From: Rhynchopus sp. YZ270_cl-10
Lineage: Eukaryota > Euglenozoa > Diplonemea > Diplonemida > Diplonemidae
Length of the DNA: 64,000 nucleotides
Direction: 5' to 3'
Assembly (NCBI GenBank): GCA_964035575.1
Contig: OZ037896.1
Location: forward strand, 1-64,000
Shown: positions 1 to 64,000 of the stretch, in pieces
Layout: each line of letters opens with the position of its first letter
Position numbering within the stretch: the stretch's first letter is position 1
Position numbers and translations under genes: made by a program
Notes under the pieces: generated by a model
Seen by the model: the letters and a program-made list of their open reading frames with translations, nothing else
What the model was told of the DNA's origin: nothing
The model's database searches: none

Positions 1-3000
1 CGGGTTTGCGGGTTTGCGGGTTTGCGGGTTTGCGGGTTTGCGGGTTTGCGGGTTTGCGGGTTTGCGGGTTTGCGGGTTTGCGGGTTTGCGGGTTTGCGGA
101 GTTTGCGGGTTTGCGGGTTTGCGGGTTTGCGGGTTTGCGGGTTTGCGGGTTTGCGGGTTTGCGGGTTTGCGGGTTTGCGGGTTTGCGGGTTTGCGGGTTT
201 GCGGGTTTGCGGGTTTGCGGGTTTGCGGGTTTGCGGGTTTGCGGGTTTGCGGGTTTGCGGGTTTGCGGGTTTGCGGGTTTGCGGGTTTGCGGGTTTGCGG
301 GTTTGCGGGTTTGCGGGTTTGCGGGTTTGCGGGTTTGCGGGTTTGCGGGTTTGCGGGTTTGCGGGTTTGCGGGTTTGCGGGTTTGCGGGTTTGCGGGTTT
401 GCGGGTTTGCGGGTTTGCGGGTTTGCGGGTTTGCGGGTTTGCGGGTTTGCGGGTTTGCGGGTTTGCGGGTTTGCGGGTTTGCGGGTTTGCGGGTTTGCGG
501 GTTTGCGGGTTTGCGGGTTTGCGGGTTTGCGGGTTTGCGGGTTTGCGGGTTTGCGGGTTTGCGGGTTTGCGGGTTTGCGGGTTTGCGGGTTTGCGGGTTT
601 GCGGGTTTGCGGGTTTGCGGGTTTGCGGGTTTGCGGGTTTGCGGGTTTGCGGGTTTGCGGGTTTGCGGGTTTGCGGGTTTGCGGGTTTGCGGGTTTGCGG
701 GTTTGCGGGTTTGCGGGTTTGCGGGTTTGCGGGTTTGCGGGTTTGCGGGTTTGCGGGTTTGCGGGTTTGCGGGTTTGCGGGTTTGCGGGTTTGCGGGTTT
801 GCGGGTTTGCGGGTTTGCGGGTTTGCGGGTTTGCGGGTTTGCGGGTTTGCGGGTTTGCGGGTTTGCGGGTTTGCGGGTTTGCGGGTTTGCGGGTTTGCGG
901 GTTTGCGGGTTTGCGGGTTTGCGGGTTTGCGGGTTTGCGGGTTTGCGGGTTTGCGGGTTTGCGGGTTTGCGGGTTTGCGGGTTTGCGGGTTTGCGGGTTT
1001 GCGGGTTTGCGGGTTTGCGGGTTTGCGGGTTTGCGGGTTTGCGGGTTTGCGGGTTTGCGGGTTTGCGGGTTTGCGGGTTTGCGGGTTTGCGGGTTTGCGG
1101 GTTTGCGGGTTTGCGGGTTTGCGGGTTTGCGGGTTTGCGGGTTTGCGGGTTTGCGGGTTTGCGGGTTTGCGGGTTTGCGGGTTTGCGGGTTTGCGGGTTT
1201 GCGGGTTTGCGGGTTTGCGGGTTTGCGGGTTTGCGGGTTTGCGGGTTTGCGGGTTTGCGGGTTTGCGGGTTTGCGGGTTTGCGGGTTTGCGGGTTTGCGG
1301 GTTTGCGGGTTTGCGGGTTTGCGGGTTTGCGGGTTTGCGGGTTTGCGGGTTTGCGGGTTTGCGGGTTTGCGGGTTTGCGGGTTTGCGGGTTTGCGGGTTT
1401 GCGGGTTTGCGGGTTTGCGGGTTTGCGGGTTTGCGGGTTTGCGGGTTTGCGGGTTTGCGGGTTTGCGGGTTTGCGGGTTTGCGGGTTTGCGGGTTTGCGG
1501 GTTTGCGGGTTTGCGGGTTTGCGGGTTTGCGGGTTTGCGGGTTTGCGGGTTTGCGGGTTTGCGGGTTTGCGGGTTTGCGGGTTTGCGGGTTTGCGGGTTT
1601 GCGGGTTTGCGGGTTTGCGGGTTTGCGGGTTTGCGGGTTTGCGGGTTTGCGGGTTTGCGGGTTTGCGGGTTTGCGGGTTTGCGGGTTTGCGGGTTTGCGG
1701 GTTTGCGGGTTTGCGGGTTTGCGGGTTTGCGGGTTTGCGGGTTTGCGGGTTTGCGGGTTTGCGGGTTTGCGGGTTTGCGGGTTTGCGGGTTTGCGGGTTT
1801 GCGGGTTTGCGGGTTTGCGGGTTTGCGGGTTTGCGGGTTTGCGGGTTTGCGGGTTTGCGGGTTTGCGGGTTTGCGGGTTTGCGGGTTTGCGGGTTTGCGG
1901 GTTTGCGGGTTTGCGGGTTTGCGGGTTTGCGGGTTTGCGGGTTTGCGGGTTTGCGGGTTTGCGGGTTTGCGGGTTTGCGGGTTTGCGGGTTTGCGGGTTT
2001 GCGGGTTTGCGGGTTTGCGGGTTTGCGGGTTTGCGGGTTTGCGGGTTTGCGGGTTTGCGGGTTTGCGGGTTTGCGGGTTTGCGGGTTTGCGGGTTTGCGG
2101 GTTTGCGGGTTTGCGGGTTTGCGGGTTTGCGGGTTTGCGGGTTTGCGGGTTTGCGGGTTTGCGGGTTTGCGGGTTTGCGGGTTTGCGGGTTTGCGGGTTT
2201 GCGGGTTTGCGGGTTTGCGGGTTTGCGGGTTTGCGGGTTTGCGGGTTTGCGGGTTTGCGGGTTTGCGGGTTTGCGGGTTTGCGGGTTTGCGGGTTTGCGG
2301 GTTTGCGGGTTTGCGGGTTTGCGGGTTTGCGGGTTTGCGGGTTTGCGGGTTTGCGGGTTTGCGGGTTTGCGGGTTTGCGGGTTTGCGGGTTTGCGGGTTT
2401 GCGGGTTTGCGGGTTTGCGGGTTTGCGGGTTTGCGGGTTTGCGGGTTTGCGGGTTTGCGGGTTTGCGGGTTTGCGGGTTTGCGGGTTTGCGGGTTTGCGG
2501 GTTTGCGGGTTTGCGGGTTTGCGGGTTTGCGGGTTTGCGGGTTTGCGGGTTTGCGGGTTTGCGGGTTTGCGGGTTTGCGGGTTTGCGGGTTTGCGGGTTT
2601 GCGGGTTTGCGGGTTTGCGGGTTTGCGGGTTTGCGGGTTTGCGGGTTTGCGGGTTTGCGGGTTTGCGGGTTTGCGGGTTTGCGGGTTTGCGGGTTTGCGG
2701 GTTTGCGGGTTTGCGGGTTTGCGGGTTTGCGGGTTTGCGGGTTTGCGGGTTTGCGGGTTTGCGGGTTTGCGGGTTTGCGGGTTTGCGGGTTTGCGGGTTT
2801 GCGGGTTTGCGGGTTTGCGGGTTTGCGGGTTTGCGGGTTTGCGGGTTTGCGGGTTTGCGGGTTTGCGGGTTTGCGGGTTTGCGGGTTTGCGGGTTTGCGG
2901 GTTTGCGGGTTTGCGGGTTTGCGGGTTTGCGGGTTTGCGGGTTTGCGGGTTTGCGGGTTTGCGGGTTTGCGGGTTTGCGGGTTTGCGGGTTTGCGGGTTT

Positions 3001-5175
3001 GCGGGTTTGCGGGTTTGCGGGTTTGCGGGTTTGCGGGTTTGCGGGTTTGCGGGTTTGCGGGTTTGCGGGTTTGCGGGTTTGCGGGTTTGCGGGTTTGCGG
3101 GTTTGCGGGTTTGCGGGTTTGCGGGTTTGCGGGTTTGCGGGTTTGCGGGTTTGCGGGTTTGCGGGTTTGCGGGTTTGCGGGTTTGCGGGTTTGCGGGTTT
3201 GCGGGTTTGCGGGTTTGCGGGTTTGCGGGTTTGCGGGTTTGCGGGTTTGCGGGTTTGCGGGTTTGCGGGTTTGCGGGTTTGCGGGTTTGCGGGTTTGCGG
3301 GTTTGCGGGTTTGCGGGTTTGCGGGTTTGCGGGTTTGCGGGTTTGCGGTTTGCGGGTTTGCGGGTTTGCGGGTTTGCGGGTTTGCGGGTTTGCGGGTTTG
3401 CGGGTTTGCGGGTTTGCGGGTTTGCGGGTTTGCGGGTTTGCGGGTTTGCGGGTTTGCGGGTTTGCGGGTTTGCGGGTTTGCGGGTTTGCGGGTTTGCGGG
3501 TTTGCGGGTTTGCGGGTTTGCGGGTTTGCGGGTTTGCGGGTTTGCGGGTTTGCGGGTTTGCGGGTTTGCGGGTTTGCGGGTTTGCGGGTTTGCGGGTTTG
3601 CGGGTTTGCGGGTTTGCGGGTTTGCGGGTTTGCGGGTTTGCGGGTTTGCGGGTTTGCGGGTTTGCGGGTTTGCGGGTTTGCGGGTTTGCGGGTTTGCGGG
3701 TTTGCGGGTTTGCGGGTTTGCGGGTTTGCGGGTTTGCGGGTTTGCGGGTTTGCGGGTTTGCGGGTTTGCGGGTTTGCGGGTTTGCGGGTTTGCGGGTTTG
3801 CGGGTTTGCGGGTTTGCGGGTTTGCGGGTTTGCGGGTTTGCGGGTTTGCGGGTTTGCGGGTTTGCGGGTTTGCGGGTTTGCGGGTTTGCGGGTTTGCGGG
3901 TTTGCGGGTTTGCGGGTTTGCGGGTTTGCGGGTTTGCGGGTTTGCGGGTTTGCGGGTTTGCGGGTTTGCGGGTTTGCGGGTTTGCGGGTTTGCGGGTTTG
4001 CGGGTTTGCGGGTTTGCGGGTTTGCGGGTTTGCGGGTTTGCGGGTTTGCGGGTTTGCGGGTTTGCGGGTTTGCGGGTTTGCGGGTTTGCGGGTTTGCGGG
4101 TTTGCGGGTTTGCGGGTTTGCGGGTTTGCGGGTTTGCGGGTTTGCGGGTTTGCGGGTTTGCGGGTTTGCGGGTTTGCGGGTTTGCGGGTTTGCGGGTTTG
4201 CGGGTTTGCGGGTTTGCGGGTTTGCGGGTTTGCGGGTTTGCGGGTTTGCGGGTTTGCGGGTTTGCGGGTTTGCGGGTTTGCGGGTTTGCGGGTTTGCGGG
4301 TTTGCGGGTTTGCGGGTTTGCGGGTTTGCGGGTTTGCGGGTTTGCGGGTTTGCGGGTTTGCGGGTTTGCGGGTTTGCGGGTTTGCGGGTTTGCGGGTTTG
4401 CGGGTTTGCGGGTTTGCGGGTTTGCGGGTTTGCGGGTTTGCGGGTTTGCGGGTTTGCGGGTTTGCGGGTTTGCGGGTTTGCGGGTTTGCGGGTTTGCGGG
4501 TTTGCGGGTTTGCGGGTTTGCGGGTTTGCGGGTTTGCGGGTTTGCGGGTTTGCGGGTTTGCGGGTTTGCGGGTTTGCGGGTTTGCGGGTTTGCGGGTTTG
4601 CGGGTTTGCGGGTTTGCGGGTTTGCGGGTTTGCGGGTTTGCGGGTTTGCGGGTTTGCGGGTTTGCGGGTTTGCGGGTTTGCGGGTTTGCGGGTTTGCGGG
4701 TTTGCGGGTTTGCGGGTTTGCGGGTTTGCGGGTTTGCGGGTTTGCGGGTTTGCGGGTTTGCGGGTTTGCGGGTTTGCGGGTTTGCGGGTTTGCGGGTTTG
4801 CGGGTTTGCGGGTTTGCGGGTTTGCGGGTTTGCGGGTTTGCGGGTTTGCGGGTTTGCGGGTTTACGGGTTTGCGGGTTTGCGGGTTTGCGGGTTTGCGGG
4901 TTTGCGGGTTTGCGGGTTTGCGGGTTTGCGGGTTTGCGGGTTTGCGGGTTTGCGGGTTTGCGGGTTTGCGGGTTTACGGGTTTGCGGGTTTGCGGGTTTG
5001 CGGGTTTGCGGGTTTGCGGGTTTGCGGGTTTGCGGGTTTGCGGGTTTGCGGGTTTGCGGGTTTGCGGGTTTGCGGGTTTGCGGGTTTGCGGGTTTGCGGG
5101 TTTGCGGGTTTGCGGGTTTGCGGGTTTGCGGGTTTGCGGGTTTGCGGGTTTGCGGGTTTGCGGGTTTGCGGGTTT
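1..5175 (+). repeat. Giant CGGGTTTG octanucleotide array (satellite)
   Basis: About 647 head-to-tail copies of an 8-bp unit (CGGGTTTG) run from the window edge to 5175, so the true array is longer. By eye it holds only two unit-length slips (near 99 and 3347) and two G-to-A changes (near 4864 and 4976), which implies recent expansion or strong homogenisation. GGG recurs every 8 bases on the plus strand, so G-quadruplex formation is plausible. All three plus frames stay open because the unit has no stop codon and 8 is not a multiple of 3; the predicted RVCGFAGL repeat is an artefact, not a gene. The array ends exactly where the first Helitron begins. Confidence 0.97.
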
Positions 5176-7055
5176 CTAGTTATTACGGGTTTGAGGGGTA
5201 CAAAATGGCGACGCTGCAGGATTGCTGGATCGCGTGGTCCCAGTATTTCTGATAATACACTCCGGTAGATTGGGGCCCAAAAACGACGTAATGTACTGGG
5301 TTTGGATGTTAGCATTTTCTGAAGATACCTAAAATGGGTGCGGCATTTCACGGCTATTTTTGTGAAGGAATTGACGATATTTTGTGGTTCTAAGGTGTGT
5401 GTATTGTATGTGACGAAAATTTCAAAATGTGACATAAGTATGAAATATGGCCAGTATGCCCATAAAATGAGGCCATTGCAACCCTGGAGGACCACATTGG
5501 ACATATTGGGCCAAATTTAGGTGTGTAAGTGTATCGGCTTTAAAATATTTTTTTTCGTGATTTTTGGGGTCATTTTTTGGCTGGGAAAATTGGGCCACAT
5601 TTAACCACAACTACTCAAAACATCAAATCTGTGGCTTTAATGGACTCATTGGGCGTTTTTATGACCTGGACATGGGGGTCAGATACCATTTTAGACATGT
5701 TAAAAATTGGTCAGAAGACCCTGAGAGAAGAACCAAGGTCAAATTGACCTTGAGTACTGGGTCAAATTTGTGTGGGAAAAATGCCCAGTACATAATTGTT
5801 GATGCGCAAAAGTGCAAAATTCCTTCAGCAATGGCTTCATATGACATTTCCATAACCTGGACATGGGGGTCAGACTCCACTTTTGACCACCTAAAATTTG
5901 GTCATACACATGTATGAGACCCCAAAAACCAGGATTTTGACCAAAAAATTTTTCCCAGCAATTTTTGCCTACAAAAAATCGAAAAAAAAATTTTTTGATT
6001 TTGGCTCTCCGGAGTCTGTGCGTGCTGTGGTGGGGTCAATTTGCGCTGAGAAATGGGTATTTTTGACCTAAAATGCATGGATCAGTTTTTTCATGATTTT
6101 TGGTGTTTTTGGTGTTTTGTGTGGGTTTTTTGGTCAGTACATAGTGTGCAGTGATCAAAAGTGCAAAGTTCCTTCGTCAATGGCTTCACAGGAAATTTTT
6201 ATGACCGGGACATGGGGGTCAGACTCCACTTTTGACCACCTAAAATTTGGTCATACACACGTGTGAGACCGCAAAAACCAGGATTTTGACCAAAAAAATT
6301 TTCCCAGGTACATAATCTGTGCACTGATCAAGATTACAAAATTCATTTGTATGGATGAATTGAATATCAGGTATGTGTAGGTTTCTGTGTGGGAAGTGGT
6401 GGTGATGAGGATAGGAAAAAAGAAACAGTAAAAGTGCGTGAGCTATTCAGTCATTTTGTGTGTTTTTTCTTTTTCTTTTTCTTTTTCCTTTTCTCATTTT
6501 TGATCTTTTTATTTTTATGGCATGACAATACTCTCACCCGCCAAAGTGAGCGCCTTCTTCAAGGTGTAGTCTTTTTTTAAAGCTATGTTTTAACCTCTTC
6601 CGCAAACCCGAAAACCCGCAAACCCTATATTTCCTTATTTTTTTTAATCCAAGACAAAAATATTTTCTTCATCACAAGAGAGTATCTCCGGCTGGGAAGA
6701 AAAAAACAACAAAAACTGCTGATCAAACCGGTCAAAAAGTCTCTGTAAAAATAAAAACTGCTACAATTTCCAAACTAATTGATTTTTTTTAAAACTAAAC
6801 GAACTCCACAAAAACAGTTTAAAAAAACAGTGAAACAGAAACAAAAATAAAATCCTTTTTTTTAGATGGGCTAAGCTTACCCAGTTTTTTTTTTCTCATA
6901 TTTTTTTTCAATCCAATGAACATGTTCAAACAAATATTTCTTCATCACAAGAGATTTAATCTGATTCTCTCCGGCTGGGAAGAAAAAAAAAATAAAAATA
7001 AAAATAAAAGTCTTTTACAGTAATTTACTGTAAAGAAAAAAAGGAAAAAATTTTT
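5176..7055 (-). repeat. Helitron copy 1, long 3' non-coding region with approx. 351-bp internal repeats
   Basis: About 1.9 kb with no convincing gene lies between the end of the Rep/helicase gene and the left terminus. It contains related blocks, each carrying a core like CAAAAGTGCAAAATTCCTTC, then TGGACATGGGGGTCAGA or a variant, then CACCTAAAATTTGGTCATA. Core starts near 5808 and 6159 give a period of about 351 bp; a third, decayed block starts near 6305, and an earlier half block lies at 5596-5720. The first 160 bp also occur in the 379-bp repeats at 16901-17868. Near 6600-6626 are two reverse-strand copies of the CGGGTTTG octamer. 6640-7055 is A/T-rich with long A and T runs. Confidence 0.75.
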
Positions 7056-10000
7056 TTAGTCAAGATCACCCGGTTGAAAGTCAGAAAGGTGATTGTCTGG
7101 AAATGTGGGGTAAATTAGGGCTTTTTTATGTGCTTTCAGTACATTTTCTGGAGTTCCTGTACCAATGTTGAAGTGGGGAGGTTGATAAGTTTGCACTATC
7201 AGCAGTCTCTTTTCTGATGGTATTTGCATAAGAACATCTTCAGGAGATTGCCCCTTTGGCAAAAAATGAAAGCAAGAATATCCTTCTGTCTCATAGGTCC
7301 TAGAAGTGACTACTGTGATAAGAGACCTAAGCATGAGAGACATCAGTGCTACTTCTACCTCCTGCGCATAACTGTCATCGGCATTATTTGTGACGCGTTG
7401 AAGAAGGTCATCAAAGTTCCTGTTTTGTTTACAGGTGTGGTAGAAAAGTTTAGGTTTGCGGGTTTGCGGGTTTGCACAAATACAAATGCTACATACCTTT
7501 TTTTTTTCTCTTCATCATCAAAAAGTAAGGGATGCTCCTGGATCATAATCTCATTCCTGAGCAAGAACTCTGCAAATCTTCTGCGTAGAGCATGACCATC
7601 ATTTCTTTTTCCAGTGAGGAGCTGCTGTATGGCGTGATAGAAACACGTTCCATCACCAGTAACGTCAATTTGTCCGAGGTTGAACCTGCTCAGAACATGT
7701 TGAATATTATTCTCATTGTTCCTGTAAAATATTGGTAATGGTTTTAAAGTTGTTGACCACGAAAAAAACATACCTATTTTTTTCAGAAACTGTAGTTGTT
7801 ACATTTTTTTGTGGATGAGAAGCTTCTGGAACGTTGTTGTGGATATATTCCCTGTATAAATTGTAGTGTATTATTTAATTAAAAATGTACAATAATTACT
7901 GTAACCATAATGTAATGCTAACATACCATCCCCCCTCTGGAAATGTAAAAGGATAGAAATCCATCGGTTGTTCTTCTTCATCCTTTGTCCAGGGAGTTAC
8001 TACAAGAGACCTTCCACATGCCGGGTTGTTGATTTCGTGTTCTTTATCATCAATGGGGCTTCCATCAGCATCAGGGGAACACACCACTGCAGGGTTTTCT
8101 GAAGGGTTTGCTGCACGTTCATGCATGGCCTTTGCATATACAGCCTCTGTAAGCCTCAGGTCCCGCTTCAGCTGATTCCTCCTTTCCTTACTGACCTTCA
8201 TCTTTATTCCCCCAACTGACTCCTCAATGGCAGAGATGACCTCCTGGTGGACACAGTTATACAAATTTGTATCACCTTGAGGTGGAAGACAAATCTTGAT
8301 GTCATTCCTGCTGCACACCCTTGACATTGCAACGTACAGATGGCCATGAGAGAAGCAGGGCGACTGTGACACATCAAGACCCACCCTCCTGAGAGTTTGT
8401 CCCTGAGACTTATTAATCGTCATGGCAAAAGACAGCCGCACTGGAAACTGCTGACGTACAAAGTCGATGGTGAGATCCTTCGCATCACCATCGCAGGGCA
8501 GGCGAGGTATGGCAACAGTTTCTGGCTTTTTCCCGTTTTTGTTCCGCCACTCGCATTCTTCCGCCAGGTGGGTGCAGACAAGGATGTTCTTCTTCACCTC
8601 CTTCACAACAAGACGCGTTCCATTGCACAGTCCACCTGCGGGGTCGAGGTTCTTTAGAAGCATTACAATACAGTTGACCTTCAGGTTCAGGATGTGTGGA
8701 GGAAGACGTGCATGGTTCATTGCATTGAGTGCTTCAGTGGTGAAGAATTCATTTGCTCCTGGGTCCTTGCAGGTATCCTCTGACATACGGGTAATTGTCT
8801 CTCCTGGGAAGCTGCTGAGAATTTTTTCGTTCATGTAGACCTGGCGTGCGTTTGTAGGGCACAGCAAAGCACAGTTCTCATACATTCCATTCTTGATGTC
8901 AGGAAATGTAAAGTCAATCAAAGTATCCTCAGTCACCTTTTTGTTCTTTTTTTCAAAAATGATAGCATGTGGCACCTGCATAACTGCTTCTGTGTCCTCA
9001 GCACCCTCCACATCCCCAGCCTCATTCACAGACCCATCACCAACCTTCATGAGGTACTCACGGAAAGCGTCGTCGTCCTTCACCCTCATGACCTGCGTCA
9101 GGGACATTTTTGTGAGTTGGTTCCAGAGGTATGAGTTGTGGAGCGAAATCGAGATGCTTTCAAAGCTCCCTTTGTTTGCCCCTGGAACAGGAAGGATTTG
9201 CCTGAAGTCTCCTCCAAGAAGCACTGTCACTCCTCCAAATGGTTGTGAACATCCCCTCAACCTCTGAAGCGTTCTGTCTACTACCTCTATGCTTGCCTTT
9301 TGTGCCATTACCACCTCATCCCAGACAATGAGGTCAGTGCGCCTTAGGAGTTCGACATGGTCATCATCAAGCCCGCACATCCGCTTTGAGTTTGGTTCAA
9401 GATCTATTGGGATCTTAAATCGGCTGTGTGCAGTTCTGCCTCCTGGTAGTAGTGTAGCTGCTATCCCTGATGTTGCCACAGCGATTGAAAAGCGGTCCTC
9501 CTCATTCTGTTGAAGTGGCTGCTGCTGCTGCTGCTGCTGTTGTTGCTTTGCCCTTGCCCTTCTGCTCCTGGCCCAGTACAAACACGCCTGGTACAGGAAT
9601 GTCTTGCCTGTTCCTGCTGCACCCTGCAAAAATATGACCTTCCCCTGGTTACCTTCAACAGATTCCTTCACAGAGTTGAAGACATTCTGCTGCCCTTCGT
9701 TGAGGTTGCCTTGAATCTGTTCAAACTTCTTCAGCATTTCACCCTCATCATACCTCTCTGTGTTTAAGACAAACTCTGTGCTCTGCCCTGTAGTACCTTC
9801 AGGAGGAGTGGGGAGCCCAAGATCTTCCATTGAAGTCTTAACGTTCGCTTCCTTAAGGAGCCGTTGCATGTCTAGCAAAGCTTTACGCTTCTCTTTAGGG
9901 TAGATGTGGTTGCTTGGTACTGCTTCCTCCCGTTCCTGCCTTTTTACTCTGTCCAAAGGTGGCGCACACAGCTCAAACTCATACTCTGCCCACGCCTTTG

Positions 10001-13000
10001 CAACGTCTTCTGCAGTGGTCATGTAGTTTATTATTATCATTGCAAACGTAAAACGGATGGCACGTGAGGACAGTGTTGTATTGATGCACTCTTTCAGGGC
10101 GTTACGCAAGATTGCCCCATCATGGATAAGCCCCATTTCTGCTGCAGCTGCATAAAATGTAGGATGAACAACGGAGCCTATGGTTCTCAGCTCTTCAAAG
10201 CTGCATGATCCACGCTTGCACAGAAGAAGTAGACGGAGACAGTGCAACTCCTTATCCTTTACAGGGGCCCAGTACATCCTGCCGATTGAGAGGCCTTCTC
10301 CTTCATTTCTTTTTGAGTGAGGGCCAGGTTTATAGCAGCCTTCTTCCTCGCACCACCCATATCCCGGTCTCAGCTGCCATTCCTTCTTTTCTCTGGGGTA
10401 AGAAAAGAATTCTGGGACATCATTGTAAAGTAGTTTGTCAAAGCCTTTGTAGGCTTCATGTGCTGGAATGCCTTCACGATGCTTCTTGCATCTTTCATTT
10501 GCTTCGAAAAAGGCAAGGAGTGTACTTTTGGATTTTGCAGCCGCATCCCTTCTCCTTGAGTCATCACCATAATTCTTTAAAGGAAAGTACACCCTCTGCT
10601 CATCTTCGAGGTGGATGTGGAGTCTCTGCACTCCTGGGTAAATCCGCACCATCTTTGTTCCGAGTAGGTACCCACAAGCATCAGCCGCAGTCAAACAATG
10701 TGCCTTCAGAAACCTCATAATGCTCCCAGTGGTCGTGGTCGTTGTTGTGGTTTTTGCTTCTGATGGCCCTCCTTTATGCTTTGTATCTTCCTTTATCACA
10801 CCATCTACCTCATTCTCCCCCTTGAATAAGTATTTGAACAAATATTTAGCAGCAAGAATCCCGCGCACTGCCTCAATGTTGATGTGGCACTGGTACTTGA
10901 GGAGAAGATACGCATTGTAGGGAACCACCCACCTGTTGTTCCTCTGGTTTGGGTGAGTAGTTTCCCCTGGGTGTTTTTCTTTCCATTTCTTCACAACGTC
11001 TGGATCCACATAAGACAGTATCCCATGATCCCTTCTTATGACAAAGGCGTAGCCATCATTGCCAGAGGTGGTGAAATCTCTGAAGTCCTTGGGGAAGTTG
11101 GACTTGCAATATTTGCACTTTCCATCCTTTCCCTTCTGTAGACAGGGAGAGCCTCTATTTTTAAGGCAGTCATTGTGCATGAGGTACTCGCTTACAGCTT
11201 TGTAGAGGTTAGGATGTGTTTCTGGGTCCGGGAGCTCAGCATGCACGATGTGGTCGATGTTGAACGGGTCCTTAGGTGACGTTTTATTGTTGTTCCAAAG
11301 GATTGCGTGGCAGTGAGGGAGCCCTCTCTTCTGGTACTCGGTCACCATCACCATTGCAATATTTTGTCCAAGAACATTCTTTTTGCGTATGTCGTCCACA
11401 AGTTCCTTGACTTTTAAGTCGAACACACGGTGAACAAGCTCCGGACGGTCGAGGGCCGTTTCTCCTTCGAGAAGATTGGATTGTATCTCCTCCCACATCG
11501 GGTTGCATGTCATTGTGAGAAAGAAATCAGCTTTCCCATACTTTGCGTATATTGCAAGTGTGTCGTTGAGTAATTGTGCCCTCGCAGCTACTCCTCTCTC
11601 AAATGAAGAAGGCATAGAGATTTCGTTTGTCGGTGGAATCTGTTTCCCAGAGGTGATGTCTTTCTTGGAGGCGTAGCCCATTCCCCTTCCAACAATATGG
11701 TATTTCAGTCGCTGATACATGCCACGCATCGCCATGTCGATGAAGAACTGCTGTGTCAGCGTTCCATGCATGAGCAGGGGGTTGTAGGACAACGGGTCTT
11801 TGCTGCTGTTCGGACGGTGGTGCATGAGATATGTTGCGTACTGCTTTGCTGAGATGAATGTTGAAGATGGTGTCGTTTCAGCTAGGTTAGTAGCGTTGCG
11901 AAGAACCTCATGCATTGAGTCCACAGCTCTGTCTTCTTCTGCACAACGTTCCCATCCACCATTCCACTCTTCAGGGTCTACCTGCATCGCATCATCCTTT
12001 TCACCGCTGTTGAGCGCTTCAGGGTTTGGTGCTGTTGGTTCAGGGTTGTTCGTGTTTTGGGCATCATCATCATCATCATCATCACTGTCAGATGCAGCTC
12101 CGCGGTTCACCACCCTGTGAGGCATCTTCAGGCGGAACCCATTATTCTCGGTGGGATTCAGATGGGCTAATGGATATGAAAGCAGTTCATAGAGTTGGTT
12201 AAAGTCATCAATGATGATTGGTGCGTTCCACTTTGGATCCTTACCCCCATTTTCAGCACACGTAAACATTGGGTACACAGTAAATTTGCGCTCTGCAGGT
12301 GCGGCTTCATCGATGGTGTAGAACATCTTAACAGCACCCTTTGCCTCATCGGTTGTATATTCTGACCCTGTCTTGCTTGCCAGGACTTCATGGAAGTCAA
12401 TCCTCATCTTCTTCAGCTCATCCTCGCGACCCTTATACTGCTGTGAAATTGCTTTGAACTTTGCTGCAAATGCATTGTCTCCAAGAAGAAGATGACACTT
12501 CTCAGCAAGACCAAGAAGATTGTCAGGGAGGACCCCTCCAGTCATGCTTTTTTTATTGTCTGTGCTGCTGACGTTTGGATCAACAAACCAGGACTCTGTG
12601 AGAGCATCGTCATAAAAGCCATTGAATTTTTTTAATCCCCTACCTTCCAGAGCCACTGCTGAGAAGCCCTTTGGCACACGGCTGTCTCGGCGGATTTTGT
12701 TCTCTACCATCGCGAAGAATGCGTTCAGCTGAATTGAAACCCTTTTGTAGAATTTGTCCTGAAGAAGTTCAAGGTGGTCTTGGCTGATTATTTTGGGCAT
12801 ATCTGGCAGGGACACCTTTCCACCAGTGCAGCATATTTTTGATGACTCTCCACGAAACAGCAATGCCCCGCAATGCTTGCAGGGTTTGTCCATCTCTCCG
12901 CATGAGTGCTTCTTAATGCTGTCATCCACCTCTTCGCGCAGTGCTGCCCCCAGGTGCCGGTAGGTGAATATTTTTTTGACTCCCTGTCTCTGCAGCTTTC

Positions 13001-14600
13001 TGTTTAGATCAGCTCTTTGTTCCTCAACAATACTGCTCTGTTTTTCCATCTGAAACTCTGCTTCGTGAAACAGGGTCCCAGACATGTATTTTGCCTCTGA
13101 CTGTACAACGTCAAAATCAGCTTTGGAATGTTTCTCTATAAGCTCCCCCATGAGGTTCTGCTCTTTGATCATGAGCTCCTTGAGGTTTCTTATTTGCCGT
13201 GCACTCCATATAGACTTTGCTTCCTCCACAGAAGCTGGGTCGAACACCATTTTTGACATTGGGTCCACGTTTCTCAGCGTAACAAAACTGGCCTCATGCT
13301 CAAGCAAAAAAATCCTAGCTTTAACCTCCTCAAGCTCATCAAGTTTGGTATACGTCTGCTGCCTTTTTGTTTCAAGTGACTTTAGCTTTCTGAGATCCCA
13401 TTTTTTTTGCATGATGTCGACCACACAGTCGTTGAAGGTGTGAGATTTTGGTTTGTTGTCCTTAATCAAGGGAACATTTATGTGTGACCACAGCAGCACT
13501 TTTTGGAACCTTAGCAGATTATCCTGTGTGGCATAGTATGGCCTTGAAGAAGTCCTTAACGCCGAAATGCGAAATACTTCAGCTGAATGGAACAGCCAGG
13601 AAAATAACGGCGGTGTGTAATCGTTGAAGTCAAAGTACTGGGGAAGTTCTATGGCTGCCAAACACAAAACTGCTGCAACACTAGCAGACAGTGCAGGTGT
13701 TATAGCACTCACATTCTCCTTTTGTAACTCTCTCTCATCCTGTCCAAGCAAAATGTATGAAAGATAGTCCATTTTGCAATTGAGAGTTTTGAACCTCAGG
13801 CAGTATTGTGTGATGTGTTTCAGTAGAATATTTACCTCTGCAAACTGTGCATAGCAGTACGGACATGTTTTTTCGCAGGTTGCTGCATGTGATTTCATGT
13901 TTTTAACCTCGGTGAATTCTTCCCCACAGTGCTCACAGCAAAGTTTTCCTAAGCACGCATGATTTTCCTTCTGTGCCTGCAGAGGTGATGAAAAACTGCG
14001 CCTACAAAGAGTACAGGCAGGTTGACATTTTTTCAGATGCTCCGTCAATTTGTGAATACGTTTGTATGTAGCATCGCAATTAGGACATTTGAAACGGCCG
14101 TCTGAAGTCTTATCCAGTTTTTGCTTCTTGGGGGGTGGCACATCAGGAGTAGAAGGTGCTTCCTGAGGAGAAGGAGTAGAAGGTGCTTCCTGAAACCCAC
14201 CTGTGCAGCCCTTCTGATGATTGTGCCTCTCAAGGAAATTAGAAAACGTAATTCTGCACTTTGGACACGTTTTTTTGCATTTTTTTGAGCCTTTTTTGTG
14301 TGCTTTGAGCTGTTTATCTACTGCAAAGCTGGCACCACAGTTTTCACAAATGAAAGGTTTCTGCTCCTGCGCACTTCTTGGTTCATCATCTCCCCTCTTC
14401 CGTTTTGTACTGCATTCTACTGTTGTAGGTTCATTGCGCTCATCTTCTGTTTTTTCCTTTTCTTCATCATCCTCTCCAGTCTGTTTTTGAAAAGCTTCTG
14501 TATCATCTTCTTCTGCCTCCTGTGTTGCTTCTTTTGTTGTCTTAGGCTTTTTGTCAGCACGCCCATCCGCAGACCCGCTCTCACTACGTTGCCTTTTCAT
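7056..14600 (-). CDS. Helitron transposase: C2H2 fingers + HUH Rep + Pif1-like helicase + OTU protease (4 exons, copy 1)
   Basis: Predicted rolling-circle transposase of about 2446 aa. It should nick and join element ends (Rep), unwind DNA (helicase) and possibly cleave ubiquitin-like or its own chains (OTU). Exons on the minus strand: 14600-7927, 7851-7774, 7721-7497 and 7419-7056. The three introns (75, 52 and 77 bp) all start GTATGT and end AG, and phases match exactly. Order: charged N-terminus with KKPK; C2H2-type fingers about residues 80-270; Rep HUH motif in GLPHCHAILW near 1097; two-tyrosine motif YLFKYLFKG near 1253; Walker A GAAGTGKT near 1663; VWDE; GGDFRQILPV; KSQGQTLRR near 2068; YVAMSRV; OTU nucleophile GDGTCFYHAI near 2276 and His in PPHFNIG near 2406. 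The ATG at 14600 (MKRQRSES) is preferred to 14687 because the acidic/NLS region starts there. Introns are inferred, not tested. Confidence 0.92.
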
Positions 14601-15132
14601 ATTATTTATGCCATGTGTTCCTATGCTAATGTATGTGAAGAAAGAAGGAATCTGGGAAACAATGTGAATAGAAATATTAATTCTCATTAAACTCTCTTTC
14701 GTTTTGGGGAAGTGTTTCCCTCTTCAGCTTATGTTGTCTTTGTATTAGCCTTCTTATTAGTGTGCCCATCATCAGATCTTTCCTCGCTTTCGTTGTCTTT
14801 TCATTTTTTTTTTTGCAAAAAGTAAAGTACCCAGACCACTGTTATGTTAGTTTTGAATAGTTGTGATAAATTGCTAGAAATTGTATTGTAGAAAATATAA
14901 AATGGTGGGTGGGAGAAAGTTTTGAGTTTTCAAGAAGGAAAATAAAAAAGTCTCACAACTAAGTTTTCAAAAAAAAATAATTAAAAAATGATCTTGAAAA
15001 TTTTGACAAAAATTAAAACCAATCTGCATGTGCATTAAAAAAAGGGGAACCCATATTTTTGCGCAGGAAGAAGTAATTTGCACATTCTCTGCGATAAGAA
15101 ATACCCCCAAACGAAAAAAAAAAAATTATTCT
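14601..15132. other. Spacer between the two Helitron genes (copy 1)
   Basis: About 530 bp of A/T-rich DNA with no credible gene. On the minus strand a pyrimidine-rich tract followed by TTAG (about 14630-14660) lies just upstream of the transposase ATG, a possible splice acceptor in the 5' leader. An imperfect copy of the transposase start region occurs near 14730-14810 (similar order of CGTTGTCTTTTCAT), suggesting a small internal duplication. The short gene at 15133-15697 carries an AATAAA overlapping its last codons, a possible poly(A) signal. Confidence 0.5.
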
Positions 15133-15697
15133 CTAATGATGTGCTTTATTGTGCTGGAAAAGAGCACCTTTGTGTTGAAATTCCCTTCCCCTCCAAGTAC
15201 TAGAGCATTCGTGAGCATAACACGTCTTTGCTATTTTTTCGTCTTCTGCTGCTTCGCGCTTTCTCTTTCTGTCTAGCTCCTGTTGAGTTTGAGTTGTTGA
15301 AAGTGATACTTGAAAAGTTGATACATACCTTTTTCATGTCCTGACACAGAAGGAACACTTCGTTCAGCTGTTTCTTGAGATCTGAGACAGTCTGTTTCAC
15401 CTCTTTCAGCTCTTCAGTCACTGAGGAAAAGCTTTCTGCAGAAACAGGAATTTCCAATGCTGCGGCCTGTTCTGACGGAAGCACAGAGTCCTTCTGAGTT
15501 TGCTCCTCTGTTTTAACGCCTTGCTCCTGTACCTTCGTTAGTACTGTCTCCTTCTTCTGGGAGCACACTGGAATTGGTGGCAATTCCTCATTCTCATGAG
15601 GAGCTTGATCCTGCACATTGAACACCGCCAACATGCTTGGTGCATCTTTCTTCTGCACAAAGGGCACTGGCTTCCGCTTAATCTTCATGGTGTTCAT
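15133..15697 (-). CDS. Helitron accessory protein: coiled coil + zinc-finger-like C-terminus (2 exons, copy 1)
   Basis: A small second Helitron gene just inside the 5' end. The unspliced frame runs 165 aa, but a GTATGT...AG intron at 15328-15280 (49 bp) falls precisely between codons. Splicing gives exons 15697-15329 (123 codons) and 15279-15133 (48 codons), 171 aa in all. The N-terminus is basic (MNTMKIKRKP), the middle Glu/Gln-rich, and residues about 88-122 look like a coiled coil (TEELKEVKQTVSDLKKQL). Exon 2 adds a basic patch (RKRKRE) and a Cys/His-rich tail with CYAHEC and QHNKAHH, spaced like a zinc finger. Function unknown; a DNA-binding or oligomerising partner of the transposase is an inference. 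The conserved frame and clean intron in both element copies support a real gene. Confidence 0.7.
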
Positions 15698-15908
15698 AGT
15701 TTTTTGAGAAATAGTTCACCTGTTTTTGGTGTGTGAGTACAAAAGTGCTATGAAAAGAGAAATGAGGGGTGAGCCAAGTTTAATTCATTTTTCTATTCAA
15801 TTTTTTCGGCATTCACATTTGTAAAAATGCAAAACCTTCAGACAATAAAAAATAAGTTCTGTTCACAACCACACCAGCCTCCTACATTTTAGCGAGCTTT
15901 CTTCTTGT

Positions 15909-16900
15909 GCGGGTTTGCGGGTTTGCGGGTTTGCGGGTTTGCGGGTTTGCGGGTTTGCGGGTTTGCGGGTTTGCGGGTTTGCGGGTTTGCGGGTTTGCGG
16001 GTTTGCGGGTTTGCGGGTTTGCGGGTTTGCGGGTTTGCGGGTTTGCGGGTTTGCGGGTTTGCGGGTTTGCGGGTTTGCGGGTTTGCGGGTTTGCGGGTTT
16101 GCGGGTTTGCGGGTTTGCGGGTTTGCGGGTTTGCGGGTTTGCGGGTTTGCGGGTTTGCGGGTTTGCGGGTTTGCGGGTTTGCGGGTTTGCGGGTTTGCGG
16201 GTTTGCGGGTTTGCGGGTTTGCGGGTTTGCGGGTTTGCGGGTTTGCGGGTTTGCGGGTTTGCGGGTTTGCGGGTTTGCGGGTTTGCGGGTTTGCGGGTTT
16301 GCGGGTTTGCGGGTTTGCGGGTTTGCGGGTTTGCGGGTTTGCGGGTTTGCGGGTTTGCGGGTTTGCGGGTTTGCGGGTTTGCGGGTTTGCGGGTTTGCGG
16401 GTTTGCGGGTTTGCGGGTTTGCGGGTTTGCGGGTTTGCGGGTTTGCGGGTTTGCGGGTTTGCGGGTTTGCGGGTTTGCGGGTTTGCGGGTTTGCGGGTTT
16501 GCGGGTTTACGGGTTTGCGGGTTTGCGGGTTTGCGGGTTTGCGGGTTTGCGGGTTTGCGGGTTTGCGGGTTTGCGGGTTTGCGGGTTTGCGGGTTTGCGG
16601 GTTTGCGGGTTTGCGGGTTTGCGGGTTTGCGGGTTTTGCGGGTTTACGGGTTTGCGGGTTTGCGGGTTTGCGGGTTTGCGGGTTTGCGGGTTTGCGGGTT
16701 TGCGGGTTTACGGGTTTGCGGGTTTGCGGGTTTGCGGGTTTGCGGGTTTGCGGGTTTGCGGGTTTGCGGGTTTGCGGGTTTGCGGGTTTGCGGGTTTGCG
16801 GGTTTGCGGGTTTGCGGGTTTGCGGGTTTGCGGGTTTGCGGGTTTGCGGGTTTGCGGGTTTGCGGGTTTGCGGGTTTACGGGTTTGCGGGTTTACGGGTT
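15909..16900 (+). repeat. CGGGTTTG octamer array between Helitron copy 1 and the 379-bp repeats
   Basis: About 124 units of the octamer found at 1-5175, in the same orientation. It is less uniform: several TTTACGGG variants cluster toward the right (about 16507, 16645, 16707, 16875, 16891) and one unit has an extra T (near 16634). It begins directly after the Helitron right end (TTCTTCTTGTG). Confidence 0.96.
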
Positions 16901-17868
16901 CTGTATAAAATAGCCGTAAAATTACGCCACATTTAACCACAACTACTCAAAATGTGAAATCTGTTGCTTTAATGGACTCATAGAGCATTTTTATAACCTG
17001 GACATGGGGGTCAGATTCCACTTTAGAGCACCTAAAATTTGGTCAAAATAATTTTTTTTCACTATTTCTGCCTCTGGGTATCTAATTATTACGGGTTTGA
17101 GGGGTACAAAATGGCGACGCTGCGGGATTGCTGGATCGCGTGGTCCCAGTATTTCTGATATGACACTCCGGTAGACTGGGGCCCAAAAACGATGTAATGT
17201 ATTGGGTTTGGATGTTAGCATTTTCTGGCAATATTTTAAAATTAAAAATGAGTACGAATACCCTGTACTACCATGTATTCTGTATAAAATAGCCGTAAAA
17301 TTACGCCACATTTAACCACAACTACTCAAAATGTGAAATCTGTTGCTTTAATGGACTCATAGAGCATTTTTATAACCTGGACATGGGGGTCAGATTCCAC
17401 TTTAGAGCACCTAAAATTTGGTCAAAATAATTTTTTTTCACTATTTCTGCCTCTGGGTATCTAATTATTACGGGTTTGAGGGGTACAAAATGGCGACGCT
17501 GCGGGATTGCTGGATCGCGTGGTCCCAGTATTTCTGATATGACACTCCGGTAGACTGGGGCCCAAAAACGACGTAATGTACTGGGTTTGGATGTTAGCAT
17601 TTTCTGGCAATATTTTAAAATTAAAAATGAGTACGAATACCCTGTACTACCATGTATTCTGTATAAAATAGCCGTAAAATTACGCCACATTTAACCACAA
17701 CTACTCAAAATGTGAAATCTGTTGCTTTAATGGACTCATAGAGCATTTTTATAACCTGGACATGGGGGTCAGATTCCACTTTAGAGCACCTAAAATTTGG
17801 TCAAAATAATTTTTTTTCACTATTTCTGCCTCTGGGTATCTAATTATTACGGGTTTGAGGGGTACAAA
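16901..17868 (+). repeat. 379-bp tandem repeats (about 2.5 copies) carrying the Helitron left terminus
   Basis: Three blocks begin at about 16901, 17278 and 17657 with TCTGTATAAAATAGCCG; the period is 379 bp and the third stops at 17868. Each contains CTAATTATTACGGGTTTGAG followed by the rest of the approx. 160-bp Helitron left end (compare 5176-5330), and a segment like 5594-5710 (TTTAACCACAACTACTC... and TGGACATGGGGGTCAGAT). Copies differ by only a few bases. No gene is likely here; similar small frames on the minus strand simply repeat with the unit. Confidence 0.9.
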
Positions 17869-18000
17869 ATTTCGACCGAGCGCACCCACCACGCGCAGCG
17901 TGGTGGGGGCGCGAGGGAGAGCGGAGCGAGCCTTTACGCGCAGCGTGAAGGCGAGTGGAGCACGGGGGGTCTGGGGGGGCAGTGCCCCCCCAGAAAAATT
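17869..18000. repeat. Cluster of strong hairpins
   Basis: The third 379-bp repeat is interrupted by a G/C-rich block with stacked inverted repeats. 17885-17907: perfect 10-bp stem CCCACCACGC with loop GCA. 17930-17952: 10-bp stem with one T/G mismatch (CCTTTACGC left arm) and loop GCA. 17971-17993: perfect 10-bp stem CTGGGGGGGC with loop AGT, followed by AAAAATTTTT. Between the first two, GAGC-GGA-GCGAG makes a weaker hairpin. Base composition differs sharply from the A/T-rich flanks, suggesting an inserted element. Confidence 0.85.
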
Positions 18001-20085
18001 TTTGAAGTTAGGCAGTCCTGATTTGGGAGTTTTTTTGTAGATTTGTATGTATTTTTGGGTGAGGGAATGCTCGAGAGAGAGAACATATCAGTGAAGCGAG
18101 GAGGGTGCTCACCAGGATGTCAGGTACTTTAGGTAAGGTTACTGTGTTCGCGTTAGTAGTGTCAGAGCTATTTATACTCACAAGCGCCCTCTATTAACAT
18201 ATGTAAGAGTCCTTCTACGTGTACATGCATGAGTAAGTGCAGGTAAATCTATGAGTAATTGCCTTTATAGATACATGGCTTTAAGACTACACCAAATTGA
18301 AATATGTGAAAGTCAGCATTTGCGGTGCTGAACCACACAAACCTGCCACAAAAAAGCGAGATAATTTGTAGACATTAGACTCAGAAATGATATGGGGCCA
18401 AATGAGGTTCAAAACCAGCTCTAACCAATAGCTATCTGGTAGTACTCATTATTGGTAGTGGCCAAATAGTCTGTCTCTCAACCACACCTGAGATGTCATG
18501 TTTCAGCGAGCTTTATTATAATGGAATATTATGGAAGAGTTTTTCTGGACTAAACCGGTCGGTACAACTCTCTGCCAATTTTTACCAAGACTTCTTACAT
18601 ACACATGTACCATTATCTACCATTACCTGAAGAGCAAATTATCTTCACACCCACACCGTGAAATAATCTACCGACTTTCTTCACTCCTGAATATTATGAG
18701 CAAAAGTTCTGTCAAAAACCTGGCACTAAAAGCGAACTGCAGACGTATTTTTATGTTATTATTAGCGGAGGAGCCTTTGAACCACACCATCCTGCGACAC
18801 ATAATTTTTCTGAGAATCAGTCATTATTAGCGGCGGATCTAAATAGCCTAATAACAATCAGCCTGTTCTACATTAGCAGTGAATATAAGCGGTGGAGCAA
18901 AGTGCCTCTCAACCACACCCTCCTGCTCCTACATTTTAGCAACCTTTCTTCCATGCACAAATGAAATAAATCCGCCAACACTTTAGCAAACTATCTTCTC
19001 TATTCGAATATGTCAGTATTAATATCATAGAAATAAAATAGTCTCTCATTGAGACTCAACCACATTATTCATTGAAAGATTTTGATTTTTGATTCTCCGT
19101 AGTCTGTGCGTGCTGTGATGGGGTCAATTTACGCTGCGAAAAGGGTATATTCTTAACCTAAAAATGCATGTATCAGTTTTTATCCACCATATTATTTACA
19201 TGGTGAAACGTTGCGAGCTTTTTTCTCACATATTAGTGATATTGAGCCAAATAGGTTCACAACCACACCAGTCTGTTATGTGGCAGCATATTTGCTGCGT
19301 GAGCAAAATATCCAAATATTCAATAACACGAACCTGCTGTTTTTAGCATAATATTAGAAGCTACATCCTGTCGTAGATTTTATATCCTATACCCAAATTG
19401 TGAACCCAATATCTCCACAGTTAAGTGGTACGTGGGGAAACTCAAATGTCTTCTCACCCAGAGCCTCCTGCCAAATGTTAGTGTTAGAGCTTTCAATTTT
19501 CATAGAAATCTAAAAAATTCGTAGAGGAACAAATATTAGTATAAATTGCGTCAGATCCCAACGTTGCGCGCAGACCATGCCTCCGTTTGTGAGCTTTTCT
19601 GTACTACTACCACCAATGCCTCAACCACACCATTTTAGCAAGCTCTTTTCGCGTTTGTGGCCACACCAGCTTATTGCAGTCAATATTCTCTGCGGAGCCA
19701 AATAGCCTCTCAACTACACAAACCTGCTGTTTTTAGCAGTATTTAGTGCAATCAGTTGTTATTAGAGCCCAAATCCTGCCATAAATAAGCTGCAGAGCGA
19801 AATACCTCTAAACTACACCATCTTGCTACAGTTTATAACACGTTACTATAATCAATTACTCTGTACATATTAATCACTCATGTCAGCAGTATTCATAATA
19901 ATTCACGGCGGAGCAAAATGCCTCATACCCACCCCATCATGCCTCATGCATGCTTTTCCGTGCCATTCAGGTTCTCCAGTGAATTTTAGGTTACATTGCG
20001 TGTTTACATATCATTACTCATACCTTAATCGCATCAACACAAAGTAGGTATAACCAAACCACATATTAGCGAGCTTTCTTCTTGT
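18001..20085. repeat. Degenerate repeated-motif region ending in a Helitron right-end sequence
   Basis: No credible gene. About ten diverged copies of a motif close to GAGCAAAATGCCTCTCAACC, then ACACCATCCTGC, then CATTTTAGCGAGCTTTCTTC recur at irregular spacing (near 18325, 18475, 18780, 18896, 19250, 19618, 19695, 19795, 19912 and 20050). The best match to this motif outside the region is the right end of the Helitron (15862-15908). The last copy here runs into GCGAGCTTTCTTCTTGTG and then the octamer, exactly as at 15890-15909. The block may be the 5' part of a decayed or non-autonomous relative of the Helitron. Confidence 0.6.
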
Positions 20086-20109
20086 GCGGGTTTGCGGGTT
20101 TGCGGGTTT
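20086..20109 (+). repeat. Short CGGGTTTG array (3 units) at the left end of Helitron copy 2
   Basis: Three octamer units join a Helitron-type right end (TTCTTCTTGTG) to the left end of copy 2 (CTAG at 20110). The same junction in front of copy 1 has more than 640 units. Confidence 0.95.
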
Positions 20110-21989
20110 CTAGTTATTACGGGTTTGAGGGGTACAAAATGGCGACGCTGCAGGATTGCTGGATCGCGTGGTCCCAGTATTTCTGATAATACACTCCGGT
20201 AGATTGGGGCCCAAAAACGACGTAATGTACTGGGTTTGGATGTTAGCATTTTCTGAAGATACCTAAAATGGGTGCGGCATTTCACGGCTATTTTTGTGAA
20301 GGAATTGACGATATTTTGTGGTTCTAAGGTGTGTGTATTGTATGTGACGAAAATTTCAAAATGTGACATAAGTATGAAATATGGCCAGTATGCCCATAAA
20401 ATGAGGCCATTGCAACCCTGGAGGACCACATTGGACATATTGGGCCAAATTTAGGTGTGTAAGTGTATCGGCTTTAAAATATTTTTTTTCGTGATTTTTG
20501 GGGTCATTTTTTGGCTGGGAAAATTGGGCCACATTTAACCACAACTACTCAAAACATCAAATCTGTGGCTTTAATGGACTGATTGGGCGTTTTTATGACC
20601 TGGACATGGGGGTCAGATACCATTTTAGACATGTTAAAAATTGGTCAGAAGACCCTGAGAGAAGAACCAAGGTCAAATTGACCTTGAGTACTGGGTCAAA
20701 TTTGTGTGGGAAAAATGCCCAGTACATAATTGTTGATGCGCAAAAGTGCAAAATTCCTTCAGCAATGGCTTCATATGACATTTCCATAACCTGGACATGG
20801 GGGTCAGACTCCACTTTTGACCACCTAAAATTTGGTCATACACATGTATGAGACCCCAAAAACCAGGATTTTGACCAAAAAATTTTTCCCAGCAATTTTT
20901 GCCTACAAAAAATCGAAAAAAAAATTTTTTGATTTTGGCTCTCCGGAGTCTGTGCGTGCTGTGGTGGGGTCAATTTGCGCTGAGAAATGGGTATTTTTGA
21001 CCTAAAATGCATGGATCAGTTTTTTCATGATTTTTGGTGTTTTTGGTGTTTTGTGTGGGTTTTTTGGTCAGTACATAGTGTGCAGTGATCAAAAGTGCAA
21101 AGTTCCTTCGTCAATGGCTTCACAGGAAATTTTTATGACCGGGACATGGGGGTCAGACTCCACTTTTGACCACCTAAAATTTGGTCATACACACGTGTGA
21201 GACCGCAAAAACCAGGATTTTGACCAAAAAAATTTTCCCAGGTACATAATCTGTGCACTGATCAAGATTACAAAATTCATTTGTATGGATGAATTGAATA
21301 TCAGGTATGTGTAGGTTTCTGTGTGGGAAGTGGTGGTGATGAGGATAGGAAAAAAGAAACAGTAAAAGTGCGTGAGCTATTCAGTCATTTTGTGTGTTTT
21401 TTCTTTTTCTTTTTCTTTTTCCTTTTCTCATTTTTGATCTTTTTATTTTTATGGCATGACAATACTCTCACCCGCCAAAGTGAGCGCCTTCTTCAAGGTG
21501 TAGTCTTTTTTTAAAGCTATGTTTTAACCTCTTCCGCAAACCCGAAAACCCGCAAACCCTATATTTCCTTATTTTTTTTAATCCAAGACAAAAATATTTT
21601 CTTCATCACAAGAGAGTATCTCCGGCTGGGAAGAAAAAAACAACAAAAACTGCTGATCAAACCGGTCAAAAAGTCTCTGTAAAAATAAAAACTGCTACAA
21701 TTTCCAAACTAATTGATTTTTTTTAAAACTAAACGAACTCCACAAAAACAGTTTAAAAAAACAGTGAAACAGAAACAAAAATAAAATCCTTTTTTTTAGA
21801 TGGGCTAAGCTTACCCAGTTTTTTTTTTCTCATATTTTTTTTCAATCCAATGAACATGTTCAAACAAATATTTCTTCATCACAAGAGATTTAATCTGATT
21901 CTCTCCGGCTGGGAAGAAAAAAAAAATAAAAATAAAAATAAAAGTCTTTTACAGTAATTTACTGTAAAGAAAAAAAGGAAAAAATTTTT
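20110..21989 (-). repeat. Helitron copy 2, 3' non-coding region
   Basis: Same content as 5176-7055: internal approx. 351-bp repeats, reverse-strand octamer remnants near 21534-21560 and an A/T-rich tract. No gene seen. Confidence 0.75.
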
Positions 21990-24900
21990 TTAGTCAAGAT
22001 CACCCGGTTGAAAGTCAGAAAGGTGATTGTCTGGAAATGTGGGGTAAATTAGGGCTTTTTTATGTGCTTTCAGTACATTTTCTGGAGTTCCTGTACCAAT
22101 GTTGAAGTGGGGAGGTTGATAAGTTTGCACTATCAGCAGTCTCTTTTCTGATGGTATTTGCATAAGAACATCTTCAGGAGATTGCCCCTTTGGCAAAAAA
22201 TGAAAGCAAGAATATCCTTCTGTCTCATAGGTCCTAGAAGTGACTACTGTGATAAGAGACCTAAGCATGAGAGACATCAGTGCTACTTCTACCTCCTGCG
22301 CATAACTGTCATCGGCATTATTTGTGACGCGTTGAAGAAGGTCATCAAAGTTCCTGTTTTGTTTACAGGTGTGGTAGAAAAGTTTAGGTTTGCGGGTTTG
22401 CGGGTTTGCACAAATACAAATGCTACATACCTTTTTTTTTTCTCTTCATCATCAAAAAGTAAGGGATGCTCCTGGATCATAATCTCATTCCTGAGCAAGA
22501 ACTCTGCAAATCTTCTGCGTAGAGCATGACCATCATTTCTTTTTCCAGTGAGGAGCTGCTGTATGGCGTGATAGAAACACGTTCCATCACCAGTAACGTC
22601 AATTTGTCCGAGGTTGAACCTGCTCAGAACATGTTGAATATTATTCTCATTGTTCCTGTAAAATATTGGTAATGGTTTTAAAGTTGTTGACCACGAAAAA
22701 AACATACCTATTTTTTTCAGAAACTGTAGTTGTTACATTTTTTTGTGGATGAGAAGCTTCTGGAACGTTGTTGTGGATATATTCCCTGTATAAATTGTAG
22801 TGTATTATTTAATTAAAAATGTACAATAATTACTGTAACCATAATGTAATGCTAACATACCATCCCCCCTCTGGAAATGTAAAAGGATAGAAATCCATCG
22901 GTTGTTCTTCTTCATCCTTTGTCCAGGGAGTTACTACAAGAGACCTTCCACATGCCGGGTTGTTGATTTCGTGTTCTTTATCATCAATGGGGCTTCCATC
23001 AGCATCAGGGGAACACACCACTGCAGGGTTTTCTGAAGGGTTTGCTGCACGTTCATGCATGGCCTTTGCATATACAGCCTCTGTAAGCCTCAGGTCCCGC
23101 TTCAGCTGATTCCTCCTTTCCTTACTGACCTTCATCTTTATTCCCCCAACTGACTCCTCAATGGCAGAGATGACCTCCTGGTGGACACAGTTATACAAAT
23201 TTGTATCACCTTGAGGTGGAAGACAAATCTTGATGTCATTCCTGCTGCACACCCTTGACATTGCAACGTACAGATGGCCATGAGAGAAGCAGGGCGACTG
23301 TGACACATCAAGACCCACCCTCCTGAGAGTTTGTCCCTGAGACTTATTAATCGTCATGGCAAAAGACAGCCGCACTGGAAACTGCTGACGTACAAAGTCG
23401 ATGGTGAGATCCTTCGCATCACCATCGCAGGGCAGGCGAGGTATGGCAACAGTTTCTGGCTTTTTCCCGTTTTTGTTCCGCCACTCGCATTCTTCCGCCA
23501 GGTGGGTGCAGACAAGGATGTTCTTCTTCACCTCCTTCACAACAAGACGCGTTCCATTGCACAGTCCACCTGCGGGGTCGAGGTTCTTTAGAAGCATTAC
23601 AATACAGTTGACCTTCAGGTTCAGGATGTGTGGAGGAAGACGTGCATGGTTCATTGCATTGAGTGCTTCAGTGGTGAAGAATTCATTTGCTCCTGGGTCC
23701 TTGCAGGTATCCTCTGACATACGGGTAATTGTCTCTCCTGGGAAGCTGCTGAGAATTTTTTCGTTCATGTAGACCTGGCGTGCGTTTGTAGGGCACAGCA
23801 AAGCACAGTTCTCATACATTCCATTCTTGATGTCAGGAAATGTAAAGTCAATCAAAGTATCCTCAGTCACCTTTTTGTTCTTTTTTTCAAAAATGATAGC
23901 ATGTGGCACCTGCATAACTGCTTCTGTGTCCTCAGCACCCTCCACATCCCCAGCCTCATTCACAGACCCATCACCAACCTTCATGAGGTACTCACGGAAA
24001 GCGTCGTCGTCCTTCACCCTCATGACCTGCGTCAGGGACATTTTTGTGAGTTGGTTCCAGAGGTATGAGTTGTGGAGCGAAATCGAGATGCTTTCAAAGC
24101 TCCCTTTGTTTGCCCCTGGAACAGGAAGGATTTGCCTGAAGTCTCCTCCAAGAAGCACTGTCACTCCTCCAAATGGTTGTGAACATCCCCTCAACCTCTG
24201 AAGCGTTCTGTCTACTACCTCTATGCTTGCCTTTTGTGCCATTACCACCTCATCCCAGACAATGAGGTCAGTGCGCCTTAGGAGTTCGACATGGTCATCA
24301 TCAAGCCCGCACATCCGCTTTGAGTTTGGTTCAAGATCTATTGGGATCTTAAATCGGCTGTGTGCAGTTCTGCCTCCTGGTAGTAGTGTAGCTGCTATCC
24401 CTGATGTTGCCACAGCGATTGAAAAGCGGTCCTCCTCATTCTGTTGAAGTGGCTGCTGCTGCTGCTGCTGCTGTTGTTGCTTTGCCCTTGCCCTTCTGCT
24501 CCTGGCCCAGTACAAACACGCCTGGTACAGGAATGTCTTGCCTGTTCCTGCTGCACCCTGCAAAAATATGACCTTCCCCTGGTTACCTTCAACAGATTCC
24601 TTCACAGAGTTGAAGACATTCTGCTGCCCTTCGTTGAGGTTGCCTTGAATCTGTTCAAACTTCTTCAGCATTTCACCCTCATCATACCTCTCTGTGTTTA
24701 AGACAAACTCTGTGCTCTGCCCTGTAGTACCTTCAGGAGGAGTGGGGAGCCCAAGATCTTCCATTGAAGTCTTAACGTTCGCTTCCTTAAGGAGCCGTTG
24801 CATGTCTAGCAAAGCTTTACGCTTCTCTTTAGGGTAGATGTGGTTGCTTGGTACTGCTTCCTCCCGTTCCTGCCTTTTTACTCTGTCCAAAGGTGGCGCA

Positions 24901-27900
24901 CACAGCTCAAACTCATACTCTGCCCACGCCTTTGCAACGTCTTCTGCAGTGGTCATGTAGTTTATTATTATCATTGCAAACGTAAAACGGATGGCACGTG
25001 AGGACAGTGTTGTATTGATGCACTCTTTCAGGGCGTTACGCAAGATTGCCCCATCATGGATAAGCCCCATTTCTGCTGCAGCTGCATAAAATGTAGGATG
25101 AACAACGGAGCCTATGGTTCTCAGCTCTTCAAAGCTGCATGATCCACGCTTGCACAGAAGAAGTAGACGGAGACAGTGCAACTCCTTATCCTTTACAGGG
25201 GCCCAGTACATCCTGCCGATTGAGAGGCCTTCTCCTTCATTTCTTTTTGAGTGAGGGCCAGGTTTATAGCAGCCTTCTTCCTCGCACCACCCATATCCCG
25301 GTCTCAGCTGCCATTCCTTCTTTTCTCTGGGGTAAGAAAAGAATTCTGGGACATCATTGTAAAGTAGTTTGTCAAAGCCTTTGTAGGCTTCATGTGCTGG
25401 AATGCCTTCACGATGCTTCTTGCATCTTTCATTTGCTTCGAAAAAGGCAAGGAGTGTACTTTTGGATTTTGCAGCCGCATCCCTTCTCCTTGAGTCATCA
25501 CCATAATTCTTTAAAGGAAAGTACACCCTCTGCTCATCTTCGAGGTGGATGTGGAGTCTCTGCACTCCTGGGTAAATCCGCACCATCTTTGTTCCGAGTA
25601 GGTACCCACAAGCATCAGCCGCAGTCAAACAATGTGCCTTCAGAAACCTCATAATGCTCCCAGTGGTCGTGGTCGTTGTTGTGGTTTTTGCTTCTGATGG
25701 CCCTCCTTTATGCTTTGTATCTTCCTTTATCACACCATCTACCTCATTCTCCCCCTTGAATAAGTATTTGAACAAATATTTAGCAGCAAGAATCCCGCGC
25801 ACTGCCTCAATGTTGATGTGGCACTGGTACTTGAGGAGAAGATACGCATTGTAGGGAACCACCCACCTGTTGTTCCTCTGGTTTGGGTGAGTAGTTTCCC
25901 CTGGGTGTTTTTCTTTCCATTTCTTCACAACGTCTGGATCCACATAAGACAGTATCCCATGATCCCTTCTTATGACAAAGGCGTAGCCATCATTGCCAGA
26001 GGTGGTGAAATCTCTGAAGTCCTTGGGGAAGTTGGACTTGCAATATTTGCACTTTCCATCCTTTCCCTTCTGTAGACAGGGAGAGCCTCTATTTTTAAGG
26101 CAGTCATTGTGCATGAGGTACTCGCTTACAGCTTTGTAGAGGTTAGGATGTGTTTCTGGGTCCGGGAGCTCAGCATGCACGATGTGGTCGATGTTGAACG
26201 GGTCCTTAGGTGACGTTTTATTGTTGTTCCAAAGGATTGCGTGGCAGTGAGGGAGCCCTCTCTTCTGGTACTCGGTCACCATCACCATTGCAATATTTTG
26301 TCCAAGAACATTCTTTTTGCGTATGTCGTCCACAAGTTCCTTGACTTTTAAGTCGAACACACGGTGAACAAGCTCCGGACGGTCGAGGGCCGTTTCTCCT
26401 TCGAGAAGATTGGATTGTATCTCCTCCCACATCGGGTTGCATGTCATTGTGAGAAAGAAATCAGCTTTCCCATACTTTGCGTATATTGCAAGTGTGTCGT
26501 TGAGTAATTGTGCCCTCGCAGCTACTCCTCTCTCAAATGAAGAAGGCATAGAGATTTCGTTTGTCGGTGGAATCTGTTTCCCAGAGGTGATGTCTTTCTT
26601 GGAGGCGTAGCCCATTCCCCTTCCAACAATATGGTATTTCAGTCGCTGATACATGCCACGCATCGCCATGTCGATGAAGAACTGCTGTGTCAGCGTTCCA
26701 TGCATGAGCAGGGGGTTGTAGGACAACGGGTCTTTGCTGCTGTTCGGACGGTGGTGCATGAGATATGTTGCGTACTGCTTTGCTGAGATGAATGTTGAAG
26801 ATGGTGTCGTTTCAGCTAGGTTAGTAGCGTTGCGAAGAACCTCATGCATTGAGTCCACAGCTCTGTCTTCTTCTGCACAACGTTCCCATCCACCATTCCA
26901 CTCTTCAGGGTCTACCTGCATCGCATCATCCTTTTCACCGCTGTTGAGCGCTTCAGGGTTTGGTGCTGTTGGTTCAGGGTTGTTCGTGTTTTGGGCATCA
27001 TCATCATCATCATCATCACTGTCAGATGCAGCTCCGCGGTTCACCACCCTGTGAGGCATCTTCAGGCGGAACCCATTATTCTCGGTGGGATTCAGATGGG
27101 CTAATGGATATGAAAGCAGTTCATAGAGTTGGTTAAAGTCATCAATGATGATTGGTGCGTTCCACTTTGGATCCTTACCCCCATTTTCAGCACACGTAAA
27201 CATTGGGTACACAGTAAATTTGCGCTCTGCAGGTGCGGCTTCATCGATGGTGTAGAACATCTTAACAGCACCCTTTGCCTCATCGGTTGTATATTCTGAC
27301 CCTGTCTTGCTTGCCAGGACTTCATGGAAGTCAATCCTCATCTTCTTCAGCTCATCCTCGCGACCCTTATACTGCTGTGAAATTGCTTTGAACTTTGCTG
27401 CAAATGCATTGTCTCCAAGAAGAAGATGACACTTCTCAGCAAGACCAAGAAGATTGTCAGGGAGGACCCCTCCAGTCATGCTTTTTTTATTGTCTGTGCT
27501 GCTGACGTTTGGATCAACAAACCAGGACTCTGTGAGAGCATCGTCATAAAAGCCATTGAATTTTTTTAATCCCCTACCTTCCAGAGCCACTGCTGAGAAG
27601 CCCTTTGGCACACGGCTGTCTCGGCGGATTTTGTTCTCTACCATCGCGAAGAATGCGTTCAGCTGAATTGAAACCCTTTTGTAGAATTTGTCCTGAAGAA
27701 GTTCAAGGTGGTCTTGGCTGATTATTTTGGGCATATCTGGCAGGGACACCTTTCCACCAGTGCAGCATATTTTTGATGACTCTCCACGAAACAGCAATGC
27801 CCCGCAATGCTTGCAGGGTTTGTCCATCTCTCCGCATGAGTGCTTCTTAATGCTGTCATCCACCTCTTCGCGCAGTGCTGCCCCCAGGTGCCGGTAGGTG

Positions 27901-29534
27901 AATATTTTTTTGACTCCCTGTCTCTGCAGCTTTCTGTTTAGATCAGCTCTTTGTTCCTCAACAATACTGCTCTGTTTTTCCATCTGAAACTCTGCTTCGT
28001 GAAACAGGGTCCCAGACATGTATTTTGCCTCTGACTGTACAACGTCAAAATCAGCTTTGGAATGTTTCTCTATAAGCTCCCCCATGAGGTTCTGCTCTTT
28101 GATCATGAGCTCCTTGAGGTTTCTTATTTGCCGTGCACTCCATATAGACTTTGCTTCCTCCACAGAAGCTGGGTCGAACACCATTTTTGACATTGGGTCC
28201 ACGTTTCTCAGCGTAACAAAACTGGCCTCATGCTCAAGCAAAAAAATCCTAGCTTTAACCTCCTCAAGCTCATCAAGTTTGGTATACGTCTGCTGCCTTT
28301 TTGTTTCAAGTGACTTTAGCTTTCTGAGATCCCATTTTTTTTGCATGATGTCGACCACACAGTCGTTGAAGGTGTGAGATTTTGGTTTGTTGTCCTTAAT
28401 CAAGGGAACATTTATGTGTGACCACAGCAGCACTTTTTGGAACCTTAGCAGATTATCCTGTGTGGCATAGTATGGCCTTGAAGAAGTCCTTAACGCCGAA
28501 ATGCGAAATACTTCAGCTGAATGGAACAGCCAGGAAAATAACGGCGGTGTGTAATCGTTGAAGTCAAAGTACTGGGGAAGTTCTATGGCTGCCAAACACA
28601 AAACTGCTGCAACACTAGCAGACAGTGCAGGTGTTATAGCACTCACATTCTCCTTTTGTAACTCTCTCTCATCCTGTCCAAGCAAAATGTATGAAAGATA
28701 GTCCATTTTGCAATTGAGAGTTTTGAACCTCAGGCAGTATTGTGTGATGTGTTTCAGTAGAATATTTACCTCTGCAAACTGTGCATAGCAGTACGGACAT
28801 GTTTTTTCGCAGGTTGCTGCATGTGATTTCATGTTTTTAACCTCGGTGAATTCTTCCCCACAGTGCTCACAGCAAAGTTTTCCTAAGCACGCATGATTTT
28901 CCTTCTGTGCCTGCAGAGGTGATGAAAAACTGCGCCTACAAAGAGTACAGGCAGGTTGACATTTTTTCAGATGCTCCGTCAATTTGTGAATACGTTTGTA
29001 TGTAGCATCGCAATTAGGACATTTGAAACGGCCGTCTGAAGTCTTATCCAGTTTTTGCTTCTTGGGGGGTGGCACATCAGGAGTAGAAGGTGCTTCCTGA
29101 GGAGAAGGAGTAGAAGGTGCTTCCTGAAACCCACCTGTGCAGCCCTTCTGATGATTGTGCCTCTCAAGGAAATTAGAAAACGTAATTCTGCACTTTGGAC
29201 ACGTTTTTTTGCATTTTTTTGAGCCTTTTTTGTGTGCTTTGAGCTGTTTATCTACTGCAAAGCTGGCACCACAGTTTTCACAAATGAAAGGTTTCTGCTC
29301 CTGCGCACTTCTTGGTTCATCATCTCCCCTCTTCCGTTTTGTACTGCATTCTACTGTTGTAGGTTCATTGCGCTCATCTTCTGTTTTTTCCTTTTCTTCA
29401 TCATCCTCTCCAGTCTGTTTTTGAAAAGCTTCTGTATCATCTTCTTCTGCCTCCTGTGTTGCTTCTTTTGTTGTCTTAGGCTTTTTGTCAGCACGCCCAT
29501 CCGCAGACCCGCTCTCACTACGTTGCCTTTTCAT
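21990..29534 (-). CDS. Helitron transposase: C2H2 fingers + HUH Rep + Pif1-like helicase + OTU protease (4 exons, copy 2)
   Basis: Same gene as 7056-14600. Exons on the minus strand: 29534-22861, 22785-22708, 22655-22431 and 22353-21990; the three GTATGT...AG introns are unchanged. All catalytic motifs (GLPHCHAILW, YLFKYLFKG, GAAGTGKT, GDFRQILPV, KSQGQTLRR, GDGTCFYHAI, PPHFNIG) are present, so this copy also looks intact. Intron 3 (22430-22354) again holds three octamer units. The long first exon alone reads 2234 aa from this ATG before a stop in intron 1; splicing is needed to attach the OTU domain, so an unspliced message would give a protein lacking the protease. Confidence 0.92.
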
Positions 29535-30066
29535 ATTATTTATGCCATGTGTTCCTATGCTAATGTATGTGAAGAAAGAAGGAATCTGGGAAACAATGTG
29601 AATAGAAATATTAATTCTCATTAAACTCTCTTTCGTTTTGGGGAAGTGTTTCCCTCTTCAGCTTATGTTGTCTTTGTATTAGCCTTCTTATTAGTGTGCC
29701 CATCATCAGATCTTTCCTCGCTTTCGTTGTCTTTTCATTTTTTTTTTTGCAAAAAGTAAAGTACCCAGACCACTGTTATGTTAGTTTTGAATAGTTGTGA
29801 TAAATTGCTAGAAATTGTATTGTAGAAAATATAAAATGGTGGGTGGGAGAAAGTTTTGAGTTTTCAAGAAGGAAAATAAAAAAGTCTCACAACTAAGTTT
29901 TCAAAAAAAAATAATTAAAAAATGATCTTGAAAATTTTGACAAAAATTAAAACCAATCTGCATGTGCATTAAAAAAAGGGGAACCCATATTTTTGCGCAG
30001 GAAGAAGTAATTTGCACATTCTCTGCGATAAGAAATACCCCCAAACGAAAAAAAAAAAATTATTCT
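29535..30066. other. Spacer between the two Helitron genes (copy 2)
   Basis: Same sequence as 14601-15132: A/T-rich, possible leader splice acceptor upstream of the transposase ATG, no gene. Confidence 0.5.
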
Positions 30067-30631
30067 CTAATGATGTGCTTTATTGTGCTGGAAAAGAGCA
30101 CCTTTGTGTTGAAATTCCCTTCCCCTCCAAGTACTAGAGCATTCGTGAGCATAACACGTCTTTGCTATTTTTTCGTCTTCTGCTGCTTCGCGCTTTCTCT
30201 TTCTGTCTAGCTCCTGTTGAGTTTGAGTTGTTGAAAGTGATACTTGAAAAGTTGATACATACCTTTTTCATGTCCTGACACAGAAGGAACACTTCGTTCA
30301 GCTGTTTCTTGAGATCTGAGACAGTCTGTTTCACCTCTTTCAGCTCTTCAGTCACTGAGGAAAAGCTTTCTGCAGAAACAGGAATTTCCAATGCTGCGGC
30401 CTGTTCTGACGGAAGCACAGAGTCCTTCTGAGTTTGCTCCTCTGTTTTAACGCCTTGCTCCTGTACCTTCGTTAGTACTGTCTCCTTCTTCTGGGAGCAC
30501 ACTGGAATTGGTGGCAATTCCTCATTCTCATGAGGAGCTTGATCCTGCACATTGAACACCGCCAACATGCTTGGTGCATCTTTCTTCTGCACAAAGGGCA
30601 CTGGCTTCCGCTTAATCTTCATGGTGTTCAT
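30067..30631 (-). CDS. Helitron accessory protein: coiled coil + zinc-finger-like C-terminus (2 exons, copy 2)
   Basis: Same gene as 15133-15697. Exons 30631-30263 and 30213-30067 are joined across a 49-bp GTATGT...AG intron, giving 171 aa with a central coiled coil and a Cys/His-rich tail. Function unknown; location inside both Helitron copies points to a role in transposition. Confidence 0.7.
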
Positions 30632-30842
30632 AGTTTTTTGAGAAATAGTTCACCTGTTTTTGGTGTGTGAGTACAAAAGTGCTATGAAAAGAGAAATGAG
30701 GGGTGAGCCAAGTTTAATTCATTTTTCTATTCAATTTTTTCGGCATTCACATTTGTAAAAATGCAAAACCTTCAGACAATAAAAAATAAGTTCTGTTCAC
30801 AACCACACCAGCCTCCTACATTTTAGCGAGCTTTCTTCTTGT

Positions 30843-31190
30843 GCGGGTTTGCGGGTTTGCGGGTTTGCGGGTTTGCGGGTTTGCGGGTTTGCGGGTTTGC
30901 GGGTTTGCGGGTTTGCGGGTTTGCGGGTTTGCGGGTTTGCGGGTTTGCGGGTTTGCGGGTTTGCGGGTTTGCGGGTTTGCGGGTTTGCGGGTTTACGGGT
31001 TTGCGGGTTTGCGGGTTTGCGGGTTTGCGGGTTTGCGGGTTTGCGGGTTTGCGGGTTTGCGGGTTTGCGGGTTTGCGGGTTTGCGGGTTTGCGGGTTTGC
31101 GGGTTTGCGGGTTTGCGGGTTTGCGGGTTTGCGGGTTTGCGGGTTTGCGGGTTTGCGGGTTTGCGGGTTTGCGGGTTTGCGGGTTTGCGG
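30843..31190 (+). repeat. CGGGTTTG octamer array right of Helitron copy 2
   Basis: About 43 units in the same orientation as the other arrays, with one TTTACGGG variant (near 30994). It ends abruptly at 31190 in the middle of a unit, directly against a LINE remnant. Confidence 0.96.
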
Positions 31191-32780
31191 AATAATCATG
31201 GTAGCCGAATCAAACCTCCCGGTCCGCTTCCTCGGTAGCTCCACGTGGTCCGGCTTCACGTCCCTCTTGCGCTTCCCCTGCTGCTCCTCCGACCGGTCTG
31301 GAGCAGGACGACTCATATCGTCGTCAGGGTTCGCATCATCACAGAGAGGTTCCACAGCCCCTGCACTGCGGCGTCCAAACCGGTCCATGTCCTCTGCAGA
31401 CGGTGCCACATCTACCTCCACACACGGCTCCCGCTTCAGGGTGGCAATCCCTACACACATAGCACCCCGCTCCAAAAAGGAAGATGCGACCTTTTTCTGG
31501 TACGCCACCGCAATGCTCTCCCGGATGCGCAACTCTGCCGACCCTGTTACGTCTGTCCCGTCATCAGGCCTCCAAGCTGCGCAATCAAGAGGTTCGCCTC
31601 GTCGCCTGCACCCCCGAAGGCTTCAAACACAATAGGGGAGAACTTGGTGTTGATCTTGTTCAAATCCCGCTCGTGCTTCTCCCGTTTGACCTGGCCCTGG
31701 TTCTTCGCCGACCAGCCCACAAACTTCGAGGCCCCTGTTCTGTAGGAAGGCAAGGTGGGGCACACGTGGGTGATGTCCAAACAACGAGGGCCATTTTCCG
31801 CCACTCCTACTGGGAGGTAGACATCGCCTGGCCGCTTCTTCGACTCCAACTCCACTCGCACGGTCTCCTCCAAAGCAGGGTCCAAGCCCGCCCCTTGAGC
31901 CGCTCTGTACACCGAATCCCGCAAGGCGTTGTGGCGGGCGACGCGGTGTTTGGAGTAGGGGCAGCCAAAGGTGTGGTCGCCAAAGGAGTCCATGACAACC
32001 CTTTTCTGCCCCCCCTGACATGCCGAGCAAGTCGTTCCCTCCGCATGGATGGCCACCCCTAGTCGGAAACGGGTCACAACCGCAAAATCCGCTGAAGACA
32101 TCTGGTTCCTTGCTGATGGTGTCGCCGTGAGGTACGTCCCAGAAAGCGGCAGGAGAAGGGACTTCATCCGTGCTCGGTCTCTCGGTCTCGCATGCAGAGC
32201 TGTTGCATCAACTTGTCTGCCTGGGCGTCAATCACCGCAGATGACAGACTCTGCTGCTCCAGGATCTTCTTCGGCTGGGCCCTGTCCACGTGAAACGCCA
32301 CCGGTACCCTGGAGTTGTACTCCTCAGCTGCGCTGTTCCATCTCTCCTCATCCCAGGTGAAGGCAGGGTCCAAGGCCTGCGACAGTTGCAGGTTCCCTGA
32401 CTGAGAGGCGAGGGACGCAGCCGTCCGATGGTCCACTGTGCGACGGATACCCAGCCCCCCAAGCGCCACAGGAAGCGCCGCCTGCGCCCTTGCCAACTCC
32501 TGCAGCGCCCCATCCGGGTCTTCGAGCTGAGGACCCCAAGGTTGATGATGATGCTGAGCATCACGACTCTGACATCAGTGAAGGCTCTTGGGACTAAACG
32601 CATACAGTCTTGTCCGTACCCATTTCTCCCACACAAGTCACCACCCCCTTGTGACTTGCCTGTAACAGTGGAAACGTTTCCCTCCAAGCCGCAAACCCGT
32701 TCAGTGTATCGTGAGCCACTGCAGTGACCCACTCACGCTCGACCCTGTCCCTCCTTGTAAACAGTTCGCCTTCTCCTACG
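31191..32780 (-). pseudogene. 5'-truncated, frameshifted LINE with restriction-like endonuclease domain
   Basis: On the minus strand, three frames together carry the C-terminal part of a non-LTR retrotransposon protein. 32496-32164 has the post-polymerase motif ALPVALGGLGIRRTVDHR and ASLASQSG. 32167-31547 has a zinc-binding CSACQGG...GDHTFGC followed by RVARHNALRD, PGDVYLP and LDITHVCP, the layout of PD-(D/E)XK restriction-like endonucleases in R2/CRE-type LINEs. 31532 to about 31191 continues as RIRESIAVAYQKK. Frame changes near 32165 and 31540 break it, and the polymerase core is absent, as usual for 5'-truncated copies; the left edge of the homology, near 32600-32780, is vague. The 3' end abuts the octamer array. 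Family assignment is from motifs only. Confidence 0.85.
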
Positions 32781-33543
32781 TTGTGCTGAGGAAAACCAAA
32801 AAACATGCTCAAAAATGATGTGGGCACGGGGGTCAGACTCCACTTCTGACCACCTAAAATTAGGTCATACACGTGTTATACCCCCAACTGACCAAGAAAT
32901 TTTCCCAGTGTTCGATGGTGATCGAATTAAATCGGTGGTAAAAAGTGAAAAATGGGGCATGCCAGGCCCACGTCAATCAGCCTAAAAATGTTGCAACTTT
33001 AAACGCGCATCTCTCCCGTACACCAATACACACTTTTTAACACATACAGTACAGCAAGGGAAAACCAAGGGATTTTACCCTGTGTTCTCCTTGTTACGGC
33101 TGCACTAACCTAATCATCAAAACTGCTCGATTTTGGCTTTATCTAAAAGATCGACATCAATTCTTACGAAATATAATTTATTTTACGATTTTGAGTAGAA
33201 TTCTGTTTGCAGGGCGAAGTCACGAGGCAGGGGGTGATTTTGGGGGTGAGCGCCAAAAAAAGTCGTTTTCCTAGGGTTGACCCACCTCCCTCCAGCATCC
33301 AACGATATGACATTTTCACGAAAGTTGTCGATTCTTGTCACACAGAAAAAAAATGTTTTTACGAAAATGAGTAGAACCCCATTACCCCTACCAACGTGTG
33401 GCATTCGTGCGCCACTATAGTGGCACTTGCCATCGTTTCAAGGAAAAGAGTCGGTCAAAAAGTCCAAGTAGAACCCAGAAACTCTCCCTTGCCACCCATT
33501 TCACGCCCATGCCCCTTGTACTACTAGGTACATGCTTTCTATT
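32781..33543. other. Intergenic, remnant of the Helitron non-coding repeat
   Basis: No gene seen. 32820-32890 (GGGGGTCAGACTCCACTT... then CACCTAAAATTAGGTCATAC) is a diverged copy of the repeat found in the Helitron 3' region (5860-5910). 33403-33428 holds the imperfect palindrome GTGCGCCACTATAGTGGCAC. The rest is A/T-rich unique sequence. Confidence 0.6.
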
Positions 33544-34010
33544 TGGGTGACGGGCTAAAAAACCTGTCGTTCTTGTGACACTTCCATGGAAACGTGATGA
33601 GGACCACACTTTTTTTACAGGTGGTTTTTTTTGTAGGCACCTCACGCACTGGGCAGGCGGTCAGCTATTCGCTTCCCGCGGGGCGTTCGCGTGCGCGCTT
33701 CGCGCGCCCGCTCACGGTAACGCATCACAAAACAACCTCACTCATGCCTTCATGAACTGGCTTTTCAGGTGAAAAGTGCCCTGTTAAAAAGTGGTGTTTT
33801 TGTGGTACATGACAGATGGTCAAAAGAGTGATCTGACCATATTCCCCAGGTATAACTGGTACTCAAAAAGTTCATTAACGAAGGAATCTTGCACTTTTGA
33901 CCATCACATATTACATGTGTTTTTTCAGGTTTTTCAATGCACTTTCCTGTGCTGGGAAGCATGCCACAAGTGTCATGTTTTACAAGGTAAAAATGACCAA
34001 AAAAGCTGAT
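33544..34010 (+). repeat. Dispersed repeat family A, partial copy
   Basis: Starts GGTGACGGGCTAAAAAACC and runs 467 bp up to a second copy beginning at 34011, so the two are in tandem; a third copy is at 39741. It includes CATGGAAACGTGATGAGGAC, a G/C-rich palindromic spot (GCGCGC, loop TTC, GCGCGC; 33692-33706), the motif ACGGTAACG and, on the minus strand, GATGGTCAAAAGTGCAAGAT, which resembles the Helitron 3' repeat core. No gene is supported. Confidence 0.8.
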
Positions 34011-34770
34011 TTGGTGACGGGCTAAAAAACCTGTCGTTCTTGTGTGACACCTCCATGGAAACGTGATGAGGACCTCTCTTTTTTTACAGGTGGTTTTTTT
34101 TTGTATGCACCTCACGCACTGGGCAGGTGGTCCGCTATTCGCTTCCCACGGGGCGCTCGCGTGCGCGCTTCGCGCGCCCGCTCGCGGTAACGTGTACAAA
34201 AAAACTTCACTTGTGCCTTCATGAACTGGCTTTTCAGGTGAAAAGTGGCCTGTTAAAAGGTGGTGTTTTTGTGGTAAACGCCAGATGGTCAACAGAGTGA
34301 TCTGACCATATTCCCCAGGTATAACTGGTACTCAAAAAGTTCATTAACGAAGGAATCTTGCACTTTTGACCATCACATATTACATGTGTTTTTTCAGGTT
34401 TTTCAATACACTTTAGTGTACTGGGAAGCATGCCACAAGTGTCATGTTTTACAAGGTAAAAATGACCAAAAAAGCTGATTTTTGGCCGAATGCCACATGT
34501 CATTTGGCAGTCCATTTTTTGAACAGGACTGTCTTAAATTTTTTTTTTGGGCCTCAATGCCCCCAAACAACACGTTAAGCCCAAAAAATTCACTTTTGGA
34601 TGAGCAACTATTTATTTAAAAAAATCGATTTTTTGGTCAAATCCCCTCTGGTGGTGAGGGGGTGTGTGTGTGGGTGTGTGTGTGTGGGTGTGTAGTGTGT
34701 GTGGTGTGGGTGGCGCACATCTCTATAGTAAAGACTAAAAAACTAAGGTTTTTTAGGATTTTAGTGCCAC
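34011..34770 (+). repeat. Dispersed repeat family A, long copy with terminal hairpin
   Basis: Same start as the copy at 33544 but extended. After the shared approx. 490 bp it contains GGGCCTCAATGCCCCC, a GT-rich run (34660-34710), GGCGCACATCTCTATAG and a hairpin at 34735-34756 (9-bp stem CTAAAAAAC, loop TAAG). The start CTAAAAAACC (34022-34031) and the end GGTTTTTTAG form a 10-bp inverted repeat. Compared with the copy at 39741 it lacks the 760-bp insert at 40261-41020 and so represents the empty site. Confidence 0.8.
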
Positions 34771-35255
34771 TAACTGTGTTTTCAGGCACTGTCTTGCCAG
34801 TACAATAGTAAAGTGCCCTTGTCTGGACATCTAGCTGTTTACATACTCGCTTGACTAGTAAGTACCCCCTCTGTCACTGGATGTAGATAAAAAAAGCGAG
34901 CCTAGGGCTAAGTTGAACAACACCAAAAAAAAAAAAAAAAAAAAAATGTACTACTAGGGGAAAAAAAAAAAACGATCGTGAAAAAAAAAAAAAAAATGTC
35001 AAGATCTTGAAAAAAAGTTCAAGATCTTGAAAAAAACCGTCACGATCGTTCTCACACTATGTTTTTTCCCCATTTTCAAAAAGTTTTTAAAAAAAAAAAA
35101 AATGGCAAAGGTAAACCGAAAAAACCGAAATACCCGAAAAAGCCGAAATCTCCACACCCTCCTGAACCCCTTTTTTTAAAAAATGAACCCCTTTTTTTTT
35201 AAAAATGAACCCCAGTTATTGACACTGCTGTTATGCTTCCCCACACAGCTACATG
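34771..35255. other. A-rich intergenic stretch with nested palindromes
   Basis: No gene. Contains several long A runs. Between 34972 and 35050 lie ACGATCGTG, two TCAAGATCTTGA palindromes and CACGATCGT, so the flanking ACGATCGT boxes bracket two AAGATCTT boxes. 35105-35150 repeats CCGAAA five times, a motif that returns at 39605-39715. Confidence 0.6.
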
Positions 35256-36930
35256 TGGAGCTGTGGAGCTGTGGAGCTGTGGAGCTGTGGAGCTGTGGAG
35301 CTGTGGAGCTGTGGAGCTGTGGAGCTGTGGAGCTGTGGAGCTGTGGAGCTGTGGAGCTGTGGAGCTGTGGAGCTGTGGAGCTGTGGAGCTGTGGAGCTGT
35401 GGAGCTGTGGAGCTGTGGAGCTGTGGAGCTGTGGAGCTGTGGAGCTGTGGAGCTGTGGAGCTGTGGAGCTGTGGAGCTGTGGAGCTGTGGAGCTGTGGAG
35501 CTGTGGAGCTGTGGAGCTGTGGAGCTGTGGAGCTGTGGAGCTGTGGAGCTGTGGAGCTGTGGAGCTGTGGAGCTGTGGAGCTGTGGAGCTGTGGAGCTGT
35601 GGAGCTGTGGAGCTGTGGAGCTGTGGAGCTGTGGAGCTGTGGAGCTGTGGAGCTGTGGAGCTGTGGAGCTGTGGAGCTGTGGAGCTGTGGAGCTGTGGAG
35701 CTGTGGAGCTGTGGAGCTGTGGAGCTGTGGAGCTGTGGAGCTGTGGAGCTGTGGAGCTGTGGAGCTGTGGAGCTGTGGAGCTGTGGAGCTGTGGAGCTGT
35801 GGAGCTGTGGAGCTGTGGAGCTGTGGAGCTGTGGAGCTGTGGAGCTGTGGAGCTGTGGAGCTGTGGAGCTGTGGAGCTGTGGAGCTGTGGAGCTGTGGAG
35901 CTGTGGAGCTGTGGAGCTGTGGAGCTGTGGAGCTGTGGAGCTGTGGAGCTGTGGAGCTGTGGAGCTGTGGAGCTGTGGAGCTGTGGAGCTGTGGAGCTGT
36001 GGAGCTGTGGAGCTGTGGAGCTGTGGAGCTGTGGAGCTGTGGAGCTGTGGAGCTGTGGAGCTGTGGAGCTGTGGAGCTGTGGAGCTGTGGAGCTGTGGAG
36101 CTGTGGAGCTGTGGAGCTGTGGAGCTGTGGAGCTGTGGAGCTGTGGAGCTGTGGAGCTGTGGAGCTGTGGAGCTGTGGAGCTGTGGAGCTGTGGAGCTGT
36201 GGAGCTGTGGAGCTGTGGAGCTGTGGAGCTGTGGAGCTGTGGAGCTGTGGAGCTGTGGAGCTGTGGAGCTGTGGAGCTGTGGAGCTGTGGAGCTGTGGAG
36301 CTGTGGAGCTGTGGAGCTGTGGAGCTGTGGAGCTGTGGAGCTGTGGAGCTGTGGAGCTGTGGAGCTGTGGAGCTGTGGAGCTGTGGAGCTGTGGAGCTGT
36401 GGAGCTGTGGAGCTGTGGAGCTGTGGAGCTGTGGAGCTGTGGAGCTGTGGAGCTGTGGAGCTGTGGAGCTGTGGAGCTGTGGAGCTGTGGAGCTGTGGAG
36501 CTGTGGAGCTGTGGAGCTGTGGAGCTGTGGAGCTGTGGAGCTGTGGAGCTGTGGAGCTGTGGAGCTGTGGAGCTGTGGAGCTGTGGAGCTGTGGAGCTGT
36601 GGAGCTGTGGAGCTGTGGAGCTGTGGAGCTGTGGAGCTGTGGAGCTGTGGAGCTGTGGAGCTGTGGAGCTGTGGAGCTGTGGAGCTGTGGAGCTGTGGAG
36701 CTGTGGAGCTGTGGAGCTGTGGAGCTGTGGAGCTGTGGAGCTGTGGAGCTGTGGAGCTGTGGAGCTGTGGAGCTGTGGAGCTGTGGAGCTGTGGAGCTGT
36801 GGAGCTGTGGAGCTGTGGAGCTGTGGAGCTGTGGAGCTGTGGAGCTGTGGAGCTGTGGAGCTGTGGAGCTGTGGAGCTGTGGAGCTGTGGAGCTGTGGAG
36901 CTGTGGAGCTGTGGAGCTGTGGAGCTGTGG
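35256..36930 (+). repeat. GAGCTGTG octanucleotide array
   Basis: About 209 perfect copies of an 8-bp unit with no variant seen. All six frames stay open through it (ELWSCGAV on plus, HSSTAPQL on minus); this is a property of the unit and not evidence of a protein. The unit differs in sequence from the CGGGTTTG arrays but has the same length. A lone GAGCTGTG occurs at 39537-39544. Confidence 0.97.
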
Positions 36931-37356
36931 AAGGTGGTGCCGCCGTCGCCTTTGCTGCCGCCGCTGGAGTTGCTGCCATCGTCAGGTGCTGCTCGATTGC
37001 TTCTTGCGCCGCTGCAGGTCCCATTGGGCAATGCGCTGCCGCCCCCACTGTCAGCCATGGCTCCACACAGGAGCGCCACAGCCCATACCTGGGCTCTCCA
37101 CCTGCATATCTTCACCAAAAAGAAAACAAAAGAAAAACAAAAATCAAAAGGAAATAAGGGCAAGACACTTGCGCTTCGCCGGCCTGCACCCTCAACCGTT
37201 GTCCAGGGACCGCCCCGAGGAGGCGTAAAGGGGGGGGGGGACTCCGCCGCATAGGTGCCCGGCGAGTTAAAAACAACTCGGCAACTCGCCCAAATTCGCC
37301 CAACAACTCGCCCATTTTTTTTGGGCGAGTTGTTTTTTTTTTTGCATTTTTTATAC
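36931..37356. other. Spacer between two octamer arrays, with a strong hairpin
   Basis: The left half is G/C-rich; a minus-strand frame from an ATG at 37057 reads MADSGGGSALPNG and then runs into the satellite, so it is not credible as a gene. 37300-37335 holds an inverted repeat, AACAACTCGCCCA and its complement around a T-run, followed by more T. Nothing else recognised. Confidence 0.55.
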
Positions 37357-37733
37357 ACAGGTACACAGGTACACAGGTGCACAGGTGCACAGGTGCACAG
37401 GTGCACAGGTGCACAGGTGCACAGGTGCACAAGTGCACAGGTGCACAGGTGCACAGGTGCACAGGTGCACAGGTGCACAGGTGCACAGGTGCACAGGTGC
37501 ACAGGTGCACAGGTGCACAGGTGCACAGGTGCACAGGTGCACAGGTGCACAGGTGCACAGGTGCACAGGTGCACAGGTGCACAGGTGCACAGGTGCACAG
37601 GTGCACAGGTGCACAGGTGCACAGGTGCACAGGTGCACAGGTGCACAGGTGCACAGGTGCACAGGTGCACAGGTGCACAGGTGCACAGGTGCACAGGTGC
37701 ACAGGTGCACAGGTGCACAGGTGCACAGGTGCA
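37357..37733 (+). repeat. ACAGGTGC octanucleotide array
   Basis: About 47 copies of an 8-bp unit. The first two units are ACAGGTAC and one unit near 37430 is ACAAGTGC; the rest are uniform. Open frames through it (HRCTGAQV and HLCTCAPV) are artefacts of the unit. This is the third satellite in the window with an 8-bp unit. Confidence 0.96.
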
Positions 37734-39633
37734 CCACATCACATTTTATCTTGTGCATCTCAGCTTGAACGACTCTTTGCCGCTTCACAGCTGGTCTGTG
37801 AATGTGCACTTTGGGTGGTTTTGTATGCTTTGTATCCCAAGGGAAGTCGTCGCCCAAAGCATTTTGACTGAACGTGCGAACGTTGTGAACCTGTAATCGG
37901 TAGCAGACAGGAAAAGAGGATGAGCAGGCGGCGCCTGCCCGACCTGTGTGAAGTGAATCAGTGATTGCCTGACGGATGTCTGGGGAACCACTCTACCCCA
38001 CACACAGTTACTTTGAGTGGGGGTAAATACCCGCAAACCCGCAAACCCTTATACATGGTCCCTCGCTTCGCTTGGGACCATTAGTGGAGCAGGAAACTCT
38101 CTGTAGCGTGAAAAAGGGCTACCTTATTTCACGGCAATACATAGTTATTACCACTTTTTTCATTAACCTCACCCTTCCCGACTACTGCGTTTGTACACCA
38201 TAACTTAATCACACCCACATTTACACTCATCACAGGATCGTGAAATCTGAACTGCATCCGTGATTGCGATGAGCGCCGCCCTCCGACATTCAACAACTCA
38301 AAATACAAGGCTTCACCCAAATCAATCTATTCTAGATTTGTTTGTGGACGAAGACCTGGGGGTGGGAACACTTTGTCAGTCACTGCTATAGCCATTAACC
38401 AGAGAGCATAGCTAGTGCAAGAAATTCGCCTTTGGAAACCTTCCGGAAAGTCTGTCCTCTGCTTACGGAGGACGAGGCACAAGAAAATATTGCGTTCCCC
38501 CAGAAAACCAGTGCACATTTCACACTCCTTGTGGGTGGTCTTGTTGCCTTTTTTGTCAAGTAATTTTGGCCCAGGCATGCTCTTGAAGCATGACAATTTA
38601 GTGTGTATGGGGCAGGGTGTTGTTTTGTTCTGAATTCTCTTTGTTATAACATCTAAGTCAATCGCGGGTGGTGGTTTGTGTAGCGTGAGGCACTCTTTTT
38701 AGCAAACTTCCTGCGGCTGCTAAAGTGTTATTTCTTCGGATTTAACAACGTACAGCGTAACATAGTGGTTTAGCCTGGTCGACACAACCTTTGATAGATA
38801 CGGGATAACCAACCCCCTTCGACCCCTCGTGGGTTCACTGAACAAGCCCTAGTGGTAGTTAAACGATTGACATTTACATTCCTAGAGATGAAAGAACAAG
38901 ATAACACTTCTGTACCCGCGCATCAAAATTGTGGAAAACTTTGCACCCCAAACACCCTCAACAACGCCCGCCAAAAGGCGCCCCTTGTTGCTGGGAGTTG
39001 GTTCTCATGTTTGATACCTGCACAGCAGGCATTCCTCTGAGTCCAACGCATGTTTGGCCTGTCTGCGGCGTTGTACTTCAGGTGCACGAAGACAGGGTCT
39101 GGTGGTAAATTTTGCGTAGTGTCGCATTCCCTCATGTGTGGGTCACTCACACTTGGCGGTCATGTGCCACTGCGTGGGTCTGGGAATTTGGGTACCTGGG
39201 TACAGGAAATTTGTTGTGGAAGACATCAACCACCATGCATTGAGGAGGGTAAGACAGTGGTCGCAGTTTCTACTTGATAGCATTACAACATTTAACTTCT
39301 CCACGGGGGTCTTGGGCCGTTCACTCGGTTATACCTTGACTACCGGAAGATATTCTTGAGGCCTTTTTGGTCTCTAGAATAACCGGTCTTCCCGAACGGA
39401 GGCACACTTTGTGTGTTACTACGACCTGGCAATTTCCAGCAGTAGGTTAAGTAATCTTTCTTGAAAATTGTTGGAACATTATCTCCTCAGTGCATGAATG
39501 CCCCACGTGACTGGACACTTTTGTGTTTGTCATGTGGAGCTGTGGTTGCTCTTTCACGACTTTTTTCCTGTTCCTGGGTACCTGGACCTGGGTAGCTGGG
39601 TATACCCGAAAACCAACTTTTTTGGGGTACCCG
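37734..39633. other. Intergenic region without recognised genes
   Basis: Only short unconvincing frames. 38033-38049 has two reverse-strand copies of the CGGGTTTG octamer. 38055-38081 is a hairpin with 8-bp stem ATGGTCCC whose minus-strand centre is GC-GAA-GC. 39540-39633 contains repeats of CCTGGGTA and the beginning of a CCGAAA-rich stretch. The rest looks unique and non-coding. Confidence 0.5.
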
Positions 39634-41316
39634 AAAAAAGTTGGCGATATGGTCAGACATGCCCGAAAATAAGTTGAGAAATAGTCAGAGATACCCGAAA
39701 TACCCGAAAAAAGTTCAGATATTGGTCAGTTATGCCCTATTTGGTGACGGGCTAAAAAACCTGTCGTTCTTGTGTGACACTTCCATGGAAACGTGATGAG
39801 GACCACACTTTTTTTACAGGTGGTTTTTTTTGTAAGCACCTCACGCACTGGGCAGGTGGTCCGCTATTCGCTTCCCACGGGGCGTTCGCGTGCGCGCTTC
39901 GCGCACCCGCTCACGGTAACGTGTACAAAAAAACTTCACTTGTGCCTTCATGAACTGGCTTTTCAGGTGAAAAGTGGCCTGTTAAAAAGTGGTGTTTTTG
40001 TGATAAACGCCAGATGGTCAAAAGAGTGATCTGACCATATTCCCCAGGTATAACTGGTACTCAAAAAGTTCATTAACGAAGGAATCTTGCACTTTTGACC
40101 ATCACATATTACATGTGTTTTTTCAGGTTTTTCAATGCACTTTCCTGTGCTGGGAAGCATGCCACAAGTGTCATGTTTTACAAGGTAAAAATGACCAAAA
40201 AAGCTGATTTTTGGCCGAATGCCACATGTCATTTGGCAGTCCATTTTCTGAACACGACTGAAAAATAGCTATTTATTCGTCTGAGGAAATATTCACTTTT
40301 CCTCACACGAGTGTACCTTTCAGAAACGAGTGGCATTTTACCCCACGAGCGAAGCGAGTGGGGTAATAGACTTTATCTCACGAGCGAAGCGAGTGGGATA
40401 AAGTCAGCCACGAGTTTCTGAAAGGGCACGAGTGGAGGGAAAGTGAATATTTCACCAGAATATAATAGTTTTCTCAACTGAAGGAAAAGTAGCTCTAAGC
40501 AAACCCCGTGGAAGAAGTGTGGGGTGAATATGCAGAAAAAAAAGACGATTTTTTGGTGGGAATATTTTTCACAGAAAATCGAATTTCACTATTAAGATTG
40601 GCTCTGCTCGTCGCCCAGTAAGGCTACTATGGGCCCCATGGGACATTTTGGCCCGAATACCAGGCCGTATTTTCAAAAGATTGATAATCCCAGAATATGG
40701 TATAGCCCTGTGGTACCAAATTTTTGGCCGAAAAAATGGACCAAAAAATGGTCATGTTGGTCACGGTGACCAAATGTGAAGCAGAGATATCAAAATGACC
40801 CACTCTCCCACCCAATTTTTTTTTCGACCCCCCCTCTACTTTTCCTCACACCAAAAAAAGCCTCACACATAGGCTTTTTTCTACACAAACCCCAGCCAAA
40901 AATTATTGCTACTTTTCCAAATTGCGTGAGGAAAAGTGGCTATGTGTGAGGAAAAGTGAATTTATCCTCACACTTCTTCCACGGGGTTTGCTCAGAGCTA
41001 CTTTTCCTCAGTTGAGAAAAAATTTTTTTTTGGGCCTCAATACCCCCAAACAACACGTTAAGCCCAAAAAATTCACTTTTGGAAGAGCAACTATTCATTT
41101 ATATTTTTTTTGAAATCCTACCTGTGGGGAGGGTGTGTGGGGAGGGGTGGCGAACGCTCTTTAGTAAAGACTAAAAAACTAAGGTTTTTTAGGATTTTTG
41201 AAAATAGGGCATCTCTGACCAATATCTGAACTTATTTTCGGGTATCTCTGACCATTTCAAAAAAAGGGTAGGGCATAACTGACTATTCCCCTAAAAAATA
41301 TCGCCAGTTTTTTCTT
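39634..41316. mobile_element. Composite terminal-inverted-repeat element (family A) with nested insert
   Basis: The left arm (39634-39770) and right arm (41171-41316) are imperfect inverted repeats: GTCAGAGATACCCGAAA, AGTTCAGATATTGGTCAG, ATGCCCTATTT and CTAAAAAACC appear in that order on the left and reversed on the right. Between them lies a family A copy (39741-40260) split from its right part (41021-41192) by a 760-bp insertion. No transposase frame is present, so it is non-autonomous or a decayed remnant. The right-end hairpin (41171-41192) matches 34735-34756. Confidence 0.7.
40261..41020. mobile_element. Nested insertion with inverted repeats and a branched foldback
   Basis: The copy at 34011 reads GAACAGGACTG, a few bases, then a T-run and GGGCCTC; here the same two flanks are separated by 760 bp. 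Inside, 40469-40524 and 40966-41020 are near-perfect inverted repeats (TTTTCTCAACTG, AGTAGCTCT, GCAAACCCCGTGGAAGAAG). The left part, 40286-40453, folds on itself into an outer stem with two inner hairpins (40338-40366 and 40369-40405). The motif TTTTCCTCACAC recurs at both ends. No gene is present. No clear target-site duplication was found. Confidence 0.75.
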
Positions 41317-41515
41317 CTCAAAAAATGGGGGATAGTTGTAGTGGGGGATAAAAAAAAATATCTCTCTTTTTTCCCACCTGAATATCCCCATCCCCAAGGA
41401 AAATCCACACCAAAAACGCGGCGTGGGAAATGGGGGATAACTGTAGTGGGGGATAAAATAAAATAAAATGGGGGAGAAAAAACGCGGGGATAATTGTTTT
41501 ATCCCCCACCCCCCT
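41317..41515. repeat. Short repeats of GGGGGATAACTGTAGTGGGGG type
   Basis: Two direct copies of ATGGGGGATA(G/A)(T/C)TGTAGT and GGGGGATAAA lie at about 41326 and 41428, about 102 bp apart, followed by AAATAAAATAAAATGGGGG and TATCCCCCACCCCCC, which can pair with them. No gene. Confidence 0.6.
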
Positions 41516-42949
41516 TTACAAGGCTCACAAAAATAAAAACAAAGGAAAGGGGAGGGAAAGGAAGGGAGGGGTTAAAAAGAAAGGACAAGTGTGTTGTAAT
41601 GTGTAAAAAAGTGGTATACGTTATGAGTAAAAAAGTGGGTGGTCGTGTGAAAGGCTGTGAAGCTGCGGAACTGTGCTTGTTTATGGTCCCGCTTTTGCAC
41701 CGGATGATCGTTTGAGAATGACAAGGTAAAGTGCATATTTAGATTTTTCTTTTTTGACGTAATACTGACAGAAGGGAGGAAGGGTATGTGGATGGCGCAC
41801 ATCTTGAGTCAAGACTTAAATACACATTGTCATGGTTTTTAGTTTTGCAGCGATGTTCACCAGAGACGTTGTTTTCAGACAGGTGAAGTCTGATGATGGG
41901 CTATTTCATACTCTGGAAGACCTATGTATGAGAAACCTGTAGTTAATTTTTCCAACTTTCAGGCCGGACCGAACGCTTCTTAGCCTATGGATCAACTTTG
42001 AAAAACAGACGAGAAGATGGAAGAAACAGAAAAGAAAGTGAAGTTATTGATGCAGGCACCTCTGACTGACCCATGATGCCAGCCCCGGATGAAAGCACAA
42101 GTACCCTGCAGTCAACAAGTCGCTGTTTAATGCTCCGGTGCAAGCACCCGCCATCGAATGGCCAGCATTTTTATTTCCTGCCAGGGTTTAACTTACATTG
42201 GGTAGTAGGCCAGGGACGTTTAACACCCCGAGGACAGGGGGTCCGTCCGCATACCAAAAAGAAAGACAAAAGCTATGCATATACTATGATGTAGAAGAGG
42301 CAGGGTTGCTGAAAAAGAAAAAGACCCTGAAGGCACAAAAACGCCCCGCATACCCCTCTTTGCCTCCTGCTTGATCTCTCAGGTCAAGACATCGATTCGA
42401 GCGGTCAACACCTTCATAGAGTTTCAGGAGGAACGGACCCCCTGATGCAATTTAAGGTCCAGCCCAGGACCTGGAAGGAAGAAAAGAAAAGAAAAATTGA
42501 CTTGAAATTCAAACCATACAGGAAAGTTGCTCAGTCACATCAGAAGTACCCCTCGAATGCTACGGTCAGAGCTATTTTTTTGTTTCCACACCTCAGTGCA
42601 GAGGTGCAAAAGGGGTCGATAACCGATGACATCCTAACGCGTATTATCATTTCAGACTGTCGACACTCGTACAAATAAAAAGCTGACCTGCAAAACAACG
42701 CAGGACAGTATTGTGCTCGTCACTTTGTTCTGTGCTTCGATGCCAAGACTTCAAAACGCACAAACAGGACGGTACACAGCATGGTAACACAAAGAAACCT
42801 GTGAACACAACTAAAAAAAAAGAGAAAATGACAAAGTAGTAACATGAATGCGATATGCACACTCTTAGAAATAGAAAACGCAAATCTCAATAAAATATCA
42901 CCGAATAAACGCACCTGACGTTCCGCTGACTAATCAAGCATCAACCTAC
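41516..42949. other. Intergenic region downstream of the EGF-like gene
   Basis: No gene recognised. 41770-41850 has a weak copy of the family A right end (GGATGGCGCACATCTTGAG). A plus-strand frame at 42445-42678 (MQFKVQPRTWKEEKK, 77 aa) and another at 42073-42294 look like neither known families nor their neighbours and may be chance or remnants. The region nearest the EGF-like gene is its presumed 3' UTR. Confidence 0.4.
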
Positions 42950-45900
42950 CTAGAGAAGGCACTCCTCTGTCTTGCCAAAATTTTGAGTGGAGAGATCGTT
43001 AAGCTCGTTGACCTCCAATTCCTCAAACGTCATAAACTCAGTCATTAATATGTTATCCTTTTTGCCATTCATCCGCCACACTACAAATCCAACCGCCACT
43101 CCACCAAGAATCAGGACGCCACCACCGACAAGAAGCCATATCCACCAAGGTGTACCGTCGCTGTCCTCCTCTGCAGGTACCTCGGTCTCGTCTGACGCAC
43201 CAGCACCAAGCACGCCTGCGTCAGTCAGGTCCTTATCAGGATCCCGCACCTCAGTCGACCACGTGTCGGCAGCGTTCTGCCCGTTTTCGCCCATAAACAG
43301 AGTTTCGACGCTGCGCCGCCCTCCATCCACCTCAGGTCCAATAGTCATCACGATGTCCTCTTCTTTTTCTCCTGTCCTGGCAGTTAGCAAACGCATGTAC
43401 ATATCCTTATCCCACTTCTCACCCACAGTGACAACTACTTTGGCAGTCTCTGGTGATGGAGTAGTAACGTTCTCTGCGTGTGGTGGGTCTCTTGGTGCAG
43501 CTGTTTCCTTCGTATTCGGAGGGTATGTTGGAGCAACTGTTTCCTTCGTGTTCGGAGGGTATGTTGGAGCAACTGTTTCCTTCGTGTTCGGAGGGTATGT
43601 TGGAGCAACTGTTTCCTTCGTGTTCGGAGGGTATGTTGGAGCAACTGTTTCCTTCGTGTTCGGAGGGTATGTTGGAGCAACTGTTTCCTTCGTATTCGGA
43701 GGGTATGTTGGAGCAACTGTTTCCTTCGTATTCGGAGGGTATGTTGGAGCAACTGTTTCCTTCGTGTTTGGCGGGTATGTTGGAGCAACTGTTTCCTTCG
43801 TGTTCGGAGGGTATGTTGGAGCAACTGTTTCCTTCGTATTCGGAGGGTATGTTGGAGCAACTGTTTCCTTCGTGTTTGGCGGGTATGTTGGAGCAACTGT
43901 TTCCTTCGTATTCGGAGGGTATGTTGGAGCAACTGTTTCCTTCGTGTTCGGAGGGTATGTTGGAGCAACTGTTTCCTTCGTGTTTGGCGGGTATGTTGGA
44001 GCAACTGTTTCCTTCGTGTTCGGAGGGTATGTTGGAGCAACTGTTTCCTTCGTATTCGGAGGGTATGTTGGAGCAACTGTTTCCTTCGTGTTCGGAGGGT
44101 ATGTTGGAGCAACTGTTTCCTTCGTATTCGGAGGGTATGTTGGAGCAACTGTTTCCTTCGTGTTTGGCGGGTATGTTGGAGCAACTGTTTCCTTCGTATT
44201 CGGAGGGTATGTTGGAGCAACTGTTTCCTTCGTGTTCGGAGGGTATGTTGGAGCAACTGTTTCCTTCGTGTTTGGCGGGTATGTTGGAGCAACTGTTTCC
44301 TTCGTGTTCGGAGGGTATGTTGGAGCAACTGTTTCCTTCGTATTCGGAGGGTATGTTGGAGCAACTGTTTCCTTCGTATTCGGAGGGTATGTTGGAGCAA
44401 CTGTTTCCTTCGTGTTTGGCGGGTATGTTGGAGCAACTGTTTCCTTCGTGTTCGGAGGGTATGTTGGAGCAACTGTTTCCTTCGTGTTTGGCGGGTATGT
44501 TGGAGCAACTGTTTCCTTCGTGTTTGGCGGGTATGTTGGAGCAACTGTTTCCTTCGTATTCGGAGGGTATGTTGGAGCAACTGTTTCCTTCGTGTTTGGC
44601 GGGTATGTTGGAGCAACTGTTTCCTTCGTGTTCGGAGGGTATGTTGGAGCAACTGTTTCCTTCGTGTTTGGCGGGTATGTTGGAGCAACTGTTTCCTTCG
44701 TGTTCGGAGGGTATGTTGGAGCAACTGTTTCCTTCGTGTTTGGCGGGTATGTTGGAGCAACTGTTTCCTTCGTGTTTGGCGGGTATGTTGGAGCAACTGT
44801 TTCCTTCGTGTTCGGAGGGTATGTTGGAGCAACTGTTTCCTTCGTATTCGGAGGGTATGTTGGAGCAACTGTTTCCTTCGTATTCGGAGGGTATGTTGGA
44901 GCAACTGTTTCCTTCGTGTTTGGCGGGTATGTTGGAGCAACTGTTTCCTTCGTGTTCGGAGGGTATGTTGGAGCAACTGTTTCCTTCGTGTTTGGCGGGT
45001 ATGTTGGAGCAACTGTTTCCTTCGTGTTTGGCGGGTATGTTGGAGCAACTGTTTCCTTCGTATTCGGAGGGTATGTTGGAGCAACTGTTTCCTTCGTGTT
45101 TGGCGGGTATGTTGGAGCAACTGTTTCCTTCGTGTTCGGAGGGTATGTTGGAGCAACTGTTTCCTTCGTATTCGGAGGGTATGTTGGAGCAACTGTTTCC
45201 TTCGTGTTTGGCGGGTATGTTGGAGCAACTGTTTCCTTCGTGTTCGGAGGGTATGTTGGAGCAACTGTTTCCTTCGTGTTTGGCGGGTATGTTGGAGCAA
45301 CTGTTTCCTTCGTGTTTGGCGGGTATGTTGGAGCAACTGTTTCCTTCGTGTTCGGAGGGTATGTTGGAGCAACTGTTTCCTTCGTATTCGGAGGGTATGT
45401 TGGAGCAACTGTTTCCTTCGTATTCGGAGGGTATGTTGGAGCAACTGTTTCCTTCGTGTTTGGCGGGTATGTTGGAGCAACTGTTTCCTTCGTGTTCGGA
45501 GGGTATGTTGGAGCAACTGTTTCCTTCGTGTTCGGAGGGTATGTTGGAGCAACTGTTTCCTTCGTATTCGGAGGGTATGTTGGAGCAACTGTTTCCTTCG
45601 TGTTTGGCGGGTATGTTGGAGCAACTGTTTCCTTCGTGTTTGGCGGGTATGTTGGAGCAACTGTTTCCTTCGTGTTCGGCGGGTATGTTGGAACTGGTGC
45701 TGGTACCCTCGTGTCTGGAGCAGATGTTCTCCAGCTCGGCGGGTATGTTGGAACTGGTGCTGGTACCCTCGTGTCTGGAGCAGATGTTCTCCAGCTCGGC
45801 GGGTATGTTGGAACTGGTGCTGGTACCCTCGTGTCTGGAGCAGATGTTCTCCAGCTCGGCGGGTATGTTGGAACTGGTGCTGGTACCCTCGTGTCTGGAG

Positions 45901-48900
45901 CAGATGTTCTCCAGCTCGGCGGGTATGTTGGAACTGGTGCTGGTACCTTCGTGTCTGGAGCAGATGTTCTCCAGCTCGGCGGGTATGTTGGAACTGGTGC
46001 TGGTACCCTCGTGTCTGGAGCAGATGTTCTCCAGCTCGGCGGGTATGTTGGAACTGGTGCTGGTACCCTCGTGTCTGGTGCAGATGTTCTCCAGCTCGGC
46101 GGGTATGTTGGAACTGGTGCTGGTACCCTCGTGTCTGGAGCAGATGTTCTCCAGCTCGGCGGGTATGTTGGAACTGGTGCTGGTACCTTCGTGTCTGGAG
46201 CAGATGTTCTCCAGCTCGGCGGGTATGTTGGAACTGGTGCTGGTACCCTCGTGTCTGGAGCAGATGTTCTCCAGCTCGGCGGGTATGTTGGAACTGGTGC
46301 TGGTACCCTCGTGTCTGGTGCAGATGTTCTCCAGCTCGGCGGGTATGTTGGAACTGGTGCTGGTACCCTCGTGTCTGGAGCAGATGTTCTCCAGCTCGGC
46401 GGGTATGTTGGAACTGGTGCTGGTACCCTCGTGTCTGGAGCAGATGTTCTCCAGCTCGGCGGGTATGTTGGAACTGGTGCTGGTACCTTCGTGTCTGGTG
46501 CAGATGTTCTCCTCGGCGGGTATGGTGTTGCCAGTGGCATTCCCGTCATGGGACCAAAGGTGTCGGATGGAGACATTGTACGTGGTGTTGGTGTCATCGG
46601 CGTGTACGTGTTTGGTGCCAGGTTACAGTTCGCTTGGGCTCCTGTCGCAACAACACCGTTGGGACACGTGCAGGTGAAGTCATAAAGCGATGTCAGTGCG
46701 GTATCGGGATCTCTGCAGGTCTGCCCTGCTCCACACGGATTGCTGTCACACTCATCCGTAGAACACCTGGCAGGACCGTCCTTCTGTGTGATACTCGGAT
46801 CCGATTTACACGCACACACATAATCGTGCTGGGAGTTCTTCGCCTTATTTGGGTCCGTGCACGTTTGGTCAGCAAAACACTTGTTGTTAACGGCGTCACA
46901 CTCATCAATCTCACAGGTAGCTTTGACCCCCACTGACATCACACCGTTTGGACACGTGCAAGTAAAGTCATAAGTAGATGATGCAGTGGGAACTGGATCG
47001 GAGCAAGTTTGTCCCGACCCACACGGCTGCATATAACATTCGTCCTCACTACAGGTAGCAGGTGACCCCGTCGATACAATGCTCCTGTCAGCGTTGCACG
47101 TGCACACAAAGTCACCAACCTGGTTTGATGCCTTGTTCGGATCCTGACATGTTTGATCAGCAAAACATTTGTTGTGAGCAGCATCACACTCGTCAATCTC
47201 GCAGGTTGCTGCTGTTCCGGTAGCAACAACACCGTTCTGACACATGCATATGTAATCCTTCAGGGAAGATCCGCTCTGGTTTGGATCGGAGCACGTCTGC
47301 AGCGTGGTCGAAGAGGAGCAAGGGTCAGACGCACACTCGTCTACAGGTGATAGTGGTGACGCTGTGTCTGGAATGCTGGTCATCGGTGCAAAAGTTGGGG
47401 GCACTGCCTTTGGATTATTGGTCATCGGTGCAAACGTCGGGGACCTTGGTGTTGCTGTCATTGGCGTGTACGTGTTTGGTGCCAGGTTACAGTTCGCTTG
47501 GGCTCCTGTCGCAACAACACCGTTTGGACACGTGCAGGTGAAGTCATAAAGCGATGTCAGTGCGGTATCGGGATCTCTGCAGGTCTGTCCTGCTCCACAC
47601 GGCTTACTGTCGCACTCATCCGTAGAACACCTGGCAGGACCGTCCTTCTGTGTGATACTCGGATCCGATTTACACGCACACACATAATCGTGCTGGGAGT
47701 TCTTCGCCTTATTTGGGTCCGTGCACGTTTGGTCAGCAAAACACTTGTTGTTAACGGCGTCACACTCATCAATCTCACAGGTAGCTTTGACCCCCACTGA
47801 CATCACACCGTTTGGACACGTGCAAGTAAAGTCATAAGTAGATGATGCAGTGGGAACTGGATCGGAGCAAGTTTGTCCCGACCCACACGGCTGCATATAA
47901 CATTCGTCCTCACTACAGGTAGCAGGTGACCCCGTCGATACAATGCTCCTGTCAGCGTTGCACGTGCACACAAAGTCACCAACCTGGTTTGATGCCTTGT
48001 TCGGATCCTGACATGTTTGATCAGCAAAACATTTGTTGTGAGCAGCATCACACTCGTCAATCTCGCAGGTTGCTGCTGTTCCGGTAGCAACAACACCGTT
48101 CTGACACATGCATATGTAATCCTTCAGGGAAGATCCGCTCTGGTTTGGATCGGAGCACGTCTGCAGCGTGGTCGAAGAGGAGCAAGGGTCAGACGCACAC
48201 TCGTCTACAGGTGATAGTGGTGACGCTGTGTCTGGAATGCTGGTCATCGGTGCAAAAGTTGGGGGCACTGCCTTTGGATTATTGGTCATCGGTGCAAACG
48301 TCGGGGACCTTGGTGTTGCTGTCATTGGCGTGTACGTGTTTGGTGCCAGGTTACAGTTCGCTTGGGCTCCTGTCGCAACAACACCGTTTGGACACGTGCA
48401 GGTGAAGTCATAAAGCGATGTCAGTGCGGTATCGGGATCTCTGCAGGTCTGTCCTGCTCCACACGGCTTACTGTCGCACTCATCCGTAGAACACCTGGCA
48501 GGACCGTCCTTCTGTGTGATACTCGGATCCGATTTACACGCACACACATAATCGTGCTGGGAGTTCTTCGCCTTATTTGGGTCCGTGCACGTTTGGTCAG
48601 CAAAACACTTGTTGTTAACGGCGTCACACTCATCAATCTCACAGGTAGCTTTGACCCCCACTGACATCACACCGTTTGGACACGTGCAAGTAAAGTCATA
48701 AGTAGATGATGCAGTGGGAACTGGATCGGAGCAAGTTTGTCCCGACCCACACGGCTGCATATAACATTCGTCCTCACTACAGGTAGCAGGTGACCCCGTC
48801 GATACAATGCTCCTGTCAGCGTTGCACGTGCACACAAAGTCACCAACCTGGTTTGATGCCTTGTTCGGATCCTGACATGTTTGATCAGCAAAACATTTGT

Positions 48901-50905
48901 TGTGAGCAGCATCACACTCGTCAATCTCGCAGGTTGCTGCTGTTCCGGTAGCAACAACACCGTTCTGACACATGCATATGTAATCCTTCAGGGAAGATCC
49001 GCTCTGGTTTGGATCGGAGCACGTCTGCAGCGTGGTCGAAGAGGAGCAAGGGTCAGACGCACACTCGTCTACAGGTGATAGTGGTGACGCTGTGTCTGGA
49101 ATGCTGGTCATCGGTGCAAAAGTTGGGGGCACTGCCTTTGGATTATTGGTCATCGGTGCAAACGTCGGGGACCTTGGTGTTGCTGTCATTGGCGTGTACG
49201 TGTTTGGTGCCAGGTTACAGTTCGCTTGGGCTCCTGTCGCAACAACACCGTTTGGACACGTGCAGGTGAAGTCATAAAGCGATGTCAGTGCGGTATCGGG
49301 ATCTCTGCAGGTCTGTCCTGCTCCACACGGCTTACTGTCGCACTCATCCGTAGAACACCTGGCAGGACCGTCCTTCTGTGTGATACTCGGATCCGATTTA
49401 CACGCACACACATAATCGTGCTGGGAGTTCTTCGCCTTATTTGGGTCCGTGCACGTTTGGTCAGCAAAACACTTGTTGTTAACGGCGTCACACTCATCAA
49501 TCTCACAGGTAGCTTTGACCCCCACTGACATCACACCGTTTGGACACGTGCAAGTAAAGTCATAAGTAGATGATGCAGTGGGAACTGGATCGGAGCAAGT
49601 TTGTCCCGACCCACACGGCTGCATATAACATTCGTCCTCACTACAGGTAGCAGGTGACCCCGTCGATACAATGCTCCTGTCAGCGTTGCACGTGCACACA
49701 AAGTCACCAACCTGGTTTGATGCCTTGTTCGGATCCTGACATGTTTGATCAGCAAAACATTTGTTGTGAGCAGCATCACACTCGTCAATCTCGCAGGTTG
49801 CTGCTGTTCCGGTAGCAACAACACCGTTCTGACACATGCATATGTAATCCTTCAGGGAAGATCCGCTCTGGTTTGGATCGGAGCACGTCTGCAGCGTGGT
49901 CGAAGAAGAGCAAGGGTCAGACGCACACTCGTCTACAGGTGATAGTGGTGACGCTGTGTCTGGAATGCTGGTCATCGGTGCAAACGTCGGGGACCTTGGT
50001 GTTGCTGTCATTGGAGTGTACGTCGTTCGTGACATTGGTGACGCTGTACTTGGAACGCTGGTCATCGGTGACAACGTAGGGGACCTTGGTGTTGCTGTCA
50101 TTGGCGTGTACGTGTTTGGTGCCAGGTTACAGTTCGCTTGGGCTCCTGTCGCAACAACACCGTTGGGACACGTGCAGGTGAAGTCTTTGAGAGATGTCAG
50201 TGCGGTATCGGGATCTCTGCAGGTCTGCCCCGCTCCACACGGTTTGCTGTCGCACTCATCCGTAGAACACCTGGCAGGACCGTCCTTCTGTGTGATACTC
50301 GGATCCGATTTACACGCACACACATAATCGTGCTGGGAGTTCTTCGCCTTATTTGGGTCCGTGCACGTTTGGTCAGCAGAACATGGACCGACGGCTACAT
50401 CACACTCGTCAATCTCACAGGTTGCTTTGACCCCCGTTGAAACCACACCGTTTGGACACGTGCAGGTGAAGTCATAAAGCGATGTCAGTGAGGTATCGGG
50501 ATCTCTGCAGGTCTGTCCTGCTCCACACGGTTTGCTGTCGCACTCATCCACAGCACACCTGGCAGGACCGTCCTTCTGTCTGATACTCGGATCCGATTTA
50601 CACGCACACACATAATCGTGCTGGGAGTACTTCGACTTATCTGGGTCCGTGCACGTTTGGTCAGCAAAACATTTGTTGTTAGCGGCGTCACACTCGTCAA
50701 TCTCGCAGGTTGCTGCTGTTCCGGTCGCAACAACACCGTTCTGACACGTGCACGTAAAGTCATAAAGGGAAGATCCGCTCTGGTTTGGATCGGAGCATGT
50801 CTGCAGCGTGGTCGAAGAGGAGCAAGGGTCAGACGCACACTCGTCCGCACAGATAACTGAAATGAATAAGTGCGAGAAACACAATAAAGTGACTAAAAGA
50901 CGCAT
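42950..50905 (-). CDS. Giant EGF-like, Pro/Thr-rich single-pass membrane protein
   Basis: A 2651-aa intronless frame. The first true ATG is at 50905 (MRLLVTLLCFSHLF), followed by a hydrophobic signal peptide ending near VICA; the longer frame upstream would need a GTG start. Then about 25 EGF-like modules of six cysteines, typically DECDSKPCGAGQTC...FTCTCPNG, with short TPMTATPRSP linkers. Residues about 1470-1745 are 14 repeats of 20 aa (APDTRVPAPVPTYPP), and about 1745-2475 are some 60 repeats of NTKETVAPTYPP, a likely O-glycosylated stalk. A membrane-proximal domain (VVVTVGEKWDKDMYMRLL) precedes one membrane helix (WWIWLLVGGGVLILGG) and a tail of about 45 aa ending ECLL. It is probably a surface adhesin or coat protein; no specific orthologue is recognised. 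Confidence 0.9.
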   Translation of the reverse strand: MRLLVTLLCFSHLFISVICADECASDPCSSSTTLQTCSDPNQSGSSLYDFTCTCQNGVVATGTAATCEIDECDAANNKCFADQTCTDPDKSKYSQHDYVCACKSDPSIRQKDGPARCAVDECDSKPCGAGQTCRDPDTSLTSLYDFTCTCPNGVVSTGVKATCEIDECDVAVGPCSADQTCTDPNKAKNSQHDYVCACKSDPSITQKDGPARCSTDECDSKPCGAGQTCRDPDTALTSLKDFTCTCPNGVVATGAQANCNLAPNTYTPMTATPRSPTLSPMTSVPSTASPMSRTTYTPMTATPRSPTFAPMTSIPDTASPLSPVDECASDPCSSSTTLQTCSDPNQSGSSLKDYICMCQNGVVATGTAATCEIDECDAAHNKCFADQTCQDPNKASNQVGDFVCTCNADRSIVSTGSPATCSEDECYMQPCGSGQTCSDPVPTASSTYDFTCTCPNGVMSVGVKATCEIDECDAVNNKCFADQTCTDPNKAKNSQHDYVCACKSDPSITQKDGPARCSTDECDSKPCGAGQTCRDPDTALTSLYDFTCTCPNGVVATGAQANCNLAPNTYTPMTATPRSPTFAPMTNNPKAVPPTFAPMTSIPDTASPLSPVDECASDPCSSSTTLQTCSDPNQSGSSLKDYICMCQNGVVATGTAATCEIDECDAAHNKCFADQTCQDPNKASNQVGDFVCTCNADRSIVSTGSPATCSEDECYMQPCGSGQTCSDPVPTASSTYDFTCTCPNGVMSVGVKATCEIDECDAVNNKCFADQTCTDPNKAKNSQHDYVCACKSDPSITQKDGPARCSTDECDSKPCGAGQTCRDPDTALTSLYDFTCTCPNGVVATGAQANCNLAPNTYTPMTATPRSPTFAPMTNNPKAVPPTFAPMTSIPDTASPLSPVDECASDPCSSSTTLQTCSDPNQSGSSLKDYICMCQNGVVATGTAATCEIDECDAAHNKCFADQTCQDPNKASNQVGDFVCTCNADRSIVSTGSPATCSEDECYMQPCGSGQTCSDPVPTASSTYDFTCTCPNGVMSVGVKATCEIDECDAVNNKCFADQTCTDPNKAKNSQHDYVCACKSDPSITQKDGPARCSTDECDSKPCGAGQTCRDPDTALTSLYDFTCTCPNGVVATGAQANCNLAPNTYTPMTATPRSPTFAPMTNNPKAVPPTFAPMTSIPDTASPLSPVDECASDPCSSSTTLQTCSDPNQSGSSLKDYICMCQNGVVATGTAATCEIDECDAAHNKCFADQTCQDPNKASNQVGDFVCTCNADRSIVSTGSPATCSEDECYMQPCGSGQTCSDPVPTASSTYDFTCTCPNGVMSVGVKATCEIDECDAVNNKCFADQTCTDPNKAKNSQHDYVCACKSDPSITQKDGPARCSTDECDSNPCGAGQTCRDPDTALTSLYDFTCTCPNGVVATGAQANCNLAPNTYTPMTPTPRTMSPSDTFGPMTGMPLATPYPPRRTSAPDTKVPAPVPTYPPSWRTSAPDTRVPAPVPTYPPSWRTSAPDTRVPAPVPTYPPSWRTSAPDTRVPAPVPTYPPSWRTSAPDTRVPAPVPTYPPSWRTSAPDTKVPAPVPTYPPSWRTSAPDTRVPAPVPTYPPSWRTSAPDTRVPAPVPTYPPSWRTSAPDTRVPAPVPTYPPSWRTSAPDTKVPAPVPTYPPSWRTSAPDTRVPAPVPTYPPSWRTSAPDTRVPAPVPTYPPSWRTSAPDTRVPAPVPTYPPSWRTSAPDTRVPAPVPTYPPNTKETVAPTYPPNTKETVAPTYPPNTKETVAPTYPPNTKETVAPTYPPNTKETVAPTYPPNTKETVAPTYPPNTKETVAPTYPPNTKETVAPTYPPNTKETVAPTYPPNTKETVAPTYPPNTKETVAPTYPPNTKETVAPTYPPNTKETVAPTYPPNTKETVAPTYPPNTKETVAPTYPPNTKETVAPTYPPNTKETVAPTYPPNTKETVAPTYPPNTKETVAPTYPPNTKETVAPTYPPNTKETVAPTYPPNTKETVAPTYPPNTKETVAPTYPPNTKETVAPTYPPNTKETVAPTYPPNTKETVAPTYPPNTKETVAPTYPPNTKETVAPTYPPNTKETVAPTYPPNTKETVAPTYPPNTKETVAPTYPPNTKETVAPTYPPNTKETVAPTYPPNTKETVAPTYPPNTKETVAPTYPPNTKETVAPTYPPNTKETVAPTYPPNTKETVAPTYPPNTKETVAPTYPPNTKETVAPTYPPNTKETVAPTYPPNTKETVAPTYPPNTKETVAPTYPPNTKETVAPTYPPNTKETVAPTYPPNTKETVAPTYPPNTKETVAPTYPPNTKETVAPTYPPNTKETVAPTYPPNTKETVAPTYPPNTKETVAPTYPPNTKETVAPTYPPNTKETVAPTYPPNTKETVAPTYPPNTKETVAPTYPPNTKETVAPTYPPNTKETVAPTYPPNTKETVAPTYPPNTKETVAPTYPPNTKETVAPTYPPNTKETAAPRDPPHAENVTTPSPETAKVVVTVGEKWDKDMYMRLLTARTGEKEEDIVMTIGPEVDGGRRSVETLFMGENGQNAADTWSTEVRDPDKDLTDAGVLGAGASDETEVPAEEDSDGTPWWIWLLVGGGVLILGGVAVGFVVWRMNGKKDNILMTEFMTFEELEVNELNDLSTQNFGKTEECLL
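43498..45680 (-). repeat. 36-bp coding minisatellite (NTKETVAPTYPP)
   Basis: About 60 tandem 36-bp units inside the EGF-like gene. Units fall into a few silent variants (TTCGGAGGG versus TTTGGCGGG, and GTG versus GTA before them) arranged in higher-order order, while the amino acids are constant. This shows selection or homogenisation at the protein level. Confidence 0.95.
45681..46520 (-). repeat. 60-bp coding minisatellite (APDTRVPAPVPTYPP)
   Basis: Fourteen tandem 60-bp units in frame in the same gene. Few variants occur (DTR versus DTK, and a T/A change at the serine-cysteine-free linker). The left-most units share GGCGGGTATGTTGGA with the neighbouring 36-bp units, so one array may have arisen from the other. 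Confidence 0.93.
46670..49950 (-). repeat. 864-bp coding repeats (five EGF-like modules each)
   Basis: Four blocks with an 864-bp period (equivalent points at 46693, 47557, 48421 and 49285). Each encodes five EGF-like modules plus a Thr/Pro linker. Blocks two and three look identical by eye; the first and last have a few differences (for example DSNPC versus DSKPC). The pattern implies recent unequal crossing-over or gene conversion. Confidence 0.93.
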
Positions 50906-51616
50906 GTTTGTGGATGTGCCAAAGATGGATTGACACACCGGGAGTGGAGTTTATGTTGGTGACCTGTGGAAGCGTGGTGAAGATTTTGCTATTGGTAAAA
51001 GTACATGTCATTTTCCCGGGCAGCCGAACGGCACGAAACGGTGCAGGGACTGGGTTGTCCGCGACAAATGACCCAGGGCTCACTCTTTTCTCTGGTCAAA
51101 AAACCGTTCCCTTTGAGGCAACACAATCTTAGACAGACATTTTGTAACAATGCCGAAGTGCAACAGTACCGACGTCGACAGTGACTGACGGATCAGCGTG
51201 GCTCGGTTGCAAACCCTTGCAAAGAACCCATTTAGGGTAGCAAAACCCACAAAACACTCACGCAGTTGACGTAGATGCATTCTGGTTTTTTGTTATGAAG
51301 GAAAAGTGTTTTGCCATAATATTATTATTTACAACCATTCTTTTTTCCACTGTGAGAAAAAGCGGTTTTGTACACTGCACTCCTACCATGCAACGGGGAA
51401 TTACTTTTTTGAGGTAAAAGCTGCCTTCGGTGATCACACAGATGGGAAATTTCGCTTCCAGGCTTGGAAAAGGTGATGCTGCTTTGCATTAATGTTGCAA
51501 TAGTTAACTGAGGTACAGGGCACAGCAGACACAAAGGAACGAAAACGTGGAACGTCCACATAACAAGAGGGTGGGGTGGGGAGGGGATGGGAGGGGGATC
51601 TTATTCTACTCTAACT
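50906..51616. other. Intergenic region between the EGF-like and PH-like genes
   Basis: No gene or repeat recognised. It should contain the 5' leader of the EGF-like gene and the 3' UTR of the PH-like gene. On the minus strand CTTCCACAG near 50967-50975 is a possible splice acceptor about 60 bases upstream of the EGF-like ATG. G-rich DNA lies at 51570-51600. Confidence 0.5.
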
Positions 51617-52426
51617 CTATGGAAACCGCAGAGGGGGTATCGTGCTTGGGAGGGGGTCGATGTGAGATTCTATGAACGCGTGACGCAGCCGTGACGTGGC
51701 CGGTGTGTATGTATGCTGTCGCACTGTCGCCCCGTTGCATTCGCGACTATCGTGCTGCTTCGGCAACGGCGTCGCACAGGGCATGGGTGAGGTGGCTGTG
51801 TCCTGAAACGGGAAGACAATGGGCGACAGTGCGTTGTCTATGAAGGTACGGTGCACCGTTGGGGATGGCGGCTCATCCGCACTGCTCTCGTGTGCAAGCT
51901 CCGCGACCGGGAGAGGTGGCGTGACGCAGCCCTCGGGATGTGCGGTGCTTTGCGAGGGCTGCTCGTGGGCCTCGTGGCTGTGGCGGTGCAGAACTTTCAC
52001 TGAGGGGAGGGAGTTGCCTATTGCGAGACAGAACTGATGCGCTTTGACACTGCTGTTGAATGTAACGGAGCATACCGTGCCTGGGCCGTCTCCTTTGTGT
52101 CCGTTTACAACCACAGTCCTGTCCTCACTCACATTGACCGGGAGCAGTAGCTCCGTGACATTGCCGATGTGGAACCGAAGGGCGCGGTCCTGTCTGTACT
52201 CCTTGTCGGGGTAGGGCACCATGTACAGTGCTGAAGGCGTCACAATGCACAGCCGTCGCCGCCACGACCCGTCCATGCACCACACCTCGTCGCTAAAGCT
52301 GATGTACACGTCACCAAAGCTGCGCACAAAGGTGCGCAACTTTGCTACAGCCCTGCCGACAACACCGTGTGCCTGCACATCTTCTTTTCCCACACACAGG
52401 TGGTCAAGCGGTGTGTTCCCATCCAT
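51617..52426 (-). CDS. PH/TH1-like domain protein (269 aa, possibly a 3' exon)
   Basis: Residues about 35-145 (FGDVYISFSDEVWCMDGSWR, RLCIVTPSALYMV, FHIGNVTELLLP, VCSVTFNSSVKAHQFCLAIG) have the strand pattern of a pleckstrin-homology or myosin-tail TH1 fold, which usually binds phosphoinositides. The C-terminal approx. 110 residues are Pro/Ser/His-rich and look disordered. The ATG at 52426 lies only 4 bases from a TACAG acceptor-like site. The frame stays open through that site, and LMDGNTPLDHLC resembles the start of an ankyrin repeat. So either trans-splicing places the leader here, or this is the last exon of a longer ankyrin-PH protein whose other exons I could not find. Domain call by eye. 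Confidence 0.6.
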   Translation of the reverse strand: MDGNTPLDHLCVGKEDVQAHGVVGRAVAKLRTFVRSFGDVYISFSDEVWCMDGSWRRRLCIVTPSALYMVPYPDKEYRQDRALRFHIGNVTELLLPVNVSEDRTVVVNGHKGDGPGTVCSVTFNSSVKAHQFCLAIGNSLPSVKVLHRHSHEAHEQPSQSTAHPEGCVTPPLPVAELAHESSADEPPSPTVHRTFIDNALSPIVFPFQDTATSPMPCATPLPKQHDSRECNGATVRQHTYTPATSRLRHAFIESHIDPLPSTIPPLRFP

Positions 52427-54369
52427 CAGCCTGTATTAAGGGGAATGAGTATTTTGGGTGTTTTTCACCCTGTGGTGAGGGGTGGGGTGTGTGGGTGGCA
52501 CTCATCTCTAAGTAAAAACCATTAGATTATACTTTCAGTTCACAGAATTGAAAGTATTTGAGAGGGTCAACACATGCACCCTTTCTTTTATAAACTAAAA
52601 GACCAAGGTTTTTTTAGAATTAATTGTGAGTAACAATGGTCGCAGATCTATGACAGATGCCTTTTTTATTAATGAGTGGGAATTATGATAAGTGGAAGGA
52701 GCGGGGGTGGCAAGAAGTGGCGGGGCTAGACTTTTGCATTACTAATTTCAGGGTAGATCCTTATTTTCGCTAAAAACGCTAAAAATCCCAGATTTATTTT
52801 CGTTTTTTTCCTTTTTTCTCTCCCGTTTTTGAAATTTTTCCGCGCAGGCCTGACGCTAACTTTCAGGTTTTTGGGAAATCGTGGGGGTTGATGATTTGTC
52901 CGCTCGCGCAGCGAGCGGAAAAATTGAGTGACGGTCTAAAAAAAAAAATCTAACAAGCAGGTTGGTACTGTACTGAGGCAGAATAGTGGTGTTTTTTTAC
53001 ACATCTCAGCTGTCGTAGAACTAAACCCCAGGGGATAATATAGGTTTTGGGGGTTTTCTCTGAAACTCGGTCGAGCCCAACCCAGCTCGTTAGGGCCTCC
53101 GGCGGAATGTGAGAATTGCTCGGTTATCCTACTGCGGAGTTCGGCACTGCATTGATATTTGCACCAGGCACGCGCAGTGACAGTATATTTACAAAAAGAA
53201 ACGGCGGTCGTGGCACCCATGGCGAAGCCACGGTACACAACATTTCTGAAAATGTTGCCATAAAACGGCACTGTCGTTGGTAATTTTCAACAGTTACCGT
53301 AAATTTTACTTCCAGATTTTGCTGAAACGAAAGTTTCTGGCGAAGCCACGGTACGCAACATTTCAAAAAATTGCGCTCAAAATTGTACATTTTTACTGCC
53401 AAACAGGGCTGCAAGCTGCGCCGCAGGCGCACGGTACGCTACTTTTATTATTTCGCATGCTTCTTTTTCCTTCGGCATTTGAACAATTAAATCACATTCT
53501 GGCTGTGACCCTTGTCGGACACTGCGCCCTCTGACAAGGGTAATACTTTCTAGAAACATTCTGAAAAGTGGTAGTGCCCGGCATTAGCAAGAAAATTTTC
53601 AAAATTAAATAGGCACCAGCAGTTTGGGTAGGCGAGACCGCATTGGGTGAACCTCCGCGAGCGCAGCGAGCGGAAATTTTTTTTCGCAGTTTTTGGGCAA
53701 AGTTCAAAATCCCACCAAAAATGAAGTGGGGATTTTCGACAACAATACTGGGGCCCTATGGGTTTTTGGATTTTGGCCTAACAGTGTTGTGTTTCTGCCT
53801 TGGTCCGGTTGAAGTCTTTATTACTGGATCTATCGTACAGGTGACCCACACCTGACCTTTAACACACACGCACTTCTTCGAAACCTCCACCCTCAGCACC
53901 AACCCTTTTACAATGGTCCGCTTTGCGGGTTTGTGGACATAGTAATTGTGTTCTTCAACAATATGCTTCAAAATTGTCTTATGCAAGGTGACACTGACTC
54001 ATTGGTCCTTGTCTTATGAAGTGAAGACAAATATTAAAGGGGCATTGGCGGCCGAAGGCCAGCCAAAAAAACGGTAGCGAACTTTTACTTTTTTTCCTTT
54101 TGGTTTTCCCCTTATTTTGACTTTCCGGATCGATTGCGGACCGTGGTGGTGCCACTCTGTGGCTGGAAATTAGTAGGTAACCAAAAAAATGGGCCAGAGA
54201 AAAAAGGAAAAAAAAAAAGGAAAAAAAAATAAAAAATCTCGAATCCTTATTTTCACTTTCGCTAAGGATCTACCCTGACTAATTTTGTTGTTTTTTTTTT
54301 TTTTTTTTTTTGTTCTCCCCCCTCCCAGGACAACAGTTTTCAATGTTTTGACATTTTCTGCATGGTGAG
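52427..54369. other. Intergenic region rich in GNA-loop hairpins
   Basis: No gene recognised. 52470-52620 carries a diverged family A right end (GTGTGGGTGGCACTCATCTC... CCAAGGTTTTTTTAG). Hairpins: 52899-52919 (perfect 9-bp stem TCCGCTCGC, loop GCA), 53220-53230 and 53338-53348 (TGGC, loop GAA), 53417-53431 (TGCGCC, loop GCA), 53654-53674 (TCCGC stem with tandem G.A, loop GCA) and 54044-54066 (9-bp stem with a bulge, loop GAA). Three are followed at once by ACGGTAC. Long pyrimidine/purine and T runs occur at 54195-54320. One octamer (GCGGGTTTG) lies near 53924-53936. Confidence 0.65.
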
Positions 54370-56259
54370 TCACTCTGGAAAGCCATGGCGCGACACGTAC
54401 TCACTCCACTGTATGTCGTGATGCTGGCTCACGTGTCGCCTCAGCACATCTGCAGATGCAAACACCTCCCCTGCCTGCTCAGGTGCACACTCATGACACG
54501 ACTGCACAGCAGGTGCAGGTGTGTCCTCTCGCGCCCTTTTCTTCGTCGCCACTTCTGCTTCTTCTTCTTCCTCCACCTCCTCTGCAGACTCCGCTCCGCT
54601 CTCCTCTTCCACTGCGCCGTACTTCACAAGCTCCTTCGTGATGTCCTCCCGTGTGACGTATTCCAGCAGCCTGCTCCCATCAGCACACCTGCGCGTTGCG
54701 TCCGCACCCGCCTTCAGGAGCATTTTCACCAGAGATATTTCGCCTTGCATCACAGCCTCCTCCAGGGCACACAGCGTCCCGCCTCCTACCGCCGCTCCAG
54801 CCCCTAGCAGGATGTAACACAGTGCAATCTTTTTAGATTGCACTGCGTGCGCAAGACATGTTCGCCCTTCGTCGTCAACGGCAGAGAGGTCAGGGCTCCT
54901 TGCGAGAAGCAGCAATAGCGCTTCTTGCTTGCCGAGGCTTGCGGCCAGCATGGTGGGGGTGATGCCCTCTGCGGCGTTGGCGGCGTTCACGTCGACACGG
55001 CTGTATTGCAGCACAGACTCGAGGTGGCACGGCTTCCTGTCATCGATGGCCAGCTCAAGAAGGGTGCGTCTGTTTGAAATGTTCGGATCAACGCGTCCAT
55101 CCTGGAGTAATAACTCCACCACATCCCAGCGACCCCTCCTTGCGGGCCGGGTGAGAAGGGAGTCCCCTTCAGCATCCAGCACGTGCACGTCTGCGCCAAG
55201 CTCCATGAGGCGGGGCAAAGCGGTCCGGTACTTCGTGGCCGCTTCCATCAGTAGCGTATGACCCGCCCCAGTGCCAACTGCGTCGATGTCGAGTCCACAG
55301 GAGAGCAGCGCAGCTGCCGTCTTCTTCCATCCGGGGTGGTGCAGGTTGTAGCGTAAGATGCCCCACCCTTCTGCGTCCTGTGCATTCACATCGGCACCCT
55401 TACCCACGAGCAAATGAACTGTCGCGGGTGTGATGGGGTACCGGAGACGGGCGAAGATGTCCTCGTCGGGCACAACACCATGTGCAAACAGCGCCCCAAG
55501 GAAGATTTCCAGAGACGGTGCTGGGCGGAGCACCGTGGTGCGGTTCCAGCCGATGGTGGCATCCAAGACATTCGCAACACAGTACTCTGCTGCAACACTG
55601 GGAGACACAGCAATACTGTCCTCTGCGTTTACTTCAGCCCTCAAGACAGCTCTGACTAACCTGTATGCAAAGAGACGAAGCACCGGCAGGTCATCTTGCA
55701 GCACTCCGGGAAGCCAGTCAGGGAAGGGGTACGGACACTGGTACATGGACGTCGCCGAGAACGTGAGTCCGTTCGCCTTCATCGCCGCAAACGCGTCTGG
55801 GTGTTGCAAGGCGTGCTTCACGCACTGCTGGTGGTACCCTTCTCCAGGGTAGGCTGCTACGAACAAGCCTGCCTTGTTGTAGTCGCCCTCGTCCACCGCC
55901 TTCCGCACACACTGCGAAAGCAGTTCACCCTTCTTAGGGGTCACATGCCTTTTTCGCCGCGCGCACCAGGAGGATATCTCTTGGTCGCACTGTGGGGCAC
56001 CCAGCGCGTTGAGCCGCAAGCGTGCCAGCACCTGCGGCCACACCACAGCCTCCACACAACACCCTGCAGTGAGACGTGCCACCCCGTCGTCGTCGTCAAT
56101 CAGCACATTATCCGGCAGCAGGTGCACGTCAAACCGTTCCCCGATGGTCGGGAAGTGCTGCGCAGCAACAGCCCCGACAGCAGCACGCAGTGTCTCCAGG
56201 CACGCCCCAAAGTACTCATGCGGCGCGTCCACCAGACCGTACCGTATTGTTATGTCCAT
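54370..56259 (-). CDS. Ankyrin-repeat protein with C-terminal zinc-finger-like motif
   Basis: 629 aa from the ATG at 56259 (MDITIRYGLVDAPHEY). The frame is open further upstream, but the extension is low-complexity, and CCTGACACAG, a good splice acceptor, ends about 9 bases before this ATG. Residues 1-75 resemble a beta-grasp/ubiquitin-like fold (weak). From about 280 to 570 there are some seven ankyrin repeats (GADVNAQDAEGWGILRYNL, GADVHVLDAEGDSLLTR, EGITPTMLAASLGKQEALLL, DDEGRTCLAHAV, LLKAGADATRRCADG). An acidic run (EEVEEEEEAEV), a KKRARED nuclear-localisation-like motif and CHEC...HVSQHH, a C2H2-like finger with a long loop, follow. Such architecture suggests a nuclear scaffold. No orthologue recognised. 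Confidence 0.85.
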   Translation of the reverse strand: MDITIRYGLVDAPHEYFGACLETLRAAVGAVAAQHFPTIGERFDVHLLPDNVLIDDDDGVARLTAGCCVEAVVWPQVLARLRLNALGAPQCDQEISSWCARRKRHVTPKKGELLSQCVRKAVDEGDYNKAGLFVAAYPGEGYHQQCVKHALQHPDAFAAMKANGLTFSATSMYQCPYPFPDWLPGVLQDDLPVLRLFAYRLVRAVLRAEVNAEDSIAVSPSVAAEYCVANVLDATIGWNRTTVLRPAPSLEIFLGALFAHGVVPDEDIFARLRYPITPATVHLLVGKGADVNAQDAEGWGILRYNLHHPGWKKTAAALLSCGLDIDAVGTGAGHTLLMEAATKYRTALPRLMELGADVHVLDAEGDSLLTRPARRGRWDVVELLLQDGRVDPNISNRRTLLELAIDDRKPCHLESVLQYSRVDVNAANAAEGITPTMLAASLGKQEALLLLLARSPDLSAVDDEGRTCLAHAVQSKKIALCYILLGAGAAVGGGTLCALEEAVMQGEISLVKMLLKAGADATRRCADGSRLLEYVTREDITKELVKYGAVEEESGAESAEEVEEEEEAEVATKKRAREDTPAPAVQSCHECAPEQAGEVFASADVLRRHVSQHHDIQWSEYVSRHGFPE

Positions 56260-56377
56260 AGGGCGTTGCTGTGTCAGGAAGAAGAAGCAAATAACACCTA
56301 GGAAGTGCACGTGTGTGTGTCTGTGTGTGTGTTTGATAACTAGTAGGGGTAATTCTTGCTCAGAATATGGCCCCAAA

Positions 56378-56378
<1 letters not shown>
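56260..56378. promoter_or_regulatory. Leader of the ankyrin gene with splice-acceptor-like tract
   Basis: On the minus strand TTGCTTCTTCTTCCTGACACAG ends at 56269, close to the ATG. A pyrimidine tract plus AG so near the start codon is the usual layout of a spliced-leader acceptor in Euglenozoa, or of the end of a 5'-UTR intron in other eukaryotes. Confidence 0.45.
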
Positions 56379-56438
<60 letters not shown>

Positions 56439-56658
56439 GGTCTCTTTAGGATAAAATATGGGGGGAAAGGTCTTTTTTGGTTAATAGCGCCGAAAAAACG
56501 GCAGCGAGGTATGTGGTCATGAGGGCGAGACTGGGGAAACACAAAAAAAAAATATATCCATAGCGAAAAAGGGGGAGGGGGAAAAGACTTTCTTATTCGC
56601 GACATATTTTATCCTAGAGACCCCCCTGGCGTAGCAAAGCTACTTAAACAAGTTTACA

Positions 56659-56743
<85 letters not shown>

Positions 56744-57084
56744 GGTCTCTTTAGGATAAAATATGGGGGGAAAGGTCTTTTTTGGTTAATAGCGCCGAAA
56801 AAACGGCAGCGAGGTATGTGGTCATGAGGGCGAGACTGGGGAAACACAACACAAAATACTGATGAAGGTGGTGGTGAGATTTCCCCGTAACGTCCTCAAC
56901 CAACCTTGCCGAAGCAAGTGGTAAGCAATAACAACAAAAGGGCACGTAGCAATAGAGAAATGGTACGCGCAAAAAAAATATATCCATAGCGAAAAAGGGG
57001 GAGGGGGAAAAGACTTTCTTATTCGCGACATATTTTATCCTAGAGACCCCCCTGGCGTAGCAAAGCTACTTAAACAAGTTTACA

Positions 57085-57167
<83 letters not shown>

Positions 57168-57519
57168 GGTCTCTTTAGGATAAAATATGGGGGGAAAGGT
57201 CTTTTTTGGTTAATAGCGCCGAAAAAACGGCAGCGAGGTATGTGGTCATGAGGGCGAGACTGGGGAAACACAACACAAAATACTGATGAAGGTGGTGGTG
57301 AGATTTCCCCGTAACGTCCTCAACCAACCTTGCCGAAGCAAGTGGTAAGCAATAACAACAAAAGGGCACGTAGCAATAGAGAAATGGTACGCGCAAAAAA
57401 AAAAAAAAAAATATATATCCATAGCGAAAAAGGGGGAGGGGGAAAAGACTTTCTTATTCGCGACATATTTTATCCTAGAGACCCCCCTGGCGTAGCAAAG
57501 CTACTTAAACAAGTTTACA

Positions 57520-57552
<33 letters not shown>
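56379..57552. repeat. Three inverted-repeat units embedded in (GT)n tracts
   Basis: GT microsatellites lie at about 56379-56435, 56660-56740, 57086-57164 and 57522-57552. Between them sit three copies of a unit, 56436-56625, 56741-57051 and 57165-57486. Each begins GGGGGTCTCTTTAGGATAAA and ends TTTATCCTAGAGACCCCC, a terminal inverted repeat of about 24 bp, followed by GGCGTAGCAAAGCTAC and then the next GT tract. The first unit lacks about 120 internal bases present in the others. No protein is encoded; the units look like small non-autonomous elements amplified in tandem with the microsatellite. Confidence 0.85.
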
Positions 57553-57555
<3 letters not shown>

Positions 57556-57939
57556 ACATGTCTTTAGTAAAAACTAAAACTGATGTTGAAAGTATTTGTC
57601 AAGAATCTTGCTTCACACATGGAACATGTAAAATGACATGTGCCACATGTAAAAGTTACATGTAAAGCACATGTCAAAAGCACATGTCATGTCATTGACT
57701 TCACCGTCGTGTGGGGTGCGGGTTGGGGGTCGTTTCGAGAAAAAGAAGGAGGGGGAAGGCTTTCTTTATTTTGGGGAAAGTCGCAATATGAACCTCCATC
57801 GCAAACGGCAGAAAAAGAAATAAGGGGCGCAAAACATTAGAAATCCGTACACACGCATCTCACGATGGTGCATTTTATTTTTCCAACAACAATTAAAGAA
57901 GATATTGAACGCTACACAAAGCACCCTACAGACAACCTT
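57553..57939. other. Intergenic region with ACATGT cluster
   Basis: No gene. The palindrome ACATGT occurs about seven times between 57556 and 57695. GCGCACATGTCTTTAGTAAA at 57553 resembles the family A right end. 57715-57790 shares AAAAAGGAGGGGGAAGGCTTT wording with the inverted-repeat units to its left. The part nearest 57939 is the presumed 3' UTR of DNAAF6. Confidence 0.5.
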
Positions 57940-58620
57940 TCAAATCAGCTTCGTCACGCCTTGCTGCGACTTGTCCACCACGAGGGTGATGTTCATTCTT
58001 TGCTTATCCTTTTCCCACTTTGCGGAGCCTTTGTTCTCTAGCACAGGCTTCTGCAGGGGCAGGAGGAGGCGGTAGTGCGGAGAGCGCAGGTCGACGGTGT
58101 CTGCCTTGATGTCGAGATGGATGTCCTGTGCGGAGTGCTCCTTGGGCATCGACACACGCACCACCATCTCCTCGCAGCACGCAGAGGAAGGGTCCTTCTC
58201 ATAGTCGAGCCCAAGGAAGACGTCGCTGGACCCGACTGCCTGCCTGAACAGCACCTCATGGTCAGGCCTCGCCCGCGTCTCGTACGCACTGACCGCACAC
58301 TGGTCGACCTCGTCTGCGTCCCAGATGTCGCCCTCTGCAATAGTGATCTTCTTCTTCTGCTTGCTGAAGCTGACACCACCCGTGCCCGTATTGTCCTGCT
58401 TCGGCCCTACCCCAGCAGGTGTCACCATAGTGTCTGCAGGCGGCGCTGCAGGCTCCTGACCAGCAACGCTCCCAGAGAACCCTGTCACGCGCTTGCCCTC
58501 TGCGCGTGCGGACTCCCACTCACGTTGCGCAGCACCCTCAGGGTCGCACATATCAACAAGACCCTGCATCTGGTTCATGTCCATCATGCCACCTAGCTCG
58601 CCACTGAGGTCCATGTTCAT
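57940..58620 (-). CDS. DNAAF6: Dynein axonemal assembly factor 6 (PIH1D3/Twister-like)
   Basis: 226 aa. The C-terminal half matches, from memory, the human DNAAF6 CS-domain region closely: DIWDADEV, RPDHEVLFRQAVGSSDVFLGL, CCEEMVVRVSMP, DIHLDIKADTVDLRSPHYRL and AKWEKDKQRMNITL align with DMWDVREI, VGTEDVFLGL, CCSELVAKIKLP and DIQIDIQETILDLRTP. The protein is an HSP90 co-chaperone of the PIH family that helps fold and pre-assemble axonemal dynein arms in the cytoplasm, so the organism builds motile flagella. Length (human about 214 aa) fits a complete gene. The N-terminus is Met/Gly-rich and variable, as usual. An AG follows a long pyrimidine tract only 2 bases before the ATG, compatible with trans-splicing. 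Confidence 0.88.
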   Translation of the reverse strand: MNMDLSGELGGMMDMNQMQGLVDMCDPEGAAQREWESARAEGKRVTGFSGSVAGQEPAAPPADTMVTPAGVGPKQDNTGTGGVSFSKQKKKITIAEGDIWDADEVDQCAVSAYETRARPDHEVLFRQAVGSSDVFLGLDYEKDPSSACCEEMVVRVSMPKEHSAQDIHLDIKADTVDLRSPHYRLLLPLQKPVLENKGSAKWEKDKQRMNITLVVDKSQQGVTKLI

Positions 58621-59103
58621 TGCTTTGTGTTTGAAAGGAGGGGATTTAAGAAAAGAAGGGGGAATAGGGAATGGGGGAAAGTGTAAATAAAGTGTCTGTA
58701 TTGTCGGGTGAGTGGTGTGGGTTTGACCAAAGAAAAGAACAGTAAATTGCTATCGAGAGAAAAAAGCGGGGTTGTGATGTGGATATGGTACTACGCTGTT
58801 CGTTGGTGCGTGACCAGAAACACTCATAACCATGCTGTCCCTCCAATCCATTCTGTGGCTTACATCTAAAAAAAATGCGGGAACCTCTTATTCCTTTTGG
58901 CGCAACACAACTGACAATATGAACGTGTCTCATGGACACAATACACAAAACCAATGCGCGTCGAGGGACACGCAATGGCACCGTAAAAAAAAACATGAAC
59001 GAGAGACCCCATTGCGCCTCTCTGCAACCACCCCCCTCTACCCCACATCCCACACACCCCTGCACGGAGCATATCCGTGCCCCCTCCCAAGCACCCCCCC
59101 TCC
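58621..59103. other. Intergenic region upstream of DNAAF6
   Basis: On the minus strand 58680-58630 is strongly pyrimidine-rich and ends in AG just before the DNAAF6 ATG. The rest, including the presumed 3' UTR of the 435-aa gene, has no recognised feature. A tract of C runs lies at 59025-59100. Confidence 0.5.
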
Positions 59104-60411
59104 CTACTGATAGGAAAGCTCGTTCGCAGCAAGGTGGGCAGGGACGAGGGCGAGAACTGTGCGGAGGCGGGCCTCTTTGTCGCTCCCTGGTACGTGCATC
59201 TCGCGCAGGCCACGAAGGAGCTCGTTGGAGAACTCCGCCTCGCTGCAGAAGAGGCCGTGGCGGAGCTTCAGGCCTACAACAGTCAGCAGCTCTGCGACAG
59301 GGTCCTCTGACGGCCGCTTCAGGTCAATCGCACGCTGCTCGATGCAGAGTGCACGCACACCTCCCGCAGCCACAAGACACTTCTGCACCCACGGCGCAGT
59401 CGGCTTCGCCGCAAACGCCTTCATCAACGTGGCAACCGAGAGACCTTCAGACAGCACAGCCTCCCCCGCAATCATGCGTGCCAATGCGGCCTTCAGTGCT
59501 GTTCCTGCTTCGCCGATGCGTATCGCGACAGCACGGTCCGCCTGCAGGAACGTCGCTGCGAAGGCTGCCCGCAGCAATGCTGCGTCGACTGCGCGGTGCA
59601 CCGCAAGCTCGATTTGAACCGGGTGCGTGTAGGCACCACTGCGCAGGCGTGTACGCACTGCGTCGAGGGTCGCCTCTGCAGGGTTCGCAATGTGCGTGCC
59701 GTTCGCTGTCTGCAGGAGCGGGTCCACCTCAGCACCACCAGACGTCTTGCGCGGGGTGCAGAAGTCGCCCTGTGTGTCCAGCAGAATGCAGCGGTCAACA
59801 AGCCTCAGCCACGCACCCCTCGGAACCGTTGGCACCGGTTCACCGCCACGAAGGCGCTTTGCGGGGCGCACAGAGAGGATGCGTGCAGGGACGTCGCACT
59901 GCTCGAAGATTGCAGGCAGGCATGCGTCCACCTTCAGAACGAGCGTGCGGTTTGCGTGGTAGCGGAGGAGTGCTGGGGTGTGCTGCTGTCCCCCGGGGGG
60001 TGTGAGGACGCGTTTGCTGGAGAGGACGAGGCTGCGTTCGGATCGCAGTGTGTGGTGTTCGGTGTCACAGAGCATACGCAGGACCGTGCTGCCTAGCTCT
60101 TGCAGCTGCACCTCGACCGCCTCCTGTGTGGTGTAGATGCCTGCGTTCAACCGCCCACCCACCGCCGCCAGCGCCTCACGGTACTCACTGAACGTCGCAC
60201 TCCCCTCTGCAGGCAGGTGCCCCCGGCACTCCAGCGGCGCCGTCTGCAGTGCCGCCTCCTGCTGGTCCACCAGCGCACGCACCGCCCGCACCACATGCTG
60301 CAGAGGAGCGTCGCAGGCACCAATGTGCCGTGCTACAGCATGTGTGCAGGGCCCGTCTTCAGCAGGTACCCATCCCTTAGCAAGCCCTGCTGACCACAGC
60401 ACTGCGGTCAT
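59104..60411 (-). CDS. Unrecognised 435-aa protein with a repeated helical motif
   Basis: A complete intronless frame from an ATG at 60411; a textbook acceptor (CTTCTTCTTCCACTCCCCACAG) ends 9 bases upstream. I do not recognise the family. There is no signal peptide or membrane helix. The protein is Ala/Leu/Arg-rich and probably mainly helical. Three segments share a pattern of L, two to three residues, G, aromatic residue and a following amphipathic helix: RLNAGIYTTQEAVEVQL (about 85-101), RLRSGAYTHPVQIELAV (about 260) and KLRHGLFCSEAEFSNEL (about 390). This spacing recalls the ZA-BC part of bromodomains (KLxxGxYxxxxEF), but the acetyl-lysine-binding residues are not evident, so I do not assign it. 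Strong codon bias and absence of stops support a real gene. Confidence 0.75.
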   Translation of the reverse strand: MTAVLWSAGLAKGWVPAEDGPCTHAVARHIGACDAPLQHVVRAVRALVDQQEAALQTAPLECRGHLPAEGSATFSEYREALAAVGGRLNAGIYTTQEAVEVQLQELGSTVLRMLCDTEHHTLRSERSLVLSSKRVLTPPGGQQHTPALLRYHANRTLVLKVDACLPAIFEQCDVPARILSVRPAKRLRGGEPVPTVPRGAWLRLVDRCILLDTQGDFCTPRKTSGGAEVDPLLQTANGTHIANPAEATLDAVRTRLRSGAYTHPVQIELAVHRAVDAALLRAAFAATFLQADRAVAIRIGEAGTALKAALARMIAGEAVLSEGLSVATLMKAFAAKPTAPWVQKCLVAAGGVRALCIEQRAIDLKRPSEDPVAELLTVVGLKLRHGLFCSEAEFSNELLRGLREMHVPGSDKEARLRTVLALVPAHLAANELSYQ

Positions 60412-61236
60412 TGTTTGACTCTGTGGGGAGTGGAAGAAGAAGTTGAAGAGATGAAAAGGATGTGAGTGTGCAGACGGATGGAAAGTTCATTCGCTCGCAA
60501 CCACCTGGATCTGCAAGAATGACGCAGTGAGAAGGGATCCTTTCCAATCGGTTTGCTTGTGCGCTCAAATCCGGACGAGAAAGAGTGTGAACTGCAATTG
60601 GTGTTAGCATTTGTGAATCAAACAGACAAAACGACTTCGTTGCTTTTGTTTTCCGTTTTGTTTGCCCAAAGCGCTGCCTCCAATCTTTTTAATACTGACA
60701 ACTAAAAGATGTTGTTGTAAAAAAGAGAAAATTTGAAAGACAAATGTGTCTCGCACACATGACACATCTACACGAAACAATGCACTGCCAACAAAATCTG
60801 GCCTTTTCTTGCGTTGTTTGAAGCAAAAACGGCATTTTATTACATTTAATTTTCGAAACTGTTGACAACTCCCGAGTTAGGTGAGGCAAACGATGGTTTG
60901 AGTGTAGACCCCCGAGGGCTGTGCTCCTCCTTCTTTTAGGTGACTAAGCACGAGAGGCTTTTGGGATTCTTTTTAAAACGTTTCTCTTTCTTTGTCCACT
61001 CCAACTCTTCCCTTGCATCATGCCACATGCATTAGTCGATGCATCGCCCTCCTGCCTACGAGGCTGACTATTAGTCAACGCTGTACAGTCCTCTATCGAT
61101 TATTCATAATTATTTTTTGAGGTGAAAAAAGAAATACAGAGGTAAAGGCGTCAAAAAAAAAAGCCTTCAACCCCGTCTCTGTGACCCGAAGCAGCGCCAA
61201 GAAGAAAGCACAGCTATTGGGAGAACATAAAACAGG
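60412..61236. other. Intergenic region left of the TA-flanked element
   Basis: Contains the leader of the 435-aa gene (pyrimidine tract 60425-60460 on the minus strand). No gene, RNA or repeat recognised in the remainder, which is A/T-rich around 60600-60900. Confidence 0.5.
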
Positions 61237-61238
61237 TA

Positions 61239-61501
61239 CCTACCCTCCCCCGTGTATATGTCCGGACCCATTTTGGTGTGTATATGTCCGGCACTTTCTG
61301 AAAAATCCGGACATATACACATATGAGCGGAGATGCCCTGCCAACGTACCGGACCGAAAGCTCGGAATGGGTTTTTGCTGCTGCACACTGTAGTATACTA
61401 CCTGATGTGCGGTATGTGCATATGTCCGAAAACACGTGTATATGTCCGAGCCTCGGCCAACACGGACATATGCACAGGACATATACACGGGGGAGGGTAG
61501 G
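61239..61501. mobile_element. Small TIR element (MITE-like) with TA target duplication
   Basis: 263 bp with perfect 25-bp terminal inverted repeats starting CCTACCCTCCCCCGTG and continuing to TATATGTCC. It is flanked on both sides by TA (61237-61238 and 61502-61503), the target duplication typical of Tc1/mariner-related elements. The motif GT(G/A)(T/C)ATATGTCC or its complement occurs seven times inside, in both orientations. No coding capacity, so it would need a transposase from elsewhere. Confidence 0.82.
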
Positions 61502-61503
61502 TA

Positions 61504-61723
61504 AGAACTAAACCTGTGTGTACCAAAAACCCCTAGGTAGGAAGGACTCCACCAAGCCCCAACACAGCCACTCAGACGTGCCTCTCGTGTATGTAAATAT
61601 GCATAGGTTTCGAACCGAGAAGTGAAAGTTGGTGCAAAAGAACGCAAATTGTTGCAAGATGAATATGCCTCACGTGCATGCACATCTAAGAAAGTGGGGG
61701 GAGGTCGCCAAAACCATCCCCCA
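61504..61723. other. Short intergenic region, presumed 3' UTR of the CUB-like gene
   Basis: No gene or repeat recognised. Confidence 0.4.
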
Positions 61724-63823
61724 CTAAACGGACACCACCTTGCAGCTTGTGTCCGCTACTACCCGTTCCGGCACCATCTCGGCCATCTCCTCTCCCTCCG
61801 CACTGCCACGATCTATCACAGACACCTCTGGAGCCACCTCCCCTCCTTCGCTTCTGGGTACCTCCGTCCCTGCCTTGAGCGCCTCGTGCACGCCTTCCTC
61901 CTCCCGCTTAGGCTTGGGCACAACCCACACGCACACCCCGCAGAGCAGCGCTACCGTGAGCACAGAGCACACGAGGATGACACCCTTCACTGTTGGGCCT
62001 GCGAAGGGGTCACTGCCAGGACCCAGATCGCGAACCTCAGGTGCGAGCGTGCCGTAGAGGCCAGAGCTGCGCAGCGCAAAGCCGTGCCCCGTGCCCTCCG
62101 CATCCGACACGAACACTACATAAAAGACACCTCCAACGCAGAGGGGGTACAGATCAAGCGGTGTCGCGTCCACGTCCCATGCGCCAGAGAGGTTTGCCTC
62201 CAGCCCCCACGCAGAGGTGAAGACCATAAGGCTGTCTGTACTGTGCAAGGCGAGACGGAGAATGCTTGTGTGCGTACCCGCAGAGGTGTAACAAGGGAAC
62301 GCCCAGCAGCGCCGTTCGTTGTTGCTGTAGGTGTCGTCTGGGGAGGGTGGGTGGAAGAGCGTGCCGTGTGGGATGTCTTCGCAGGCGTCGGGGGAGAGGT
62401 CGAACGGAGGTGTGACAGGGGCCGCAGTGAAGTCGGCTGTCCACTGCAGGTCGAAGCCTTTCCCCTTTGCACGCCGCACGCCGGTGGCGAAGCTGACCAT
62501 GACGTACTCATGTCCGGTGATGCGCTTTTCGCGTGCGCCATTGCCACGGAGCGTCATGAGGATGCCACTGTCGCCGTACACGTCGATGTAGTCCTCACCA
62601 CCGACACGAATGGATGAGAAGTGCAGCAGCACGGAGCCTTCCACCCGCATCACCCAGCAACGCGTGAACGGAAGTGTCGTAACCAGGTCCTCCGTCTCTG
62701 TGTGCGAGATGGACGGCGTGTCGTTGTAGACAACCGTGGTCTCCTCAGGACCACAGATGCGGTAGTCAGGAGGCGGTGCGGGGGTCACTTTGGAAAACTC
62801 TGCACCTGTCCAGGAGAGTGTGAAGCCGGCACCGATCTGGATGGAGTTGTACGCGATGATGAGGTGTGCTGTGCAGCCGACCGTGTACGTCGTGTCGGAG
62901 AGGAACGTCACGTTGACGGGGGCAATGCCGGGGACGTCGCTGATGATGCGTACAGGGCCGAGCTGGTGGAAGGTAAGGACCATCCCTGCAAGGCAGTCAA
63001 GCCGCCAGCAGCGGTGTTCGTGTTTGCCGAAGTCGCCTGCGTACTGCAGCGTCCGCCCCGCCACAGCTGTGCACGCATCCGGCGCAGGAGTCCCAGGCAT
63101 CGGTGTCGGCTCCTTCATGACCAACGCAAACCCGCCACCGTGCGCATCGCCGTTCGAAGAGAACGTCACAAACAAATAGTCTTCACACACCAGGTCCACC
63201 TCCAAGACCTGCCCGTCGTACACATCCGTGACATGAGCCAACAACCCATACGTGCTGCGTATCTCAACGTAATCCCCAGCCCCAAGCGAAATCTTATAAA
63301 AAACGACGGTATCATGGTGAAACTGGCTGGGGCACATCAACCGCCAACACCGATGCTGGTGTGGCGAGTACAACCCTTGTTCTGGGTACGCCAGGCCGAA
63401 GCCGTCAACTGAGGTGCAGTTTGTTGCTGGTGGCGGCGGTGGTGCGGGTGCCCACACAACGTCGAAGCTGCCGTTGTGTGTGTTGGAGTGCGACTCGAAG
63501 AGAATCATGAAAAAGCCGTCACATTTGAGGGTTTCTGTGGGCGGGACCGTGCCGCCTGCAGCCTCCACCTGGTCGTGCGTGCTGCGCAGGTTCACAGTGT
63601 CGCCTGCTCGCACATCAAACATAGTAAATCGCAACGTCAGCCACGCACTGCTGCAGTTGTGCCGCCAGCACGCCACCGTAGACCCATTGTAGCCCCCGCC
63701 TGCAGTGGGGTACTCCAAAGACACCGCATCCCCCAACGGTGTGCACTCCATGTGCGCAGGCAAAGGTGCCCCAGCTGCTTCAGCCGTGGACACTATCACC
63801 ACCGCACACAACAAGAGACGCAT
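61724..63823 (-). CDS. Single-pass membrane protein with five CUB-like modules
   Basis: 699 aa, intronless. A signal peptide (MRLLLCAVVIVSTAEA) is followed by five modules of about 110-130 aa starting near residues 25, 135, 245, 355 and 475. Each has an early Cys, then HRCWR-type Cys-Trp (ACWRHNC, RCWRLMC, RCWRLDC, RCWVMRV, RCWAFPC), a central D(Y/T)V-I/L-RST-like strand, and a late Cys before F(F/L)(M/V) and GGGFAL or GFDLQW. This matches the beta-sandwich and cysteine layout of CUB domains, which bind protein or carbohydrate ligands outside the cell. A membrane helix (VILVCSVLTVALLCGVCVWV, about 627-647) and an acidic cytosolic tail of about 50 aa follow. Together with the EGF-like protein it suggests an elaborate cell surface. 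Ligand unknown. Confidence 0.82.
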   Translation of the reverse strand: MRLLLCAVVIVSTAEAAGAPLPAHMECTPLGDAVSLEYPTAGGGYNGSTVACWRHNCSSAWLTLRFTMFDVRAGDTVNLRSTHDQVEAAGGTVPPTETLKCDGFFMILFESHSNTHNGSFDVVWAPAPPPPPATNCTSVDGFGLAYPEQGLYSPHQHRCWRLMCPSQFHHDTVVFYKISLGAGDYVEIRSTYGLLAHVTDVYDGQVLEVDLVCEDYLFVTFSSNGDAHGGGFALVMKEPTPMPGTPAPDACTAVAGRTLQYAGDFGKHEHRCWRLDCLAGMVLTFHQLGPVRIISDVPGIAPVNVTFLSDTTYTVGCTAHLIIAYNSIQIGAGFTLSWTGAEFSKVTPAPPPDYRICGPEETTVVYNDTPSISHTETEDLVTTLPFTRCWVMRVEGSVLLHFSSIRVGGEDYIDVYGDSGILMTLRGNGAREKRITGHEYVMVSFATGVRRAKGKGFDLQWTADFTAAPVTPPFDLSPDACEDIPHGTLFHPPSPDDTYSNNERRCWAFPCYTSAGTHTSILRLALHSTDSLMVFTSAWGLEANLSGAWDVDATPLDLYPLCVGGVFYVVFVSDAEGTGHGFALRSSGLYGTLAPEVRDLGPGSDPFAGPTVKGVILVCSVLTVALLCGVCVWVVPKPKREEEGVHEALKAGTEVPRSEGGEVAPEVSVIDRGSAEGEEMAEMVPERVVADTSCKVVSV

Positions 63824-64000
63824 TTCTTGTGCGTTTCTCTAATTGTTCCTGTGCATCCTGCTATAGTGTGTGTATAGGGTAAAGAGGGAAGAGGGGGAGA
63901 GCTAAGAGATTGGGAGGGAAGGTGGGGGTGGGGACGTCTTTGAGTGCTCGCACAGCAGCGAGGTTTAAAACAGTTAAGAACGGAACGGAACAGATGAAAA
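63824..64000. other. Upstream region of the CUB-like gene
   Basis: On the minus strand a pyrimidine-rich stretch (63930-63870) is followed by CTATAGCAG and GCACAG before the ATG at 63823, candidate splice acceptors. Nothing else seen before the window ends. Confidence 0.4.

Follow-up and report, generated by a model that had tools for sequence, protein, structure and literature searches.

Helitron-type transposons that probably insert at a fixed position in an octamer repeat at contig ends of Rhynchopus sp. YZ270_cl-10

Helitron A and its non-autonomous relatives are probably HUH/RepHel transposons that insert site-specifically at the ..CCCGC^AAACCC.. position of the outermost octamer repeat, the octamers themselves coming from elsewhere. 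This reading, which is drawn from sequence comparison, rests on the window (the first 64,000 bases of contig C64, OZ037896.1; 1,335,164 bp) and on a genome-wide survey of assembly GCA_964035575.1 (152.4 Mb in 126 contigs; C numbers denote contigs and L numbers loci). As the window begins with the contig, the block under study sits at a contig start. It comprises the following features (octamer arrays by TRF):

1..5175, plus strand: octamer array (CGGGTTTG)n of ~647 units at the very start of C64; the outward strand reads (CAAACCCG)n
5176..15908, minus strand: Helitron A copy 1, 10,733 bp; 3' end CTAG at 5176, facing the contig end; 5' end ACAAG at 15908
7896..14687, minus strand: RepHel gene of copy 1, 2263 aa; Helitron_like_N, PIF1 and Pif1_2B domains
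15200..15697, minus strand: small open reading frame of 165 aa within Helitron A, close to its 5' end; no Pfam match
15908/15909..16900, plus strand: octamer array of ~124 units, some of them CGGGTTTA variants
16901..20085, minus strand: NA1, a non-autonomous element; Helitron 5' end at 20085, ~2.6 copies of a 379-bp repeat distally
20085/20086..20109, plus strand: octamer spacer between NA1 and Helitron A copy 2, exactly 3 units
20110..30842, minus strand: Helitron A copy 2, 10,733 bp; differs from copy 1 at a single position inside the element
22830..29621, minus strand: RepHel gene of copy 2, 2263 aa, with a reported identity of 100% to copy 1
30842/30843..31190, plus strand: most proximal octamer array, 43.6 units; joins non-octamer DNA directly at 31191

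The boundaries of copy 1 were set by the continuity of the empty site and by spacer-less junctions found elsewhere (L110, L111 and L151). Segments 5151-16256 and 20085-31190 match over 11,106 bp with two mismatches, one of which lies in the element proper. Octamers occur far above chance (806 matches to three units with at most 2 mismatches, versus 0 in 100 shuffles), and the window contains no Rfam match at gathering scores. The same-facing Helitron units joined by octamer arrays that the initial annotation described are present here, and also at other contig ends. The annotation further placed a block with two Helitron-type ends between the copies: the 5' end at 20085 stands, but the distal edge is a truncated 379-bp repeat, cut at 16901 and followed by octamers in a different phase. 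Likewise, the array between this block and copy 2 exists but has only 3 units. The 379-bp repeat unit holds a variant of the Helitron 3' end, with TTAG in place of CTAG.

The copy 1 protein (2263 aa) matched PF14214 (Helitron_like_N; 2.2e-34) and PF05970 (PIF1; 8e-54), and carries the motifs PHCHA at residue 1124, KYLFKYLFKG at residue 1281 and GAAGTGKT at residue 1689. PHCHA and KYLFKYLFKG are taken here as the HUH Rep motif with paired tyrosines; with the PIF1 helicase in the same protein, Helitron A has the composition that defines RepHel. Helitrons carry a CTRR motif at their 3' end, and the canonical element has a 5' TC end and an AT dinucleotide target. The Helitron A 5' end is ACAAGAAG (ACAAGAAGAAAGC), beginning ACAAG, and its 3' end is CTAG, facing outward. 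CTAG conforms to CTRR, the boundary being shown by CTAG|ACAAG junctions and by empty-site continuity; as CTAG is part of the 3' end search pattern, the 73 exact 3' ends counted below are no test of this point. The 5' end is ACAAG rather than TC, as fixed by the three direct CTAG|ACAAG junctions at L110, L111 and L151, and the target is C^A of the octamer rather than an AT dinucleotide. As expected of a Helitron, there is no target-site duplication: the joined flanks form an unbroken array, CGGGTTT and then GCGGGTTT. A 3' hairpin was sought in six distinct 3' ends and none was significant (z of -0.65 to 1.18 against mononucleotide shuffles). The six 3' ends were also aligned, and their ATTAC..GG and CCGTAAT segments were considered for long-range pairing. 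The termini recognised by the initial annotation are real, but left and right had been exchanged, since the RepHel gene lies on the minus strand and CTAG fits CTRR. Genes reversed relative to the termini are described for Fusarium Helitrons in the part of the literature cited here (PMC5148889), and gene direction alone is therefore no proof of Helitron A end polarity.

Exact end motifs only were counted across the genome, which yielded 82 exact 5' ends (GAGCTTTCTTCTTGTG) and 73 exact 3' ends (CTAGTTATTACGGGTTTGAGGGG). All 82 exact 5' ends abut octamers: 78 continue with CGGGTTTRCGGG by pattern match, the end at C20:19228 has two extra bases and then octamers, and those at C55:1369577, C68:26682 and, from coordinates, C9:196048 have one octamer and then the CTAG 3' end of the next element. 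On the other side, 69 of the 73 exact 3' ends abut octamers and the other 4 join the 5' end of another element directly; 68 are preceded by CGGGTTT, and the one at C54:1401201 by octamers with an indel. Thus, none of these 82 and 73 ends adjoins anything but octamers or another element's 5' end, and the fixed position within a terminal repeat that is expected of a telomere-targeted transposon was found at 82/82 5' ends and 69/73 3' ends. Three of the spacer-less junctions read CTAG|ACAAG (C28:105462, C28:116188 and C5:2053248), and at a fourth (C20:33178) CTAG lies against a variant 5' end, ACTAG. The initial annotation had called for such a tabulation; the outcome speaking against its link between element and octamer, namely that most other copies lack octamers, is absent among the exact ends.

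The spacing between neighbouring elements follows the same rule. Among 16 gaps of <1.5 kb from an exact 5' end to the next exact 3' end, 15 were multiples of 8 bp (1, 3, 3, 4, 7, 8, 19, 22, 25, 31, 31, 50, 52, 123 and 160 units), the odd one being 881 bp; by our own arithmetic, this would arise by chance with a probability of ~4e-13. Together with the abutment of ends and octamers, these gaps indicate that insertion is phase-locked at CCCGC^AAACC. One octamer phase was found at all 69 octamer-bearing exact A 3' ends. The diverged 5' ends of family C (ACGAGAAG) use the same octamer phase as Helitron A 5' ends, and five family B 3' ends use a phase different from that of Helitron A 3' ends.

The exact ends fall on the side of 55 contig ends, on 48 contigs. 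The median distance to the nearer contig end was 21 kb for exact 5' ends and 17 kb for exact 3' ends, with 64/82 and 56/73, respectively, within 50 kb (distances for C33 and C81 rest on estimated lengths of these two contigs). The 3' end points towards the nearer contig end in 77/82 cases when 5' ends are counted and in 71/73 when 3' ends are counted. The opposite orientation was seen for 5 of the 82 5' ends, at four places (C8, C9 twice, C30 and C50), and on C8 the terminal octamer array is itself inverted. Because the octamers of one end share one direction, elements face inward with their 5' end and outward with their CTAG 3' end; as the array has its own orientation, tandem replication is unnecessary to account for the shared orientation of the elements. 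The rolling-circle tandems put forward by the initial annotation fit the 4 spacer-less junctions among the 73 exact 3' ends (C28 twice, C5 and C20), but are not needed for orientation.

A search with the Helitron A protein gave 395 candidates, of which the best 21 were all full length (2263 aa) with a reported identity of 100%. To describe what lies behind the shared terminus, the bodies were compared for 30 of the 82 exact 5' flanks: 17 match the Helitron A body through ~1.5 kb and 6 match NA1 that far. The 7 other bodies comprise three that follow Helitron A for 246, 787 or 1009 bp before diverging, two with 287 bp in common with NA1, and two without a match to either. At least 7 different bodies are thus found behind one 5' end and one target, which implies mobilisation in trans.

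We then considered the octamer arrays themselves. The contig ends read numbered 111 of 252 (54 left and 57 right). At 65 of them the assembly finishes in octamers, and in 64 of these 65 the C-rich strand has its 3' side outward. The left ends comprise 37 CGGGTTTG arrays and no reverse array, and the right ends 27 CAAACCCG arrays and one reverse (C8); 46 of the 111 ends show neither direction, and 17 contigs carry an array at both ends. Contigs beyond C30 were mostly picked for carrying element ends, which inflates the proportion of octamer ends among them; all 60 ends of C1-C30 were read, and outermost octamers whose C-rich strand points 3' outward are present at 32 of these, the reverse at 1. 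Chromosomal DNA, other satellites and truncated elements can also be the starting point of an array, as seen at 16 edges in seven phases. These edges were chosen by eye from 29 rows, edges with an identical flank being counted once, and the 13 rows left out were recognised A/B 3' ends (5), noisy-array rows (5), CAGACCCG-type variant junctions (2) and one without flank; two further edges, L001 (starting CCCGC) and L075 (starting CCGC), lie outside the 29 rows. At L068, an element is reduced to 179 bp of its 5' part, followed outward by octamers. On the array side where element 5' ends normally sit, we found 13 distinct flanks: 4 Helitron A-type, 2 family C, 4 minisatellite, 1 noisy array, 1 inside family B and 1 unrelated to any element (C1:560). 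This survey, and C1:560 in particular, shows that arrays are not always bounded by a Helitron 5' end. Judged from these edges, the pattern fits a course of events in which another process added arrays to chromosome ends and the element invaded them later.

Two origins for the association had been offered in the initial annotation. Preferential insertion into existing octamers is well supported, by the 82/82 5' ends and 69/73 3' ends, the fixed phase and the at least 7 bodies. That the octamer is made at the junction during rolling-circle replication conflicts with the 16 other edges in seven phases and with the outermost position of octamers at 65/111 ends. In its general form, in which slippage or reiterated copying at the junction makes the octamer, perhaps seeded by CAAACCCG within the Helitron 3' end, this idea is highly improbable. 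The Helitron A 3' end does contain one octamer (CAAACCCGTAATAACTAG), and AAACCCG lies near the 3' ends of families B and C too. However, 4 of the 6 distinct A-type 3' ends (L008, L022, L080 and L113) lack AAACCCG and still stand beside octamers, arrays lie on both sides of elements and start on unrelated DNA, arrays are outermost at the 65 contig ends, and the four direct junctions have no octamer at all between two elements.

The mechanism that we favour is site-specific insertion: the Rep domain would cut the C-rich strand at C^A, and the element 5' end would be joined to the CCCGC 3'-OH. From this one rule would follow the phase at both ends, the lack of a duplication and the orientation that the elements share. 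The direct head-to-tail junctions agree with rolling-circle transposition, and the spacer-less arrangements may be concatemers produced from an intermediate that is circular or of rolling-circle type. Terminal arrays probably also recombine with one another, which would help the block to spread and to become more uniform. The octamers would stem not from the element but from the synthesis of terminal repeats or the amplification of a satellite. Insertion in one direction and at one position suggests a DNA transposon specialised for chromosome ends.

Two other explanations concern how the elements reached so many ends. In the manner of yeast Y' elements, a few ancestral insertions could have been copied from end to end through octamer homology (by exchange, break-induced replication or integration of extrachromosomal circles), orientation and phase being inherited. 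We regard this as a real possibility, although on balance it falls short of being probable as the explanation; it can act together with site-specific insertion, and our confidence in the one overlaps with our confidence in the other. Phase-locking would indeed follow from a few ancestral insertions copied between ends, the element copies are near-identical, and arrays of identical octamers invite exchange. On C66 a spacing of 3,121 bp occurs twice (36416, 39537 and 42658), and on C28 the spacings are 2,894 and 2,893 bp (88948, 91842 and 94735); both look like tandem duplications, and MoTeR arrays are reported to recombine in this way in the account cited here (PMC7367193). However, the at least 7 bodies behind the same 5' end and the diverged family C 5' ends are all in one phase, and repeated insertion at the site is therefore needed anyway.

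In the other explanation, which we consider unlikely, the Helitron 5' end joins a free C-rich 3' end, CTAG becomes the new end and a telomerase-like enzyme adds octamers to it, in a growth similar to that of HeT-A in Drosophila. Such terminal addition predicts the observed orientation, 5' inward and 3' outward. It is also in keeping with (i) octamers that start on truncated elements or other DNA in varied phases, as in end healing (L068, L027 and position 31190 of the window), (ii) the outward shift of repeat type within one tract at C20 and C91, described below, and (iii) the presence of a TERT candidate in the genome. However, the octamers after CTAG restore a perfect array at every one of the 69 octamer-bearing exact 3' ends, whereas healing should vary in phase, and does so at the other 16 edges. 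Site-specific insertion accounts for both fixed phases by a single rule.

We asked whether the octamer is the telomere. In canonical telomeres the G-rich strand runs 3' to the end; at 64 of the 65 octamer ends it is instead the C-rich strand that has its 3' side outward. The outermost 200 bp of each of the 111 contig ends read were free of canonical telomere repeats. A tandem pattern for TTAGGG, TTTAGGG or TTTTAGGG gave 28 matches (C32 in the TTAAAGGG form, C52, C91 and an internal array on C92), none of them within those outermost 200 bp. TATGGGG was set aside as the real telomere, its arrays being found at the C9 start, internally on C20 and 5.5 kb inside C91, among the 90 of 122 forward matches listed. 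TTAGGGG, among the 9 of 181 forward matches listed, is internal and occurs in both directions relative to the contig end (inward on C27 and C37, outward on C91), and was for this reason treated as a satellite. On C20 and C91, TATGGGG comes next on the outward side of a family-C 3' end (76 and 89 units, respectively). Beyond it lie CACACCCG and CAGACCCG octamers on C20, and on C91 821 bp of TTAGGGG with few TTAGGG and then further octamers and elements. These tracts look like end extension by changing templates, although TTAGGGG also runs the other way on C27 and C37. A TERT-like open reading frame matched PF12009 with 26.2 bits (cut-off 25) and RVT_1 with 21.8 bits (E of 1.7e-4), below the cut-off of 29.6. 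A search with this protein returned two relatives, one of them a EukProt transcript; both match the same RNA-binding domain, with one score slightly above the cut-off and the other slightly below it. PDB searches with the candidate gave only low-complexity or chance matches, or none.

If the octamer were the telomere, the C-rich strand would be the one ending 3', opposite to what is usual. The octamer would then be a real telomere of inverted polarity (C-rich 3' strand, (AAACCCGC)n) and the ends octamer/Helitron mosaics that Helitrons help to maintain, 5' ends being joined to the terminal 3'-OH and octamers added after each CTAG. We think this quite doubtful; if true, a chromosome end would be built partly by a rolling-circle transposon. 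A simpler alternative is that a further terminal repeat beyond the octamers may be missing from the assembly. An octamer that is G-rich in the wrong direction, with no canonical repeat in the last 200 bp of the 111 ends read, makes end maintenance in this lineage directly testable.

Helitron A resembles known Helitrons in that Rep and a PIF1 helicase are joined in one 2263-aa protein, in that CTAG fits CTRR and in the lack of target duplication. The target choice of canonical Helitrons is little constrained. A HUH transposase that is naturally site-specific, and of which at least 21 near-identical and apparently intact copies exist, offers a good system for the study of Helitron target choice. 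Unlike the Helitrons described in the cited part of PMC5148889, Helitron A has a 5' ACAAG in place of TC, a C^A target in the octamer in place of AT, and strict site and orientation. Tandem and joined-end Helitron forms appear in the portions of two reports cited here (PMC5148889; PMC12628747). In the literature searched (open-licence papers, top-ranked matches), no report of a Helitron with fixed-position insertion into a terminal repeat was found, and the nearest case is the nematode Oscheius tipulae, with Helitron-like sequences and a Pif1-like gene on 11 of 12 telomere extensions (PMC8022731). In contrast to the present case, chromosomes there end in TTAGGC, and the sections of that paper cited do not describe elements inserted at one constant place of the terminal repeat (PMC8022731). 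A search for the octamer as a printed word retrieved no paper.

Strict targeting of chromosome-end repeats is already known for retrotransposons. The TRAS and SART elements of Bombyx insert sequence-specifically into terminal repeats; they are non-LTR retrotransposons that cut with an endonuclease domain. Helitron A shares their terminal-repeat targeting, but TRAS and SART have no rolling-circle protein. Yeast Y' elements are tandem, same-facing, helicase-coding subtelomeric units with short telomere tracts between them, and spread by recombination. Helitron A blocks are likewise same-facing tandems of helicase-coding units, but have an HUH Rep, which to our knowledge Y' elements do not carry. 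The Terminons of bdelloid rotifers are large elements that lie head-to-tail at chromosome ends with short stretches of telomeric repeats, according to the part of the work cited; unlike Helitron A, they are Penelope-like retroelements that attach through their own complementary repeats (PMC6431247). According to the account cited, the MoTeR elements of Magnaporthe are arrayed head-to-tail at chromosome ends and separated from one another by telomere-repeat tracts that range from half a unit to >20 units (PMC7367193). As far as that account goes, they have the same architecture as the Helitron A blocks and a different enzyme: MoTeRs are retrotransposons in TTAGGG with their 5' ends outward, whereas Helitron A is a RepHel DNA element with its 3' end outward in an array whose C-rich strand is 3' outward. 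The best reading of these comparisons is that Helitron A would be comparable to the MoTeR or TRAS/SART retroelements, but is a Helitron, with occasional rolling-circle tandems in addition.

A second family of 3' ends, family B, consists of ACCTGAAACCCGGTAATATATATAGTGT and variants of it, followed by AACCCGC, and was found at loci L067, L077, L082, L083 and L130. All distinct cases (5/5) lie within octamers and adjoin the repeat at a fixed phase of their own, and various short G-rich or C-rich satellites are present upstream of these ends. Part of the target octamer, AAACCCG, is found inside the 3' terminus of Helitron A (window 5176; by 10 bases), of family B (L077; by 16 bases) and of family C (L017; by 7 bases), a position at which it may act as a recognition site. 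However, AAACCCG is absent from four other A-type 3' ends (L008, L022, L080 and L113). At L069 and L076, minisatellite-like CTAGGTTGCGTTATCTGGCTGGTGG units are interleaved with octamer blocks of 37-40 bp; these units resemble miniature elements with a CTAG end.

ARAGORN predictions showed that octamer arrays also adjoin dense clusters of different tRNA genes at two loci:

C64:1320001-1330000 (L027), 15 tRNA genes in 10 kb
C6:82934-85949 (L007), 5 tRNA genes in 3 kb

Judged from its sequence, the array start at C64:1325925 looks like it lies inside a broken tRNA T-arm, for which ARAGORN called no tRNA.

Further 8-bp satellites occupy window positions 35254-36931 and 37356-37734, and others are located close to the right ends of contigs C10 and C30 and to both ends of C22. 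The units of these satellites, all of them near contig ends, are of the TGTGGAGC, CACAGGTG, AGCTAAGG and CAGACCCG types, a period of 8 being common to many satellites. The window also contains a large repeat-bearing reading frame:

42950-50938, minus strand, 2662-aa ORF

Long tandem repeats with units of 36 bp and 60 bp lie in it at 43485-46524, and a 288-bp repeat is located at 50148-50767. The top Pfam match of the ORF is PLipase_C_C (9.6e-9), without any individually significant stretch.

A candidate TERT gene and two mixed repeat tracts were identified elsewhere in the assembly:

C47:1117336-1117740 (L089), candidate TERT, a single long ORF matching Telomerase_RBD and, weakly, a reverse transcriptase
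C20:43897-45032 (L047, L058, L073), mixed repeat tract outward of a family-C 3' end
C91:1217440-1223046 (L115, L130), mixed repeat tract starting at a family-C 3' end, read outward

In C20, the family-C 3' end is followed outward by 76 TATGGGG, by CACACCCG and CAGACCCG octamers and then by 11 CAAACCCG, next to which lies a Helitron A 5' end; a single tract thus switches repeat type along its length. In C91, 89 TATGGGG come first, followed by 821 bp of TTAGGGG including a few TTAGGG. Beyond these, a small stretch of octamers leads to a short family-B 3' end, which ~130 octamers separate from a family-C 5' end. This C91 tract looks like an internalised chromosome-end tract.
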